DNA from: Pelistega sp.
GTDB lineage: Bacteria > Pseudomonadota > Gammaproteobacteria > Burkholderiales > Burkholderiaceae_B
Direction: 5' to 3'
DNA: 60,940 nt
Assembly: GCA_030538255.1 (NCBI GenBank)
Contig: JAUNUI010000020.1
Span: 1-60,940 of the forward strand
Shown piece by piece: positions 1 through 60,940 of the stretch. The notes under the pieces were generated by a model, which had not been told where the DNA came from, made no database searches, and worked only from the letters and a program-made list of their open reading frames with translations. Position 1 is the first letter of the stretch. Each line of letters begins with the position of its first letter. The position numbers were made by a program, and so were the translations under genes.

Positions 1-205
1 ACATTAGCTCGCGTTTCCATTCAGGCAATAAATTTGCGACTTTGGTGTAACTAAATTTAAACGAATTATCCTGTTGATATTGCTCATTTTGATACGCCAA
101 AGCACGATTAAACACAAAACGCGAACAACCGCAAGATTGTTTCATCTTGCGGATTTGTTCGCCATTTGGCATCAATTCAAATTTAAATGCTTTGCGTATT
201 AACAT
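1..205 (-). CDS. tnpB: TnpB-like RNA-guided nuclease, N-terminal part (runs off window)
   Basis: Reading the minus strand from an ATG at 203-205 gives 68 open codons up to the window edge, so the gene is cut by the window and not necessarily broken. The peptide begins MLIRKAFKFELMPNGEQ and continues with CGCSRFVFNRAL, the typical helix-turn-helix start of OrfB/TnpB of IS200/IS605 and IS607 elements. A purine-rich GAAAGA lies just before the ATG. TnpB proteins are RNA-guided DNA nucleases that help keep their transposon. The RuvC domain and the guide-RNA (right-end) region would lie left of position 1 and cannot be checked. No tnpA is visible upstream, so the element may be tnpB-only. Confidence 0.85.
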   Translation of the reverse strand, partial: MLIRKAFKFELMPNGEQIRKMKQSCGCSRFVFNRALAYQNEQYQQDNSFKFSYTKVANLLPEWKRELM

Positions 206-462
206 TCTTTCATGAATAATAGGATTTTTGGCATTTCTACATTCCACATTCTACACTTGGTCAATGGAAAAAGAAACTGATTGAAGAACAGTAGACAACG
301 CTTGATTAGCTGAACATGGACGGTTTGGGACTGCTATGCAGTCCGCGCCTTGTATCTCCGCCGTGAACGGCGAAGTTTTACGGCGCAACTTGATAAATGA
401 ATAGGCGTGATGCGCTGGTGCCAGATATGCCTGGGGAAATGAAGTGCCCCCCAAGTTCAGAC
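206..462 (-). mobile_element. Left-end region of the tnpB element
   Basis: This stretch precedes tnpB on the minus strand and carries no convincing gene. It contains several small hairpins: the arms GGACTGC and GCAGTCC near 328-344, CGCCG and CGGCG near 359-373, and AAGTT and AACTT near 373-391. A G-rich run (GGGGGG on the minus strand, about 447-452) sits near the probable outer boundary at about 455-462. Subterminal hairpins are what IS200/IS605 ends need for single-strand transposition. The exact boundary is inferred; comparison with an empty site would fix it. Confidence 0.5.
305..400 (-). repeat. 96-bp dispersed structured repeat, copy A (inside IS left end)
   Basis: These 96 bases recur in opposite orientation at 41491-41586. 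I count 86 of 96 identical positions, and all ten differences are transitions. The repeat includes the hairpins listed for the tnpB left end. This copy lies between the probable element boundary and tnpB, so it is probably part of the transposon. Confidence 0.8.
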
Positions 463-528
463 TGAAAACCGAAGAGTTTTGAGTTTACTTAAAATGACTG
501 GGTTTTACGGTGAGTTCTGATAAAGTCA

Positions 529-554
529 CGATGCGATCGCATGAAATCGCATCG
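529..554. repeat. Hairpin downstream of glpD
   Basis: The arms CGATGCGAT (529-537) and ATCGCATCG (546-554) form a perfect 9-bp stem with an 8-base loop; ATGCGATCGCAT within it is itself a perfect palindrome. It lies about 110 bases past the glpD stop. No U-run follows on the minus strand, so it is not a classical terminator. Confidence 0.5.
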
Positions 555-566
555 TTGTATTCACAA

Positions 567-680
567 TATTTACTGATGAAACTATCTTCGCTGTCAGTGA
601 GGGCGCTTGTCAAAGTAAATGCTTAATACTCCGAGTATTTACTGATGAGACTATCTTCGCCATCAGTGAGGACGCTTGTC
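567..680 (-). repeat. Echo of the glpD 3' end (two copies, 69-bp period)
   Basis: Bases 567-611 and 636-680 are about 45-bp imperfect direct repeats. The right copy holds the real end of glpD (codons for DKRPH and TGA). The left copy, just downstream of the gene, again reads Asp-Lys-Arg-Pro-His-stop with a silent CGT/CGC difference. Each copy can fold through an ACTGA/TCAGT-type stem. It is one of several gene-end duplications in this window. Confidence 0.85.
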
Positions 681-2168
681 CAAATAATGGGCAAGTTGTT
701 CAGTTTGCTGAGTATCAAATAAGAGACCTAAGCGAGTGCGACGCCACAAAATATCATCCGTGGTTTGTGCCCACTCTTGTTCGATAAGCCAGTTAACTTC
801 GCTAGCATATAAGTCATGGCCGAAGTTAGTGCCCATTTCCTCAATATTAGCGGATAAGAAGGCATTAGCTAAGTTTCCATAGGCCTTAGCGTAGCGCAGG
901 GCGAGGGCAGGGCTTAGCCAACCGTATTGCTGAATTAGCTGTTGGGCATAAGCATCAGGCGAATCAATCGCGCCACCAGGTAAGCGTTGTGTGCTAGTCC
1001 AGCCTTTAGATTTGCCAGTAAAAGGCGCAAGTTTCTCTAAGGCATGTTCAGCTAAACGTCGGTAGGTGGTGATTTTACCGCCATAAATAGAGAGTAAAAC
1101 CGGTTGTTGCCCATTGCCACCACTCAAGTCAAAGACATAATCTCGGGTCACCGCTGAGGCAGTGCCTGTATTGTCATTGTATAAGGGGCGTACACCAGAC
1201 CAGCTAGACACCATATCCGCTCTACTGAGTGGCTGATCAAAATAGGCATTGATTAAACTGAGCAGATAATCAATTTCTTCATCACTAATCGCCACTTGTG
1301 CGGGGTCACCTGTGTAATCGACATCAGTTGTGCCAATCATGGCAAAGTTATCACGATAAGGCGTGGCAAAGACAATGCGATTGTCTTTGTTCTGCAGAAT
1401 ATAAGCATGATCGCCAGGATAAAATTTCGGCACAACAATATGACTGCCTTTGACAAGGCGTAATTTATTACCGTGCTCAGGCTTATGCAGATAGTCTTCA
1501 ATTTGAGCAACCCAAGGCCCAGCGGCATTGACTAGGATCTTGGCTTGGATAACTTGACTTGCGCCGCTAGCTTGTTCAATGCGCACACTCCAGAGTTTGC
1601 CATCATGATTAATTTCGCTGCAGCGAGATCGTGTGAGGATAGTCGCACCTAGCTGACTGGCGCTCATCGCATTCAGAATCACTAAGCGAGAGTCATCGAC
1701 TTGGCAATCAGAGTAGATAAAGCCCTTGGTAAACTGTGGTTTAAGCGCTTGGCCATAGTTATTGTCACGCTCTAATTTAATCGCTTGTGAACCAGGCAGG
1801 CGGTCTGAACGCTTGGCCAGATGGTCATACAAAAATAGACCACAACGAATCATCCAAGCAGGGCGTAAATGAGGCTCGTGTGGTAGAACAAAGCGTAAGG
1901 GTTGGACTAGATGCGGTGCAATATTTAAGAGCGTCTCACGCTCAGAAAGTGCTTCACGAACCAGACGAAACTCATAGTGTTCAAGGTAGCGTAGTCCACC
2001 ATGGATCAGTTTGCTACTGGCTGAAGATGTGGCACTGGCGAGGTCATTCTGCTCGCATACTAGGACGCGTAAACCTCGACCAGCAGCATCGCGTGCGATG
2101 CCAACTCCGTTAATGCCACCCCCTATGATACAGAGGTCATAAGGGGCGGATACATGCTCAGACGCCAT
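663..2168 (-). CDS. glpD: Aerobic glycerol-3-phosphate dehydrogenase
   Basis: This is the FAD-dependent, membrane-associated enzyme that oxidises sn-glycerol-3-phosphate to dihydroxyacetone phosphate and feeds electrons to the quinone pool. At 501 residues it matches the usual GlpD length. The FAD dinucleotide-binding motif CIIGGGINGVGIA lies at about residues 13-25, followed by the family signature SSKLIHGGLRYLEHYEF. The ATG start follows the marR-like gene by 14 bases, so the two are probably cotranscribed. No glpK or glpF lies nearby. The 3' end is duplicated immediately downstream. Confidence 0.95.
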   Translation of the reverse strand: MASEHVSAPYDLCIIGGGINGVGIARDAAGRGLRVLVCEQNDLASATSSASSKLIHGGLRYLEHYEFRLVREALSERETLLNIAPHLVQPLRFVLPHEPHLRPAWMIRCGLFLYDHLAKRSDRLPGSQAIKLERDNNYGQALKPQFTKGFIYSDCQVDDSRLVILNAMSASQLGATILTRSRCSEINHDGKLWSVRIEQASGASQVIQAKILVNAAGPWVAQIEDYLHKPEHGNKLRLVKGSHIVVPKFYPGDHAYILQNKDNRIVFATPYRDNFAMIGTTDVDYTGDPAQVAISDEEIDYLLSLINAYFDQPLSRADMVSSWSGVRPLYNDNTGTASAVTRDYVFDLSGGNGQQPVLLSIYGGKITTYRRLAEHALEKLAPFTGKSKGWTSTQRLPGGAIDSPDAYAQQLIQQYGWLSPALALRYAKAYGNLANAFLSANIEEMGTNFGHDLYASEVNWLIEQEWAQTTDDILWRRTRLGLLFDTQQTEQLAHYLDKRPH

Positions 2169-2182
2169 AGAAAATCCGATAA

Positions 2183-2668
2183 TTATTCAGCAGGAGTTTC
2201 GGTTTGGGTAATAATAGCTGATTTGAAATCGGCTAATGATTTTTGGAGCTTTTTCGAGTTGGCTTCAGAAAACTTAGCAAAGCTATCACTGAGGCATTTG
2301 TCATAGGCTTTAACCATTTTAGTTAATAGTTTTTTGCCTTTAGGTGTCAGACGAATGAATGTGCTGCGACGATCTTCACGGTTTAAAATACGCTCAATTA
2401 AGTCTTCACGCTCTAATTGCATAGTGATGGTAGTGATATTACCGTTACTCACCATCAAGCGGTCAGATAGTTCACCCATACGTAAGCCCTGAGGGGCGTT
2501 AGTTAATTGAGCCATAAGCTCGTAGCGTGGTAGTGTTGTCTGAAATTGAGAACGTAACACATTACGTAATTCATTTTGAATTAAATTATTGCAAGCGTTA
2601 AGACGTAGCCATAATTTTAGTTCTTCAGAAGAACTCTCATTTACACGGGTTTCTGTATCAAAGGACAT
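2183..2668 (-). CDS. MarR-family transcriptional regulator
   Basis: The 161-residue protein has the MarR winged helix-turn-helix layout: recognition region GELSDRLMVSNGNITTITMQ at about residues 80-100 and the wing NREDRRSTFIRLTPKG at about 117-132. Such proteins are dimeric, usually ligand-responsive repressors. A GGAG ribosome site precedes the ATG. Because it sits directly upstream of glpD in the same direction, control of glpD or autoregulation is likely, but the ligand is unknown. Most characterised glpD genes are instead controlled by the DeoR-type GlpR. Confidence 0.85.
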   Translation of the reverse strand: MSFDTETRVNESSSEELKLWLRLNACNNLIQNELRNVLRSQFQTTLPRYELMAQLTNAPQGLRMGELSDRLMVSNGNITTITMQLEREDLIERILNREDRRSTFIRLTPKGKKLLTKMVKAYDKCLSDSFAKFSEANSKKLQKSLADFKSAIITQTETPAE

Positions 2669-3050
2669 AGTTGCTCCAGATGGAATTCGTTACTAATTAA
2701 AAAGCAATACAATTTAAAGTATGCAGTATATAACTTAATATTATAAACTTAAAAATCGCATCTTCATATGGTATTAAGCGAGTTTTAGGCAGTCTCTTAA
2801 CTATTATTTATGATTTAAAGCAAATGGACTAAAATATAAAAAAAGCTTAATGCACTGAAATTTCAAGAAATCTTGTATAAAACCACGACACTAGCACTCA
2901 AATACACAGAGTTGAAACAAGCCAAGCTAGAAATTAAATGATTTACTAAAACCTTAGTTTGTTGCATTTTATAGACAGTAAAAGAGTAAAATACCCTCAA
3001 TATTTTAATTGGACTTGGAGTTAATCTGAGTTTTTAGCGTAGGAATTAAG
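2669..3050. promoter_or_regulatory. AT-rich divergent promoter region (marR-glpD / ribBA)
   Basis: This 382-bp spacer separates two divergent transcription units and must hold both promoters. A possible ribBA promoter is TTGCAT (2962-2967) with TAAAAT (2987-2992), but the spacing of 19 bp is long. I see no FMN riboswitch signature ahead of ribBA and no open frame of interest. Confidence 0.4.
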
Positions 3051-4199
3051 ATGATACTAACAGAAAATAGAGCAGATGATGTAATCTTTGATCATAAAAT
3101 TTCATCTATTGCAGAAATTGTTGAAGACTTAAAAAATGGCAAGATGGTCATTTTAGTCGATGAGGAAGATCGTGAGAACGAAGGTGACCTCGTGATGGCA
3201 GCGGATTTTATCACACCTGAAGCAATTAATTTTATGGTTACTCATGCGCGAGGTTTAGTCTGTTTAACCTTAACTACCGAACGATGCGAACAGTTAGGCC
3301 TAGAAATGATGGCTACGCGTAATGGCTCGAGTTTTGGCACGAATTTTACCGTGTCTATTGAGGCGGCAGAGGGCGTGACGACTGGTATTTCTGCAGCGGA
3401 TCGTGCGCACACGATTAAAGTGGCGGTTGACCCCAATTCCACCACGATGGATCTCGTGAGCCCAGGTCATATTTTCCCTGTGCGTGCAGTACCAGGTGGT
3501 GTATTGATCCGTGCAGGTCATACTGAAGCAGGTTGTGACCTAACACAAATGGCTGGCCTTCATCCTGCTTCGGTCATCTGTGAAATCCTTAAACCCGATG
3601 GCACCATGGCTCGCTTACCTGATTTAGTTGAATTTGCTAAAGAGCATAACTTGAAGATTGGTACGATTGCCGATCTTATTGAGTATCGTAGTGAGCATGA
3701 ATCGATGGTGGTGCGCTTAAGTGAACGTCATCTGAATACGCCATGGGGTGAATTCCGTGCAGTATCTTATATTGATAAAGCCTCGGGTGCGCCGCACATT
3801 GCCTTAGTGCATGGTGAGATCGACGCTGAACAAGAAGCCCTAGTGCGTGTGCATGAGCCTGTTTCAGTATTGGACTTCCTTGATACGGATAATGCTTGCC
3901 ACAGCTGGCCAGTGGATAAAGCCTTGAAAGCCATCAAACAAAGTGCAGCAGGCGTTATGGTTTTCTTGAATGCGCAAGGCGTTGAGGAGCAGTTGATTAG
4001 TAATCTTAAAAAATGGAATGCGGAGCAAGAAACTGAGAAGCGCACTCCCGACCGTTACGGCTTACGCACCTATGGTGTGGGCGCGCAGATTCTACGTGAT
4101 TTGAATGTAGGTAAGATGCGCTTACTTTCATTGCCTCGTAAGATGCCGAATATGGCGGGGTACTCCTTGACTGTGACAGGTTTTGAGTCAGATAATTAA
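3051..4199 (+). CDS. ribBA: 3,4-dihydroxy-2-butanone-4-phosphate synthase with degenerate GTP cyclohydrolase II domain
   Basis: Residues about 12-212 form the RibB domain, which converts ribulose-5-phosphate to dihydroxybutanone phosphate and formate for riboflavin synthesis. It has the acidic motif DEEDRENEGDLVMAADF, then GHIFPVRA and GHTEAGCDL. Residues about 215-382 resemble RibA and keep YGVGAQILRDLNVGKMRLL. They lack the zinc-binding cysteine triad and the RQEGRGIGL-type motif, so GTP cyclohydrolase II activity is unlikely. This state is known from other proteobacterial RibB proteins; a separate ribA would be needed elsewhere. An AGGA site precedes the ATG. ribH and nusB follow. Confidence 0.93.
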   Translation: MILTENRADDVIFDHKISSIAEIVEDLKNGKMVILVDEEDRENEGDLVMAADFITPEAINFMVTHARGLVCLTLTTERCEQLGLEMMATRNGSSFGTNFTVSIEAAEGVTTGISAADRAHTIKVAVDPNSTTMDLVSPGHIFPVRAVPGGVLIRAGHTEAGCDLTQMAGLHPASVICEILKPDGTMARLPDLVEFAKEHNLKIGTIADLIEYRSEHESMVVRLSERHLNTPWGEFRAVSYIDKASGAPHIALVHGEIDAEQEALVRVHEPVSVLDFLDTDNACHSWPVDKALKAIKQSAAGVMVFLNAQGVEEQLISNLKKWNAEQETEKRTPDRYGLRTYGVGAQILRDLNVGKMRLLSLPRKMPNMAGYSLTVTGFESDN

Positions 4200-4288
4200 T
4201 TGCTTGGCTTTATGGGTAGTGAGAGATTTGAGTCAGATAATTAATCGCTTGGCTTTATGAAGAGTGAGTGGTTTTGAGTCAGAAAAAT
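4182..4288 (+). repeat. Echo of the ribBA 3' end (three copies, 45-46 bp period)
   Basis: TTTGAGTCAGATAATTAAT, which encodes the last ribBA residues FESDN and the stop, starts at 4182 and again at 4227. A shortened third copy (TTTGAGTCAGA) starts at 4273. Copies one and two share a further GCTTGGCTTTATG. The duplicated unit therefore begins inside the gene and extends past its stop. Confidence 0.9.
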
Positions 4289-4415
4289 ATCTCTCACCTT
4301 TTCTTGAATTGACACAATTGGAGTTGGTGTTTCGCTGTACAATAGGCGCAGTTACTGTGAGCGTTGATTTATGTGCTCATACTCCAATTTAGTAAACTAC
4401 CTTAAAGGAATTTAA

Positions 4416-4952
4416 ATGAAGCCATATACTCTTGCTCCTGATCGTAACGGTGAAGGCCTACACATTGGTATTGTTTGTGCCCGTTTTAATGACGAAATTG
4501 GTATTAAAGAACTTGACGCTTGCTTAGCACAGCTCGGTGAGTTAGGCGTTGATGAAAGCCAGATTATGGTGGTTTCTGTGGCCGGTGCTTTAGAGCTAGG
4601 CTTAGCTTTACAGCAAATGGCGCTGAGTTATGAGTTTGACGCCTTGATTGCTCTAGGCGCAGTCATTCGCGGTGAAACTTACCACTTTGAAGTGGTGAGC
4701 AACGAAAGTGCCGCTGCTATTACGCGCGTAAGCTTAGATATGAATATCCCTATTGCTAACGGCGTCTTAACTTGCGAAACTGAAGAACAAGCAGAAGAGC
4801 GTGCTGCTGAAAAAGGCGCGGATTGTGCGGTTGTTGCCGTTGAGATGGCGAATTTGGCCGAAGCCTTGATTCCTGAAATGGATGAGGACGAGTACGACGA
4901 CGATGATGATGACCTCGACTTCGACGATGACGAAGACGAAGATGATGAATAA
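4416..4952 (+). CDS. ribH: 6,7-dimethyl-8-ribityllumazine synthase with acidic tail
   Basis: RibH condenses dihydroxybutanone phosphate with 5-amino-6-ribitylaminouracil, the penultimate step to riboflavin. Family motifs are clear: CARFND near residues 21-26, [24 protein letters not shown] with the catalytic His, and AVEMANL. The core ends near residue 153. Residues 154-178 are almost only Asp and Glu, a 25-residue extension beyond the usual fold. An AAAGGA site precedes the ATG. nusB follows after 12 bases, the common ribH-nusB arrangement. Confidence 0.95.
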
Positions 4953-4964
4953 TTAGGATATATA

Positions 4965-5420
4965 GTGGCAAAACAAAAAAAGAGTGCAAGACGTCAGGCG
5001 CGTGAATACGCATTGCAAGGCGTCTATGCATGGATTATTAGTGGCTTTAGCCCACAAGAAGTAGGTGCAATTGATGCGCATGTGCAGAATGAAGCGAAAG
5101 CAGAGTTTGGACAGGCGGATATTACCTGGTACAAGACTTTGCTGTATGGAGTGTTCGATCAACACGAAAGTTTGCGCGAACACTTCCAGCCTTTTCTTGA
5201 CCGTGATGTCAATGAATTATCGCCTATCGAGCATGGCGTCTTATTATTAGGCACCTATGAATTAGTGCACTCTCTCGATGTCCCTTATCGCGTTGCCATC
5301 AATGAAGCGGTTGAACTTGCCAAGGAATTTGGCGGTGTAGACGGCTTTAAATTCGTTAACGGCGTACTAGACAAGGTTGCTGCTGAGGTTCGTCCATTAG
5401 AGCTTAACACAGCAAATTAA
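4965..5420 (+). CDS. nusB: Transcription antitermination protein NusB
   Basis: NusB binds boxA RNA together with NusE (S10) and supports antitermination of rRNA operons. The 151-residue protein has the typical basic start [18 protein letters not shown] and the C-terminal [20 protein letters not shown]-like block (here [18 protein letters not shown]). The start is GTG with TAGGA upstream. It lies 12 bases after ribH, so the two are very likely cotranscribed. Confidence 0.94.
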
Positions 5421-5430
5421 GTAGTAGCTC

Positions 5431-5529
5431 AAGTGCTAAGGTAAGTGTCAAGGCAAGAGTCAAAGCAAGTGCTTAAGATAGGTGCCAAGGTAAGTACTAA
5501 AGAGAAGTGCTAAGGCGAGTGCTAAAGAC
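5431..5529 (+). repeat. Degenerate 12-13 bp tandem array after nusB
   Basis: About eight units resembling AAGTGCTAAGGT follow each other from 5431 to about 5529, with single-base length changes. The array starts just after the nusB stop and fills most of the nusB-thiL gap. There is no hairpin or U-run. It is the clearest short-unit array in the window and looks like accumulated slippage. Confidence 0.85.
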
Positions 5530-5603
5530 ATGCATACAAGCTAGACTTTCTTGCCGATGCGTCTTGAGCTTAATTCCCCAATTGATTGCAAGAGGCAGGC
5601 TTT

Positions 5604-6617
5604 ATGGCGGGTGAGTTTGATCTTATCAAACAGTATTTTTCACGCACCTCTGGTGAGCAGACTAAGGCCAAGCAAGCATCAGGTGTTTTGTTAGGCGTGG
5701 CTGATGATTGCGCGATTTTCCAGCAAACGCCAGGCAGCCAAATTGCCACGAGTATAGACTTATTAATTGAGGGTCGACATTTCTTTAGTGATGTTGACCC
5801 TTATGCTTTAGGACATAAAGCGCTTGCTGTGAATTTATCGGACTTGGCGGCTATGGGTGCTAAACCGATTGGCTGCTTATTAGGCCTGGCCTTACCTCGA
5901 GTAGACCAAGCCTGGCTAAGCGCATTTTCCTCTGGCTTTTACGCGCTCTCTGATGCCTATGCCTGTCCTCTGATTGGCGGTGATACAACGCGCAGTGAGC
6001 AGGGGATTTGTATCAGTGTCACGGTATTTGGCGAAGTTCGTGCTCCCTTTTTACAAAGAAATCGGGCCCAAGTCGGTGATGATATCTGGGTTAGTGGGCA
6101 CTTGGGTGCCGCGCATACTGCTTTAAGGCTATTAAGTAAGCAGGCAGCAGCTAATGTATTGAGTGATGCTGAGGCAACGCTTCTCGCTATAACACGGGAT
6201 GCTTTAGAGCGTCCGAACCCGCGAATCGCCTTAGGCCAGGCCTTACATCAGGTAGCGCATGCGGCCTTAGATATTTCTGATGGCTTAGCACAAGACTTAA
6301 GTCATATCCTTAAGCAAAGTCATGTTGCCGCGATTATTGAAGAAGAGCGACTACCTGTTGCTGAGGCGTTACTTGAACAATCGCTCGCAGAGCGGCGGGA
6401 TGCTGTCTTAGGCGGTGGGGATGTATATGAGTTGTGCTTTACGGCGGCACCCAATCAGAGAACTCGGATTCTGGCGATTAGTGCGGAACTTAATTTGCCA
6501 CTCACACGCATTGGCCACGTGACCCCAGCAGACAGTCAAACTTCATTACTTCAAGTGCGTGATAGTTTTGATCAAACAGTTGATTATTTTTACGCCGGCT
6601 TTGATCATTTCAGTTAA
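5604..6617 (+). CDS. thiL: Thiamine-monophosphate kinase
   Basis: ThiL phosphorylates thiamine monophosphate to the active cofactor thiamine diphosphate. The protein shows the ThiL/PurM-like order: GEFDLIKQYF at the start, ADDCAIF, SIDLLIEGRHF, LAVNLSDLAAMGAKP and GGDTTRSE, all involved in Mg-ATP and substrate binding. An upstream TTG at 5586 would add six residues, but the ATG at 5604 has an AGAGG site at a good distance and gives the usual N-terminus, for 337 residues. pgpA follows after 31 bases. Confidence 0.94.
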   Translation: MAGEFDLIKQYFSRTSGEQTKAKQASGVLLGVADDCAIFQQTPGSQIATSIDLLIEGRHFFSDVDPYALGHKALAVNLSDLAAMGAKPIGCLLGLALPRVDQAWLSAFSSGFYALSDAYACPLIGGDTTRSEQGICISVTVFGEVRAPFLQRNRAQVGDDIWVSGHLGAAHTALRLLSKQAAANVLSDAEATLLAITRDALERPNPRIALGQALHQVAHAALDISDGLAQDLSHILKQSHVAAIIEEERLPVAEALLEQSLAERRDAVLGGGDVYELCFTAAPNQRTRILAISAELNLPLTRIGHVTPADSQTSLLQVRDSFDQTVDYFYAGFDHFS

Positions 6618-6648
6618 TATCTAGCTATTATCGATTACCCATGATGCT

Positions 6649-7347
6649 ATGAACTCCGCCGAACCGAATGCGCCAAGCAATAATAACGCTTTAGAACACA
6701 CTACATCAGAAAGCCCAGCCCCAACCATGACTGGCTCAGACCAGGCTACGCTGGACACGCTCGTTGATGCACATGTAGCCTCAACGATGACAAACCTGGG
6801 CGGCTCAGGCGATGCTACACCTGAAAAAGCTGCGCAAACCATGTCGTCGACAGGACCAGTGACACCTACCTTTGTTTGGGTCAAGCAGTCAGTCCATCGC
6901 CTATTTGCCTTTGGTTTTGGTTCGGGTTTAATTAAACCTGCGCCTGGGACATGGGGAACCCTGATGGCATGGGCCTTATGGTTGCCCTTGAGTAGTCTTA
7001 TTAGCCATGATATCTGGATGGCCGTATTCTTATTCCTCATGTATGTGTATGGGGTATTTATCTGCCAGAAAGTCACTCAAGATATGGGCGTTGCTGATCA
7101 TGGCGGGGTAGTCTGGGATGAGATCGTCGCCTTTTGGCTGGTCCTTTTCGTCATTACCCCACTACCTTTAATCTGGCAGGCAGTGGCTTTTGGCGTATTT
7201 CGATTCTTTGATATTATTAAACCCTGGCCGATTGCATTCTTTGACGAGCGTCTGAAGAACGGCTTTGGTGTCATGTGGGACGATATTATCGCCGCACTCT
7301 ATAGTCTATTTGTTATTGCTGTTTTACTTAGAATTGTGGGGGGCTAA
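6649..7347 (+). CDS. pgpA: Phosphatidylglycerophosphatase A with long N-terminal extension
   Basis: PgpA dephosphorylates phosphatidylglycerol phosphate in the inner membrane. The conserved part begins near residue 80: FGSGLIKPAPGTWGT, then DHGGVVWDEIVAF, FRFFDIIKPWPI and GVMWDDIIAALYS, with several hydrophobic segments. The usual length is about 160-175 residues; this one is 232. The extra 70 or so N-terminal residues are rich in Ser, Thr, Ala, Asn and Pro and look disordered. A later start is possible, but I see no better ribosome site. Its TAA directly abuts the pncC ATG. Confidence 0.92.
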   Translation: MNSAEPNAPSNNNALEHTTSESPAPTMTGSDQATLDTLVDAHVASTMTNLGGSGDATPEKAAQTMSSTGPVTPTFVWVKQSVHRLFAFGFGSGLIKPAPGTWGTLMAWALWLPLSSLISHDIWMAVFLFLMYVYGVFICQKVTQDMGVADHGGVVWDEIVAFWLVLFVITPLPLIWQAVAFGVFRFFDIIKPWPIAFFDERLKNGFGVMWDDIIAALYSLFVIAVLLRIVGG

Positions 7348-7857
7348 ATGAGAGAAACAACACAAGAACTTGCTTTAGCACAAGAGTTGGGTGAGCTTGT
7401 TTTACGCCGCGGTTGGCTCTTAGCAACGGCCGAATCGTGTACCGGTGGCTTGTTGGCGGGTGCGGTGACAGGGGTTTCTGGTTCTAGCCAATGGTTTGAC
7501 CGTGGTTTTGTCACCTATACCAATGAAGCGAAGATCGATATGTTGGGCGTGCACAATAACACCCTAGAGCGCTTTGGCGCGGTGAGCGAAGAGGTGGCTA
7601 AGGAGATGAGTGAGGGCACCTTAGCGCATGCAATTCATTCATGTTGCGCCATCAGTACCACAGGGATTGCTGGACCAACGGGTGGCACAGAGATCAAGCC
7701 TGTGGGCATGGTATGTTTTGGGTTCTCATGGCGTACGCACGAAGGTGTACAGACTAGTACATGTACCGAGTATTTCACTGGCTCACGCGCTGAGGTGCGA
7801 GCCAGTGCAGTAGAGTTTGCCTTAACTAAGGCAGGACAGCTTTTCGGGCAAGATTGA
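7348..7857 (+). CDS. pncC: Nicotinamide-nucleotide amidohydrolase (CinA C-terminal type)
   Basis: PncC deamidates nicotinamide mononucleotide to nicotinate mononucleotide in NAD recycling. The 169-residue stand-alone form has the signature [20 protein letters not shown] (Ser within ESCTGG), then FVTYTNEAK and GIAGPTGG. The ATG begins right after the pgpA stop, indicating coupling with thiL and pgpA. Its end overlaps the convergent pyrF gene by 32 bases. Confidence 0.92.
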
Positions 7858-8674
7858 TCGCATCACGCGTCGCCTTGGCGGTCTCTGCAGCCGCTTCACG
7901 CCAGTCAAGACCAGCACTTGCGTATAAGATTGCACGGGATGAATTAATCATAATGCCTGTGCCGTCGGCATTGCAACCAGCACTCACGGTGCTATCAATA
8001 TCACCGCCTTGGGCACCGATGCCAGGGATTAATAAGGGCATGTCAGCGCCAACAACCGCACGAACCTTAGCAATCTCTTCAGGGAAGGTGGCGCCAACGA
8101 CTAAGCCACATTGACCTGTGCGATTCCATTTCTCGGCGACTAAGCGTGCTACATGCAGATATAAGGGCTCGCCATTGTCCAATTGGGCAAACTGCAAGTC
8201 CGAGCCGCCAGGGTTCGAGGTGCGACATAGAATAATCACTCCCTTATTTTCCCACGCCAAGTAGGGCTCAATAGAATCAAAGCCCATATACGGATTAACA
8301 GTCACCGCATCAGCGCGATAACGGCTAAATGCCTCATGTGCATAATGCTCGGCAGTGGTGCCAATATCACCACGTTTTGAATCTAAAACAATCGGTAGGT
8401 GTGGATATTTCTGCTGGATATAGTGGCAGATATTCGCTAATTGTGTTTCAGCACCTTGTGAAGCGAAATAAGCGATTTGCGGTTTAAAGCCACAAGCATA
8501 TTCTGCTGTAGCGTCGACAATACCAATACAAAACTCATAAATGGCATTCTTATCTTGGGCAATATCCTCAGGAAAGCGTTGTTGATCTGGGTCTAGTCCA
8601 ATCATCAATAAAGAGTTTTGGCTTTCCCAGGCCTCTTGTAATTTCTCAGTAAACTTCATAGTCGTTGACATCAC
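7826..8674 (-). CDS. pyrF: Orotidine-5'-phosphate decarboxylase (type 2)
   Basis: PyrF decarboxylates OMP to UMP, the last step of de novo pyrimidine synthesis. The 282-residue protein is of the longer type 2 family. It has LMIGLDPD near the start, the catalytic [12 protein letters not shown] (Asp-x-Lys-x-x-Asp), [17 protein letters not shown] and the phosphate-binding [10 protein letters not shown]. An internal ATG (MKFTEK) could also serve as the start. The first codon overlaps the end of dgkA as ATGA, so the two are probably translationally coupled. Confidence 0.94.
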
Positions 8675-9105
8675 TCAATCAATATTCTTATTAAAAAATA
8701 AATCCACACCAAAGCAATTAAGCTTAAACAAAGAAACACTGCCGCACTGCCGAGGTCCTTCGCTCGCCCAATTAAGGGGTCGAAGTCAGGACTTAATTTA
8801 TCGGCTACCGCTTCAATCGCGGAGTTAAGCAGCTCAGTAATGAGTAATAGGAACAAGGTTGAGAGCAGAAAGAGCACTTCAAAACCGCTTGTTCCTAGGA
8901 AAAAAGCCAATGGTGCCAAGACCAAACATAATAATAACTCTTGACGAAAAGCCGCTTCATGCATAATAGCGGCTTTAAACCCTTGCATAGAGTACTGTCC
9001 TGCCTTAAAAATGCGCTTGAGGCCAGGCTTACTTTTGAAGTCAGCTGAGTTTTTGTAGGCATCAGGCTTGGAATCGTTGGAGGTATTCATCATTAAGGAG
9101 GACAA
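8671..9105 (-). CDS. dgkA: Diacylglycerol kinase, prokaryotic DgkA type
   Basis: DgkA is a small trimeric inner-membrane enzyme that phosphorylates diacylglycerol to phosphatidate, recycling lipid from membrane-derived reactions. The protein has three hydrophobic segments and the signature [20 protein letters not shown] followed by [10 protein letters not shown]. At 144 residues it is slightly longer than usual because of a polar N-terminus of about 25 residues. An AAGGAG site precedes the chosen ATG region. pyrF follows with a four-base overlap. Confidence 0.92.
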
Positions 9106-9416
9106 ATCGTCTAAAGAAGGCGCTGCTTATTATCTCTATGGTATCTATATGGGCACATGGTAAGACGCTCAATCACTTTGCTTAACGTTATTGTGTTAAG
9201 CATGTTCGTACATTACGCAGTGTCCCGCACGTCATGGATAGGCGCAACAACTTTATGCTTGGGCCTAGCACTTCATGAATAGACTCAGTGCTTCAGGGTA
9301 TATGCTATTGTAATTTAAGTCCTAGCATGATGCCGTAATTGCTGCCTTAGCGCTAAAAATAAACAAATCTTAGTCCCACAAAAGATCTGGAATGCGGCCA
9401 TTACCCCCAAAATCAA
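9106..9416. other. Non-coding spacer between dgkA and groL terminator
   Basis: No gene, tRNA or known RNA is visible. A small hairpin GCTTAAC/GTTAAGC lies at 9180-9201. The rest must contain the dgkA promoter on its dgkA-proximal side. Confidence 0.5.
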
Positions 9417-9452
9417 CAAAAAAATACGCCTAGAAAAATCCAGGCGTATTTT
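9417..9452 (-). terminator. Intrinsic terminator of groES-groEL
   Basis: AAAATACGCCT (9421-9431) and AGGCGTATTTT (9442-9452) form a perfect 11-bp stem, and the minus strand continues with a U-rich run. A second strong hairpin, AGAAGCTTAAAT/ATTTAAGCTTCT at 9471-9502, lies between this terminator and the groL stop and may protect the mRNA end. Confidence 0.9.
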
Positions 9453-9524
9453 GTAGTGCTTTGTATTGCGAGAAGCTTAAATTCGATTAAATTTAAGCTT
9501 CTCTTGAAGGGTTGGAAGCTAAGC

Positions 9525-11180
<1,656 letters not shown>

Positions 11181-11190
11181 TTAAGTTGGG

Positions 11191-11210
11191 ACTTTGCTTT
11201 GAGGCAAAGT
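11191..11210 (-). other. Hairpin in the groES-groEL intercistronic gap
   Basis: ACTTTGC and GCAAAGT form a perfect 7-bp stem with a 6-base loop, 23 bases upstream of the groL start. Hairpins here can serve in mRNA processing or stability; no U-run follows, so it is not a terminator. Confidence 0.6.
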
Positions 11211-11249
11211 TAAAAATATGAATTTTCTATCGAGAGAGATCGTGAATAA

Positions 11250-11537
11250 TTAGGCAACAACAGCCAAGATTTCTTCTTCACGAATAACTAATAATTCTTC
11301 GCCATCAACTTTAACAGCTTGACCTGCGTATTTACCGAAGAGAACTTTATCGCCCACTTTAACGTCGACTGGAATGTTCTTACCGTCTTCAGTTTTCTTG
11401 CCTGGACCTACTGCGATCACTTCACCTTGATCAGGTTTCTCTGTGGCGCTATCAGGGATAACAATGCCTGAAGCAGTAGTACGTTGGTTGTCTAGGCGTT
11501 TGATAATAACGCGGTCTTGTAAAGGACGCAATGACAT
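11250..11537 (-). CDS. groS: Co-chaperonin GroES (Hsp10)
   Basis: GroES caps the GroEL ring. The 95-residue protein starts [15 protein letters not shown] and has the standard [16 protein letters not shown] mobile-loop region, [15 protein letters not shown] and the ending [13 protein letters not shown] site precedes the ATG. It is the first gene of the groESL operon and is controlled by the CIRCE element and promoter 60-120 bases upstream. Confidence 0.98.
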
Positions 11538-11600
11538 GAATAGCTCCTGATTTATATTTAAGTTAAGTCAATTAATTCAATTAAGTCTTTAAGGGCGGTT

Positions 11601-11627
11601 TTAGCACTCTATCCCTTTGAGTGCTAA
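11601..11627. promoter_or_regulatory. CIRCE operator (HrcA binding site)
   Basis: TTAGCACTC (11601-11609), a 9-base spacer, and GAGTGCTAA (11619-11627) match the CIRCE consensus perfectly. CIRCE binds the heat-shock repressor HrcA. It lies immediately downstream of the groES promoter -10 box, touching it by one base. hrcA itself is not in this window. Confidence 0.97.
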
Positions 11628-11655
11628 TTATAGGGACGAATTTACACATTTCAAG
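11627..11655 (-). promoter_or_regulatory. groES-groEL promoter
   Basis: On the minus strand TTGAAA (11649-11654) and TATAAT (11627-11632) are 16 bp apart, a good housekeeping promoter. The same stretch reads CTTGAAA and CCCTATAAT, which also approaches a sigma-32 heat-shock promoter, so dual use is possible. The CIRCE operator starts at the -10 box. Confidence 0.8.
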
Positions 11656-12027
11656 AGCAAAAAGGCGCTTTGTTACATTTTTGATGAAAAAAGAGGGTGG
11701 GAGGGGGAGTGAAAAGTGTCAGTCTGCTCAGTGCCGTCAATGTGCCAGAGATGAAAATACTGTACCCAAGAAGATTTTAATGTTTGTCAGTCTACTTAAT
11801 ATTGGTAAGAGGCTCCATGATCGTCCTCGGATTCTGCCCAAACTACGGGCGATAGAACGAATTAACCTTTCTTTAGATTAAAGCATTGTTAAGTCACTGG
11901 TCATGTAGCCGAAAAATTTATAAGCTGTACGATATTACAAAAAGTAAGTATTTAATATGTCACTAAGGTCTAGTCTTAACAGGCCAAGAATGCTTTAGTG
12001 CTCAGCAATCTCGAGGAAAAAGAACTC
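11656..12027. other. Spacer upstream of groES and of the small lipoprotein gene
   Basis: There is no supported gene. A plus-strand frame through 11621-11881 starts inside the CIRCE element and has no ribosome site or recognisable motif. The right part probably holds the promoter of the small lipoprotein gene, but I could not pick clear -35 and -10 boxes. Confidence 0.4.
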
Positions 12028-12168
12028 ATGCGCAATTTTGTGTACCCATTAATTATTACTCTTCTTAGTGTTTTTGCTTTAGCGGCTTGTGATAAGCCCA
12101 ATACGACTGCTGCTCTTGATAAAGCAATGAACGTAATGCCGGCAACAACGGGTATCACGAACGGCTAA
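12028..12168 (+). CDS. Small lipoprotein of 46 residues
   Basis: This short frame starts at ATG 12028 with GAGGA upstream. It reads MRNFVYPLIITLLSVF and then ALAAC, a classical lipobox with Cys21 as the lipidated residue. The mature part is only 26 residues, polar and Thr/Ala/Asn-rich (begins CDKPNTTAALDK). A signal peptidase II site and outer- or inner-membrane anchoring are inferred. The layout is reminiscent of entericidin-like or LptM-like small lipoproteins, but I see no sequence identity that would name it. A 15-bp stem-loop follows. Confidence 0.75.
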   Translation: MRNFVYPLIITLLSVFALAACDKPNTTAALDKAMNVMPATTGITNG

Positions 12169-12215
12169 GTAAACTCTGGTTCCTATCAAGGCTTGATGCA
12201 CATCGCATGAAAGTC

Positions 12216-12251
12216 ATAATAGCGTCGTGAATTATTTCACCACGCTATTAT
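12216..12251 (+). terminator. Stem-loop after the small lipoprotein gene
   Basis: ATAATAGCGTCGTGA (12216-12230) pairs with TCACCACGCTATTAT (12237-12251) with one mismatch. It lies 48 bases past the lipoprotein stop. The U-run is poor, so termination would be weak. Confidence 0.5.
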
Positions 12252-12351
12252 TGATACCCCAAGGCCTAATTAACACCCGACGCACCTAATCAATAGTCAC
12301 AATACTCAAGCAAAAAGACCTCACCGATCAGGTGTTCGCCCAAGTGCTACA

Positions 12352-13455
12352 TTAATCAATATCTGGCAAGGGTTCTTGTTCAATTTTGCGAATATCGTAT
12401 TGACGTGCGCAGCGTTTGAAGAAATTCCACACTAATTTACTGGAATTGGGCCCTTTACGCGAATTATAGGCAAGGCTATCATCACCCCCCGACCAGGCGT
12501 GGTCAAGATGCTTCACTTCAACTAGCTCCACCACAGTTTGGCGTTTATATTTATAGGACTTATGCATGTATTCTCGCGAGGTCTGTGCGTAGCGATGACT
12601 AATACTTGGCTCCGTCTCAATCGGCATATCATTTAAGTGCAAGAATTGCGTGGCCAATTGCTGCGCATTACTACTATTCACCACATTATCTTGTTCGCCA
12701 TGGATAATCATCGTGGGTAGGTTAAAGTGCTGCGGCTCGTATTCGGAGAGATGCTCAAGTAGTTCTTCAGTTTCTTCTAGCTCTTCGGCACGCATAATCT
12801 CTAATCCTGTGGCGAGGCTATGCGCTTTGCCTAAAATAGGGCCAGAATGCATGGCTAAGGCACAGAAGCGTTCTGGATGGCGCATGGCTACCAGTGAAGC
12901 CATTGCCGCTCCTGCGGAAAGTCCGGCAATAAAGACTTTCTCAGGGTCGAGACGATACATGGAAATCGTAGTATCAATAATTTCCATAATCGTATCGGCC
13001 TCAGCTAAACCCCGTCGCTCATCAGGTAAAAACCAACGCCAACAGCTATTGAGCTGATAACGTTTGCTTTGTTGTGGGTACACGACAACAAAGCCATTGG
13101 CTTGGGCGACGCGATTCATTTGCGTGCCTTGGGCAAAAGAATACGCATTCTGAGTACAGCCATGCAACATAACGACCAGAGGCATGTCTTGGGTGCTAGG
13201 TCGAGTGCTCGTGGGCGATGGTGTGAAGGTGTAATAATCTAATTTACTTAATAAGGGTTGCTTATTCATCGCTGGCGAGATGAAGACATGACGCTTCCAG
13301 CGCCCGCGAGTTTGTGGATCGGGGCGCTTGGGTGCAGCAATAAAAGGCACAGAACTCGATGGAAAAAGATTCAATGGGCCTTTTAGGAAGTTTTTCTGTA
13401 CATTGAGTAAGCGTTCAGTCGTCTTAAACAATGTACGGCCTAATTTAAGTGGCAT
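12352..13455 (-). CDS. PHB depolymerase-family esterase (alpha/beta hydrolase)
   Basis: The 367-residue protein has the alpha/beta hydrolase core of the esterase/PHB-depolymerase family: the oxyanion segment PLVVMLHGCTQNAYSFAQGT near residues 90-110, the PQQ..NSCWRWF region, the nucleophile motif GLSAGAAMAS near residue 180, IHGEQDNVV with the probable Asp, and HLDHAWSGGD with the probable His. There is no clear signal peptide, so an intracellular esterase or depolymerase is likely. The real substrate is unknown. It is transcribed alone, convergent with the small lipoprotein gene. Confidence 0.85.
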   Translation of the reverse strand: MPLKLGRTLFKTTERLLNVQKNFLKGPLNLFPSSSVPFIAAPKRPDPQTRGRWKRHVFISPAMNKQPLLSKLDYYTFTPSPTSTRPSTQDMPLVVMLHGCTQNAYSFAQGTQMNRVAQANGFVVVYPQQSKRYQLNSCWRWFLPDERRGLAEADTIMEIIDTTISMYRLDPEKVFIAGLSAGAAMASLVAMRHPERFCALAMHSGPILGKAHSLATGLEIMRAEELEETEELLEHLSEYEPQHFNLPTMIIHGEQDNVVNSSNAQQLATQFLHLNDMPIETEPSISHRYAQTSREYMHKSYKYKRQTVVELVEVKHLDHAWSGGDDSLAYNSRKGPNSSKLVWNFFKRCARQYDIRKIEQEPLPDID

Positions 13456-13634
13456 ATTATGGTATCCAATCGCTAAGGGAATCCCTGAGTTAGCGTAAGA
13501 ATGAGTATCGTAAATAAAAAATAATGCTATGATGCTTTGCGCATTTATCTCTGAAATGCAGATGGTTTAGATTATCATACGGATGTTTAAATTCGTGTGT
13601 CGCCAATTTTATTTTGCAAAATTTAAGGATTCGT

Positions 13635-14795
13635 ATGTTAAAAATCAATGGCCTTTTATTGGGTATTTTATGTGCCTTGGGTACTAATGCGGTCGCAGCG
13701 CCTATCAAAGTGGGTATCGCTTTGGATATTTCAGGTCCTTTTTCAGCTTTGGGTGAAGAGGCCCGCGCTGGTTTTGAACTCGCCATTGAAACCTTAGGTG
13801 GTAAATTAGGTGGTCAAGAGGCCGAATTTATTCAAACCGACTATGCAGGTAATCCACAACAAGCTTCACAATTGGTGAATCGCTTTATTAAGCAAGATAA
13901 GATTGACTTTTTTACCGGTCCCATCCCTTCAAATGCGGCCTTAGCCGTGGGCCAAGCCTTGTTCGCAGCGAAAGTGCCTTTTATCTCCAGTAACCCTGGG
14001 CCTAGTCAATACGCAGGTGTACAGTGTAACCCGTATTTCTTTGGTGTGTATCAGAACGATACCTATGATGAGGCTGCGGGTGTGGTAGCGAATGAAAGTG
14101 GCTACAAGAAGATGGTCATCATTGCCCCGAATTACCCAGCGGGCAAGGACCACTTAGGTGGCTTTAAGCGCACTTATACCGGCGAAGTGAAGGAAGAAAT
14201 TTATACCCGTGTCGGTCAATTGGATTATGCAGCAGAGTTAGCGCAAATTCGTGCGGCGGAACCTGATGCGGTGTTCTTTTTCCTACCTGGCGCCATGGGT
14301 ATTAACTTTATCAAGCAGTTTAAAGCTGCTGGTCTTGATAAGATTCAACTCGTAGCTCCTGGTTTCTCCGCGGACCAAGACGTGATTAATGCCGTGGGTG
14401 AAGCGATGGTCGGCTTACAGAATACCGCGCACTGGACCCATGATTTAGATAATGTGGCGAATAAGAAATTCGTGGCTGATTACCGTAAGAAATTTAACCG
14501 TTATCCTGCGGTTTACGCGGCACAAGCTTATGATGTGATTATGTCACTTGATGCAGCTGTGCGTGAACTCAATGGTGATGTGAGTAATAAAGAAGCGGTG
14601 ATCACTGCGTTACGCAAGGCCGATTTCGATTCAGTACGTGGTCCATTTACATTCGGTGTGAATCACTACCCGATTCAAGACTATTACCTACGTGTGGTTG
14701 AGAAGAATGCGGATGGCGATATCACTAATAAGCTTGTTAAAACTGTGATGCAGAAGCATCAAGACGCCTACGTTAACGACTGCAAGATGCCATAA
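13635..14795 (+). CDS. ABC transporter substrate-binding protein, branched-chain amino-acid type
   Basis: This is a periplasmic binding protein of the LivJ/LivK superfamily. The ATG at 13635 has AAGGA upstream and opens a signal peptide of about 22 residues ending NAVAA, followed by PIKVGIALDISGPFSALGEEA, the usual first strand and loop. It is 386 residues long. Two permeases and two ATPases follow in order, forming a complete importer. The family carries branched-chain amino acids but also urea, amides and aromatic acids, so the ligand cannot be fixed from sequence alone. Confidence 0.9.
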   Translation: MLKINGLLLGILCALGTNAVAAPIKVGIALDISGPFSALGEEARAGFELAIETLGGKLGGQEAEFIQTDYAGNPQQASQLVNRFIKQDKIDFFTGPIPSNAALAVGQALFAAKVPFISSNPGPSQYAGVQCNPYFFGVYQNDTYDEAAGVVANESGYKKMVIIAPNYPAGKDHLGGFKRTYTGEVKEEIYTRVGQLDYAAELAQIRAAEPDAVFFFLPGAMGINFIKQFKAAGLDKIQLVAPGFSADQDVINAVGEAMVGLQNTAHWTHDLDNVANKKFVADYRKKFNRYPAVYAAQAYDVIMSLDAAVRELNGDVSNKEAVITALRKADFDSVRGPFTFGVNHYPIQDYYLRVVEKNADGDITNKLVKTVMQKHQDAYVNDCKMP

Positions 14796-14826
14796 GGTGA
14801 GCGTACTTCTTAATACTTACTGATTA

Positions 14827-15747
14827 ATGGATAGTGTATTTATTGCGGAACAACTGCTTAATGGCATCGCCTATGGTCTGATGTTGTTCTTACTCGCTGC
14901 TGGCTTAACCCTTGTGTTTGGGATAATGGATACCCTGAACCTAGCACATGGCGCCCTCTATATGGGGGGTGCTTATGTGGCGGCGAGTGTCATGCAAGCG
15001 AGCAATAACTTTGTCCTTAGTGTCGTGGCGTCGATGGCGGCGATTATGCTGTGTGCCATGCTCTTGGAAGTCTTGGTGATGCGGCGTATGTATCGCTCGG
15101 GTCATCTAGCTCAAGTGCTTGCTAGCATTGGTTTAATGATGATCGCCGACGATGCAGTGCGTTACTTCTGGGGAGCTGCCCCCTTATTGTCCTCGGCGCC
15201 TGCTTCTTTAAGCGGTCCGGTGATGCTTTTAAATATCTTGCCTTACTCAAGCTATCGCTTGATGCTGATTGCCATGGGGGTGTTAGTTGCCTTACTGCTG
15301 TATCTTATGGTTAAGTACACGCGGATTGGTATGGTGGTGCGTGCAGGCGCATCGAATCGCCAGATGGCGGAGTTGATGGGCGTGCGGGTCAAGCAGGTGT
15401 TTTTCTTTGTCTTTGTGATTGGGGCGGCGCTGGCGGCTTTTGCCGGGGCCTTAATGGGGCCCTTAAGCGCAGTGCAAATTGGCATGGGTAACACGATTAT
15501 TATTCCTGCTTTGGTGGTCATTGTGATTGGCGGCATCGGCTCGATTCGCGGCGCTTTAGTGGCGGCTTTATTAGTGGGGATGATTGATACCTCAGGGCGC
15601 GCTTTTTTACCACCCTTATTGAAAATGACCTTACCTGCTTCGGTGGCCGCCGACTTAGGGCCTGCCTTAGCGAGCATCTCCATGTATATATTAATGGCCA
15701 TTATTTTAGTCTTTAAACCGAATGGTTTATTTCCAGCTAGGGCCTAG
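14827..15747 (+). CDS. livH: Branched-chain amino-acid type ABC permease, LivH-like
   Basis: The 306-residue inner-membrane protein has about eight hydrophobic segments and the LivH signature LVFGIMDTLNLAHGALYMGGAY near residues 29-50, plus VIVIGGIGSIRGALVAALLVG near the C-terminus. It pairs with the LivM-like permease that begins six bases after its stop. The gene symbol reflects family, not a proven substrate. Confidence 0.9.
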   Translation: MDSVFIAEQLLNGIAYGLMLFLLAAGLTLVFGIMDTLNLAHGALYMGGAYVAASVMQASNNFVLSVVASMAAIMLCAMLLEVLVMRRMYRSGHLAQVLASIGLMMIADDAVRYFWGAAPLLSSAPASLSGPVMLLNILPYSSYRLMLIAMGVLVALLLYLMVKYTRIGMVVRAGASNRQMAELMGVRVKQVFFFVFVIGAALAAFAGALMGPLSAVQIGMGNTIIIPALVVIVIGGIGSIRGALVAALLVGMIDTSGRAFLPPLLKMTLPASVAADLGPALASISMYILMAIILVFKPNGLFPARA

Positions 15748-15753
15748 AATTCC

Positions 15754-16875
15754 ATGAATACACCCTCAGGCTCAGCATATAAACCCAGTGCATCAGTACT
15801 CTCGTCGGGGGCTTCATCCCAAGTAGGGGGGGCGGCTCATCAGGAACAACTGCAGAACGTAGGCTTGGAGAGGCACGATGCGGGCGGCATACAAGCGTTA
15901 AATGCAGACAGCTTACGAGCTCATGTCCTCGCCACTAGCGCCTTAAGCTTAAAACAAATCCTTATCATGGTTTTATTGCTGACACTTATGGCTGCCTTGC
16001 CTTGGTTAGCAGAGCAGATCGGCTGGGATTACTATATTGGCTTTATGCGCCGCGTCATGATTATGATGACCGTGGCAATTAGCTTGAACTTTATTTTAGG
16101 CTACGCAGGGATGGTGGCCTTGGGCCATGCGGGGTTTATGGGTGTCGGCGCCTATGCGCTCGTGATCGCCTTAGATGCGGGCCAGAGTAATGTGTGGTTA
16201 ATGCTGCTATACGCTCTGTTAGCGAGTGCTTTCTTTGCCTTGCTGATTGGGGCCATTAGTATCCGCACCAAAGACGCTTACTTTATTATGATTACTTTGG
16301 CTTTTGCCCAGATGCTGTATTACATCACCATGTCACTCGGTTTTCTTGGTGGCGAAGACGGTTATGCCATTTATGTGCCGTTTAGTTTTGGTGCTTGGCT
16401 TGATGAATTCGAGCATACTTTTTACTACTTGGTCTTGGCTATTTTATGCTTGGTTTTTCTCTTAAATGAACGCGTGCTTAAGTCGCGCTTTGGTATTGCT
16501 TTAAAAGGCACACGCGAAAATAGTACACGTATGTTAGCACTTGGCTACCCCGTGTATGCCATCCATCTTTGTGCATTCGTGATAGCCGGTGCAGTGGCGG
16601 GTCTAGGCGGTGCTTTACTAGCGATTAATGATAATTATGTCAGTCCACAGATGATGTCATTTAGCGAATCAGCTGCCTTGGTGATTATGATTATTTTAGG
16701 CGGCATGGCGACACGTTGGGGGCCGATTATTGGTGTTGCCGTGTGGTTGGGCTTGAGTGAAGTGCTTAAACTCTACACTGATTTCTGGCATTGGCCGATG
16801 GGCTTGCTTCTGATTGTGTTGGTCTTCTTCTCACCACAAGGGATTGTGGGTTTATTTAAAAAGAGGACCTCATGA
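15754..16875 (+). CDS. livM: Branched-chain amino-acid type ABC permease, LivM-like, N-terminally extended
   Basis: The core from about residue 68 shows the LivM pattern: multiple membrane segments, NFILGYAGMVALGHAGFMGVGAY, and GGALLAINDNYVSP followed by LGGMATRWGPIIG. The first 65 residues are Ser, Ala, Gly and Gln rich, with no membrane segment, and are not part of the family core. The ribosome site before the ATG is weak, so a later start is possible. The stop overlaps a short ATGA-coupled frame that leads into livG. Confidence 0.9.
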   Translation: MNTPSGSAYKPSASVLSSGASSQVGGAAHQEQLQNVGLERHDAGGIQALNADSLRAHVLATSALSLKQILIMVLLLTLMAALPWLAEQIGWDYYIGFMRRVMIMMTVAISLNFILGYAGMVALGHAGFMGVGAYALVIALDAGQSNVWLMLLYALLASAFFALLIGAISIRTKDAYFIMITLAFAQMLYYITMSLGFLGGEDGYAIYVPFSFGAWLDEFEHTFYYLVLAILCLVFLLNERVLKSRFGIALKGTRENSTRMLALGYPVYAIHLCAFVIAGAVAGLGGALLAINDNYVSPQMMSFSESAALVIMIILGGMATRWGPIIGVAVWLGLSEVLKLYTDFWHWPMGLLLIVLVFFSPQGIVGLFKKRTS

Positions 16876-16954
16876 GTTTAGCGTCTAATTACGTGAAAAA
16901 AGGCATTGCGGTATTGAACCTGGCTCTGTTAGAAAAGAGGGTGGCATGAGTTTA
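16861..16954 (+). repeat. Echo of the livM/livG junction (74-bp period) with a 25-codon coupled frame
   Basis: AAGAGG, five bases, then ATGAGTTTA occurs at 16861-16880 and again at 16935-16954. In both, the first part encodes Lys-Arg near a frame end, with TGA overlapping ATG as ATGA. Between them, an uninterrupted frame of 25 codons starts at 16872 (MSLASNYVKKG...) and ends in ...EKRVA with its TGA over the livG ATG. The livM-livG stop/start junction is thus present twice. Confidence 0.8.
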
Positions 16955-17686
16955 TTTATCGCGAAGGACCTACGCAAGCAGTTTGGTGGCCTAGTCGCTA
17001 CCGATAATGTCAGTCTCGAAGTCGCGGTCGGGCAAATTCATGCCTTAATTGGCCCGAATGGTGCGGGTAAGTCAACGCTGGTGAATTTATTATCGGGTTT
17101 ATTAACGCTTGACCATGGTCAGATACTGCTCAACGGTGTGGATATCACTCATGCAAGCGCGAATAAACGCGTGAAACTAGGTCTCTCTCGTTGTTTCCAA
17201 GTGACCAGTATCTTCCCACAAAGTACCGTTCTTGATAATTTGTTGCTGGCTTGTCAAGCGCATCAGGGCTCAAGTTTTCACTTTCTGCGGCCGCGTGCCA
17301 AGGATTTGCTGCTCTATGAGCGCGCTCTGGAATTAGCCGCGCATGTGGCACTAGAGCCGTACTTACACACCATCGCGGGCACACTACCGCATGCCTTGCA
17401 AAGAAAACTGGATGTGGCTTTAGCCTTGGCATCCTACCCTAAATTGCTCTTGCTTGATGAGCCCTTAGCGGGAATCGGGCCTGATGATAGTGCGAGCATG
17501 ATTGCACTGATTAGAAGCCTGAAGAAATTTTGCTCTATCGTCTTAATTGAACATGATATGCAAGCCGTGTTTGAATTGGCCGATACGATTTCTGTCTTGG
17601 CCAATGGTCGCGTGCTGACCTCAGGGGATGTGGCGCACATTAAGCAGCATGAGCAGGTGCGCGCTGTTTACCTGGGTGAGGATTGA
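16946..17686 (+). CDS. livG: ABC transporter ATP-binding protein, LivG-like
   Basis: This 246-residue cytoplasmic ATPase energises the importer. It has the Walker A motif GPNGAGKSTL near residues 36-45, LSRCFQVTSIFPQSTVLDNL typical of LivG, and Walker B LLLLDEPLAGIGPDD. The signature segment reads LPHALQRKLDVALALA, where LivG proteins usually have LSYGEQRRLEIARALA, so the canonical LSGGQ-like motif is divergent. It is preceded by a good GAGG site. Confidence 0.9.
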   Translation: MSLFIAKDLRKQFGGLVATDNVSLEVAVGQIHALIGPNGAGKSTLVNLLSGLLTLDHGQILLNGVDITHASANKRVKLGLSRCFQVTSIFPQSTVLDNLLLACQAHQGSSFHFLRPRAKDLLLYERALELAAHVALEPYLHTIAGTLPHALQRKLDVALALASYPKLLLLDEPLAGIGPDDSASMIALIRSLKKFCSIVLIEHDMQAVFELADTISVLANGRVLTSGDVAHIKQHEQVRAVYLGED

Positions 17687-17770
17687 GATGTCGAGTAAGC
17701 TTATCGTGTGTGCTACGGTAGTGATAGGGCGAATGCAGTTCAGCACAGGTGAGGATTGAGATGTCGAGTA
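17675..17770 (+). repeat. Echo of the livG/livF junction (73-bp period) with a 23-codon frame
   Basis: The 23-bp sequence starting GGTGAGGATTGAGATGTCGA is exact at 17675-17697 and 17748-17770. The first copy contains the livG end (Gly-Glu-Asp-stop) and an ATG; the second contains the livF ATG with its ribosome site. The frame opened at 17688 (MSSKLIVCATVV...) runs 23 codons and also ends Gly-Glu-Asp-stop. So the livG/livF junction is duplicated in the same style as livM/livG. Confidence 0.9.
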
Positions 17771-18474
17771 TATTGCGCTGCGAGCAAATAAATGCCGGTT
17801 ATGGAGCTAGCCAAGTGCTTTTTAACGTGGATTTTAGCGTTCAAGAAGGCGAAATCGTAACGCTATTAGGTCGTAATGGTATGGGCAAAAGCACGACCGT
17901 TAAGAGTCTTGTGGGCACGATCCCGTTGATGAGCGGACAGATTTATTTCCAAGAGCAAGCGATCGCTTCGCTGGCGCCTGATGCGCGTGCCCGCCGCGGT
18001 ATTGCCTTAGTGCCAGAAGGGCGCATGTGTTTCCCTAATCTTACGGTTCATGAGCATCTCGTGGCGTTTGCGGCGAACCGCAATAGTAGCAAGGAACCCT
18101 GGAGCGTAGAGCGCTTGTACCGGCTTTTTCCTAAGCTTAAAGAGCGTAGCCAGAATATGGGCAATCAACTCTCTGGCGGCGAACAGCAGATGCTGGCGAT
18201 TGCGCGAGCCCTGTCGACCAATCCGAAATTACTGATTTTGGATGAAGCGACCGAAGGTTTAGCTCCTGTGATTCGTGACGAGATCTGGGCTTGTCTACGT
18301 CAATTAAAGCAGGCGGGTCAGACCATCTTAATTATTGATAAGTATATTGAGAAGCTTGTCGGTTTGGCGGATAAACATCTGATTGTTGAGCGTGGACAGA
18401 TTGTCTGGCGTGGCAACTCCGCCCAGCTAGATGAACATCGCTCGCTTTGGAGTCGTTATTTGGGCGTTGCTTAA
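17761..18474 (+). CDS. livF: ABC transporter ATP-binding protein, LivF-like
   Basis: The second ATPase of the importer has Walker A GRNGMGKSTT near residues 36-45, the LivF hallmark IALVPEGRMCFPNLTVHEHL, signature LSGGEQQMLAIARALS and Walker B LLILDEATEGLAP. A GTG at 17749 is possible, but the ATG at 17761 follows TGAGGA and gives the normal N-terminus (237 residues). The importer operon ends here; no clear terminator is seen, only a tandem repeat. Confidence 0.92.
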   Translation: MSSILRCEQINAGYGASQVLFNVDFSVQEGEIVTLLGRNGMGKSTTVKSLVGTIPLMSGQIYFQEQAIASLAPDARARRGIALVPEGRMCFPNLTVHEHLVAFAANRNSSKEPWSVERLYRLFPKLKERSQNMGNQLSGGEQQMLAIARALSTNPKLLILDEATEGLAPVIRDEIWACLRQLKQAGQTILIIDKYIEKLVGLADKHLIVERGQIVWRGNSAQLDEHRSLWSRYLGVA

Positions 18475-18590
18475 GTGTAAGCTCAAACCGTTGATAGGCA
18501 ATTGCTGAATAAGACTGATGCGATAAGGTCAATGATTTTGCGTCAGCTAGTCATAAGTGAGCGATGATTGATAAGTCAAGGCGATCAATA

Positions 18591-18654
18591 TTTAAGCCTA
18601 TGATCTCAAAGATTCGGCTAAATTTAAGCCTATAAAGTCAAAGATTCGGCTAAA
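18591..18654. repeat. Two 32-bp tandem repeats downstream of livF
   Basis: Bases 18591-18622 and 18623-18654 both read TTTAAGCCTAT, then a variable stretch, then TCAAAGATTCGGCTAAA. They lie in the convergent spacer between livF and the membrane protein gene at 18756. No hairpin or coding potential is evident. Confidence 0.85.
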
Positions 18655-18755
18655 TCTAGTGATAAGCGAATTGTAATCAAGGTCATTATCCCTCTACAGC
18701 CGTCAATCATCATTGCGTGCAAACATTGGTATTTACAAGGGGTACAGTGCTAAGA

Positions 18756-19352
18756 CTAAGACATGACGGAATACTGTCTAGCGGTCCAAATGATTTCTTC
18801 GATAATGGCAAATAGCACAAAGCTTAAATGGAAGTAGCGGTTGCGTACAAATACGGCGATGAGCGCCAATATGATAAACATCGATTCATGTAAGAGGTAG
18901 TAGCTACCTAAGTATTGAAAATAATGTATTCCCTTGAATAGCGTGTCGATAATATCAGTTGAGCTTAAGAGAATTAAGAGTAGAAAGAAAATTTTACGGC
19001 GCCGTATTAAGACCTCGTCTCTCTGTGAGCCTGGTTCTACTTTGTCTGGGTAGAGAAAGACGCAGATGAAAAAATATAAGGACACGTAGAAGATAAGGAA
19101 TATGTAATGGTTAAAGCGCCATAAGTCTAACTGACTTAATTGCACTTGGAACCACCAGAAACTCAGTAAACTAAAGAAGAGATAGATTGTCCAGCCAGTC
19201 TGAATAAGCATATAACTTCTTGTTGCAGAAGATTGAATCAGTTGACTGAAACCATTCAATAGACGGGCGCAAGCCAAAGCCACGATCATGCCTAGGATAA
19301 CGCGTACATGAGCAAACATCTCACCGCTGAGTGAAGCATCTAAATCAATCAT
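18756..19352 (-). CDS. Uncharacterised integral membrane protein
   Basis: I do not recognise a characterised family. The 198-residue protein has about six hydrophobic segments: residues 14-37, 48-68, 82-100, 118-134, 145-165 and 168-190. There is a charged cytoplasmic-looking loop (KVEPGSQRDEVLIRRRK) near the middle. The start FAHVRVILGMIVALACARLL resembles hypothetical membrane proteins found in many proteobacteria. It stands alone between convergent livF and the repeat-rich spacer, so context gives no function. Confidence 0.7.
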   Translation of the reverse strand: MIDLDASLSGEMFAHVRVILGMIVALACARLLNGFSQLIQSSATRSYMLIQTGWTIYLFFSLLSFWWFQVQLSQLDLWRFNHYIFLIFYVSLYFFICVFLYPDKVEPGSQRDEVLIRRRKIFFLLLILLSSTDIIDTLFKGIHYFQYLGSYYLLHESMFIILALIAVFVRNRYFHLSFVLFAIIEEIIWTARQYSVMS

Positions 19353-19724
19353 AGAAACACCTAGACAGAAAATTCATATCAATATTCTGCGATAAAAAAA
19401 ATATCTTGTCCAACGAATTATGCGCAAGAGTATGGTGCAGATTGGACTGGGCTGGTGATGAGCTAATGCGATGGAGTGGCGTGGACAGGATTGAGTGGCG
19501 TGGATTGGTGGTGTGGATTGAGTTGAGGGATTATATGTGTAGGACTGGATAGTTGATAATTAGTACAATTTCCTGACTGCCCCTGGGATTATATGTGTAA
19601 GGCTTGAACGGAGGTGATTATGCGAATGGGATTTGAGGCCTAGCACAAGGGTTGCCTGCTGATGATTCAATTTCGAGGTAGTTTCGGTGGAAGGGAACTT
19701 AAGGCCTAGCGCAGGAAGCAAGCA
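19353..19724. repeat. Repeat-rich non-coding spacer
   Basis: No gene is supported. The stretch is built of degraded repeats: GGATTG/GGAGTGGCGTGGA units at about 19440-19525; GGGATTATATGTGTA at 19527 and 19585 (58-bp period); and GGCCTAGCRCARG at 19637 and 19703 (66-bp period). Between the terminator and the amino-acid binding protein gene (19771-19841), GTTAAGCTA/TATATAAGGCTAGAT and CTTAACGA units repeat as well. Confidence 0.7.
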
Positions 19725-19758
19725 TAAAAAACCATGCCGACGGTGTGTGGGCATGGTT
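19725..19758 (-). terminator. Intrinsic terminator of the amino-acid binding protein gene
   Basis: AACCATGCC (19730-19738) and GGCATGGTT (19750-19758) form a 9-bp stem, followed on the minus strand by six U residues. It lies about 75 bases past the stop at 19835. Confidence 0.9.
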
Positions 19759-19834
19759 AGATAATTCGCTGTTAAGCTAGATGTTAAGCTATATAAGGCT
19801 AGATATAAAGCTATATAAAACTTAACGATAAGGC

Positions 19835-20851
19835 TTAACGAATCGGCAGACCGTATTGTAGACCACCCTTAGTCCATAAATTATTTAAGCCGCGTGGAAT
19901 TTTCAGGCTGCTGTTCTCACCAACGTTACGGTCAAAGCTTTCGCCGTAGTTACCAACTTGCTTAATAATGTTATAGGCCCAGTTCTCTTCAAGACCTAGG
20001 TTCTTACCTGTACCAGGTGTTGTACCTAAAAGACGTTGCACATTCGGGTCAGCGCTCTTAAGGTGTTCATCCACGTTAGCAGAAGTGAGACCGAGTTCCT
20101 CAGCATTCAATTGCGCTTGGAAAGACCACTTCACCACATTAAACCATTGATCGTCGCCTTGACGCACAAAAGGTCCTAGTGGCTCTTTCGAGATTAAATC
20201 CGGCAATACTTCGTAGTCATCTGGGTTGGAAAGCTTAGAAATACGAATTGAAGCAAGACCAGAGGCATCAGTCGTGTAAACATCACAACGACCTGCGGCA
20301 AAGGCATTCACCACTTCATTAAATTGGTCAAAAACCACTGGGGTGTATTTCACATTATTGGCGCGTGCCCAGTCTGCCATGGTGTTCTCATTCGAGGTGC
20401 CAGTTTGCATACAGACAGTCGCACCATCAAGCTCGGTGGCTTTTTTCACGCCCAGTTTCTTAGAAACTAAGAAGCCTTGACCATCATAGAAGTTAACGCC
20501 TGGCGACATAATACCAAGTGATGTATCACGTTGTTGGGTCACTGTTGTATTGCGGGTGAGTACATCAATTTCGCCTGACTGCAAGGCGGTGAAGCGTTGT
20601 TGAGAGTTCAGTGGTACCACTTTAAATTTCGTTGCATCACCAAACACAGCAGCAGCAACTGACTTACATAAATCCACATCAATGCCTTGCCACTCGCCCT
20701 TGTCATCAGGTGCAGAGAAGCCAGCAAAGCCCGTAGTGGTACCACAAACTACATGACCACGTTGCTTAACGGTATCCAATGTAGCAGCTTGTGCTTGTGT
20801 TGATACCATGGCAAAACCCGCCATGGCTAATGCTAAAGATAGTTTTTTCAC
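19835..20851 (-). CDS. General amino-acid ABC transporter substrate-binding protein (AapJ/BztA-like)
   Basis: The periplasmic protein belongs to the polar amino-acid binding family. The mature part starts ATLDTVKQRGHVVCGTTTGFAGFS and has GIDVDLCKSVAAAVFGD, the AapJ-type DVLTRNTTVTQQRD and an ending GGLQYGLPIR. The GTG at 20851 has GAGGGG upstream and opens a clean 22-residue signal peptide; the ATG at 20866 lacks a ribosome site. The aapQMP permease and ATPase genes normally beside it are absent, so it is an orphan here. Confidence 0.9.
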   Translation of the reverse strand: MKKLSLALAMAGFAMVSTQAQAATLDTVKQRGHVVCGTTTGFAGFSAPDDKGEWQGIDVDLCKSVAAAVFGDATKFKVVPLNSQQRFTALQSGEIDVLTRNTTVTQQRDTSLGIMSPGVNFYDGQGFLVSKKLGVKKATELDGATVCMQTGTSNENTMADWARANNVKYTPVVFDQFNEVVNAFAAGRCDVYTTDASGLASIRISKLSNPDDYEVLPDLISKEPLGPFVRQGDDQWFNVVKWSFQAQLNAEELGLTSANVDEHLKSADPNVQRLLGTTPGTGKNLGLEENWAYNIIKQVGNYGESFDRNVGENSSLKIPRGLNNLWTKGGLQYGLPIR

Positions 20852-21078
20852 GAGAAATCCCCTCATTATATTCGACTTAGTGTTTACGATAATACGATAA
20901 AGTAAGGTTCACTATACCAAAGAATGAATCAAGAACAGAAATATATCTAAATAAATAAGGGTTATAACTGACTGCTTATTCAAAGATGAGTCAAGGATTT
21001 ATCTAAATAAAAAGATTTAAATGTAAAAGCAAGTCTATTTTAAAACCTGACCTGCTTTTATAAGCCTATGGACAAAGA

Positions 21079-22041
21079 TTAATCCAATATAATGTCTTTC
21101 TCCTTAGCAATTTTTTTCCAATCTTCGTACTTTTCATCGACAAATTGTTTTACTTGCTTTGGCGTTAAGATTAAGGGAGTTGCCCCGTCTATGCTCAAAT
21201 AATCAAGTATTTCTTTTGATTGTAAAATTTCATTAATTTCTTTGTTTAAAAGTGTGATTAGCTCTGGTGGGGTGCCTGTAGGTACGAACATTGCAGTCCA
21301 TAACTCTGCAGTATAGCCTGGAACAACAGAGTTCATGGTTTCTAAATTTGGGAAAGATGGGCTTTTTTCATTTGATGTTACAGCTATGGCTCGCATCCGA
21401 CCAGCTTTTATTTGAGCATCGAAAGTGGAGTTTGATGCCACGACCATATCAATGGTTCCTCCAGAAGCATCGGTGACTGCTAGAGAAGCTCCCTTGTAAG
21501 GAATGTGCTTTAGTTTTATATGTGCAGATTCGTTCAATAGCTCCGTCGCTAAATGAGCAATAGTGCCAACACCTGCTGTGCCATGTGTGATTTCGTCGGG
21601 GTTTGCTTTCGCTGCAGCAAGAAGGTCGGCTGGAGTTTTTATGTTTGTTTTAGTAGATACTGCGATGACCAACGGACCAACTGAAGAAATAGCTATTGGG
21701 GTAAGTTCTTTATTAACATCGACAGAGGACTTACGCGAAGTGGCTGACGTTGTGAACAGACTTACAGAGCTAAATAATAAAGTGGAGCCATCTTTGGCGC
21801 CTCGTGCGACTTGCCTTGCTCCAATCATACCTGAGCCACCAGGTCTATTGTCAACAACTACAGTATTACCAAGTCGCTCTCCAAGTTGTTTGGCAATTAT
21901 GCGTGCATTCAAGTCTGTGCTGGCTCCTGCGGTAGACGGTACAACAATATGTATAACAGGGGGAATTGTTTGTGCATAAAGCGAGCTTGTGGTTGCTGAT
22001 GCAATTAGACCCAGTATAAAGTGGGTAATATGTTTTTTCAT
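21079..22041 (-). CDS. Tripartite tricarboxylate transporter binding protein (TctC/Bug family)
   Basis: Bug proteins are periplasmic receptors abundant in Alcaligenaceae. The 320-residue protein has a signal peptide of about 23 residues ending LYAQ, then IVVPSTAGASTDLNARIIAK, VDNRPGGSGMIGA, and GVGTIAHLATELLN with HIPYKG, the usual ligand-pocket blocks. GGAG precedes the ATG. No tctA or tctB lies beside it. It is divergent from a CoA-transferase gene, and its promoter carries the same operator as the acyl-CoA cluster, so its ligand is probably that pathway's substrate. Confidence 0.9.
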   Translation of the reverse strand: MKKHITHFILGLIASATTSSLYAQTIPPVIHIVVPSTAGASTDLNARIIAKQLGERLGNTVVVDNRPGGSGMIGARQVARGAKDGSTLLFSSVSLFTTSATSRKSSVDVNKELTPIAISSVGPLVIAVSTKTNIKTPADLLAAAKANPDEITHGTAGVGTIAHLATELLNESAHIKLKHIPYKGASLAVTDASGGTIDMVVASNSTFDAQIKAGRMRAIAVTSNEKSPSFPNLETMNSVVPGYTAELWTAMFVPTGTPPELITLLNKEINEILQSKEILDYLSIDGATPLILTPKQVKQFVDEKYEDWKKIAKEKDIILD

Positions 22042-22145
22042 TCGTTGTCTCCAAATGGTTTTTTGAGGTTTTTATAATCATGACGCTATATTTATTTGAC
22101 TACAGCTGAAAGCCAAGAAATCGGATTTCTCCTATCCATTTCTCT

Positions 22146-22179
22146 ATAATATATTATGCATAATTTTATTGGGTGTCAA
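22146..22179 (-). promoter_or_regulatory. Promoter and operator of the Bug-protein gene
   Basis: On the minus strand TTGACA (22174-22179) and TAATAT (22151-22156) are 17 bp apart, a strong promoter 110 bases ahead of the gene. The 17-bp sequence ATAATATATTATGCATA (plus strand, 22146-22162) and the palindrome ATTATGCATAAT (22153-22164) cover the -10 box and the start of the spacer. The identical 17-mer occurs at 22294 and, inverted, at 32334. Confidence 0.75.
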
Positions 22180-22271
22180 TTGAAAATGACTATTAGTTTG
22201 TGTATATATATCTATTGTATTAATTGATTTAAGATAAAAAATCAATTATTTATGAATGCTTAAGGTTTTTC

Positions 22272-22310
22272 TTGCCAAAATTAAAAATACAAAATAATAT
22301 ATTATGCATA
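22272..22310 (+). promoter_or_regulatory. Promoter and operator of the first CoA-transferase gene
   Basis: TTGCCA (22272-22277) and TAATAT (22295-22300) are 17 bp apart. The exact 17-mer ATAATATATTATGCATA lies at 22294-22310 over the -10 box and likely start point. The motif is 114 bases from the CoA-transferase start, almost mirror-symmetrical to the site serving the divergent gene. Confidence 0.75.
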
Positions 22311-22423
22311 CTTATCGTTGCTGTTATGTAAGTATTCATTCAAAAAGAGTTTCCTTAAGAAATTCTGTAAACCATTAATGATCTAAGTAAGGTTAAAAAC
22401 CATCATAATGAGGGAGGAAACTG

Positions 22424-23608
22424 ATGAAAGTATTAGATGGAATTAAAGTGTTAGATTTGGGGCGTTATATAGCGGGACCATATTGTGCTGCTTTGCTAGG
22501 AGATTATGGTGCTGATGTTTTACGAGTTGATCGGCCAAATGGTGATGATGATCGTTCTATTTTGCCTATATCTGAGCAGGGTGAAGGAGCACAATTTTTA
22601 CAAGTCAATCGTAATAAGCGTTCTATTGCCTTAAATATTAATAGTGTCGAAGGAAAAAAAATTTTATATAAACTAGTCCAACGTTCAGATATTGTAATCG
22701 CGAATATGCCAGCTAAAGCGTTGAAAAAACTTGGTATTGATTATGAGAGCCTGATTAAAGTAAAAGACGATATTATTCTGACCGCTTCATCTGCATTTGG
22801 TATTGATCCCATGGTTCAAGATAGAGTGGCATTTGATGGTGTAGGGCAGGCCGTGAGTGGAGCAGTTTATTTAGCAGGTTTTCCTGAACAACCGATAAAA
22901 GCGATGGTTCCCATGGTTGATTATAGTACAGCCATTTCTTGTGCCCTAGGTACTATGATGGCTTTATATGAGCGAAAAAGCAGTGGAACAGGACAAGAGG
23001 TCGGTGCATCTTTATTACAAACGGGATTAACTTTGAGTAGTGCGAGTTTAATCGAAGAGGCTGCTCTTAAAATAAATCGTCAAGCGACTGGAAATAGAGC
23101 GGCTCAGTATGCGCCATCAGATATTTTTAAAGTAAAAGATGGATGGATTATTACTCAAGTTATTGGCTCAGACATGTTTACGCGATGGGCAGACTTGATT
23201 GGTAGACCTGAATTAGTGCATGATCAGCGCTTTATAAATGATCTTAAACGTGGAGAAAATGGCGAAATTTTGTGTTCTCTTATGAGTGAGTGGTGTAAAG
23301 CATTCACGAGGAGCGAGGCATTAGATAAACTAGAGAAAGCACGTATTCCAGCAGGGCCAGTTAATTCACCACGTGATGTGTTAAACGATCCGTTTATTAG
23401 AGTGACAAAGCCTTTTGAATGGATAAAGCACCCAGGTGTAAACAATAAAATTCCAATAGTTAAGGCGCCAGTTTTTCTTTCTCGAACACCTGCAAGTATA
23501 GATTTACGCCCCCCTCAGCACGGGGAGCATACGGACAAGGTCATGCAAGAGTTAGGCTATATGCAAGCAGATATCAACTATTTAAAAGCAATTGGGGTAC
23601 TTGGTTAA
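22424..23608 (+). CDS. Family III CoA-transferase (CaiB/BaiF type), first copy
   Basis: Such enzymes move CoA between carboxylic acids, often from succinyl-CoA. The 394-residue protein begins MKVLDGIKVLDLGRYIAGPY, has GDYGADVLRVDRPNGDDDR, and keeps the expected catalytic Asp at residue 166 in MVPMVDYSTA. It has the late block PAGPVNSPRDVLNDP and the end motif PPQHGEHTDKVMQELGY. GGAGG precedes the ATG. It is the only plus-strand gene of the acyl-CoA cluster. It shares family but not close identity with the second copy at 24696. Confidence 0.92.
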   Translation: MKVLDGIKVLDLGRYIAGPYCAALLGDYGADVLRVDRPNGDDDRSILPISEQGEGAQFLQVNRNKRSIALNINSVEGKKILYKLVQRSDIVIANMPAKALKKLGIDYESLIKVKDDIILTASSAFGIDPMVQDRVAFDGVGQAVSGAVYLAGFPEQPIKAMVPMVDYSTAISCALGTMMALYERKSSGTGQEVGASLLQTGLTLSSASLIEEAALKINRQATGNRAAQYAPSDIFKVKDGWIITQVIGSDMFTRWADLIGRPELVHDQRFINDLKRGENGEILCSLMSEWCKAFTRSEALDKLEKARIPAGPVNSPRDVLNDPFIRVTKPFEWIKHPGVNNKIPIVKAPVFLSRTPASIDLRPPQHGEHTDKVMQELGYMQADINYLKAIGVLG

Positions 23609-23635
23609 GCTTGAAAAAGCGCAGTAGGGGTAAGC

Positions 23636-23684
23636 TGACCCCAAAAGTTAGACTTAAAAATCTAATATTTTGGCGGTCGGGTCA
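23636..23684. repeat. 49-bp palindromic repeat with IS3-like ends, copy 1
   Basis: TGACCCCAAAAGTTAGAC, a short A-rich loop, then TCTAATATTTTGGCGGTC and GGGTCA form an imperfect inverted repeat. It resembles two IS3/IS150-type terminal repeats placed head to head without a transposase. A related copy lies at 38064-38106. It sits between the convergent CoA-transferase and GntR genes and could act as a two-way terminator. Confidence 0.7.
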
Positions 23685-23706
23685 CTATAGGATTTATAAC
23701 TTCATA

Positions 23707-24402
23707 TTAACTGCTGGACTTATTGTTATCCCAAACACCCTCAGCATCTAACGCATTAATAAGACGATCGGCTCCGCTCATGATATGACGAAACATTAAA
23801 GTACGTACCGCTTCAGCATCACGCATTTTCATCGCATCTAAAATGATAGGGTGGTATTTTACACTATCATCCCCCTGGCCTTCTATCGTACCGTAAAATT
23901 TGTTGGGTAATTGCTTCGCCACGTTACCAAGCAAAAGCGCTAACCGAGGTGAGTTGGCAGCCAAATTAATAAAACGGTGGAATTGGTAGCCTAGTTCTAT
24001 ATGCTGATCATCGTTGTTATTAAATGTTTGTGTATGCTCAATGTCAAGTTGTTCTAGTTGCTTTAGTTCTTCATCTGACATTTTTAAAGTTGCACGAGCG
24101 GCTAATTCTGCTCCTAACATCGCTTGAGCCCAAACGATATCACGCAAATCATTTTTGGTGAAACTATTGACTACAAAACCTCGTCTAGGCAATAGACGAA
24201 CAAAAGATTCATTCTGAAGTAAAAGTAAGCCTTCGCGCACAGGTGTTGTGCTTACCCCCAATTCATGAGCAATAGAGTCAATACGTAAGAAATCACCTGG
24301 TTTTAGTTTGCCTGAAAGTATTTGCTCACGTAAATGTAATGCTACAGCCCCAGAAAGTTGAGGCCCAACATCTTTGGATTTAGAGCTTGCGGGAATTTTC
24401 AC
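23707..24402 (-). CDS. GntR-family regulator with FCD ligand domain
   Basis: The 231-residue protein has an N-terminal GntR winged helix (residues about 18-85: LREQILSGKLKPGDFL, IAHELGVSTTPVREGLLLL, LLPRRGFVVNSFT) and a C-terminal alpha-helical FCD domain that usually binds a carboxylic or acyl ligand. The start is GTG with AAGG upstream. It sits inside the acyl-CoA cluster on the same strand and is the obvious candidate to bind the ATGCAT-centred operators at five places here. FCD proteins are usually repressors released by the substrate. Confidence 0.92.
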   Translation of the reverse strand: MKIPASSKSKDVGPQLSGAVALHLREQILSGKLKPGDFLRIDSIAHELGVSTTPVREGLLLLQNESFVRLLPRRGFVVNSFTKNDLRDIVWAQAMLGAELAARATLKMSDEELKQLEQLDIEHTQTFNNNDDQHIELGYQFHRFINLAANSPRLALLLGNVAKQLPNKFYGTIEGQGDDSVKYHPIILDAMKMRDAEAVRTLMFRHIMSGADRLINALDAEGVWDNNKSSS

Positions 24403-24581
24403 GTATTGTGCCTTACTAAAAATATTAAATACATTATAAATGAATTCTGATCAATAAATCCTTGCTTCTGTATATGCGTTTTCACTTGCAATATAAATTT
24501 GACGCACAATGCTTTATCTTATTCAGTTGCTGTGGCATTTATATCATTGTTTATATGTTGTTTTATCAATACTTGTCGGCG

Positions 24582-24600
24582 ATATTATTATGCATGATAT
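24582..24600 (-). promoter_or_regulatory. Weak copy of the ATGCAT operator upstream of the GntR gene
   Basis: ATTATGCATGAT at 24587-24598 differs by one base from the palindrome ATTATGCATAAT of the cluster. It lies about 185 bases ahead of the GntR start, in a 293-bp AT-rich spacer without genes. Autoregulation is plausible but the match is the poorest of the five. Confidence 0.45.
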
Positions 24601-24695
24601 GTGATGTGATTATAAATAAAAGATAGCAACATTGAGTTGAGGATTATAAGTAAGCCAATTGCTTGTAATGAGAGGGTTGCTAGCCATAAGGTGGC

Positions 24696-25889
24696 TTATG
24701 GCTCCATGTTTTCATAAATCTTAATATGACCCTGCTCAGCTAAGGCTTTGATTTTTTCATCTGAATATATTGAACTGAGTATCTCATGTGTATGTTCGCC
24801 GACGTGAGCTGGGTGGTTGCTTCTGGGGGGACGTACTCCATCAAATGTCCAAGGTAGTCGTTGCATAGGAATTTGACCTACTTGAGGACCTAAGAGCTCA
24901 AGCCAGTTGGTTTGTTCGTGATTAGCAACTTCATGCATTGATAGTAAAGGAGCATAGGGAATATCGGCTGCAGATAAGAGTACTTCCCACTCTTCTAAGG
25001 AGTGTTTCAAGAATTCAGTTTTTAATATTTGAACAATTTCTTCATAGTGAGGTCGAAGAATTCTAGTTTCATAATCACTGAAATGTGGATTTGTAATTAG
25101 GTCTGGGCGTCCAATCAAATGTGCTAATGAAGTCCAAAACTTTTGTGAAACAGAAAGGTGAATCGTTAGATTTTTTCCGTCAGCTGTTTCTAAACAGAAA
25201 TTTTGTGCCTGTGGGTGTCGTGAGTCTCGCTCTGGATCAACTCCTGTATCAAAGGCTTGTGTAAGCGCATCAATAGTTAGTAAGGACATTGATTCCAATA
25301 GAGATGTTTCAATACGTCCTCCCAAATGATCACAACTACGTTCGCGGCCGAATAAGGCGGTTATAATACCCATTGCACTTGACACCCCAGTAATTAAGTC
25401 AGCTATGCACGTCCCAGTTAATTGCTTATTGTTGGCATCATTTAAAATGGAATAGACCCCGCTAATGCTTTGTCCAATAGTATCATATGCTGGGCGTTTA
25501 GCCCACGGACCGTCAGCCCCAAAACCAGAGACCGAGCCATATATCAAGCTAGAATTGATTGCCAGGCAGACTTCTTCTGATAAACCAAGTGAGGTCATTT
25601 TGCCTGGCCGCATATTTTCCATTACCACATCAAAAGAGGGGAGAAGTGTTTTAATAAGGCTAAGGCCTTCAGGGCTCTTTAGGTTTATGGCAATGCTTTT
25701 CTTACCACTATTATATTGTTTGAAATAGGCATTTTTATTATCCATACCTCGTCTGAAGGGATCTCCTTCTATTGGTTCAACTTTAACTACTTCTGCGCCC
25801 AACGAAGAAAGAATAACACCTGCATAAGGGGTTGATATATATGCGCCAATCTCAAGAACCCTAATCCCACTGAGTGGTTGTGATTTCAT
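24696..25889 (-). CDS. Family III CoA-transferase (CaiB/BaiF type), second copy
   Basis: The 397-residue protein begins SQPLSGIRVLEIGAYISTPY and contains LGAEVVKVEPIEGDPFRR, NMRPGKMTSLGLS and IADLITGVSSAMGIITALFGR, where the Asp of ADLITG occupies the catalytic position of this family. The end motif HPAHVGEHTHEIL is typical. AGGAG precedes the ATG. It is the last enzyme gene of the long minus-strand operon and follows the crotonase by 82 bases. Having two family members in one cluster suggests two different CoA exchanges, or one acceptor each for substrate and intermediate. Confidence 0.92.
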   Translation of the reverse strand: MKSQPLSGIRVLEIGAYISTPYAGVILSSLGAEVVKVEPIEGDPFRRGMDNKNAYFKQYNSGKKSIAINLKSPEGLSLIKTLLPSFDVVMENMRPGKMTSLGLSEEVCLAINSSLIYGSVSGFGADGPWAKRPAYDTIGQSISGVYSILNDANNKQLTGTCIADLITGVSSAMGIITALFGRERSCDHLGGRIETSLLESMSLLTIDALTQAFDTGVDPERDSRHPQAQNFCLETADGKNLTIHLSVSQKFWTSLAHLIGRPDLITNPHFSDYETRILRPHYEEIVQILKTEFLKHSLEEWEVLLSAADIPYAPLLSMHEVANHEQTNWLELLGPQVGQIPMQRLPWTFDGVRPPRSNHPAHVGEHTHEILSSIYSDEKIKALAEQGHIKIYENMEP

Positions 25890-25971
25890 AACTGTAGTCT
25901 CCTACATTTACTCAAATAAAGGAAATATGCCTTAGTAAATGCTAATGATGTGGTTGATATAACTTGAGAAT

Positions 25972-26757
25972 TTAGACAAATTTTGGTGGACGTTTTTGGC
26001 GGTGTGAATTCACGCCTTCAACTACTTCAGGCCCCCCAAAACCTAGAAACTCAAGAGCAAGAGAGGCATCGAAAAGTGGCATTTGTTGGCGATACCAACT
26101 ATTCATAGCGTATTTTGTCAGAGTAATGGCTTCTTGTGCCCCATTGGCAAGGTCACGTGCTGTTTCGCGTGCTGTTTCAAGGAGTTTTTCTTCATCCACA
26201 CATAAGGAAACAAGCCCGATTCTTTCAGCTGTTTCTCCATTCATTGGTTTGCATGTCATTAAATAGTATTTTGCTTTTGCCATTCCACACAGGAGCGGCC
26301 AGACCATAGATGCATGATCCCCCGCAGCTACCCCCAAACGTGTATGCCCATCAACAATTTTAGCGCTACGTGCTGCAATTGATATATCTGATAACATAGC
26401 AACAATCAGACCGGCGCCTACGGCTGGTCCATGAATAGCTGAAATGACGGGCTTTTTGAAATCAATCATGTTTTTGACTAAGTCTCGTGTTTCATAATAC
26501 ACTCGCATCCGTACGCCATAATCATTAATTTGATCATCAATTAGATCAAAACTACCTCCAGCTGAAAAAGCTCTTCCCTCTCCTCTAACTAAAACAACGC
26601 GTGTCTGTGGATCATTTTCAATGACTGACCAAATTTTGGGTAATTCCGCGTGAACTTTTTCGTCAACGGCATTTAAGTTTGGGCCATCAAAAATCATTTC
26701 TAAAATACCGTATTCGTGGCGTTCAAAACGCATGGGAAATTTTTTATAACGTTCCAT
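25972..26757 (-). CDS. Crotonase-superfamily protein lacking both hydratase glutamates
   Basis: The fold is clear: [18 protein letters not shown] (oxyanion loop, residues about 57-73), [21 protein letters not shown] and a C-terminal trimerisation part; length 261. Aligned with rat enoyl-CoA hydratase, the two catalytic glutamates (Glu144 and Glu164) become Ile118 and His138. Ordinary hydration is therefore unlikely; isomerase, hydrolase, decarboxylase or dehalogenase chemistry, as in other superfamily members, is more likely. GGAG precedes the ATG. It lies between the acyl-CoA dehydrogenase and the second CoA-transferase in the operon. Confidence 0.9.
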
Positions 26758-26818
26758 AGGACTATCTCCGTATAATTTTTATAAAGATTTAACTTATTTT
26801 CATTTGTGAAAGATGCTT

Positions 26819-27979
26819 TTAATATGACTTTGGTAAGTCTAAAATTTTTTGAGAAATATAATTTAGAACCATTTCTTGTGAAACCGGGGCTATTTTCAGT
26901 AAACGTGCTTCACGCCATAAACGTTCAATATGATATTCCTTGGCATAACAGAAACCGCCATGAGTCTGCATTGCTCGGTCACAAATTTCGAACGCAGCTT
27001 CGGTAGCAAGGTACTTTGCCGCATTTGCTTGGGGGCCACATGGTTTTTTCTCATCGTAAAGCCGCGCGGCTTCGGTTGCTACCATCTGTGCAGCATGCAT
27101 ACGAATCCATGAGTCCGCCAGTGGGTGAGCAACTGCTTGATTCTTACCAATTGGGCGGTTAAAGACAACACGAGATTTAGCATAGTTAGTGGCTAATTCA
27201 AGTGCACGACGCCCCAAGCCGAGTTGTTCGTATGCCACAACAATTCGTTCTGGATTAAGACCTGAAAATAGATAGGACATCCCTTTTCCGACTTCCCCTA
27301 CTACACGATCATCAGACACTTCTAAGTCAGTAATAAATAACTCATTTGTATCTACAGCATTGCGGGCAAGTTTTGGTATTGGTCTTGCATCAATTGCTTT
27401 TCGATCAAAGTCACATAAAAATAAGGTAATGCCGTCTAGAGGATTGTCAGGATTACGTGCTGAGGTACGGGCAGCTAATAGAATGAGATCTGCATTTTGA
27501 GCATTAGTTATCCAGACTTTTTGACCATTAATTCTCCAACCCTTATCAATTTTTTCTGCGCGGGTTGTGATACGAGACGTATCTACACCTGCAGTTGGTT
27601 CAGTTAAGCCAAAGCACATGATTTTTTTACCACTTGCCAAGTCTGGTAAAAATTGTTTTTTCATTTCTTCTGATGCATGATGAATAATACAACCAGGGGG
27701 GAAAATATAGAAGTGAATAGAGGATGCCCCATTCGCACCACCAAAATAAGCAACTTCTTGGAGCATGACAGAAGCTGCCTCAAGTCCTAAACCAAGTCCT
27801 CCGTATTCTTCGGGGATCATGGTCCCTAACCAACCACCTTCAGCAAATGCATTAATAAAGTCCCAAGGATATGTTTTTTCTTCATCATGTTTTCTCCAAT
27901 ATTCAAGATCAAAACGAGAAGCTAGTGCATGTGCTGATTCACGGATCATGTTTAAGTCTAAATTATTAATTTCATTCAT
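26819..27979 (-). CDS. Acyl-CoA dehydrogenase, isovaleryl/long-chain type active site
   Basis: This FAD enzyme introduces a double bond next to the thioester, passing electrons to electron-transfer flavoprotein. The 386-residue protein has FGLTEPTAGVDTSRITT (FAD contact), KVWITNA and QTHGGFCYAKEYHIERLWREA. The usual C-terminal base in the YEG motif is replaced (KIAPVSQE), but Glu244 in LNPERIVVA stands where isovaleryl-CoA dehydrogenase has its base. That suggests a branched substrate. AGGA precedes the ATG. No etfAB genes are in the window. Confidence 0.92.
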   Translation of the reverse strand: MNEINNLDLNMIRESAHALASRFDLEYWRKHDEEKTYPWDFINAFAEGGWLGTMIPEEYGGLGLGLEAASVMLQEVAYFGGANGASSIHFYIFPPGCIIHHASEEMKKQFLPDLASGKKIMCFGLTEPTAGVDTSRITTRAEKIDKGWRINGQKVWITNAQNADLILLAARTSARNPDNPLDGITLFLCDFDRKAIDARPIPKLARNAVDTNELFITDLEVSDDRVVGEVGKGMSYLFSGLNPERIVVAYEQLGLGRRALELATNYAKSRVVFNRPIGKNQAVAHPLADSWIRMHAAQMVATEAARLYDEKKPCGPQANAAKYLATEAAFEICDRAMQTHGGFCYAKEYHIERLWREARLLKIAPVSQEMVLNYISQKILDLPKSY

Positions 27980-28016
27980 AATTTAATTCCTAATTTTTTA
28001 TATATTAACTAATGTA

Positions 28017-29978
28017 TTAAGCTTGTCGTGGTATATGAGCAAGCGGAGTAAGAGGGTCCAATGAGGAAATATCACCTAAATCTTGCTTTAAATAATAAGC
28101 TCGTATAAGGCGACGCATAATTTTGCCATTCTTTGTTTTTGGTAGGCTTTTAACACAATGGATTTTTGAGGGAGCTAATGCTTTTCCTAAAGTAGAACTA
28201 ACTACTTCAGAGATCTTATGATCACTTGGTTTATCTGCCTCTGATCTCATTACTATGAATGCCACAATGACTTGCCCTTTCATGGCGTCTGGCACACCTA
28301 TAACAGCGGCTTCAGCGACGAATGGCAAGCTAATTAATGCTGTTTCAATTTCAGAGGGGCCAATTCGGCGACCACTAATTTTTAGGGTATCATCTGAACG
28401 ACCATGAATATGCCAAAATCCATGCCCATCTATGCTAGCTAAGTCTCCATGAACCCAAGTATTGGGCCATTGTTTCCAATAGGTCTCAATATAGCGTTCG
28501 TCATCATTCCAAAAGCCGTGAGTCATCCCCACCCAAGTATTGTGAATAACAAGCTCACCAATGTCTTGAGTTGCATTCCCGTCAGAATTCAGAACGTCAA
28601 CATCTATTCCTGGTAGGGGGCCAGAAAGTGAGCCAGGGGATTGAGGGGTAATGGTATAGCAAGAAAGAATTCCACCACCTGTTTCAGTCCCTCCAGAGTA
28701 ATTCAGAATGGGTAGTTTGGATTGACCAACATCTTTGAAAAGCCAGTTCCAAGATGTAAGATCCCAAGCCTCACCTGTAGAAGTAAATGCACGTAAAGTA
28801 GAAATGTCTGTACTTGGGTTTGGAATAGCAGAGCTAATACGTAGATTACGAGCAGCTGATGGAGATATTCCTAACACAGTAACTTTGTTGCGTTGAACGA
28901 TGTCCCACAAACGACTCGTACTTGGATAGTCAGGTAGGCCTTCAATCATCGTGACACTTGAACCACATTGAAGACTTCCGACGATCATTAAGGGGCCGAG
29001 CATCCAACCCATGTCTGTAATCCAAGCCAACATATCACCCTCTTGGAGGTCAAAAGCGTAGCCAAAGTCAACAGCCGACTTCAGCGCGTAACCGATATGC
29101 GAGTGGACAATACCTTTAGGTGCTCCTGTTGTGCCCGAGGTATAAATAATTAAAAGAGGTTGGTTTGGATTGAGTTGAACAGGGGGCTCATGTTCAGATA
29201 AATTGCATAAGATATCATGCCACCAATAATCACGGTTTTCTGTAAAATGAATATCATTACCATTTAATCGAATAACGATTAAATGCTCAACCGATGAAGA
29301 TGACAAAAGTGCTTCATCTGCAATGGCTTTCATCGGAATAGTCTTCCCCCGGCGTGTTGTGCTGTCTACTGTGATAATCACCTTAGCCTGTGCTGCTTGC
29401 AGACGTGAAGCCAAAGGTTCACTTCCATATCCAGAAAAAGTTGGTACGCCAATTGCTCCAATTTTTGCGCAAGCCATTAGCGCTATAGTGGCTTCTGGGA
29501 CAGGGGGCATAAAAAAAGCGATGCGATCATTTTGTTTGATACCTAAACGGAGTAATCCAGTAGCAAATTGATCAACATTTTGCTTTAATTCTGCAAAGGT
29601 AAGGCTATGACGAATACCATTATCTGCTTCGTAAACTACCGCTATACGGTTTGCAAGCAACGGGTTTTCCGCGTGTCGGTCGACACAGCTTTCAACTATG
29701 TTAAGACGTGACCCGTTAAACCACTTCGGGAAGGCCCTGCCCTCTGTTTCATCTATTACAGGGCCAGGCGTTGGTAAGTTACGTAAAGGGATGCCTAAGT
29801 CCTTGGCGGCTTCGGCCCAGAACCACTCGGGATTATCAATAGAGGCATGATGGAACTCTTCTAAAGAGGTAAATCCGCAGCGTTTCATCATTGCAGCTAG
29901 TCTACTGCGGTCAAAGTGAGTAGTCGTTGGAATCCATGCTGCCCCTTCCGTCCGACCAAAACTTGCGCGGCCTTTCAT
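28017..29978 (-). CDS. Acyl-CoA ligase (AMP-forming, acetyl-CoA synthetase-like)
   Basis: The enzyme activates a carboxylic acid with ATP and CoA. At 653 residues it has the acetyl-CoA-synthetase-type N-terminal region, the ATP-binding LLIIYTSGTTGAPKGIVHSH near residues 275-295, GGTETGGGI, HGRSDDTLKISGRRIGPSEIE and the catalytic Lys in KTKNGKIMRRLIR. It begins two bases after the MaoC stop, so it is coupled to it. The binding pocket cannot be read by eye, so the acid is unknown; a short acid is likely from the family. Confidence 0.92.
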   Translation of the reverse strand: MKGRASFGRTEGAAWIPTTTHFDRSRLAAMMKRCGFTSLEEFHHASIDNPEWFWAEAAKDLGIPLRNLPTPGPVIDETEGRAFPKWFNGSRLNIVESCVDRHAENPLLANRIAVVYEADNGIRHSLTFAELKQNVDQFATGLLRLGIKQNDRIAFFMPPVPEATIALMACAKIGAIGVPTFSGYGSEPLASRLQAAQAKVIITVDSTTRRGKTIPMKAIADEALLSSSSVEHLIVIRLNGNDIHFTENRDYWWHDILCNLSEHEPPVQLNPNQPLLIIYTSGTTGAPKGIVHSHIGYALKSAVDFGYAFDLQEGDMLAWITDMGWMLGPLMIVGSLQCGSSVTMIEGLPDYPSTSRLWDIVQRNKVTVLGISPSAARNLRISSAIPNPSTDISTLRAFTSTGEAWDLTSWNWLFKDVGQSKLPILNYSGGTETGGGILSCYTITPQSPGSLSGPLPGIDVDVLNSDGNATQDIGELVIHNTWVGMTHGFWNDDERYIETYWKQWPNTWVHGDLASIDGHGFWHIHGRSDDTLKISGRRIGPSEIETALISLPFVAEAAVIGVPDAMKGQVIVAFIVMRSEADKPSDHKISEVVSSTLGKALAPSKIHCVKSLPKTKNGKIMRRLIRAYYLKQDLGDISSLDPLTPLAHIPRQA

Positions 29979-29980
29979 GA

Positions 29981-30505
29981 TTAGGCCTTTTTAGTTGCTG
30001 CAGTTGCTCTTGCTGCTAAACTTTCGGCTCGATTTTTTGCTTGTAATGCATCATAATCGGCTCGTTTAAGCATAAGGCCAGCGCGCTTACATTCACAAAC
30101 AACTTCTTCATGTTGGTTGTAACCTGTGTGCCTAAACCATACAATACCGGAGTCTGTCCGCTTATTAGATTCACGGCGATCCAAAACTTCAGTAACAACA
30201 TGGATAGTGTCGCCTTGAAACACAGGTTTGGGAAACTTGATTTCATCGAATCCAAGATTGCCTAGAGTTGTTCCAATTGTGGTGTCGATGACGATGACGC
30301 CGTTCACTAAGGCTAATAAGAACATACTATTCATTAAACGCTGACCAAAAATACTATTTTTTGAATATTCAGCGTCAATATGTAGTGGGGCACAGTTATA
30401 GGTAAGAGCAGAAAATAAGGTGTTATCCATTTCTGTGACGGTACGACGAATTGGGTGTTCAATAATTAGTCCAGGGGTGAAATCTTCATAACAAAGTCCA
30501 GCCAT
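29981..30505 (-). CDS. MaoC-like acyl-CoA hydratase
   Basis: The hot-dog-fold protein (174 residues from the ATG at 30505, which has GGAGG upstream; a TTG 12 bases earlier is less likely) has the MaoC pattern CAPLHIDAEYSKNSIFGQRL and FPKPVFQGDTIHVVTEVLDR. The classical Asp of the hydratase motif is Asn here (TYNCAPLH), while the His is kept. This subfamily is often encoded next to CitE-like lyases, as here, and includes mesaconyl- and itaconyl-CoA hydratase relatives. It probably hydrates an unsaturated dicarboxyl-CoA. Confidence 0.85.
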   Translation of the reverse strand: MAGLCYEDFTPGLIIEHPIRRTVTEMDNTLFSALTYNCAPLHIDAEYSKNSIFGQRLMNSMFLLALVNGVIVIDTTIGTTLGNLGFDEIKFPKPVFQGDTIHVVTEVLDRRESNKRTDSGIVWFRHTGYNQHEEVVCECKRAGLMLKRADYDALQAKNRAESLAARATAATKKA

Positions 30506-30544
30506 TTGAGCCTCCAAAAATAATAATGTGAAGATTAAAAAATT

Positions 30545-31432
30545 TTATGTATTTAAATTTTTATGAAAATCAATTACTTGACGGGCTGTTTTAACATGCG
30601 CATAGTCAATATGTTGTCCTTCATAGGTAACAGCAGCATTGCCTTGTTTTTCTGCAGCTTCAAATGCGTCGATCATGCCTTGGTAGAAAGTGATTTCTTG
30701 TTCCGACGGCGAGAATACCTCATTTGCAATCTGGATATGCGACGGATGAATCATTACCATTGTGGTGAAACCGATTTGGCGATTTTGAAGTGCAAAAGTT
30801 TTTGCTCCTTCTGGATTATTTAAATCTTGCCAAATTCCAACCCAGGCGGATTGGCGTCCGCTAGCACGAACCGCTAGTAAAGCACGACTTCTAAGGTACA
30901 AGGTTTCTTGTCCATCAGCGGTAAATTGAAAACCTATCGAACGTGATACATCGGCATCTTTTGCTGTACCTGCAAAAAGAGTTGCTACCCGTGGAGAACA
31001 TTCAAGAATTTCCTCGCATTTAGAATAAGCTTGTGCTGTTTCTAGGGAAACAATAATTTGTACTGTCCCTGGAGCTACGCCGTTACGATGTTCAAAATGA
31101 GTGATCAATGCATCGCATGAAATAATGTCTTTAGGGCCATAATTTTTGGGTAAAAGCACACCATCTAATCCAGGTTGGATTATTTTTTCTAGATCATCTC
31201 CTGTAATTCCTGTTTCTAAAGCATTTAAACGGACATAGAGGCCTACTTTTTTATTCTCTGCTGCGATAGTGCGAATAGTAGTGGCTACAGTTTTTCGCGC
31301 TTCAGCTTTTAATTGGGCCGGGACAGCATCCTCTAAATCAAGGACTAGTCCGTCAGCGCCTGCATTGATGGCTTTTTGAGGCCAATCAGCCTTATGTCCT
31401 GGCACAAATAGAATCGAACGCATGGGTTTCAT
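30545..31432 (-). CDS. CitE-like (HpcH/HpaI) acyl-CoA lyase
   Basis: Family members cleave 3-hydroxy-3-carboxyacyl-CoA such as malyl-, citramalyl- or citryl-type thioesters in a Mg-dependent way. The 295-residue protein has RSILFVPGHKADWPQKAINA, the Mg-binding LVLDLEDAVP, VRLNALETGI, GVLLPKNYGP, SLETAQAYS and MVMIHPSHI. The ATG at 31432 follows AAGGAG; an upstream ATG at 31462 lacks a site. It is the first gene of the operon. With the adjacent MaoC hydratase it could split citramalyl-CoA to acetyl-CoA and pyruvate. Confidence 0.9.
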   Translation of the reverse strand: MKPMRSILFVPGHKADWPQKAINAGADGLVLDLEDAVPAQLKAEARKTVATTIRTIAAENKKVGLYVRLNALETGITGDDLEKIIQPGLDGVLLPKNYGPKDIISCDALITHFEHRNGVAPGTVQIIVSLETAQAYSKCEEILECSPRVATLFAGTAKDADVSRSIGFQFTADGQETLYLRSRALLAVRASGRQSAWVGIWQDLNNPEGAKTFALQNRQIGFTTMVMIHPSHIQIANEVFSPSEQEITFYQGMIDAFEAAEKQGNAAVTYEGQHIDYAHVKTARQVIDFHKNLNT

Positions 31433-31455
31433 ATATATCTCCTTATGTAATGTAT

Positions 31456-31493
31456 GATACATAATGCATTATATTTTATTTTTGGTCAAGCGT
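31456..31493 (-). promoter_or_regulatory. Promoter and operator of the main acyl-CoA operon
   Basis: The minus strand carries TTGACC (about 31484-31489), a 17-bp spacer and CATTAT (about 31461-31466). The palindrome ATAATGCATTAT (31461-31472) covers the -10 region, and TGTATGATACA, another short palindrome, lies just downstream at 31451-31461. The site is about 30-60 bases ahead of the CitE-like gene. The surrounding bases agree with 14 of 17 positions of the exact 17-mer found elsewhere in the cluster. Confidence 0.7.
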
Positions 31494-31538
31494 AAATTAA
31501 TTATTTTTATGATCTTAAAATGAATACTGGTTTATATT

Positions 31539-32315
31539 TTAAAGGGTGGTTGCATAGCCGCCATCTACAGGCAAGACTACGCCTGTAACATATGAACCTG
31601 CTTTAGATGCAAGATATATTGCAGCGCCAGCAATATCTGAATCATTCGTTAGGCGCTTTAGTGGAATTGGTGCTACGATTTTTTTCAGCCCTTTTTGCTT
31701 AAGTGTTTCAGCAAGCATTTTGCTTGGAAACATGCCAGGTGCAATAATATTGGCTGTGATATGACGAGAAGCGAGTTGTGCTGCTAAATGCTTAGTGAGG
31801 TGATGTAGGGCTGCTTTACTGCTGCTATAAGCATAGGTTTCGTGATGAGGAACATGAAAAGCATCAATTGATCCCACATTAATAATTCTTGCTGGATCTT
31901 CATGTTTCCCCCCTTGTTCAAGTAAAGGTAATAGTTCTTGGATGAGAAAAAAAGTTCCCTTAACGTTGAGGTTATAAACCTTATCCCAGCCAGATTTAGG
32001 ATATTCATCGATAGGGGCGGCCCAAATTGCTCCTGCATTATTAATTAGAACGTTGATTTCTGTAGTGTGTTGCTTGAGTTCCGCTAGAAACCTGTGACGT
32101 GATTGAGAGGCTGCAATATCACAACTTAAAGCGGTGCAGTCACCTATTTTACATAGCTCCTCAGCAATTTTTTGACAGCTCTCCAACTTTCTAGAACAAA
32201 TAAATACCTTAGCTCCTGCTTTTACAAAGGCCTCTGCAATTGCACTACCTATTCCTCTGCTTGCCCCTGTAACTAAGACTATTTTGCCTCTAACATCAAA
32301 AAGAAAATTATTCAT
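31539..32315 (-). CDS. Short-chain dehydrogenase/reductase (FabG-like SDR)
   Basis: The NAD(P)-dependent oxidoreductase has VLVTGASRGIGSAIAEAF (Rossmann TGxxxGIG), CDIAA, INNAGAIWAAP and the catalytic Tyr-x-x-x-Lys in YAYSSSKAALHH, ending in YVTGVVLPVDGGY; 258 residues from the ATG at 32315, which follows AGGA. The longer frame starting at 32354 would include the operator and is unlikely. It has its own promoter with the cluster operator and stands upstream of the CitE-like gene. It could oxidise or reduce a hydroxyacyl or hydroxyacid intermediate. Confidence 0.9.
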   Translation of the reverse strand: MNNFLFDVRGKIVLVTGASRGIGSAIAEAFVKAGAKVFICSRKLESCQKIAEELCKIGDCTALSCDIAASQSRHRFLAELKQHTTEINVLINNAGAIWAAPIDEYPKSGWDKVYNLNVKGTFFLIQELLPLLEQGGKHEDPARIINVGSIDAFHVPHHETYAYSSSKAALHHLTKHLAAQLASRHITANIIAPGMFPSKMLAETLKQKGLKKIVAPIPLKRLTNDSDIAGAAIYLASKAGSYVTGVVLPVDGGYATTL

Positions 32316-32331
32316 ATTGAATCCTAAAATA

Positions 32332-32375
32332 ATTATGCATAATATATTATACATTAAAAAATAATAATGCTAATA
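32332..32375 (-). promoter_or_regulatory. Promoter and operator of the SDR gene
   Basis: The minus strand has TATAAT (32346-32351) with a moderate TTAGCA about 16 bp upstream. TATGCATAATATATTAT (plus strand, 32334-32350) is the exact inverse of the 17-mer at 22146 and 22294, and ATTATGCATAAT spans 32332-32343. The core can also be read as TG.ATAATATATTAT.CA, a longer palindrome. The site is 17-36 bases ahead of the start codon. Confidence 0.75.
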
Positions 32376-32749
32376 CAGATGTGAGTAAATTACTTAGGGT
32401 TATGCAAAGTAGTAGGGTGTGCAGCATCTAGAGAGTTGGTTTTTTATCTATGTTTTAAACTCGGGTTGTCTAAAATTAAGTGGATAGAATGGTTTATTTT
32501 CTCTATTGAAAAGGACTTTAGACTTTTGAATTTTAATGTTCCGACTTTTTTAAGTGTCGTTGCAGAATCCATTGACATAAACACAATATGATTTTCGGCT
32601 AAGCTAAAAAATGTTAGTATTAATTTTAAGTTATCGATCTAAAATAAAGCGCTTGGTGTCTTGAAAAAGTAGTGTCGAACAACTTGTTTAGTGGGTTCTT
32701 TAAAGAGTCCTAATGAGTACTTATTTTGCGTTCCTTGAAGGAGATAGTT
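32376..32749. other. AT-rich spacer between the acyl-CoA cluster and the AhpD-like gene
   Basis: I see no gene and no copy of the cluster operator here beyond 32350. It presumably contains the promoter of the plus-strand AhpD-like gene; a TTGACA occurs at about 32573 but without a well-spaced -10. Confidence 0.4.
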
Positions 32750-33325
32750 ATGCCACAGCCCGACCATATTTTTGCTTTCGATATTCCGCAAGAAACCGAT
32801 GAAGACATCCAAGTTGTTTACGATAAGTGCGTCGATAAATTTGGTTTTATTCCTAATGTTCTACAAGCTTATAAATTCAACCCGAATAAACTGCGTCATT
32901 TTATGGCGATGTACAATGAATTGATGTTGGCACCCTCGGGGCTCTCTAAGTTAGAACGTGAGATGGTGGCTGTTGTGGTTTCCAGTGCGAATCGTTGCTA
33001 TTACTGCTTAGTAGCCCATGGACAAGCAGTGCGTCAATTATCAGGCGATCCAGAGCTTGGCGAGATGATGGTGATGAACTATCGTGTAGCGCCCCTGAGT
33101 GAGCGCCAACGTGGCCTATTAGATTATGCCTGGAAGCTAACAGTTACCCCACATTTAGTGGTGGACGCTGACCGCGAAGAATTACGTAGACTCGGCCTAG
33201 ACGATAGCCAGATTTTTGACCTATGCGATACCGTGGCCTTCTTTAATATGTCAAACCGCATGGCGATTGGTACGGATATGATGCCCAATAAAGAATACCA
33301 TGGCTTAAATCGTACGCCTGGCTAA
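32750..33325 (+). CDS. Peroxidase-related AhpD/CMD-family protein
   Basis: The 191-residue protein belongs to the alkylhydroperoxidase D / carboxymuconolactone decarboxylase fold. It has the thiol motif NRCYYCLVAHG with Cys83, Cys86 and His90, the arrangement of the 'uncharacterised peroxidase-related' branch. A role in thiol-dependent peroxide removal is likely. The ATG at 32750 follows AAGGAG; an upstream TTG-type start would add eight residues. A short intrinsic terminator overlaps its stop codon. Confidence 0.85.
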   Translation: MPQPDHIFAFDIPQETDEDIQVVYDKCVDKFGFIPNVLQAYKFNPNKLRHFMAMYNELMLAPSGLSKLEREMVAVVVSSANRCYYCLVAHGQAVRQLSGDPELGEMMVMNYRVAPLSERQRGLLDYAWKLTVTPHLVVDADREELRRLGLDDSQIFDLCDTVAFFNMSNRMAIGTDMMPNKEYHGLNRTPG

Positions 33326-33340
33326 AAGAGTTTAGCTTTT
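33321..33340 (+). terminator. Intrinsic terminator overlapping the AhpD-like stop codon
   Basis: GCTAAA (33321-33326), loop AGAG and TTTAGC (33331-33336) are followed by TTTT. The TAA stop at 33323-33325 lies in the left arm. The stem is short, so efficiency is uncertain. Confidence 0.6.
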
Positions 33341-33473
33341 ACGCTATCCCTATTCTAAACTCAGCAGTCAATAGCTAGAGCTAGCGGGACTTCATCGTCT
33401 TGGCCTATAGCTAAATCCTGTGTCCGTTCAGCTGCGCTATTTTGCTACTCACTGTGTGGACATAGCAAAATAC

Positions 33474-34520
33474 TTAAGCTCGGCGCTCCAAGTAGGTTGA
33501 GATGATTTTATACAGGGGTTGCGTGACCAAGAGAATAAACACCATACGAGTCACGTGAAAAGCGGCCACCATTGGGGCACCGAGCATTAAGACTTTAGCG
33601 GTAATGGTCATCTCGGTAATGCCACCAGGACTCACGCTCAACATTAAGGTGCTTAAGGGTATATCAGAGAGTAAAGACAGCAGATAGGCAAAACCTGCGG
33701 CAAGACATAAAGAAACCGTATTCACAAGGGCTACGATACTGAGAAAACGCGGTGCGCGACTAAAAAAGTCCGGGCCATATTTACTGCCTAAAGACCAACC
33801 AATAAATAATTGACCGAGCTTGGAAACCTCAGGTGGTAAATGGCTAAGGTGTACAGAATTACTGGTGAGCAGCGCAGTTACGAGTAGAGGGCCTAAGACC
33901 CAAGGGTTAGGTACATTAAGTCGCTTAAACATGTAGCCAGCGCACACAGTAAGCGCAATCAAGCCGATAAAGCCAAGTCCATCAAAATGATAGCTACTGA
34001 CATTGGGGTCAATACTATTGCCTTGAATACCAAGAAACTTAAACGTAAATGGAATAATAATAACCACCATTAAAACCCGCAGACTATGTGCTGAGGCCAC
34101 GCTATCAACACGCGCTTTATAGCGTTCGGCCAAATTGGCCATTTCACTAGCACCACCGATGGCGCCAGCAAACCAGGCGGTTTTAAAATCGATTCGTCCC
34201 CATTGACGTAAGGAGAAGGCATTAAACATACCCAGCAAGAGGGCAAAGAGTAAGCCAGTAATAATGTAGGGCGTATTTTGCACAATGGTTTGTACCATCT
34301 GAGGACTGAAGTAAAGTCCGAGTGTAGTACCAATCACCCATTGACCCATATTTCGAAAAACATTATGTGAGCGGGTCTTGACGCCGCGCATGCTACAAAT
34401 AGCCGTCACTAAGAGTGGGCCAATTAACCAGGGCAAGGGTGCGTTAAGCCACTGCGCAACAAGAGCGCCTAATAAGGCTAGGATAAAGCCAAAAAAATAG
34501 GGGGCTAGTTTTGTTATCAT
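33474..34520 (-). CDS. AbrB-type (duplicated domain) integral membrane protein
   Basis: The protein has two similar halves of membrane segments, each with a LPWLIGPLLVTA or NPWVLGPLLVTALL motif, as in the 'AbrB family' (Gly-Pro-Leu duplicated domain) membrane proteins; it is not the DNA-binding AbrB. The family function is not settled; some members are annotated as regulators of aidB or as ammonia monooxygenase-like without proof. I place the start at ATG 34520; a GTG at 34541 is possible and neither has a strong ribosome site. It lies downstream of tctA on the same strand, a common neighbour, and may share its role. Confidence 0.8.
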   Translation of the reverse strand: MITKLAPYFFGFILALLGALVAQWLNAPLPWLIGPLLVTAICSMRGVKTRSHNVFRNMGQWVIGTTLGLYFSPQMVQTIVQNTPYIITGLLFALLLGMFNAFSLRQWGRIDFKTAWFAGAIGGASEMANLAERYKARVDSVASAHSLRVLMVVIIIPFTFKFLGIQGNSIDPNVSSYHFDGLGFIGLIALTVCAGYMFKRLNVPNPWVLGPLLVTALLTSNSVHLSHLPPEVSKLGQLFIGWSLGSKYGPDFFSRAPRFLSIVALVNTVSLCLAAGFAYLLSLLSDIPLSTLMLSVSPGGITEMTITAKVLMLGAPMVAAFHVTRMVFILLVTQPLYKIISTYLERRA

Positions 34521-34682
34521 GGGTGTGGCTCTATGGAACACTCTAAACCAATATTGGCGTGCATAAGGTGGATATTGTATCTCTTTACCTTATAGCACGC
34601 CAATTGTTTACTTAGCTTAGCCGTAGTAACTGTGTACCAAGACTATTTTAGCTAGCGGTATTCACTGCTTATCTAGGTTATG

Positions 34683-36206
34683 CTAGTTCGCAGGAGTATG
34701 TGGTGCATCTTTACGGAACTTACGTAATAGAGGCGGCACAATTGCGACAAAAGCAGCGCCGATCCATAGACCAATCGAGAGATTGCTTTGGAATAGGATG
34801 CCAACATCACCATCAGTCATGGCTAAGGCACGACGTAAGTTCTGCTCCATCATATCGCCCAAGACTACACCCAGGACTAAGGGCGCCATGGGCACGTTAA
34901 ATTTTCGTAAGAAGTAACCGATTACCCCAATGCCAACTACCATGAGCAGGTCAAATACGGTACCATTAATCGCATACACACCAATAAAGCTAATGGATAG
35001 AATGCCTGGTACTAATAACCATGGAGGGATGCTTAGCATCGCTGCAAACACACGAACCATTGGTACGTTCATAAAGAACAACATCAGGTTAGCGATGAAT
35101 AGAGAGGCAATTAAACCCCAGACGATTTGTGGTTGCGCATCAAATAAAACAGGGCCTGGTGTGATGTTATACAGGGTGAGGGCGCCCATCATCACCGCAG
35201 TTGTGCCTGAGCCTGGTACGCCTAAGGTCAGCATAGGAATGAAAGAACCCATTGCCGCAGCGTTGTTTGCCGACTCTGGAGCAGCTAGACCACGTAAATC
35301 ACCCTTACCAAATTTCGCATTAGGATCTTTACCTTCGATGAGTTTTTTCTCATTCGCATAAGCCACCGCTGAGGCGACACTTGCGCCTGCACCAGGAAGA
35401 ATACCGACGAAGAAGCCGAGTAAACCTGCGCGAATGACGGTCCATTTGGTAAAGAGTAATTCTTTAAGGTTGAATAGTTTGCGTTCGCTTTTCGGTACAT
35501 CAATATCGGTGCCTGAGAGAAGATTCTCCAGCATTTGCATCATTTCAGCGACGGCAAATAAACCGATCACCACAACCACAAAGTCGATACCATCCGATAG
35601 ATTAGGAATATCGAAAGTATAGCGGTATACGCCTGAGTTAGAGTCTACACCCACAGTCGCAATAGCTAGGCCAATCATGGCGGCTAAGATGCCTTTTACA
35701 GGTTGCTCGCCTAATAAACTCGTCAGCGCACAGAAGGCAAAAACCATTAAGACAAAATACTCCGCAGGTCCGAAAGCGATTGCCCATTTGGCCAGTGCCG
35801 GTGCTAACATCAAAATACCGAGGATAGCAATAGTTGAACCGACAAATGAGGCCCATGCAGAAAGCGATAAAGCCACACTGGCTAAGCCTTGACGCGCTAA
35901 TGGGTAACCATCTAATGTCGTCATGACACTCGCCGCTTCACCTGGTACGTTGATCAAGATAGAGGTAATACGGCCACCATACTCAGCGCCTACATAGACA
36001 GCGGCTAAGAGAATTAAAGCGGTCTCAGGTGGTAATTGCATAGCGAAGGCGATAGGCACTAACATGGCTACGCCATTAATGGGCCCTAGTCCAGGCAGTA
36101 CACCAACGATGGTACCGATAAATGAACCAATCGCGGCCACCAGTAGGTTCATCAGCGAGAAGGCTACGCCAAAACCTAAACTTAAATGATCTAAAACTGC
36201 ACTCAT
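34683..36206 (-). CDS. tctA: Tripartite tricarboxylate transporter, large membrane subunit TctA
   Basis: TctA is the main permease of the sodium- or proton-coupled tricarboxylate carrier. The 507-residue protein has about twelve hydrophobic segments and the family block GVLPGLGPINGVAMLVPIAF near residues 36-55, then YVGAEYGGRITSILINVPGE and, in the second half, GILPGAGASVASAVAY and TLGVPGSGTTAVMMGAL. Its ATG overlaps the tctB stop by four bases. Likely substrates are citrate or related acids, as in other TctCBA-TctDE loci. Confidence 0.94.
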   Translation of the reverse strand: MSAVLDHLSLGFGVAFSLMNLLVAAIGSFIGTIVGVLPGLGPINGVAMLVPIAFAMQLPPETALILLAAVYVGAEYGGRITSILINVPGEAASVMTTLDGYPLARQGLASVALSLSAWASFVGSTIAILGILMLAPALAKWAIAFGPAEYFVLMVFAFCALTSLLGEQPVKGILAAMIGLAIATVGVDSNSGVYRYTFDIPNLSDGIDFVVVVIGLFAVAEMMQMLENLLSGTDIDVPKSERKLFNLKELLFTKWTVIRAGLLGFFVGILPGAGASVASAVAYANEKKLIEGKDPNAKFGKGDLRGLAAPESANNAAAMGSFIPMLTLGVPGSGTTAVMMGALTLYNITPGPVLFDAQPQIVWGLIASLFIANLMLFFMNVPMVRVFAAMLSIPPWLLVPGILSISFIGVYAINGTVFDLLMVVGIGVIGYFLRKFNVPMAPLVLGVVLGDMMEQNLRRALAMTDGDVGILFQSNLSIGLWIGAAFVAIVPPLLRKFRKDAPHTPAN

Positions 36207-36646
36207 AGTAAATCTCCTAGAATGCCTGTTGGTAATACCACATCTAGGCCTTTGTCAAACAGCAGGAAGAAAAAGACGCCCATTACAACGCCACCGATAC
36301 ATGCTTTAATCCAAGGGCTGCCAAAGAGACGTGCCACAAAAATTGTCATTAATGTGGTGGCAATAATAAAACCTAACCACTGGAACATAAAGGCATAGGC
36401 AGCGACATAGGCCACCATTAAGGCGATACGCAGATTGGCGCCTTTAGGATTCGGCTCCACAGGATTGCCGGCGGTGAATACCAGACGTAAGCCGCAGAGA
36501 CCAATAATTAATGCAATTAAAAGAGGGAAGGCTTTAGGACCGACTGGCTCATAAGAGAATTGGGCTTCTAGGTCGTAACCAAAAAAAGCCAGAAAGAGGG
36601 CAAGCAGTATGGCCGCAATTCCTAAGACTCTATCGTTGAGTACCAT
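36203..36646 (-). CDS. tctB: Tripartite tricarboxylate transporter, small membrane subunit TctB
   Basis: The 147-residue protein has four hydrophobic segments, as usual for TctB, with GPKAFPLLIALIIGLCGLRL near residues 35-55 and a C-terminal half GFIIATTLMTIFVARLFGSP. It forms the membrane complex with TctA. It lies 187 bases after tctC and overlaps tctA, so all three are one operon. Confidence 0.9.
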   Translation of the reverse strand: MVLNDRVLGIAAILLALFLAFFGYDLEAQFSYEPVGPKAFPLLIALIIGLCGLRLVFTAGNPVEPNPKGANLRIALMVAYVAAYAFMFQWLGFIIATTLMTIFVARLFGSPWIKACIGGVVMGVFFFLLFDKGLDVVLPTGILGDLL

Positions 36647-36833
36647 AAGAGTTCCTTTTTTTATAATGGTGAACTACCCTGGCCGATGTCAGGGTAAGTG
36701 AGGAATAAACGCATGGGATAGGATTTTATGCGCGTGTAATCGAGCGAAGTTCGTGTTGACGTATGTCTTGATAATTATTTAAGGCATCATTAATTACACT
36801 GAACCCACTCGATATCCCATGAGTTGCGCTAAT

Positions 36834-37826
36834 TTATTTTTTAATTAAACCAAATGATTCTGCTAATTCTGTATAAGCTGCAACACGCTCTTTCACGTAG
36901 GCATCTAGCTCAGCACCGGTTTTATTAAATTCAAATAAACCTTGCTGTTCTTGTAGCTCTTTGAATTCAGGGGTTTGCATGAGTTTGTCAAAAGCACCAA
37001 CCCACCAGTTATAGCTCTCATCAGAGACTTTAGGCCCAACGTAGAAGCCACGGATAATAGGCCAGTTAATGTCGTAACCTTGTTCGGCGGCAGTAGGAAT
37101 TTCACCCATCTTGCCCGCTAAGCGCTCTTTACTAAATACGGCTAAGATCTTGATCGGTGTGCCACCATCTAACATGGTACGTGCTTCAGCTGCGTCACCC
37201 ATATAAGCTTGGATATGGCCACCACGCAAGGCGGTTACTGCCTCACCACCGCCCTCAAAGGCAACAAAACGCATCTTCTTGTAGTCAACACCAGCCGCTT
37301 TTGCGGTTAGTGCGGCTTTCATCCAGTCTTGGCTGCCCACAGAACCACCCGCACCTAATACGATTTTGGTTGGGTCTTCTTTAAAAGCATTCATAAGCGC
37401 GGGCAGGTCTTGGTATGGAGAGTCATCACGAACGATGGCAACGCCATAGTCGGAGCCGATGGCGGCAAGCCACTTCACGTCATTGACGTTATAACGGCCA
37501 AATTTACCTTGCGCTAAGTTTAGTAGAGAGCCACCAGAGAAAGCAACAATGGCATTGCCGTCAGCAGGACGCTGTGCAACGATATTGTTATAGGCTACGG
37601 CACCAATCCCACCAGGCATATAGATGGTGCGCATTGGGTTGCTGAGTAGCTGAGTTTTTTGGAAGCCGTTAACGGCAACACGACAGGTTAAGTCAAAACC
37701 ACCACCTGGTTGAGCAGGTGCGATGCATTCTGGTTTTTTAGGCTCTTCGGCCATAGTAACATTCATAGCTGATAAGCCAAGTAAACCAGCCATTAATAAA
37801 GCATAAGATTTTTTTGCAATTTTCAT
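36834..37826 (-). CDS. tctC: Tripartite tricarboxylate transporter binding protein TctC
   Basis: The periplasmic receptor of the carrier. The ATG at 37826 has GGGGA upstream and opens a 24-residue signal peptide ending NVTMA; the longer frame to 37925 lacks a ribosome site. The mature protein has PECIAPAQPGGGFDLTCRVA, the TctC version of the ligand loop, and IYMPGGIGAVAYN. At 330 residues the length is standard. It is closer to classical TctC receptors than the orphan Bug protein at 21079. TctDE upstream probably controls it. Confidence 0.93.
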   Translation of the reverse strand: MKIAKKSYALLMAGLLGLSAMNVTMAEEPKKPECIAPAQPGGGFDLTCRVAVNGFQKTQLLSNPMRTIYMPGGIGAVAYNNIVAQRPADGNAIVAFSGGSLLNLAQGKFGRYNVNDVKWLAAIGSDYGVAIVRDDSPYQDLPALMNAFKEDPTKIVLGAGGSVGSQDWMKAALTAKAAGVDYKKMRFVAFEGGGEAVTALRGGHIQAYMGDAAEARTMLDGGTPIKILAVFSKERLAGKMGEIPTAAEQGYDINWPIIRGFYVGPKVSDESYNWWVGAFDKLMQTPEFKELQEQQGLFEFNKTGAELDAYVKERVAAYTELAESFGLIKK

Positions 37827-38291
37827 AAGTGTCCCCGTTGAAATTGTCTTAATAACGCTATGGAAAAGAAAGTTTTTTGCGTACAGATACGTTGTACCCA
37901 AACTTACCTTTCGATTAGCTTTCAAAAACGGACTTTTTAAGCAATCCTAGGGTTTTACCTAGGGAGTTTTGATGATTTTATGTCAGATTAATGGTTTTTA
38001 TTCAGCTGAGTTTAAGCTTTGTAACAACAATAAAAAAGAAAAAAGTGTTCTTTATGAAGGGATTCCCAAAAGTTATAACTAAAAAAATCTAACACTTTGG
38101 CGGTCATTTTTATGGCTACATTATTTTGCTCTAGGCATATAGGACCATATGAGCTTGCTTATCAGCTTCTTGAACTGAAAATTATAGGGTCTATGTTTAT
38201 ATGCCCTATCACCGTGCTCTAAGACCTCTTATTTTCAGGCTTTACGTGACTAAAAGAGGTTTGTCGACGCGTAGAATGGAGCACTTGACGG
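37827..38291. promoter_or_regulatory. Spacer between tctE and tctC, with tctC promoter region
   Basis: No gene is visible in this stretch. It should contain the tctC promoter and the TctD binding site, although I cannot assign boxes with confidence. It also holds the second copy of the palindromic IS-end-like repeat at 38064-38106. Confidence 0.4.
38064..38106. repeat. Palindromic repeat with IS3-like ends, copy 2
   Basis: TCCCAAAAGTTATAACT, an A-rich stretch, then TCTAACACTTTGGCGGTCA match the repeat at 23636-23684 in order and orientation with a few changes and a 3-base length difference. This copy is more decayed: the outer TGACCC/GGGTCA arms are mostly lost. Confidence 0.65.
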
Positions 38292-39713
38292 TTAGGAGAG
38301 AGAGGAATGTCGATGCGGGTGGGTAAATCGCAGACTTACCTGTAAACCTGCTTCGGGCTGACGAGATTGAATGAGAAATTCGCAGTGATTAATCTCAGCA
38401 ATGGTTTGCACAATGGCTAAGCCTAAACCTGTGCCATGCTGGGCTTGTCCTGCGCTGCCGCGTCTAAAGCGCTTGCCCGCTAAGGCAATATCGGCCTCGC
38501 TCATGCCTGGGCCATTATCTTCCACTTGCAAGATAATATATTGCTGTCTCTCTTGAATAGAGACCGTAATTTGCGCTTGAATTGGACTGTACTTAATAGC
38601 ATTACTAATCAGATTGCTTAGGGCCTCACGAATTAACCAAGCGACCCCTTTAACCATAACGGGATGTTCAGGAATTTCCATACCATAATCTATGCGCTTG
38701 CGGCGAGCCACAGGCAATAGCGTGCTCACAACCTCGGCACATACGATGGTTAAATCAAACTCTTCATGCCGCTGTCCTTGCGACAGCTCTTCGGCGGCAT
38801 CTTGTACCTTAGCCAAGGCGAGTAATTGATTGGTGAGATCAACCGTGTTGCCAAGGCGCTGCTTCATGGCGCTAAGCACTTCACGCATTTCTTGTGTCTT
38901 AGCAATCGTCTTGGCGTAATCGACTTGTGTGATGAGAACGGCTAAAGGCGTGCGCAGTTGATGTGAAGCATCGTCTAAGAACTGTTGTTGTTGACGACTC
39001 TTTAAAGCATAACGCTCCATATGATTATTAATCGCCAAGACAAGCGGAGCAACTTCTTGGGGGAGGTCTTGTGCATGAATTGGACGTAAATCATTGACTC
39101 GGCGATTTTTAATGTGCCCGCTAAGCGTATTTAGTGGGCGAACCGCATATAATACGCCAGCGTAAATAAGAATAAAAAATAGGCCTAATACCAAGGCATC
39201 TTTACGTAAAGATTGCCATAAAATTTGACTGATAAAATCATCACGTGCCTGCATGGTTTCGGCCACTTGAATAATGATTCTGGCCTCAGGGTTGTAGTGT
39301 AGGCTTTGCTTGGGTAGTACAGCGACAGCCGCGACGCGTACTGAGCCCCCGAAATATTCCGCATTATAGAATACTGGAGTGTTACTTAACTCCTGCTCCG
39401 GCATGGGAATTCGAGGATAACCTACTTCGGTGAGCCCGTCGTCCGTAGCAATACGAAAATACACACTGCCTTGTGTCGCAAGTTCTAGAAACTCCAATAA
39501 ATAGAATGGCTGCTCCATCGATAAGCCACCGCTTTCGGTACGAATGTTCACTTCAATTGAGCGCAGGGCCCCCGCTAGTGTACGGTCAAAAGCGTGATTG
39601 GCATGTTGCTTTAACTCTTCAGCAGAAATGAGCAACGAAGCTACCATGATCATTAGCATGACAGGAATTAGTAACCAGAGTAGGGTGGATTTAACACTGG
39701 AGAGTGAATTCAT
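38292..39713 (-). CDS. tctE: Sensor histidine kinase, TctE-like
   Basis: The 473-residue kinase has a membrane segment at about residues 10-30, a periplasmic sensor region, a second segment at about 172-192, a HAMP-like linker, the phosphorylated His251 in DDASHQLRTPLAVL, and ATPase boxes NLISNAIKYSP, DNGPGMS and GTGLGLAIVQ. It pairs with the response regulator 59 bases upstream. Together with the adjacent tctCBA it matches TctDE, which induces tricarboxylate uptake when the acid is present. The symbol rests on family plus context. Confidence 0.88.
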   Translation of the reverse strand: MNSLSSVKSTLLWLLIPVMLMIMVASLLISAEELKQHANHAFDRTLAGALRSIEVNIRTESGGLSMEQPFYLLEFLELATQGSVYFRIATDDGLTEVGYPRIPMPEQELSNTPVFYNAEYFGGSVRVAAVAVLPKQSLHYNPEARIIIQVAETMQARDDFISQILWQSLRKDALVLGLFFILIYAGVLYAVRPLNTLSGHIKNRRVNDLRPIHAQDLPQEVAPLVLAINNHMERYALKSRQQQQFLDDASHQLRTPLAVLITQVDYAKTIAKTQEMREVLSAMKQRLGNTVDLTNQLLALAKVQDAAEELSQGQRHEEFDLTIVCAEVVSTLLPVARRKRIDYGMEIPEHPVMVKGVAWLIREALSNLISNAIKYSPIQAQITVSIQERQQYIILQVEDNGPGMSEADIALAGKRFRRGSAGQAQHGTGLGLAIVQTIAEINHCEFLIQSRQPEAGLQVSLRFTHPHRHSSLS

Positions 39714-39772
39714 TGCGTGTTTTTTGCTCTATTTGCTTATCTTAGGAGGATTTAAATTCTTGATATTTGCCT

Positions 39773-40465
39773 TTAATTGACGCTATCAGCACCATCAGCA
39801 ATTGGCTCTAAACAATAGCCTATGCCACGTAAGGTCGTGATTTGAACATCAGATTCGCTGAGTTTTTTTCTTAAGCGATGGATGATGACCTCAATTGCTT
39901 CAGCCGTCATTTCATCATCATGATTGCTTAAACGGTCTAGAATATATTGTTTATTAATGGGGTCTCCTGCTTTCTGTAGTAGCAAGCGTAATACTTCGGA
40001 CTCCCGCGGTGTTAAGACTAAGCGTTGGTCATGAAGCATAAATATATGCGTATTTAAATCGTAACTTAAACTCGCACAACTAAGCGTAAATACCTTACCT
40101 CCATGACTACGGCGTACCAAGGCACTTAAGCGCGCACTCAACTCTTCTACCATAAAGGGTTTAGGTAAGAAATCATCTGCACCAGAATCCAGAGAATTAA
40201 CGCGCTGGGCCAAGGAGTCACGAGCGGTTAATACGAGAATCGGTGTTCGATTACCGTCAGCGCGTAATTTATTCAGCAGGCTCTGACCATCCATTCCTGG
40301 TAGACCCAAGTCTAAGATAATCGCATCAAACTCCTCTAAGGCTAGACGCTTATAGGCGAGCAGACCATCATTGCTCCATTCAATATTAAAGCCCGCATGC
40401 TGATGCAAACTTCGAATTAGCCAATGGGCCAAATCAGGCTCATCTTCGATTAATAAAATATGCAT
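39773..40465 (-). CDS. tctD: OmpR-family response regulator, TctD-like
   Basis: The 230-residue protein has a receiver domain with acidic Glu7/Asp8-type residues, the phospho-acceptor Asp52 in IILDLGLPGMDG, Thr in LVLTARD and Lys in FLPKPF, then a winged-helix DNA-binding domain (LTPRESEVLRLLLQKAGDPI to TLRGIGYCLEP). It is encoded just ahead of the TctE-like kinase. It most likely activates tctCBA. Confidence 0.9.
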   Translation of the reverse strand: MHILLIEDEPDLAHWLIRSLHQHAGFNIEWSNDGLLAYKRLALEEFDAIILDLGLPGMDGQSLLNKLRADGNRTPILVLTARDSLAQRVNSLDSGADDFLPKPFMVEELSARLSALVRRSHGGKVFTLSCASLSYDLNTHIFMLHDQRLVLTPRESEVLRLLLQKAGDPINKQYILDRLSNHDDEMTAEAIEVIIHRLRKKLSESDVQITTLRGIGYCLEPIADGADSVN

Positions 40466-40870
40466 AGAAATAGTCTTAAACTGAAATACATGCGACTTGA
40501 TTAATAGGAATAAGTATTCATTAATACTAGCATTGAATCCTCAGTAATGGTGAAAAAGGGAGTGCAATTGTATGCTCATTTTGCTTACTTACAGGCGGAC
40601 GCATATGAAACGAGCTTTGTACATAGACGAATGGCTCACTTAGTTAGCTCGTAGGGGTTAGATATGAAGCGAGATTTGCATATAGATGAAAGACCGACTT
40701 AGTTTGCTTACAGGAGCTAGCGCTCAAGAATGCGAAGATGAAGTGTTTAAAGACCCTACTGGGCGCATATATAATCCGTTATACTAAGAGGGTTCAGGTT
40801 TGCTCTTCTCCATAACGTTAAGAGGCCGTTAGGTAATAGAGTTAAATCGTATCTACAGGAGAAAGTTGTA
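40466..40870. other. Spacer with imperfect 59-bp tandem repeat, upstream of pcuAC
   Basis: This 405-bp divergent spacer has no gene. ATATGAARCGAGMTTTGYA-type units begin at 40603 and 40662 (about 43 bp each, period 59), and GCTTACTTACAGG / GCTTACAGG occurs before and after them. Promoters for tctD and for the copper chaperone gene must lie outside the repeat. Confidence 0.65.
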
Positions 40871-41380
40871 ATGTTAACAAAAACCGTTTTATCCACACTC
40901 TGCATGGTATCAGCAATGGGCTATTCAGCGGTGGCTATGGCACAGACTGGGCATCATGCTCATGGTCACACAAGTGTTACCACGAAAGAAAGTGCTACTG
41001 ATATTGTCGCCAGTCAATGCTGGGGGCGCTTGCGTGGTGCGAACCAAGCCTCTGCTTTATACTTTACCTTAGAGAATAAAGATGCCAAGCAAGCAGCCTA
41101 CTTAGTGGCTGCAAATTCAGCCTCATTTGGCGATGTCATGCTGCATGAAAGCTATGAGGTCAATGGTATGGCAGGCATGCGGCATGTAGCCGAAGTGGCA
41201 ATCGCGCCTGCAAGTCAGCTTGCCTTTAAACCGGGTTCTTACCATGTGATGATGGAGAAACCTCAAGAGGGCTTACGCATTGGTGAGCAGATTGAGGTGG
41301 ATTTGATTCTCAGCAATGGTCATAAAGTCACCACGAGCTGCTTGATGAAGTCGATTGCTGCAAGGACATTTGAAGATTAA
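40871..41380 (+). CDS. Periplasmic copper chaperone, PCu(A)C family
   Basis: The 169-residue protein has a signal peptide of about 24 residues ending AMAQ, a His-rich stretch (TGHHAHGHTS), and the PCuAC copper site made by a His and Met in MLHESYEVNGMAGM and the later YHVMM. Such proteins bind Cu(I) and deliver it to the CuA site of cytochrome c oxidase, often with Sco. No sco gene is adjacent. AGGAG precedes the ATG. A strong terminator follows 77 bases after the stop. Confidence 0.9.
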   Translation: MLTKTVLSTLCMVSAMGYSAVAMAQTGHHAHGHTSVTTKESATDIVASQCWGRLRGANQASALYFTLENKDAKQAAYLVAANSASFGDVMLHESYEVNGMAGMRHVAEVAIAPASQLAFKPGSYHVMMEKPQEGLRIGEQIEVDLILSNGHKVTTSCLMKSIAARTFED

Positions 41381-41456
41381 CTGTGCAGACCAGTCTGCTC
41401 GTGTGAAGGTAAATAGATTACTGCCTGATATTTCACGCTAGAGAGTACGACACAGA

Positions 41457-41490
41457 CCCACTTAGCGTCTTAGATGACTAAGTGGGTTTT
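41457..41490 (+). terminator. Intrinsic terminator of the copper chaperone gene
   Basis: CCCACTTAG (41457-41465) and CTAAGTGGG (41478-41486) form a perfect 9-bp stem followed by TTTT. Confidence 0.9.
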
Positions 41491-41586
41491 CTATTTATCG
41501 AGTTGCGCTGTAAAACTTTACCGTTCACGGCGGAGATACAAGGTGCGGACTGCGTAGCAGTCCCAAACCGTTCATGTTCAGTTAAT
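41491..41586 (+). repeat. 96-bp dispersed structured repeat, copy B (solo)
   Basis: This is the inverted counterpart of 305-400, with ten differences, all transitions. Here no transposase lies beside it: it sits directly after the terminator of the copper chaperone gene and ahead of a convergent hydrolase gene. It looks like a solo fragment of a tnpB-element left end, or a non-autonomous derivative. Confidence 0.8.
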
Positions 41587-41677
41587 ATGTGTACGCTTTA
41601 ATAGACCAAGTAGGCTGAATATCGGCCATCAATCCTCATAAATAGCGCCATGTTTGCCGAGATCCTGTGAAATTCAC

Positions 41678-42493
41678 TTAGGCAGTTTCAGCCGTTTGAA
41701 TATGGTTCAAGACACAGCGATTAAACTCATGGGGTAGGGCCAAGTTCATGCCATGGGAAGCAGGGGCTAAGACATGCGATTGCACCTGTGGCCATAGCGC
41801 CGATAATAGACGATTGATTTCTGGAAAAGGTGCTGGGCTATGGGAGCCACCTATTAAAGTGATCGGTAATTGAAGCGATGCAAAAAGCTCTGCATCCAAT
41901 AAGAAGGGCGGTTCATAGCGTTGCTTAAATAAGGTGTTCGCATTGTCTTTGACCATTTCACGAAACCAACGCACCATGCGCTTATAAGTACCTGCACCAC
42001 TCACAGTGTCAATAAACAAGCTTAAACCCTCATCGAGTTGTCCAGCTTGAATCAGACGTAAAGATTCTTGTTTAAACTGAATACTGTCACTGAGTTGCTC
42101 ATTGGTGCGCAAACCAGGGTCAGCCAAGATCAAGGATTCAACGCACTCAGGATGCGCCAGCGCCATCTGCATGGCAATCGCAGCTCCACGTGAGTGCCCA
42201 AGCACATGCGCTTTAGTAATGCCCAGATGGGCTAATAAATCGGCCATATCTTGTGCATGTTGCACATAATCGAAAGGGGCTGGGTCATCAATTGTCGCTG
42301 GCCAGAAGTGACGCAAGCTCGGCACGATGACTCGGCATTGTGCTGCTAAATCAGGTACTTGCCAACGCCAGTAGCGATAATCGCATAAAGAGCCGTGAAT
42401 AAGGAGTAGAACAGGGCCAGAGCCTTCATCTTGATAGGTGAAGGTTTGACCCTTAATCGTTAGATTTTGCGCTTCAAGAGCGATTTGTGACAT
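41678..42493 (-). CDS. Alpha/beta hydrolase
   Basis: The 271-residue protein is a typical alpha/beta hydrolase: LLLIHGSLCDYRYWRWQ (oxyanion region), nucleophile elbow LGHSRGAAIAMQ with Ser about residue 100, a probable acid near ITLIGGSHSPAPF and His in LAPASHGMNL. There is no signal peptide. The sequence does not name a substrate, and neighbours (convergent copper chaperone gene, Tol-Pal operon) do not help. Confidence 0.85.
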   Translation of the reverse strand: MSQIALEAQNLTIKGQTFTYQDEGSGPVLLLIHGSLCDYRYWRWQVPDLAAQCRVIVPSLRHFWPATIDDPAPFDYVQHAQDMADLLAHLGITKAHVLGHSRGAAIAMQMALAHPECVESLILADPGLRTNEQLSDSIQFKQESLRLIQAGQLDEGLSLFIDTVSGAGTYKRMVRWFREMVKDNANTLFKQRYEPPFLLDAELFASLQLPITLIGGSHSPAPFPEINRLLSALWPQVQSHVLAPASHGMNLALPHEFNRCVLNHIQTAETA

Positions 42494-42637
42494 TGATTCT
42501 GCTTTAAAACAATGGCTTGACTCGATAGGTCAGGCTGAAATAGGTAGAGCGTGAATGGATGCACTCAATAGACGCAAAATATCACGCATCAAGTGAATTT
42601 ACTCGCCCGACAGACGAGTATATGCCGCATTGATTTA

Positions 42638-43303
42638 TTAGTACATTTTTAGGCGTTCAGCCGCCGTATCCGCTGCCGGTGTGCCTGGGTACTCACGAAT
42701 CGTACGCTCTAGGGTTGCTTTCGAGCCTGCAATATCATTTAATTCTAACTGACTACCCGCAATCACTAAGAGTGCATCTCCTGCTTTAGAGTCACGAGGG
42801 TAAGTTTTCACCAGGTTTTCGAGGTTATCAATTGAACCCTTAAAGTCACGGCTTGCATAGCGACTACTGCCTTCGTAAAAGCGTGCGCTTGGTGTCAATG
42901 GACTGTTTGGGTAAGCACTCGAGAAATTACCGAGGGCACTTGCGGCTGCAGGGTAATTACCTTGGCGGAATAAGTCTAAAGCGGTGTCATAAGCTTGTTG
43001 CTCAACAGGGTCACCGACTTGTGCCGATGGACCTAGGTCATCATTCGCACGGGTTTCTTGTAATTGAGACTGAGAGACGTTGCTGATGGTTTCAATTTGG
43101 CCGCGTAATTGGCTGACTTGCTTTTGCAAGTCCTGGACTTGTTTGGCCAGATCGTTACGCACGATATCACTTTGTTTTAACTGAGAGCGTAACTCTAGAA
43201 TCGCTCGACGAGCTTGTTCGTCTTCAGCCGAAAATGCGGGCTGCGCCATCCCTAAAAAGACAGCAGAAATAAGAAGGGCGGTAGATTTTTTACTAAGCGT
43301 CAT
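42638..43303 (-). CDS. cpoB: Cell division coordinator CpoB (YbgF)
   Basis: CpoB is a periplasmic protein linking the Tol-Pal machine with peptidoglycan synthesis during constriction. The 221-residue protein has a signal peptide of about 25 residues ending AFSA, an N-terminal coiled coil (residues about 30-70), and three TPR-like repeats (AYDTALDLFRQGNYPAAASA, ARFYEGSSRYASRDF, and after). It ends the tol-pal operon. A stem-loop lies between pal and this gene. Confidence 0.92.
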   Translation of the reverse strand: MTLSKKSTALLISAVFLGMAQPAFSAEDEQARRAILELRSQLKQSDIVRNDLAKQVQDLQKQVSQLRGQIETISNVSQSQLQETRANDDLGPSAQVGDPVEQQAYDTALDLFRQGNYPAAASALGNFSSAYPNSPLTPSARFYEGSSRYASRDFKGSIDNLENLVKTYPRDSKAGDALLVIAGSQLELNDIAGSKATLERTIREYPGTPAADTAAERLKMY

Positions 43304-43330
43304 TGATTGATTATCCCGTTAAAAATTACG

Positions 43331-43363
43331 ACGCCGCAACAGCTTTAGAAACCATTGCGGCGT
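43331..43363 (-). terminator. Stem-loop between pal and cpoB
   Basis: ACGCCGCAA and TTGCGGCGT form a perfect 9-bp stem with a 15-base loop, followed on the minus strand by a short U-rich stretch. It may reduce readthrough into cpoB so that Pal is made in excess. Confidence 0.6.
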
Positions 43364-43393
43364 GACATATGCCTAAACTACAACGTTAGAAGA

Positions 43394-43879
43394 TTAACGT
43401 AGGTAGTTGATGTCTGCACGACGGTTTTCAGCGTGGGCTTCTTCAGAGTAGCCGGCTGCTTTAACACGTTCTTTACCGAAGCTAACTGCTTCGATTTGTG
43501 CACCGTTAACACCTTGTTGAACTAAGTGTTGAGCAACAGCTACTGAACGACGTTGACCTAGAGCCAAGTTGTACTCTGAGCTACCGCGTACGTCAGTGTT
43601 ACCTTCAATACGAACACGTTGTTGGTTGTTAGCCGCTAAGTATTGAGCGTGCATTTGAACCAATGGTTGGTATTGTTGTTCAACCACGTAGCTGTCGAAT
43701 GCGAAGTACACTGAACGTTGTTGGGCTAGTGGGCTATTTGGGTTAAATGGATCCATAACTGCACCGCCTTGACCACCCACGCCTACACCACCAGTGGTGT
43801 CAGAAGGAGTAGAACTACACGCAGCTAATGCAGCAGCTAAAGCAGCAACAGACAAGGCTTTCGCTAAGCGAGAACTCAT
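43394..43879 (-). CDS. pal: Peptidoglycan-associated lipoprotein Pal
   Basis: The outer-membrane lipoprotein that grips peptidoglycan and binds TolB. Of 161 residues, the signal peptide ends in the lipobox LAAC (Cys about residue 21). The OmpA-like domain contains VYFAFDSYVVEQQYQPL and the peptidoglycan-binding NTDVRGSSEYNLALGQRRS. Ahead of its ribosome site lies a short CGTTTTTT tandem repeat (43893-43921) that fills the whole tolB-pal gap. Confidence 0.95.
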   Translation of the reverse strand: MSSRLAKALSVAALAAALAACSSTPSDTTGGVGVGGQGGAVMDPFNPNSPLAQQRSVYFAFDSYVVEQQYQPLVQMHAQYLAANNQQRVRIEGNTDVRGSSEYNLALGQRRSVAVAQHLVQQGVNGAQIEAVSFGKERVKAAGYSEEAHAENRRADINYLR

Positions 43880-43921
43880 GACATTTCCTTTATAAAAACG
43901 AAAAAACGAAAAAACGAAAAA

Positions 43922-45196
43922 TTACTCTGTAAACGGACCCCAGGCAGCTGCCGTAACACCGCGAGCATTAGGTAAATAGGTTTGATATGAACCGTCCGCA
44001 TTCACGATGCCTAAGCTACCACTTGAGGAGTAAAGTATTTGCATTCCGTTAGGTGCAAAACTAGGAGTTAGGTCGTTAGGGCCAGAAGTTAATTGTTGAT
44101 CTGATCCTGTGCCCAATGCATTTACCGCAATTGAGTACCCTCCTCCCCTTAAACTAGAATATACCAGTTTTGAGCCGTCTGGTGAAATTTTTCCTGAAAC
44201 ATTTTGTGAACCATTGAAGGTAATTCGACTGGCCGCACCACCACCTAAGCCAGTACGGTAAATCTGAGGACTACCGCCACGGTCACTGGTAAAGACTAAA
44301 CCACTACCATTCGGGAAGAAGAAAGGCTCGGTATCAATTTCAGGTGAACTTGTGATTTTACGAGGGGTACCGCCACCATTAGGACTGACGATATAGATAT
44401 TCGATAAAGCGTCCATACTTAAGGCCACTGCTAGCTGAGAACCATTGGGAGACCATGCAGGAGCACTATTATTCCCTTTGAAATTTGCCGCAACTGTACG
44501 TTGACCAGAGCTTAGGTTTTGCACATAAACAACAGGTTTACCTGTCTCAAAACTGACATAGGCAATGCGTGATCCATCTGGTGACCAGGCTGGTGAAATG
44601 ATGGAAGAGGACGAGCTAGCAACTGTTTTGGCGTTTTCACCATCGGCATCGGCGACCACTAAAGTGTTGCCAGAAACATACGCTATGCGTGTTGTAAAAA
44701 TACCACGAATACCTGTTGATTGCTCATAAATCGCATCCGCAACTTTATGGGCGATACGACGCATATTGGCATCGCTGACTGTGAGTGATTGTAGATTAAT
44801 TTGTTGTGAAGTATCGGCTAGGTTGTAATTTACGCTGCCGCCTGTACTAGAGCCATATGCAACATTATTACCAGCACCGACTTCGTTGATGGCGTCCCAG
44901 TTGGGATTGCCTGATGCGTCAATTGACATCACACCAACGCGTTTCACTTCGAATTGACCAGAGCGAGTAAGGTCAGCAGCAATAATATTAGCGATTTCGG
45001 TACCATTAGGGCCCGCAAAATCAGCCACGACGATTGGGAATTTGTTGGCATTAACTCCTGTACCCGATAAGGCAACCTCAACTTGCGCATGAGCCAATTG
45101 ACTCAACATGAGGGCCATAGCGACGATTAAGGAACTCATCCAAGCAAACCATTTCTGATGGCCTTGAGTTTGGAATAAAGATTGAGTTTTAGACAT
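43922..45196 (-). CDS. tolB: Tol-Pal system protein TolB
   Basis: The periplasmic beta-propeller protein of the Tol-Pal system. The 424-residue protein has a signal peptide ending HAQVEV, an N-terminal domain, and several propeller repeats with the SPAWSPDGSRIAYVS pattern (also APAWSPNGSQLAVAL, TPSFAPNGMQILYSS). AAGGAG precedes the ATG. It follows tolA after 167 bases that hold a long hairpin. Confidence 0.95.
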   Translation of the reverse strand: MSKTQSLFQTQGHQKWFAWMSSLIVAMALMLSQLAHAQVEVALSGTGVNANKFPIVVADFAGPNGTEIANIIAADLTRSGQFEVKRVGVMSIDASGNPNWDAINEVGAGNNVAYGSSTGGSVNYNLADTSQQINLQSLTVSDANMRRIAHKVADAIYEQSTGIRGIFTTRIAYVSGNTLVVADADGENAKTVASSSSSIISPAWSPDGSRIAYVSFETGKPVVYVQNLSSGQRTVAANFKGNNSAPAWSPNGSQLAVALSMDALSNIYIVSPNGGGTPRKITSSPEIDTEPFFFPNGSGLVFTSDRGGSPQIYRTGLGGGAASRITFNGSQNVSGKISPDGSKLVYSSLRGGGYSIAVNALGTGSDQQLTSGPNDLTPSFAPNGMQILYSSSGSLGIVNADGSYQTYLPNARGVTAAAWGPFTE

Positions 45197-45309
45197 TTCT
45201 GCCTTCTCCTTGTGTGCGTAAAAAGTGAGAACAGTTTAGCAAGTTCTGACAGTGATATGCTTTACTAATCTGTTCGAGTGTTTCAAAGATTTTCAGTGTA
45301 GTGGAACGG

Positions 45310-45345
45310 CTAGGCATTGCAGTTGATGAAGACTGCAATACCTAG
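45310..45345 (-). other. Hairpin between tolA and tolB
   Basis: CTAGGCATTGCAGT (45310-45323) pairs with ACTGCAATACCTAG (45332-45345), 14 bp with one G-U pair. No U-run follows on the minus strand. It could protect the upstream transcript or act as a processing site. Confidence 0.6.
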
Positions 45346-45363
45346 CGGTATAGTAACTTTACC

Positions 45364-46506
45364 CTATCTCGGTCTAAAGTCATAAGGGCCAGTCACGAAC
45401 TTGTCATTATTTGGCGGTTTAGGGAATGGATTACACTGTTTGAGTGCATTCACTACCGCAGTATCAAAGGCCTTATTCCCAGATGTAACTGTAACTCGCG
45501 CATTGGTGACCTTATAGTTGCCATCGAATTCGACCCGATAAGTCAGCTTTAAGCGCTGATTACCACTAAATCGCAGACGTGGCTCCACGCAGGCTTTCAC
45601 GCGGCGAGCATAATCAGAGCTGCCACCACCACCACCGACCTGGTTGCGATCGTTTTGGCCGCCTTTAATACCGGCGCGACTATTGATATCACCACGCATG
45701 GCAGCGCGTAATGCATCGCCCTGAGAGTTTGCCTTGGCGCGGTTTTGTTCCGCTAAGCGCGCATCAGCTTTGGCCTTGGCTTCGCGGTCCGCTTTAGCCT
45801 TAGCGTCTTTAGCTTTTTGTTCGGCTAAGGCTTTTTCCTTGGCCTCTTGCTCTTTGCGTTTTTTCTCAGCAAGTTCTTTGGCCTCTTTCTCTTTGCGTTG
45901 CTTCTCGGCGAGTTCTTTCGCTTCTTTCTCTTTACGTTGCTTCTCAGCTAATTCTTTCGCTTCTTGTTCCTTACGCTTTTTCTCGGCGAGCTCTTTCTCT
46001 TTGGCTTCTTTTGCTTTTTGCTCAGCGAGAGCTTTAGCCTTCGCCTCTTGCTCTTGCTTGCGCTTTTCCTCTAAAGCAATTTCCGGATCCTCTTGCTGCG
46101 CAGCTACGCTAGGCTCAGGCTCCGGTGGTGGAGGCGGTGGCGGTGGCGGCGCGGGTTCTGGTTCCGGCTCTGGGGCAGGTGGCTCAGGCTCGGGAGTTGG
46201 TTCTGGCTCAGGTGTCGGCTCTGGCTCTGGATCAGGCTCAGAGACTACTTCTGGCTCTTCTTCAGGCGCACGCGTGTCCTCCTCGGCAGGGTTCGGTGTG
46301 CGAGTTTCTGCAGGAGGAGCAACAATTTGCTCGGTACCTTCTGCCCATAGCTCTAACTGGATAGGGCCAGAAGGGGCTTCGGGCTGACTTAAGACGCTGG
46401 CAATGATTCCTGCGACCAAGGCAAGATGGAGCATGATGGAGCCAGTGAGACCCTTACGGTCATCACTTTGCTCATAAAAATCATTGGGATTTTCAAATTT
46501 TTTCAT
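45364..46506 (-). CDS. tolA: Tol-Pal system protein TolA
   Basis: TolA links TolQR in the inner membrane to Pal and TolB. The 380-residue protein has one membrane segment near residues 22-40, a Pro/Glu-rich segment (PEPEP and PPPP runs, about 70-130), a long charged helix of near-identical 12-residue repeats such as KELAEKQRKEKEA (about 140-265), and a C-terminal domain with ACVEPRLRFSG and FDTAVVNALKQCNPFP. The strong plus-strand frame opposite it is an artefact of these repeats. Confidence 0.93.
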   Translation of the reverse strand: MKKFENPNDFYEQSDDRKGLTGSIMLHLALVAGIIASVLSQPEAPSGPIQLELWAEGTEQIVAPPAETRTPNPAEEDTRAPEEEPEVVSEPDPEPEPTPEPEPTPEPEPPAPEPEPEPAPPPPPPPPPEPEPSVAAQQEDPEIALEEKRKQEQEAKAKALAEQKAKEAKEKELAEKKRKEQEAKELAEKQRKEKEAKELAEKQRKEKEAKELAEKKRKEQEAKEKALAEQKAKDAKAKADREAKAKADARLAEQNRAKANSQGDALRAAMRGDINSRAGIKGGQNDRNQVGGGGGSSDYARRVKACVEPRLRFSGNQRLKLTYRVEFDGNYKVTNARVTVTSGNKAFDTAVVNALKQCNPFPKPPNNDKFVTGPYDFRPR

Positions 46507-46532
46507 TCAATACACGGTACTTAAAGACGCAT

Positions 46533-46976
46533 CTATTTCTTAGACGGTGTCGCTTTCGTTTGGTTTACCATCAAACCTAAGCGGGTCATACCATTAGAGC
46601 GTAAGGTGTCCATAATCTTCATGACTTCTTCATACGGTACCTTGCCATCAGCAGCAATCACTACTGGTGTATCCGTTGCGGCCATTGATTGAACACGGGC
46701 TAATACCTCTTCTTTAGGAATGAGCTCAAAGTTCTCACCTGGTTTACGTAGACGCACAGAGACGTCGCCGTTCTCTTCAATCTGCACTTCTACAGGTGTC
46801 GCAGGCACTTCAACCGCTTGCCCCACCGAGGGTAGATTAATCAGACCAGGGGTAATCATCGGTGCTGTCACCATAAAGATCACTAAGAGCACCAACATAA
46901 CGTCGATATAGGGCACGACGTTCATTTCATTTTTCATGCGTCGCGAGCGACCGCGACCGTAACGATTAGCAGCCAT
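46533..46976 (-). CDS. tolR: Tol-Pal system protein TolR
   Basis: The ExbD/TolR family protein couples the proton motive force to TolA. In its 147 residues it has one membrane segment with the conserved proton-carrying Asp in MNVVPYIDVMLVLLVIFMVT, and a periplasmic domain ending GMTRLGLMVNQ. It starts three bases after the tolQ stop. Confidence 0.95.
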   Translation of the reverse strand: MAANRYGRGRSRRMKNEMNVVPYIDVMLVLLVIFMVTAPMITPGLINLPSVGQAVEVPATPVEVQIEENGDVSVRLRKPGENFELIPKEEVLARVQSMAATDTPVVIAADGKVPYEEVMKIMDTLRSNGMTRLGLMVNQTKATPSKK

Positions 46977-46979
46977 AGC

Positions 46980-47657
46980 TTAGCGAACTTGACGTTGAAG
47001 GATATTCAAAAACTCATCAATAAAACTGTCAAAACGACCAGCGGTTTTATCAATATGATTTGAAAAGTAGTTATAGGCTAACACAGCGGGAATCGCAGCA
47101 AATAGGCCAATCGCTGTGGCAATCAAAGCCTCAGCAATACCAGGGGCTACTGCGGCAAGTGTTGCTGTTGTGTCAGTGGTTAGACCGATAAAGGAGTGCA
47201 TAATCCCCCACACCGTACCTAATAAGCCGATATACGGGCTGACTGAACCCGCAGAGGCTAGGAAACTGAGTTTTGAATCTAAAGAGTCCACTTCACGTTG
47301 ATAAGTAGCACGCATCGCTCGTGTCGCACCTTCTATCTGAGTTTCGCCATTGGCTTCATTGTTGCGGGCTTTCAAGAACTCATTCATACCCGCATCGAAA
47401 ATTCGTGCAAGGGGACCAGATTGCTCAAGGTCGCGCGCCACATTCTGATGGAGGTTGCCAAGATCGCCGCCACGCCAGAAGCTCTGCTCGAATTCACGAG
47501 TTTGTTTGATGGTGCGGGTTAAGGTGACATACTTGCTGAAAATAAAGGCCCATGACACGACTGAAATCGCGACGAGAAGCAACATAATAAGTTGTACGGG
47601 CAGACTAGCATTGAGAATCAATGAGAAAATTGACATCTCTTCTTGGACGGGAGGCAT
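46980..47657 (-). CDS. tolQ: Tol-Pal system protein TolQ
   Basis: TolQ is the three-segment membrane protein of the Tol motor, homologous to ExbB and MotA. The 225-residue protein has FSLILNASLPVQLIMLLL, a long cytoplasmic loop, and GSVSPYIGLLGTVWGIMHSF and GIAEALIATAIGLFAAIPAV. An internal ATG (residue 8) is an alternative start. Its start is two bases after ybgC, so the operon is ybgC-tolQRAB-pal-cpoB. Confidence 0.95.
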   Translation of the reverse strand: MPPVQEEMSIFSLILNASLPVQLIMLLLVAISVVSWAFIFSKYVTLTRTIKQTREFEQSFWRGGDLGNLHQNVARDLEQSGPLARIFDAGMNEFLKARNNEANGETQIEGATRAMRATYQREVDSLDSKLSFLASAGSVSPYIGLLGTVWGIMHSFIGLTTDTTATLAAVAPGIAEALIATAIGLFAAIPAVLAYNYFSNHIDKTAGRFDSFIDEFLNILQRQVR

Positions 47658-47658
47658 A

Positions 47659-48102
47659 TTACTGATTATCCTGAACTGAAAGTAAAAGGGTACGGATTGA
47701 TGCGGGAATCGGCATCGCTTTAAAAGTTTCGGTGTTTACGCTACACACTTGGATGTTGCTCTTAACCAAGACAAGACCATCACGTTCGCAAACTTGCTCA
47801 AAATTGACAGAAGCATTGCCTACTCTAGTCAGACGGCTACGAATCATTAAGCTATCGTCAAGATGGGCAGGGCTCTTGTATTCAACTTGCGTGCCGACCA
47901 CGACGAAGATGACTTTTTCACTTTTTACGAGGTTTGATTGATTGACCCCTAAAAAGCGCAGCCACTCTGTACGTGCGCGCTCGAAGAATTTGAGGTAATT
48001 CGCATAGAAAACTACGCCTCCAGCATCCGTGTCTTCATAATAGACACGGATCGGAAAGCTAAACTCTTGCGCTGATCCCTTAGATAAGGCTTGGTTTGTC
48101 AT
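47659..48102 (-). CDS. ybgC: Tol-Pal associated acyl-CoA thioesterase YbgC
   Basis: YbgC is a hot-dog-fold thioesterase acting on short or medium acyl-CoA or acyl-ACP, first gene of the tol-pal operon in many proteobacteria. The 147-residue protein has the 4-hydroxybenzoyl-CoA thioesterase type motif RVYYEDTDAGGVVFYANYL with its catalytic Asp, followed by FFERARTEWLR. Its promoter probably lies in or near the short gap after proS. Confidence 0.92.
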   Translation of the reverse strand: MTNQALSKGSAQEFSFPIRVYYEDTDAGGVVFYANYLKFFERARTEWLRFLGVNQSNLVKSEKVIFVVVGTQVEYKSPAHLDDSLMIRSRLTRVGNASVNFEQVCERDGLVLVKSNIQVCSVNTETFKAMPIPASIRTLLLSVQDNQ

Positions 48103-48139
48103 GAATTGGACTATTTAAAAGTGCTATGAAATCATGAGA

Positions 48140-49882
48140 TTATAGCGTACTTTTAAGGTTGTTATATAGGCTTAAGACGTAAGCATTTACTTCAGAAGGT
48201 GACAGTTTTATAGATTCACCCTTGCTACGTTCTTGCACCTCAACATGACCTTCTTTAAGACCGCGCTCACCCACCGTGATGCGGATAGGTACGCCGATCA
48301 GCTCCCACTCTGAGAACATCACGCCTGGTCGCGCATCACGGTCGTCAAGAATCACCTCAACACCTTGCGCTTTCAGGAATTCATACACCTGCGTGGCGGT
48401 TTGACGAACTTCTTCGCTCTTGCCCCAACCTACTGGACAGATAACGACTTCAAAAGGCGCCATTGGCATTGGCCAGATAATGCCTCGTTCGTCGTTATTT
48501 TGCTCGATCGCGGCTGCCATAATACGGCTAACACCGATGCCATAGCAACCCATTTGAATAATTTCAGGTTTGCCTTGTTCGTTCAAGTAGGTCGCTTTCA
48601 GTTTCTCAGAATACTTATCACCTAAGAAGAATACGTGACCCACCTCAATACCATGCTCGATGGCCAAGGTACCTGCTTCACCAACAGCGGGGTCACCTGC
48701 AACAACGTTACGAATATCGGCGACTTCAGGCTCAGCTAGGTCGCGGCCAAAGTTAACACCCGTATAGTGCGTATTCTCTTGGTTGCCACCGCAGACAAAG
48801 TCACTCATATTGGCGACCGTGGTGTCCGCAATGATATGGATAGGTTTAGCCGTTTTGACTGGGCCAAGATAGCCAGGGGTAGAGCCGAAGTGTTCTTTAA
48901 TCTCTTCTTCATTGGCTAAGCGGAAACCGTGTTTGAATTGGGGCAGTTTACCTACCTTGATTTCATTCACCTCATGGTCGCCACGAACTAACAATAGATA
49001 GATAGACTCTTTGCCTTCGGCGTCTGTCACCGTAAAGACGACTGATTTCACGGTTTGGGTGAGCTCGAGCTTTAAGAACTCAGCCACCAATTCGCACTTA
49101 TTCATTTCAGGTGTGTCACGTAGTTCAAGTGCTTGTTGTGGCGCGGCACGTTCAGCGATAAGACATGGTGCTTCAGCCAACTCAATATTTGCAGCATATT
49201 CTGAATCTGGGTTATAGACAATTAAGTCTTCACCGGTATCGGCAATTACCTGGAATTCATGACTGCGTGAACCACCAATCGAACCTGTGTCCGCATTCAC
49301 GGCGCGAAACACTAGACCTAGACGTGTGAAAATGTTCTTATAAGCTTGGAACATCTTGTCGTAGCTCACTAAGGCGCTAGCTTCATCACGGTCAAATGAG
49401 TACGCATCTTTCATGGTGAACTCACGACCACGCATAAGACCAAAACGAGGGCGACGTTCGTCACGGAACTTGGTTTGGATGTGGTAGAAATTGACGGGTA
49501 ATTGGCGCCAGCTATGGATTTCATTCGCCGCAATTTCGGTGACCACTTCTTCAGAAGTTGGTTGCAAAACAAAATCACGACCATGACGGTCCTTGATGCG
49601 CAAGAGCTCAGCGCCATAGGCATCCCAACGACCTGTCTGCATCCAGAGTTCGGCGGGTTGCACCACAGGCATTAAGATCTCAATGGCACCGGCATTATTC
49701 ATTTCTTCACGAATAATATGTTCAATCTTGCGCAACACACGCAAAGCCAAGGGCATATAAGTATAAATGCCACCGGCGTGTTTACGGATCATACCCGCAC
49801 GCGTCATCAATTGATGGCTAATCACTTCTGCATCAGCAGGAGCTTCTTTGGAAGTATTTAAGTGGAAATTGGAAGCTAACAT
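48140..49882 (-). CDS. proS: Proline-tRNA ligase
   Basis: ProS charges tRNA-Pro. At 580 residues it is the bacterial type with an editing insertion between class II motifs 2 and 3. Visible are motif 1 ([20 protein letters not shown]), motif 2 ([25 protein letters not shown]), the insertion at about residues 220-400, motif 3 ([14 protein letters not shown]) and the anticodon-binding C-terminus. It is divergent from rppH, a conserved arrangement. A hairpin (48117-48157) overlaps its stop and may end transcription. Confidence 0.97.
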
Positions 49883-49945
49883 GGTTACTTTATAAATAGA
49901 AACGTATAATCAAACTAAATTGTATATTGAAAGAAGGGGCGGTGC

Positions 49946-50785
49946 ATGCTAGATCGCGAAGGTTACCGTCCTAATGTTGGTATTATCCTTGTAAATCACA
50001 AGAATGAGGTATTTTGGGGCAAAAGAATCCGAGAAAAATCATGGCAATTCCCACAAGGTGGCATTAAATATGGTGAGAGCCCTGCTCAAGCCATGTTTCG
50101 TGAATTGCATGAGGAACTCGGTTTAAAACCTGAACATGTACAAATATTAGGGCGAACGCGAGAATGGTTACGTTATAACGTGCCAGAACATTTTGTGCGA
50201 CGAGAGTCGCGAGGTCATTATAAGGGTCAGAAACAAATTTGGTTCCTATTACGTTTGGTTGGCAAGGACAAAGACCTTAGCCTACGCGCCACTATGCATC
50301 CTGAGTTTGATGCATGGCGTTGGAGTACGTACTGGGTTCCACTCGAGCAAGTAATTGAGTTTAAGCGCGGTGTCTATACACAGGCTTTGCGTGAATTGTC
50401 CGCATTATTAAAGCAACCCAAGGCAGAAACTCGCTTTTTGCGTCAGCGTAAGAACAAGCGACGTGGTACCGTTCAAGAGTCTGATTCTGAGGGCTCTGTG
50501 ATGCTATTTGAGGCAGAGTCAGTCCAACCGTCTGAGGCTGTTGTTCAACAAGCAGACAATGCTAAGGGTGTGACGAACGCAATGGGGAAAAAGCCATCGG
50601 ACAAATTGCCAGTGCATGGGCAGACTACGGATAAGTCTCAGCGTGTTTCGGGCAAAAAGATGGCGACTCATAGTACACAGCAGATTAAGTTTACACACCA
50701 AGAAATTCGTGTCGGCAATATGATTCAAGTTGAAACGAAAGTTGTGGTTGAGCAAGAGTATCAGCGTAAACCCGAAGAGCAATAA
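49946..50785 (+). CDS. rppH: RNA pyrophosphohydrolase with long C-terminal extension
   Basis: RppH removes pyrophosphate from 5' triphosphate mRNA, which starts RNase E decay. The Nudix domain fills residues 1-160: [20 protein letters not shown], and the Nudix box from [20 protein letters not shown] into LGL. The usual length is about 160-190 residues; this protein has 279. Residues about 165-279 are polar and Lys/Gln/Glu/Val-rich with no recognisable domain. The start ATG follows a GGGGCGG-like site. The gene's last codons are duplicated 70 bp downstream. Confidence 0.93.
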
Positions 50786-50841
50786 AGCTGCTTAAGGTAG
50801 ATACACCATAAGCGCCCAAGAGCAAGGGTATTAGCGTAAAT
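50750..50841 (+). repeat. Echo of the rppH 3' end (70-bp period)
   Basis: GAGCAAGAGTATCAGCGTAA, inside rppH at 50750, recurs as GAGCAAGGGTATTAGCGTAA at 50820, past the stop. Over about 21 bases there are two differences, both transitions. The echo is read through a TAG and does not encode an intact tail. Confidence 0.85.
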
Positions 50842-50937
50842 GTGTATGTGTGTAAGACAGGCCATATAAGGCTAGATGGTATAAGTTTGTACAAAGTAAG
50901 TAATTTAAGTTTGATTTTAAGGAAGTAAAGCAGAGCT

Positions 50938-52317
50938 GTGGATATGCAAAACTCACCAACCATTGCGGCGATTGCAACGGCACCAGGACGTGGTGGCGTT
51001 GGGGTAGTGCGTCTTTCAGGTAAGAATCTCTTGAGTTTGGCGCAAACCTTAAGCGGTGGCAAAACACCCAAGCCCAGAATCGCCTTGTATACCGACTTTT
51101 TGAACGAACAAGGGCAGCCGATTGATAATGGCTTGATGTTGTACTTTGCTGCGCCTGCGAGTTTTACCGGTGAGGATGTGATTGAACTTCAAGGACATGG
51201 CGGCCCTGTTGTCATGAATATGTTGCTGCAGCGTTGTTTGGCTTTAGGGGCACGCTTGGCCGAGCCTGGCGAGTTTACTAAGCGCGCTTTTTTAAATAAT
51301 AAATTAGACTTAGCGCAAGCTGAAAGTGTTGTCGACTTAATCGATGCCAGCAGTCAGTCTGCTGCACGCATGGCTTTGCGCAGCTTGAAAGGCCAGTTCT
51401 CTGATTTGATTCATGAGCTCGTAGAGCAACTGATTAATTTACGTATGCTAGTTGAGGCTACACTTGATTTTCCAGAAGAAGAAATTGATTTTCTGGAAGC
51501 GGCGGACGCCCGTGGCAAACTCGTGAATGTGCGTAAGAAATTAGAGGCTGTGCTTGCACAGGCAACCCAAGGCGCAATCCTGCGTGAGGGTATGAACGTG
51601 GTTCTCGTGGGAGCGCCGAATGTCGGTAAGTCCTCCTTACTCAATGCTTTGGCGGGTGATGAGGTGGCGATTGTCACGGATATTGCTGGCACCACACGTG
51701 ATACGGTGCGTGAACAAATTACCTTGGATGGTGTGCCGGTACATATTATCGACACGGCAGGTTTACGTGATACCGATGATGTGGTGGAGAAAATAGGTAT
51801 TGAGCGCAGCCATAAGGCCTTGCAAGACGCGGATGTTGCCCTAGTTTTGATTGATCCACGCGAAGGCTTGAACGAGAAGACACGGGCCATCCTCGAAAGC
51901 ATTCCAGTTGAACTTAAAAAAATTGAAATCCATAATAAGATTGACTTATTAGAAGGCGAACCCGAGGTATTGCGTGATGAACAAGCATTAGCATTCAGTG
52001 CATCAGGAGCGCCTGTATTGATTCGCTTGTCCGCGAAGAAATCTTTAGGTTTAGATTTATTAAAGCAAGAACTATTAAGTCGTGTGGGTTGGCAGGGTGA
52101 GAGCGAAGGCTTGTTCTTGGCCAGGACCCGTCACTTATTAGCGCTGCAAGAAGCACAGACAGAGTTAGAGAATGCAGCGGTCAATGGTTACCACAATATT
52201 GAGTTGTTGGCTGAGCACCTACGCTTAGCTCAGATGGCCTTGAATGAAATTACCGGCGAGTTCAGCGCGGATGACCTGCTTGGGGTTATCTTTAGTCGCT
52301 TCTGTATTGGTAAGTGA
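50938..52317 (+). CDS. mnmE: tRNA modification GTPase MnmE (TrmE)
   Basis: MnmE works with MnmG to modify U34 of several tRNAs (5-carboxymethylaminomethyl side chain). The 459-residue protein has the folate-binding N-terminal domain ([21 protein letters not shown]), a helical domain, the GTPase with [14 protein letters not shown] and DIAGTTRD, and the C-terminal FCIGK motif with the essential Cys. I use the GTG at 50938 because of the distance to AAGGAAG; the ATG at 50944 is also possible. Confidence 0.96.
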
Positions 52318-52366
52318 TTCTGTATTGGTAAGTGATTCTGCAGTAGTAATTCTGTATTGGCAGTGA
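52300..52366 (+). repeat. Echo of the mnmE 3' end (18-bp unit, 2 exact plus 2 partial copies)
   Basis: TTCTGTATTGGTAAGTGA, encoding Phe-Cys-Ile-Gly-Lys-stop, lies at 52300-52317 and again exactly at 52318-52335. Shorter relatives follow at 52336-52349 and 52350-52366. The unit is precisely the catalytic CIGK tail with the stop codon, repeated in tandem. Confidence 0.95.
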
Positions 52367-52399
52367 GTCAGGCAATCATACGATAGGCAAGAATAACTT

Positions 52400-52433
52400 A
52401 AGGCGGCTTATTTGTGAAGGCCGCCTTGTTTTT
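52400..52433 (+). terminator. Intrinsic terminator of mnmE
   Basis: AAGGCGGC (52400-52407) and GCCGCCTT (52420-52427) form a perfect GC-rich stem followed by GTTTTTC. Confidence 0.9.
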
Positions 52434-52494
52434 CATTATGACGTGTAGTGCTATGTGCTGTTTGTGCCGAGTCAAGATGGCTGAGCGAAATGCG

Positions 52495-53403
52495 TTACGC
52501 CTTTTTCAATAAAGTAATTAAGCTTGAGGTGTCCATGCGGTTATTGCCATTGGCTTGAATTTGCGCATAGAAACTATCCACCAATTCTGTCACTGGCAAC
52601 TTAGCACCATTGCGCTTAGCTTCATCAAAGACTAGGCCTAAATCTTTACGCATCCAATCAACAGCAAAACCGAAATCAAATTTATTTTGCAGCATGGTGG
52701 GACCGCGATTCTCCATCTGCCAGCTTTGCGCCGCGCCTTTGCTCACTACTTCTAAAACTTGCTTCATATCTAAACCAGTTCGCTCGCCAAAAGCCATTGC
52801 TTCAGCTAGGCCTTGAACTAGGCCAGCGATACAAATTTGGTTGACCATCTTACATAACTGACCACTGCCATGAGGGCCAAGCAGAACAACAGAGCGGGCG
52901 AAGGTGTCGATAACGGGTTTCACGCGTTTGAATGCAGACTCTTCACCGCCACACATAACCGTGAGTACCCCATTAATTGCTCCTGCTTGTCCACCTGAAA
53001 CCGGTGCATCGATAAACTGTAAACCACGTGCTTGCGCTTGAGCGGCGACTTCTTTGGCCACTTCAGCTGAGGTTGTTGTGTGATCGACAAAAATAGCACC
53101 AGCCTTCATGCCATGAAAAGCACCATTGTCGCCATAGGTGACTTCGCGTAAAGAGTCATCATTACCGACACAAGCGAAGACAATATCAACCCCTTGGGCG
53201 GCAAGGCTAGGGTTAATCGCTGAGCGACCACCGAATTCCTCCACCCATGCTTGCGCTTTAGCAGGGTTACGATTATAGACAGTAACTTCATGCCCAGCAC
53301 GTTGCAGATGGCCAGCCATAGGGTAACCCATGGCGCCTAAGCCAAGAAATGCAACTTTCAACGGAGCAGTCGCAGCATAAGTTTTTTGAGCAATTGATGA
53401 CAT
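52495..53403 (-). CDS. NAD(P)-dependent beta-hydroxyacid dehydrogenase (GarR/MmsB-like)
   Basis: The 302-residue enzyme belongs to the 3-hydroxyisobutyrate / tartronate semialdehyde reductase family. It has the Rossmann motif FLGLGAMGYPMAGHL at about residues 19-33, the substrate motif DAPVSGGQAGA at about 132-142, and the catalytic Lys185 in GQLCKMVNQ. The ATG at 53403 follows AAGGA; the TTG upstream is less likely. The exact substrate is not evident. It is convergent with mnmE. Confidence 0.9.
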   Translation of the reverse strand: MSSIAQKTYAATAPLKVAFLGLGAMGYPMAGHLQRAGHEVTVYNRNPAKAQAWVEEFGGRSAINPSLAAQGVDIVFACVGNDDSLREVTYGDNGAFHGMKAGAIFVDHTTTSAEVAKEVAAQAQARGLQFIDAPVSGGQAGAINGVLTVMCGGEESAFKRVKPVIDTFARSVVLLGPHGSGQLCKMVNQICIAGLVQGLAEAMAFGERTGLDMKQVLEVVSKGAAQSWQMENRGPTMLQNKFDFGFAVDWMRKDLGLVFDEAKRNGAKLPVTELVDSFYAQIQANGNNRMDTSSLITLLKKA

Positions 53404-53561
53404 CGTATTTACATCCTTCAAGAGTATTTGTCCGAATCAGGACATGAGATTTTGTTTCATGGCAAAACCAAGGTAAAATCAGCCCATGAGTTTATCTAAA
53501 TCTGAGCCTTATGTAAGATTTAGCCATAAACATTTTTCATCAAATTTAACACATTACTGAT

Positions 53562-53975
53562 ATGTTGCAAGAACTTGATCAAGTCGCTGTCCGTGTAGGG
53601 CAGGTTGTAGAGCTCAGCCGCCAATTGCTAACTGAGCGTAGCGCCTTAATGAAGCGCCTGGAAAGTGCTGAAGAAATTGGTGTTAATTTGCGTCAACAAT
53701 TAAGCCAGAGTGAGACTCAGGTCTCAGAGCTTAATCAGCGTATTACTGCGCTTGATAGCGAAATGACCCAGAATACAGCGCAAGTTGAAGAACAGAATGC
53801 ACGTTTGCAAGAGGAAGTGAGTTCAATGAGTCAAGAGATTACTCAATTGAAAGCTCAACTTGCTCAATCGCAGGCTGATGTACAGCAGTGGCGCCAAAGT
53901 GCACAAGTGGTGCGTGAACGAGTGGCCCATGTTTTAGAAAATTTACCAGGCTCAAGTGCACAAGGAGAGGCGTAA
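53562..53975 (+). CDS. Coiled-coil protein upstream of zapA (ZapB/TIGR02449-like)
   Basis: The 137-residue protein is nearly all coiled coil: heptad-like runs from about residue 8 to 115 rich in Gln, Glu, Ser and Leu (RVGQVVELSRQLLTERSALM, then SQEITQLKAQLAQSQ). No enzyme motif is present. Small coiled-coil genes directly ahead of zapA are common in proteobacteria and are thought to act in cell division like ZapB. Its TAA overlaps the zapA ATG (TAATG), so the two are coupled. Confidence 0.8.
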   Translation: MLQELDQVAVRVGQVVELSRQLLTERSALMKRLESAEEIGVNLRQQLSQSETQVSELNQRITALDSEMTQNTAQVEEQNARLQEEVSSMSQEITQLKAQLAQSQADVQQWRQSAQVVRERVAHVLENLPGSSAQGEA

Positions 53976-54283
53976 TGGATCGTATTGATGTCAATATTCT
54001 TGATCGCAAATTAACCCTTGGTGTTGAAGAGGGTGGTCGCGATAAGATTCTTGCTGGGGTGGCTCATGCCGACCAATTGATGAAAAATATTAAATCTTCA
54101 TCAGCTAATCTTAGCGTTGAGCGAGTGGCGATTATGGCCAGTATCTATCTTGCTGCTGAGTTGTTAAGCATGGAATCAGGTGAGGGGCCTTTTAAGGGGC
54201 TTCAACTAGGTGATGTGCAGAATAAACTCAATGAAATAAATAGTTTGCTTGACCGTGGTATTAATGAGCTTAAAGCGGTTTAA
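53975..54283 (+). CDS. zapA: Cell division protein ZapA
   Basis: ZapA binds and bundles FtsZ at midcell. The 102-residue protein starts MDRIDVNILDRKLTLGVEEG, where family members read 'vdv.IlGr.y.l.c', and continues with an amphipathic helix (VERVAIMASIYLAAELLSME). It is coupled to the coiled-coil gene upstream. The 6S RNA gene follows after 54 bases, the classical zapA-ssrS order. Confidence 0.92.
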   Translation: MDRIDVNILDRKLTLGVEEGGRDKILAGVAHADQLMKNIKSSSANLSVERVAIMASIYLAAELLSMESGEGPFKGLQLGDVQNKLNEINSLLDRGINELKAV

Positions 54284-54290
54284 ATAAGGT

Positions 54291-54318
54291 TTTCAGATAG
54301 TGCTTTTTGTGCTATCAT
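54291..54318 (+). promoter_or_regulatory. Promoter of the 6S RNA gene
   Basis: TTTCAG (54291-54296) and TATCAT (54313-54318) are 16 bp apart and lie about 20 bases upstream of the first 6S stem. Both boxes are moderate matches. Confidence 0.6.
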
Positions 54319-54337
54319 GAGTCTAACGAATTTAGAG

Positions 54338-54523
54338 TTTTGCCCTGCTGTATTTGTGACGTGGTCATACATCTCTTACCTATGATTAATGGCACAGGCA
54401 GTCGGATTACGTGGTGGGCGTGATTGTCTTAACTGACGAACCCGAAGCTACATTGATGGCTGCCAAATTTTGAACTTTAGGGTTCGAGGTGCCGACCTTG
54501 ACGGTACGTTGCGGGGCAATTTA
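54338..54523 (+). ncRNA. ssrS: 6S RNA
   Basis: 6S RNA mimics an open promoter and sequesters sigma-70 RNA polymerase in stationary phase. The stretch has the conserved betaproteobacterial blocks: TTTTGCCCTGCTGTATTTGT at the 5' side, ACCCGAAGCT, GATGGCTGCCA, TTGAACTTTAGGGTTCGAGG, and GACCTTGACGG then TTGCGGGGCAA at the 3' side. TTGCCC near the start pairs with GGGCAA near the end to close the long rod. It sits just after zapA. The exact 5' end is estimated. Confidence 0.95.
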
Positions 54524-54528
54524 TTAGA

Positions 54529-54560
54529 AAGCGAGTTCACATGAGTGGACTCGCTTTTTT
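54529..54560 (+). terminator. Intrinsic terminator after 6S RNA
   Basis: AAAGCGAGTTCAC and GTGGACTCGCTTT form a long stem with loop ATGA, ending in TTTTTT. There is one G-U pair. Confidence 0.92.
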
Positions 54561-54904
54561 CATGTCTATTTCAGGCACGCTGCTATAGATATCGTTGTAC
54601 AGTTAGGCCATTGCGGTATGTGTATATTGCCGACTAGGGTCGAGCTGTCTATGCACGCCACTATCTATGCGCGCTGCTACCTGTGTCCTGTTCGTTAGAT
54701 CGCTGTTGTATATGTACATTACCGACTCGGTGGCGCTGACTCTGTGCGTTGCAATCTACGCTCGTTGCTATCATACGCTCTGCTCCGATAAGGCCGCATT
54801 TCTCTTAACGAAAATTAAGCATTCCATTTACACAAAGAAACACTCATTAAGCGGTTTCAGCGTTATGATTAATGCATCATTATTCTTCTTGATAGAGGGT
54901 ATTT
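54561..54904. repeat. Repeat-rich spacer between 6S RNA and the SIMPL gene
   Basis: No gene is supported. GTATRTGTAYATTRCCGACT occurs at about 54616 and 54708 (92-bp period), and CTATGCRCGC-type units repeat every 16-20 bases at about 54650-54680. The base composition is uneven, with many CG and TATG steps. The promoter of the SIMPL-domain gene should lie in the right, AT-rich part. Confidence 0.6.
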
Positions 54905-55639
54905 ATGCAACACATTTCTAAAAAATTAAGTTTAGCTTTATTAGTCAGCTCAGTCTGTTTTGGGGCGGCTTGGGCGCAAGCAAATCCTGCTGCACCCAAT
55001 CAGTCAATGGCAACCGTAGGAGAGGGTCGTATGTTGGTGAATATTAGTGCTGACGTGCAAGAGGATGTTGATGCGGATGTGGTGAGTATTACCTTAAGCA
55101 AGCAGCTTGAAGGACAAGACCAGAAAGCGCTGTCTGATGAACTGAATCAAGCCATTAATAAAGTCATTGAGATGGCGAAAAGTGATTCGGCCTTAACGGT
55201 AAAGACAGGTAATTATTCATTCTGGAGTAATACAGAGAAAGATAAAAGCTCGTGGATTGTACGAGGCGAAGTCTTCGTGACTAGCAGTGACTTTGAGAAA
55301 GTGCGTGGTCTTATCTCTCAGGTATCAGGCACGATGAACTTAGATGGGATTAACTTTAGCCTATCTGATGCGAAGCGCAAAGAAAGTGAAGCGCGCTTAA
55401 TTGCTAAGGCAGCGGATGCGTTTCGTGAACGTGCTAGTAGTGTGGCGAGCGCATTCGCCGCAAAAGACTACACGATTAAGCGTGTAAATTTACAGACGAA
55501 TCGCGTGATTGGTAATGGTGATGTGGTGTACAGAGCCGCCAAGGGTTTATCTTCCTATAGTGGCGGTGAATCCGTACAGTTATCTAGCGGTAAGGTGAGC
55601 GTTCAGGTTACGACGGAAGGCGAGATCGCTTTGCACTAA
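54905..55639 (+). CDS. Periplasmic SIMPL (DUF541) domain protein
   Basis: The 244-residue protein has a signal peptide of about 25 residues ending AWAQA and a SIMPL domain: [41 protein letters not shown], and [23 protein letters not shown] typical of the family. Related proteins are linked to oxidative stress resistance or outer-membrane assembly, but no defined biochemical role is known to me. GAGGG precedes the ATG. Its end overlaps the convergent lgt by 32 bases. Confidence 0.88.
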
Positions 55640-56396
55640 TGATATAAAGCACAATGCCGGCAATAATCATGGGCAGTGATAACCACTGTCCCATGCTGAA
55701 TCCCATCGACAAGAGACCTAAGTAACCATCAGGCTCGCGAGCATATTCGGCAATAAAGCGGAAAAAACCGTAGCCAATTAGGAATACCGCACTTACCTGT
55801 CCTACAGGGCGCTTTTTACTCGAAAAAACCCACAAAATAATAAATAGCAATAAGCCTTCAAGCGCCATCTGATACAGTTGCGAAGGGTGGCGCGCCAAGT
55901 TATCCACGTGTGGAAACACCATGCCCCAAGATGAGTCGGTTGGGCGGCCCCAGAGCTCACCATTAATAAAGTTACCTAAGCGGCCAAAGGCTAGACCTAG
56001 CGGCACTAAGGGCGCACCAAAATCGGAAATTTGGAAAAAAGTTTTCTTCTCTTTGTGGCCAAACCAGAGCATTGCTAAGAGCACACCGAGTAGACCGCCA
56101 TGGAAAGACATGCCACCATCCCAGACCGAAAGAATTTGCATAGGGTTGCTGAGGTAGTAGCTCGGTTGATAAAAGAGCACATAACCGATTCGACCGCCTA
56201 AGATAACCCCTAAAATACAGTAGAACAATAAGTCTTCAAAGCGTTGTACCGTAATGTCAAAAAGCCCCTTCTTAATACGATAGCGTCCGAGCAGCCAAGC
56301 GAAGAAGAAAGCCAATAAATACATCAGACCGTACCAGTGCACTTTGATAGGGCCAAGCGCGATGGCGACGGGATCAATTTGAGGGAAGGTCATCAT
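55608..56396 (-). CDS. lgt: Prolipoprotein diacylglyceryl transferase
   Basis: Lgt transfers diacylglycerol from phosphatidylglycerol to the lipobox Cys of prolipoproteins such as Pal and the small lipoprotein of this window. The 262-residue membrane protein has [16 protein letters not shown] at the start, the catalytic-region motif [27 protein letters not shown] and the signature [17 protein letters not shown]. It has seven or so membrane segments. Confidence 0.96.
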
Positions 56397-56561
56397 AGGT
56401 CGTCTATTTTCGCCCCAGCTTGGACGCTGAAGCTTGAGTGCTTAAAAACTAGTAGTGTATAGTAGATGGGCTAACTTATGTATCGCTTAATGTGATTTAG
56501 CGCGTATCTTGCAGTCGATAGTCGTTACAATTAATTTTTGTCCACCCGTTTACTAGCCATT

Positions 56562-56942
56562 ATGAGAATGTTGCGCGGTCGCTTTTTTCCTGCTCTATTG
56601 CTTTGTGTATCCGCTTCGGTGGGTGTAGCACATGCGGGTGAGGTGGCGCACGATATTAACCCACCCGAAGAAATCAGCGTACTGCCCTTACTCAAAGAGA
56701 AAGTCTGTATGAGCTGTCACTTAATGGATAAGAAGCGCGTTGGTCCTTCATTGCTGATGATTGCCGAGCGTTATGCCGAGCAGGGTGAAGACTTTATACC
56801 CGTACTTGCTGAGCGTATTATTACTGGGGGAAAAGGGCATTGGGGACCCTTGGTGATGCCGGCACAAAACAAAGTCAGCCAAGAAGAAGCGCAGATGATG
56901 GCGCGTTGGATACTCTCATTGGAGCCAAAACTACACCGTTAA
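56562..56942 (+). CDS. Small periplasmic cytochrome c
   Basis: The 126-residue protein (from ATG 56562; a TTG at 56538 and an ATG at 56568 are alternatives, none with a strong ribosome site) has a signal peptide ending AHAGE, the haem motif Cys49-Met-Ser-Cys52-His53 and a probable axial Met99 in GPLVMPAQN. It is a monohaem class I cytochrome, similar to cytochrome c551/c552-type electron carriers. Its end overlaps the convergent PAP2-like gene by 12 bases. Confidence 0.88.
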   Translation: MRMLRGRFFPALLLCVSASVGVAHAGEVAHDINPPEEISVLPLLKEKVCMSCHLMDKKRVGPSLLMIAERYAEQGEDFIPVLAERIITGGKGHWGPLVMPAQNKVSQEEAQMMARWILSLEPKLHR

Positions 56943-57530
56943 TAACTGGTACAACACACCAGCGACACCACCAGCAAGTAAGCCCACGATAATATCAGCT
57001 ATGACATGCCGTCCTAAGCTTAAGCGAGACCAAATCAGCAATCCTGTCATCAGGATACCTAGAATCAGGGCTAGTGTATTAGGCCACATCAAAGCGGTGG
57101 CAAAAATTGCAAATGCCGTATGAAGCGATAACTTCACCCATTTACTCAGTAATAAAGCAATCAAAAAAAGAGCACCAGATAGACCTAAGGCAATGGACAT
57201 ATGTGGCCGATCAGTTAAAACCCATATGACCGTTGCACTCAGTAAGCACAGTATGGCAAGAAAGACATTCAGCGATCGGCGCTCACTTTGTGCGCTAGCA
57301 TCAATATGCGACCATCGACCAGAGCGAACTTGCAGATAACTATAGGCCATAGAGACTAGACCAAGCGCAGCGACAATAAGGACAATAATTTTAAGCTGTT
57401 GCATAGAGGCACCTTTCTGCATGGCTGCAACGATCGCAGCGATTGACAAAAAAACCAGAGGATGTCCAATAATCGAAGCCGCACGTGCAATCGTCGTGCG
57501 AATAGGCTGAGTGTTGGGTTCGGAGTCCAT
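56931..57530 (-). CDS. PAP2-like membrane protein
   Basis: The 199-residue protein has six hydrophobic segments. Its C-terminal half resembles the PAP2 acid phosphatase fold: SLHTAFAIFATALMWP where the PSGH box usually lies (the His is kept, Pro-Ser-Gly is not), and WSRLSLGRHVIADIIVG matching the SRx5HxxxD box. The first box (KxxxxxxRP) is not obvious, only TDRPHMS. It may be a lipid phosphatase or an inactive relative. Confidence 0.75.
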   Translation of the reverse strand: MDSEPNTQPIRTTIARAASIIGHPLVFLSIAAIVAAMQKGASMQQLKIIVLIVAALGLVSMAYSYLQVRSGRWSHIDASAQSERRSLNVFLAILCLLSATVIWVLTDRPHMSIALGLSGALFLIALLLSKWVKLSLHTAFAIFATALMWPNTLALILGILMTGLLIWSRLSLGRHVIADIIVGLLAGGVAGVLYQLLTV

Positions 57531-58050
57531 ATGTCATTTGATATGCTTGGTGGCGGTTGTGTTCAGAGAGCTTCATTCTTGTGCGGCTTGAGCGCCTCAA
57601 TCTTTGGCTGCTCTCTAAAGCGGTGTAGAAGTGTTGTACAGCTTCATCAGTATAACGATACTCAGCTTAAAAGTGGACATTCATTACTACGAAAGTGTAT
57701 GCTTGTTTCACAGGAAAATTTTTGCTTGAATTGGGGTGGATTTAAGGGCAAGACTAATAATTGCTCAAGTTCACCCTCTAAATTATCCCTCAGTAGCACT
57801 AGCAGTAAGTTTGCCTAAGAATTGCAAGGCATGAAAAGTATCGAACGGGTTAATATGGATAAAGTGCTTTTTGTATAAAATGAACGAGATCTTCTTGTAT
57901 GAAAGGGACTAAGCTTATGGACAAGGAACTAACGCTGCTTGTTGCAGATAAAACCACGCCCCTTATATGAGATAGGTAAGTGAATCGCTTGGGCTCGTCT
58001 TACAATAAGGCTATTAATCAATTGCCTTAAAATCGCAAGGAATGAAAATT
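57531..58050. other. Non-coding spacer upstream of the AhpD-like gene
   Basis: This 520-bp spacer shows no convincing gene. A plus-strand frame to 57818 begins inside the PAP2-like gene on the other strand and has low-complexity, Ser- and Cys-rich translation. A 23-codon frame (57899-57970) has no motif. I see no tRNA or conserved RNA. Confidence 0.4.
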
Positions 58051-58500
58051 ATGCAAAGAATTAATATTGGTAAAGCAGCGCCTAACTTATATAAGGCGCT
58101 CATCGAGTTGGATAAATTGGCTTCACAGGCTGTGACGCAAGCAGGTATTGCTGAGGGTTTTTATCACCTCTTGCTGCTACGTGCATCACAAATTAACGAA
58201 TGTGCTTTCTGTATCAGAATGCATGCCAAAGATGCCTTAAATTGTGGTGAAAGCAATGATCGCCTTGCTGTTCTACCTGCTTGGCGAGAAACCGAATACT
58301 TTAGCCAGAAAGAGCGCGCAGCCTTGGCCTTGGTGGAAGCCATGACCCTGATTGCGGAAGGACAAGTGCCCGATGCGGTGTATCAAGAAGCCACAGAGTA
58401 TCTTTCAGAAGATGAGATTGTGGCTGTTGAATGGCTATCGGTTGTGATTAATGCGTGGAACCGCGTTGGCATCTCTAGTCGTTACCCAGTTAAGCCATAG
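58051..58500 (+). CDS. AhpD/CMD-family protein
   Basis: The 149-residue protein is a small carboxymuconolactone decarboxylase/AhpD-fold protein with the redox motif NECAFCIRMHAKDA (Cys51, Cys54, His58). It is probably a thiol-dependent peroxidase partner rather than a decarboxylase. I use ATG 58051 because AAGGA is nine bases upstream; ATG 58042 lies directly against that site. msrA follows after 147 bases, and both suit oxidative stress defence. Confidence 0.85.
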   Translation: MQRINIGKAAPNLYKALIELDKLASQAVTQAGIAEGFYHLLLLRASQINECAFCIRMHAKDALNCGESNDRLAVLPAWRETEYFSQKERAALALVEAMTLIAEGQVPDAVYQEATEYLSEDEIVAVEWLSVVINAWNRVGISSRYPVKP

Positions 58501-58647
58501 TGTATTAAGATATTGAGTCAGCAAGCACTGGCTAGATACGTCTTATCTAGTGCAGTTATATGATATTAATATATTGCTTGATGATTAAAATAATTAGCAT
58601 CATTAAGAGCGTTATAGTTGAATATAGGTGGTTTTGGAGTTTAAACA

Positions 58648-59175
58648 ATGACGAAAGAATTAATTATTGGCGGTGGCTGCTTCTGGTGCACCGAGGCAGT
58701 CTTTAAACGCTTGCAAGGCGTAGTGTCTGTGCAATCAGGCTATTGCGGAGGTCATGTAGACAATCCTACCTACCGCCAAGTTTGCGAGAAAAATACCGGC
58801 CATATCGAAGTCATCCGTATCGAATACGATCCTAAGCAAATTAGTTATGAAGATTTGTTGGAAGTGCATTTTGCCACCCATGACCCCACCACCTTAGATC
58901 GCCAAGGCGCCGATGTGGGTCCACAATATGCCTCAGCGATTTTTTATGCGGATAGTGAAGAAGAGCAAAAGGCGCAGGCCGCAATTGCGAAAGCCCAAGA
59001 AGAGTTTAGCGAGCCAATCGTGACTAAGCTATTACCTGCGGCGACCTTCTGGCCCGCTGAAGACTACCATAATAATTACTTTGACTTAAATCCGAATCAA
59101 CCTTATTGCGCGGTTGTGATTAGTGAGAAAGTGCACAAGTTTATGCGTAAGTATGCGGATAAGCTTAAGGTATAA
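58648..59175 (+). CDS. msrA: Peptide methionine sulfoxide reductase MsrA
   Basis: MsrA repairs methionine-S-sulfoxide in proteins with thioredoxin. The 175-residue protein has the active site GGGCFWCTEAVF (Cys11), the repeat SGYCGGHVDNPTYRQVCEKN, HATHDPT-like FATHDPTTLDRQGADVGPQY and the C-terminal NQPYCAVVI, where the Cys is a likely resolving residue. It is cytoplasmic and has no fused MsrB. A purine-rich TTTTGGAG site precedes the ATG. Confidence 0.95.
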   Translation: MTKELIIGGGCFWCTEAVFKRLQGVVSVQSGYCGGHVDNPTYRQVCEKNTGHIEVIRIEYDPKQISYEDLLEVHFATHDPTTLDRQGADVGPQYASAIFYADSEEEQKAQAAIAKAQEEFSEPIVTKLLPAATFWPAEDYHNNYFDLNPNQPYCAVVISEKVHKFMRKYADKLKV

Positions 59176-59372
59176 GGCACAATCGATGAATAATTGGGGC
59201 TCTGCCTTCTTTAAAGCACGAGCCCATTGTTTAATTGTTTCGCCAAAACCTTTTTCATTATTGCTGACACTGTGGTGAGTGAATCCTTAAACGATAATGC
59301 CGTTTAGGTAAGTCTCTTATTCTTAGTAAAAACAAGTTGCTAGAGGTACGGTCTCCACCATGACTTAACGTG

Positions 59373-59470
59373 GGCCTTTAATTAAATAGTAAAGAAATGG
59401 GGAGGCTCTTCCGTATCCACCTCAGGTGTCTTAAGGTAGGCCTTTATTTAATTAAGCAGTAAGGAAATGG
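59373..59470 (-). repeat. Echo of the lysE-like gene 3' end (about 66-70 bp apart)
   Basis: GGCCTTTAATTAAATAGTAA at 59373 and GGCCTTTATTTAATTAAGCA at 59439 begin two related 28-32 bp blocks, both ending GAAATGG. On the minus strand the right copy is the real gene end (Ile-Ser-Leu-Leu-Leu-Asn-stop). The left copy, downstream, still reads Ile-Ser-Leu-Leu-Phe-Asn-stop. Confidence 0.85.
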
Positions 59471-60056
59471 CAATTGAGAACATGACAATAAAGATTAAAA
59501 AGTCGAGGATCTGCCATGAGCGTGGTTTCTTGAAAAAAGGCTGTAGTAAACGGGCACCATAGCCCAGCGAAAAGAAAAAGACCGCAGAAGCGAGAGCGGC
59601 ACCTATAAAGAAAGCAAGCCCCTGCCCAGGATATTTTGTTGATACCGAGCCAATTAATAATAAGGTGTCGAGATAGACATGTGGATTGAGCCAGGTAAGC
59701 GCTAAAGTAATCAGAAGTGTTTTCTTAAGGCTTTTCCCAGGGCTAGCTTCTGGACTCGCTTGTAAACTCGCGCCGCCGCGTAGAGCACTGCGCAAATGCA
59801 TAAAACCATAGGTGAATAAAAAAGCCGCGCCGGCATAGCGAATGATATCTAATAATATAGGCGACTGATTTAAGACGAGACTAAAACCCGAAACACCAAT
59901 ACCAATGAGGGTGGCATCAGAAATAGCACAAGTCAGGCATACCCAGAAGACATGCTCTTCTTTAAGACCTTGGCGCAGCACGAAGGCGTTCTGTGAGCCA
60001 ATTGCGAGAATTAGGGAAAAAGAAAGTAAAAAACCAGAGAAAAAAGCGGTAGACAT
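59448..60056 (-). CDS. LysE/ArgO-family amino-acid exporter
   Basis: The inner-membrane exporter has the family start LSFSLILAIGSQNAFVLRQGL and TWLNPHVYLDTLLLIGSV, matching the lysine/arginine exporter branch (LysE, ArgO). It has six membrane segments. The ATG at 60056 gives 202 residues, the usual length; the longer frame to 60176 adds a 40-residue polar N-terminus. The substrate is inferred from family only. No lysG/argP regulator is next to it here. Confidence 0.88.
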   Translation of the reverse strand: MSTAFFSGFLLSFSLILAIGSQNAFVLRQGLKEEHVFWVCLTCAISDATLIGIGVSGFSLVLNQSPILLDIIRYAGAAFLFTYGFMHLRSALRGGASLQASPEASPGKSLKKTLLITLALTWLNPHVYLDTLLLIGSVSTKYPGQGLAFFIGAALASAVFFFSLGYGARLLQPFFKKPRSWQILDFLIFIVMFSIAISLLLN

Positions 60057-60161
60057 ATACGTAGGTAAGTGAAGACTTAGTGAATTGTTATTTTGTAAGT
60101 AAATATGCTTAGGTGATTGAGTGTATAGCATCTTAGTGAAATTAGCTAAGGCATATTCAGT

Positions 60162-60249
60162 AATATCTGTATGCATAAGGAATAGGAGTCACTCGGGCAG
60201 GGCAATTCACGTTAATGATCGCAATATCGGTATGCATGAAGAATAGGAG
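60162..60249 (-). repeat. Direct repeat upstream of the lysE-like gene (61-bp period)
   Basis: AATATCTGTATGCATAAGGA at 60162 and AATATCGGTATGCATGAAGA at 60223 begin 27-bp blocks ending AATAGGAG, with three differences. They lie 106-193 bases ahead of the gene start, in its promoter region, and contain the palindrome ATGCAT. Confidence 0.85.
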
Positions 60250-60743
60250 GCGTTATGCCGTTAGGGCAGCTACCTATTCAGATGGGGTGAGAGCATAGGT
60301 AGAAGAGAGTGGGATAAGTGATCGGTCACTATAGGGGAGTGGTAAATAGATAATCGTAGATCTAAGCTGAGAGTTATGGCTGCGGGCTAAGGAAGCGTGT
60401 GAGAGTTGAGTGGATTAAGTAGAGACTAAGGGTAGAGATTTAGGGTGGATTAAGATGATTTGAAATTGATGCCTGGTTTTAATAGCAAATTGAGAAGGAT
60501 GGGTTTTGTTGCAAAATAGCAACCAAGCTGAAAAATGGTAAAAGAAGAGCATAAAGGGCTAAATAACAACAGATTTACTTAAGTATGTGCGGCTCATCTA
60601 TAGGTGAAGTCATAAGACGAGGCGGTGGATATAAGTTGAGTTATAGATATAAGGGGAAAAACGGATTTTGTAGAACTGTGACATATATGACACAAAATAA
60701 ACAACAATTATTAAATTAAGTTTAGTATAATTAAATCATCGAC
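60250..60743. other. Non-coding spacer near the window end
   Basis: No gene is supported. The left part (60290-60450) is made of GA-rich, repeat-like sequence (AGAGTG, GGATTAAG units). The right part has a near-palindrome TGTGACATATATGACACA at about 60677 and an AT-rich stretch 60695-60740 that could hold a promoter or recombination site. Confidence 0.4.
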
Positions 60744-60827
60744 TTAAGTCTGTTTTTGCACACAATAGCAGGCTTTCTTTAAAGTTTTTGCATCGAAAGA
60801 CTTGCCAAGTCCGAAGAACTCAGTCAT
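60744..60827 (-). CDS. Possible 27-residue peptide, coupled to the upstream frame
   Basis: On the minus strand an ATG at 60825-60827 overlaps the stop of the preceding frame (ATGACTGA) and opens MTEFFGLGKSFDAKTLKKAC and seven more residues before TAA. The tight overlap suggests translational coupling, as seen in compact phage or plasmid gene arrays. I do not recognise the sequence. Confidence 0.35.
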   Translation of the reverse strand: MTEFFGLGKSFDAKTLKKACYCVQKQT

Positions 60828-60940
60828 AATTCAAATCTTTCGCGGTCACCGCAACGCCAACAAGGCCAAGCGCAGTCAGTGAAAGCAAGTCGTTCAGTAG
60901 GTAGTGAATCTCGTTGAGATCGGTTACTGAAAGCCAAGCA
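60820..60940 (-). CDS. 3' end of a small hydrophobic protein (runs off window)
   Basis: The minus strand is open from the window edge for 39 codons to TGA at 60820-60822. The peptide AWLSVTDLNEIHYLLNDLLS continues with a hydrophobic segment (LTALGLVGVAVTA) and ends KDLNYD. It looks like a single-span membrane protein. Small hydrophobic proteins in overlapping order occur in filamentous prophages, but this is only a suggestion because the start is outside the window. Confidence 0.45.
   Translation of the reverse strand, partial: AWLSVTDLNEIHYLLNDLLSLTALGLVGVAVTAKDLNYD

Follow-up and report, generated by a model that had tools for sequence, protein, structure and literature searches.

The window, 60,940 nt of Pelistega sp. 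DNA on contig JAUNUI010000020.1, carries glpD, ribBA, livM, livG, livF, a NUDIX domain gene, mnmE and lysE, and at each of these genes or their junctions a short stretch of sequence recurs nearby in the same orientation (Table 1). We refer to such pairs as echoes, each consisting of two arms separated by an offset, d. A sequence-only reading had listed gene-end echoes at glpD, ribBA, livM/livG, livG/livF, rppH, mnmE and lysE. Those of glpD, ribBA, livG/livF, mnmE and lysE score above the shuffle null and livM/livG is weaker, but the rppH stop codon is not copied: in this NUDIX domain gene (49946-50785; rppH is the name given in that reading), the copied piece stops 12 nt upstream of the stop codon, which lies outside the arm. 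An echo also suggested for the esterase at 12352 reduces to a 9-nt match with a score below 8, which is not significant. The glpD echo is absent from all four same-genus orthologues examined, and the mnmE echo from all six. Both liv junctions contain a mini-ORF that terminates at the copied stop (16872-16949, 25 codons, between livM and livG; 17688-17759, 23 codons, between livG and livF). Mini-ORFs lie between genes at four operon junctions, three of them computed and the fourth, in locus L022, read by eye; at locus L013 the mini-ORF terminates 13 nt before the copied stop. These mini-ORFs are the only hint of selection at operon junctions.

Table 1. Echoes and related repeats in the window (contig JAUNUI010000020.1; d, offset)
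Feature	Position	Strand	Description
glpD end echo	558-618 + 627-687	-	61 bp, 84%, d=69; glpD stop 663-665
ribBA end echo	4182..4289	+	45-bp tandem (4182-4226, 4227-4271), 2.2 copies, partial third copy to 4289
livM/livG junction echo	16847-16880 + 16921-16954	+	34 bp, 74%, d=74; core score 12
livG/livF junction echo	17675-17697 + 17748-17770	+	23 bp, 100%, d=73; 50 bp between without similarity
Intergenic tandem duplication	18590..18658	.	unit 32 bp; missed by the sequence-only reading
Intergenic spaced echo	19527..19620	.	36 bp at 75%, d=58
Intergenic echo	40603..40708	.	47 bp at 79%, d=59
rppH (NUDIX) echo	50750-50770 (in gene) + 50820-50840 (downstream)	+	21 bp, 90%, d=70
mnmE end echo	52300..52340	+	18-bp tandem, 2.3 copies, FCIGK-stop repeated
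lysE end echo	59377-59400 + 59447-59470	-	24 bp, 88%, d=70; lengthened by gapped alignment
lysE start echo	60162-60188 + 60223-60249	-	27 bp, 89%, d=61

The claim that such copies exceed chance was borne out. A score of 14, the threshold used for all non-coding echo counts, was reached at 58 of 1042 real genes and at none of 1037 genes with a shuffled 3′ flank, and a score of 11 at 86 of 1042 versus 3 of 1037. Local direct repeats, coding sequence included, numbered 146 in the first 535-kb sample of the genome versus 3 in dinucleotide shuffles, and the two controls together rule out a chance origin. In the window, 5 of the 59 called genes reach score 14. Genes were called with a simple purpose-written finder, whose starts are less reliable than its stops. 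Matches no more than 100 bp from the end of a stretch, or touching masked bases, were removed before counting; the masked sequence comprised two CRISPR arrays that inflated the second sample and the 700 bp opening one contig piece of the third. CRISPR arrays were left unmasked in relatives and named loci, and RNA genes were treated as non-coding in all sets.

Across four samples of this genome we counted 247 non-coding echoes in 247 kb, or about 1 per kb (92, 66 and 74 in samples 1-3, making 232 in 226 kb, to which sample 4 added 15 in 20.9 kb). Five same-genus genomes yielded 15 in 78.5 kb, with densities of 0.14 to 0.41 per kb in what were small samples; ten genomes from the family or order gave 7 in 50 kb, 80 named loci, mostly from Pseudomonas, gave 16 in 202 kb, and deeper sampling of one relative (G006) gave 2 in 16 kb. 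Echo density here is therefore several times that of the sampled relatives. With GlpD identities of 72-78%, relatives in the genus are too distant for base-by-base intergenic comparison. Spaced inverted repeats are not enriched, with 2 in 102 kb of non-coding DNA in the first 535-kb sample versus 12 in 78 kb from the genus samples. A distinctive duplication mode, one of the causes considered in the sequence-only reading, is supported by a density about 5 times that of five same-genus genomes, by two offset classes and by the restriction to direct copies. Substitutions between copies comprise 669 transitions and 509 transversions, an ordinary ratio. We found no paper describing the pattern in the literature searched, in which few subscription journals were represented.

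The framing of these repeats as belonging to gene boundaries was not confirmed. A stop-centred scan of 44% of the genome found an echo at 58 of 1042 stops (5.6%), at 33 of 684 positions at +60 and 33 of 683 at +100 (4.8%), and at none of 699 positions at -400, inside genes. Repeats no more frequent at gene ends than elsewhere were the outcome that the sequence-only reading had itself named as contrary to its proposal, and 3′ flanks indeed carry the same repeats at about equal density. Coverage by echo arms likewise stays level over the 150 nt that follow the stop: of 1060 genes, 52 are covered at the stop itself and 50-69 at the positions after it, as counted before masking of the 700 bp of CRISPR sequence in sample 3. 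On this flat coverage and a stop rate close to the downstream rates, gene-end targeting was dropped; stop codons are not clearly favoured compared with other 3′-flank positions.

The original proposal, under which gene ends attract echoes or selection favours an extra stop or junction, we accordingly regard as very improbable. The four junction mini-ORFs speak for it, as do 52 stop-spanning echoes versus about 31 expected if echoes fell uniformly over intergenic DNA (25 versus 10.3, 10 versus 10.5 and 17 versus 10.5), a cruder model than the comparison of stops with 3′ flanks. The second of these, a held-out sample, shows no excess, and we ascribe the excess under the uniform model to a shortage of echoes close to starts. 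A selected second stop would also be unneeded, since an intact stop precedes the copied one. Echoes are scarce both near start codons and inside genes, and 55 of the 57 in-gene offsets are divisible by 3 (24/25, 6/6, 20/21 and 5/5).

This regard for reading frame bears on whether echoes are an assembly or sequencing artefact, to which we assign almost no probability. The source assembly is a draft in 47 contigs, but assembly error would respect neither frame nor the rarity of echoes near starts and inside genes, and the copies carry many substitutions (median identity 0.78-0.88 depending on offset band).

Echoes fall into two classes. The first consists of contiguous tandem copies at offsets of 15-50 bp, with a median unit coverage of 0.96 at offsets of 15-30 and 0.89 at 30-50; the second consists of partial copies at offsets of 58-80 bp, separated by a median of 22 bp that do not align. 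Coverage of 90% or more of the unit is seen in 64% of 78 echoes at offsets of 15-30, in 47% of 55 at 30-50 and in 8% of 75 at 58-80. Offsets in the second class peak at 60/61 and 66, the latter being the commonest single offset. The long spacing stressed in the sequence-only reading is thus real, but it is one of two modes. Half-unit periodicity as the source of the 58-80 bp offsets was rejected (0.411 versus 0.402), and large-scale uptake of gene pieces by intergenic DNA was not supported (5 regions with a best match of 20-60 bp at E<1e-3 versus 2 in the reversed control). Hairpins are slightly enriched in the spacers (p=0.048).

Spaced echoes might instead descend from ancient tandem duplications, about 66 bp long, that have since lost their similarity in the middle. 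Gapped alignment extends several pairs, for example both lysE pairs and one at 9687 on contig C2, and by eye a pair at about 39673 on contig C23 runs on past an indel. Nonetheless, the unaligned gap keeps its 22-bp median, nearly complete coverage stays at the 8% given above, the sequence between and alongside the arms differs even in pairs whose arms are identical, and chance alone lengthens a planted 24-nt arm to 35 on average. We consider this origin unlikely.

The arm lengths of spaced echoes raised another alternative, in which a subset would be off-target Cas1-Cas2 integrations: a native intergenic segment of about 28 or 36 bp would end up on both sides of an acquired spacer of about 32 or 30 bp. 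Among 138 spaced echoes collected at a lower threshold, arms of 27-29 are tied to offset 60/61 (8/21 versus 6/117, p=1.3e-4) and arms of 35-37 to offset 66 (7/21 versus 7/117, p=1.2e-3); the joint count of 15 was equalled in 0 of 5000 permutations. However, the geometry was noticed before it was tested, and a look-elsewhere control equalled the count of the best cell (9) in 2 of 60 permutations. The genome holds three cas1 loci, CRISPR arrays on contig C21 with periods of 61 and 60, which the 28/32 echoes at 60/61 fit, and a third array with a period of 67-73; yet it has no Cas9 above cut-off, even though 66 is the commonest offset, and type III geometry is not in excess (3/28 versus 12/110). 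A relative with Cas9 and a period-66 array (G006) offered none of the 36/30 shape among its 2 echoes in 16 kb, which speaks against a dependence on Cas1-Cas2, and another with a cas1 locus of period 66-68 (G002) had a single 27/33 echo (d=60) that mismatches its own array.

The ten 36/30-like spacers are GC-rich (51%) and coding-like as genes are, while their arms are not, but against GC-matched controls they retain just a weak coding signal (Fisher 35.1, df 20), and the eleven of the 28/32-like group have none (Fisher 19.8, df 22). The 36/30 loci were rejected as missed genes, arms and whole echoes not being coding-like. Over 30 nt, a chromosomal gene is matched at 96.7% by a spacer in a three-copy array (contig C17, about 6392-6571); against this, one spacer searched against its own genome matched only itself, and two searched in phages and plasmids returned nothing convincing. 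Non-self matches at E 0.05 were found for 12 of 59 inserts with 32% of the genome searched, two of them strong and from elsewhere. Integration of spacers outside arrays under Cas1-Cas2 overexpression has been reported, according to a passage in PMC11788318 citing Nivala 2018. Off-target integration leaves the tandem class, and identical-arm pairs such as 23/50, unexplained, and we judge it improbable even for a subset. A reading of the 28/32 and 36/30 echoes as fossil neo-CRISPR sites is just as doubtful; it would make them dozens of one-off spacer scars, some just past stops, left by Cas1-Cas2 complexes, still present or since lost, that repeatedly inserted spacers into intergenic DNA.

We are instead highly confident that gene-end echoes are the scars of a lineage-specific, genome-wide process of local direct duplication that has been filtered by selection. 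Such a process would copy short stretches of DNA directly beside their source and in the same orientation. Copies past a stop, or those that restore the stop/start overlap of an operon, would survive because both proteins stay intact there, and most copies within genes or promoters would be purged. The copying itself may occur by replication slippage or template switching of displaced strand ends, which would go unchecked because exonuclease VII, a degrader of single-stranded ends, is apparently missing. Simple slippage does not predict the offset peaks at 60/61 and 66, and its expectation of contiguous copies mostly fails for the 58-80 class. Taken as a whole, the duplication process, the filter and the exonuclease VII mechanism form our best explanation, which we hold to be somewhat probable.

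Loss of exonuclease VII as the cause is a tentative, correlational candidate. The XseA profile (TIGR00237) has no match in this draft genome and was found in the other 6 of the 7 genus genomes; the link therefore comes from a single genome lacking a match. A search of half of the genome for the conserved surroundings of xseA returned nothing convincing, so that xseA may simply fall in an assembly gap. Matches to polA, recJ and mutS were obtained in all seven genus genomes, recJ and mutS being fragmented in one relative (G004), and a missing PolA, RecJ or MutS is not supported as the cause. Ku-based end joining is likewise unsupported, as Ku (PF02735) has no match in this genome, the only one searched for it. 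Exonuclease VII is listed among the major 3′-5′ exonucleases of E. coli in a passage of PMC5412681, and E. coli xseA mutants are said, in a statement in PMC4907049 citing Chase and Richardson 1977, to show increased recombination.

Overall, these data present a natural genome with a countable signature of short duplications and a candidate missing repair gene, set beside same-genus relatives that have xseA and, as far as sampled, no such signature. Echoes show operon junctions absorbing an insertion without breaking either gene, and illustrate how a strong filter, under which a copy is harmless only past a stop, can mimic targeting. The CRISPR-like subset, if true, would make off-target spacer acquisition a visible force in chromosome evolution.

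Several known systems invite comparison. As in the non-canonical CRISPR integration that PMC11788318 attributes to Nivala 2018, local sequence is doubled around an insert in the 28/32 and 36/30 pairs. Unlike those events as outlined there, echoes come in many lengths, no array found here matches their commonest offset and any dependence on cas is putative. MIRUs are described, in an account of Supply 1997 in PMC12548453, as mobile repetitive sequences at mycobacterial gene junctions, and in that account resemble echoes in placing a short ORF, with stop/start overlap coupling, ahead of the next gene; each echo locus differs in repeating its own local sequence. Nor do the arms make up a single dispersed family of homologous repeats: in a 935-kb sample, those of 16 of 59 spaced echoes had a non-self match at E 0.05, mostly weak or to the same array. 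Intergenic VNTR or minisatellite arrays are tandem, imperfect repeats; echoes resemble them in being tandem and imperfect, some with at least three copies, and differ in being mostly pairs scattered over many unrelated sites. In E. coli, short tandem duplications arising by slippage or template switching are reportedly limited by ExoI, ExoVII and RecJ, in work by Lovett and colleagues. Echoes resemble these duplications as direct copies beside their source, at 15-80 bp and mainly in non-coding DNA, in a genome where exonuclease VII was not found. Unlike them, echoes are fixed in the genome as a signature of about 1 per kb of non-coding sequence, and those of the spaced class enclose unaligned DNA and have offsets that peak at 60/61 and 66.

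Short direct local repeats ("echoes") are abundant in the Pelistega genome (G000), a 2.95-Mb draft assembly of 47 contigs, about half of which was surveyed, window included. A scan for local direct repeats at offsets of 15-150, coding DNA included, returned 146 in the first 535 kb versus 3 in shuffled DNA. With two CRISPR arrays masked, the non-coding DNA of four successive samples held 92 echoes in 102 kb, 66 in 62 kb, 74 in 62 kb and 15 in 21 kb at the scan threshold of score 14, or 247 in 247 kb. Comparison genomes gave 15 in 78.5 kb for five members of the genus, whose samples were small and uneven (0.14 to 0.41 echoes per kb), 2 in 16 kb for a deeper sample of one genus member, 7 in 50 kb for ten genomes of the family or order, and 16 in 202 kb for 80 named loci, mostly from Pseudomonas.

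The sequence-only reading had proposed that many window genes are followed by an imperfect copy of their own end, too often to be easily put down to chance. Sequence reading, the repeat scan and a stop-centred scan revealed strong copies at glpD, ribBA, livG/livF, mnmE and lysE, and a weaker one at livM/livG. Two further cases differ: at rppH the copied piece stops 12 nt short of the stop codon, and the esterase echo at 12352 had no score in the stop-centred scan, in which 5 of 59 called window genes reached score 14 at the stop. This score was attained by none of 1037 genes given a shuffled 3′ flank, in line with the argument against chance. The glpD echo is missing from all four same-genus orthologues and the mnmE echo from all six; judged from these sequences, both therefore probably arose within the present lineage.

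A clear preference for gene boundaries, in contrast, was not borne out. The stop-centred scan scored 58 of 1042 genes at stops, with no clear excess over control positions in genes of at least 700 bp (33/684 at +60 and 33/683 at +100; 0/699 at -400). Across samples 1-3 (44% of the genome), an echo arm covered the stop codon in 52 of 1060 genes and positions 10 to 150 nt past it in 50 to 69, dropping to 2-6 within genes, 100-300 nt upstream of the stop; on the start-codon side, coverage fell from 36 at 100 nt upstream to 5 at the start. Stop-spanning echoes did exceed a cruder uniform model in part (25 observed versus 10.3 expected, 10 versus 10.5, 17 versus 10.5), which we read as 5′-side depletion rather than attraction to stops. 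Of 57 in-gene repeats, 55 had an offset that was a multiple of three. Together, these in-frame offsets, the flat 3′ coverage and the depletion in genes and at starts indicate that the gene-end pattern is what remains where duplications are tolerated only if harmless. The original observation is real yet mis-framed, being a genome-wide duplication signature and no gene-boundary device.

Echo offsets are bimodal. Those of 15-50 are for the most part contiguous tandem copies; those of 58-80 ("spaced" echoes) are mainly partial copies with a median of 22 bp of unaligned DNA in between, and few of them extend over 90% or more of the unit (8% of 75). Identical arms may be widely separated, as at livG/livF (23 bp, 50 bp, 23 bp). 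Lowering the threshold revealed peaks at offsets 60 (n = 13), 61 (n = 11) and 66 (n = 24); 70 and 72 had 10 echoes apiece, and every other offset from 50 to 85 had between 0 and 8. Spaced inverted repeats were not enriched. Echo density and two-mode geometry are unusual enough to merit follow-up.

A subset of spaced echoes might derive from CRISPR-type spacer integration into ordinary DNA, an origin that we consider unlikely. Arms of 27-29 paired with offsets of 60/61, and arms of 35-37 with 66, at a joint count of 15 that no permutation of 5000 reached; however, the pattern was spotted before the test, and a look-elsewhere control matched the best cell in 2 of 60 permutations. Echoes of this shape are missing from a genus member that has both Cas9 and an array of period 66. 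The 36/30-like inserts (n = 10) were GC-rich and coding-like, but the coding signal became far less clear in comparison with GC-matched DNA; the 28/32-like inserts showed no such signal. G000 carries cas1 at three loci, one with an internal stop, and no Cas9 match above cut-off; judging by their repeat sequences, the two arrays on contig C21 are presumably of types I-E and I-F. These loci and other repeats are collected in the table.

Repeat features and CRISPR loci of G000 (C, contigs; hC and tC, contig samples; L, sequence stretches)
Feature	Location	Description
CRISPR array 1	C21 ~51000-57600	long; period 61, > 100 repeats
CRISPR array 2	C21 ~114400-120500 (arrays 1 and 2: samples hC21, tC21)	long; period 60
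cas1 match near array 1	C21:49763-50410	in-frame TAG
Third CRISPR locus, beside cas1	C33 ~57500-64000 (L238, L243)	37-bp repeats, period 67-73
Three-copy array	L021 (C17) 6370-6571	by eye; ~36-bp repeats, 30-31-bp spacers
Match of one L021 spacer	C21 ~78181-78210	30 nt, chromosomal gene
Echo insert	hC23 10317 (C23 ~30317)	between identical 24-bp arms; resembles piece of C7 gene (33 bp at 91%), presumably NAD kinase from a motif
~65-bp dispersed repeat	window 334-400, 41494-41557; also tC7, L024, tC23, hC7, tC8, L013	at least 8 copies, 87-100% identity, mostly intergenic; L013 copy overlaps called gene start
39-bp in-frame repeats	window 45796-46029	inside gene 45364-46506, presumably TolA-like from the operon
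80-bp identical stretches	L025 10689-10902	two, 134 bp apart; by eye, apparently duplicated tRNA genes

With genome-wide duplication as the preferred reading, the candidate missing repair gene is xseA, encoding exonuclease VII. Exonucleases of this kind reportedly keep tandem repeats stable and restrict template switching (Lovett and colleagues). PolA, RecJ and MutS had matches in 7 of 7 genus genomes, and Ku was not found in G000. XseA had a match in the other six genus genomes and none in G000. The xseA neighbourhood from three relatives had no convincing match in the searched half of G000, and a gap in the draft assembly is therefore a possible reason for the absence. A hyper-recombination phenotype is described for xseA mutants of Escherichia coli (PMC4907049), and exonuclease VII is counted among the major 3′-5′ exonucleases (PMC5412681).

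Echoes spanning both a stop and a start occurred in 3 of 530 tight same-strand gene pairs. In all three, a mini-ORF of 22-25 codons lies between the genes; it ends exactly at the copied stop in two and 13 nt before it in one. A fourth junction with a mini-ORF was seen by eye in stretch L022; four examples are not enough to argue firmly for selection at operon junctions. Although the echoes of G000 lack a common repeat family, these junction mini-ORFs resemble the start-coupled ORFs of MIRUs, which are described as inserting at start codons and thereby coupling their own ORF to the gene (PMC12548453).
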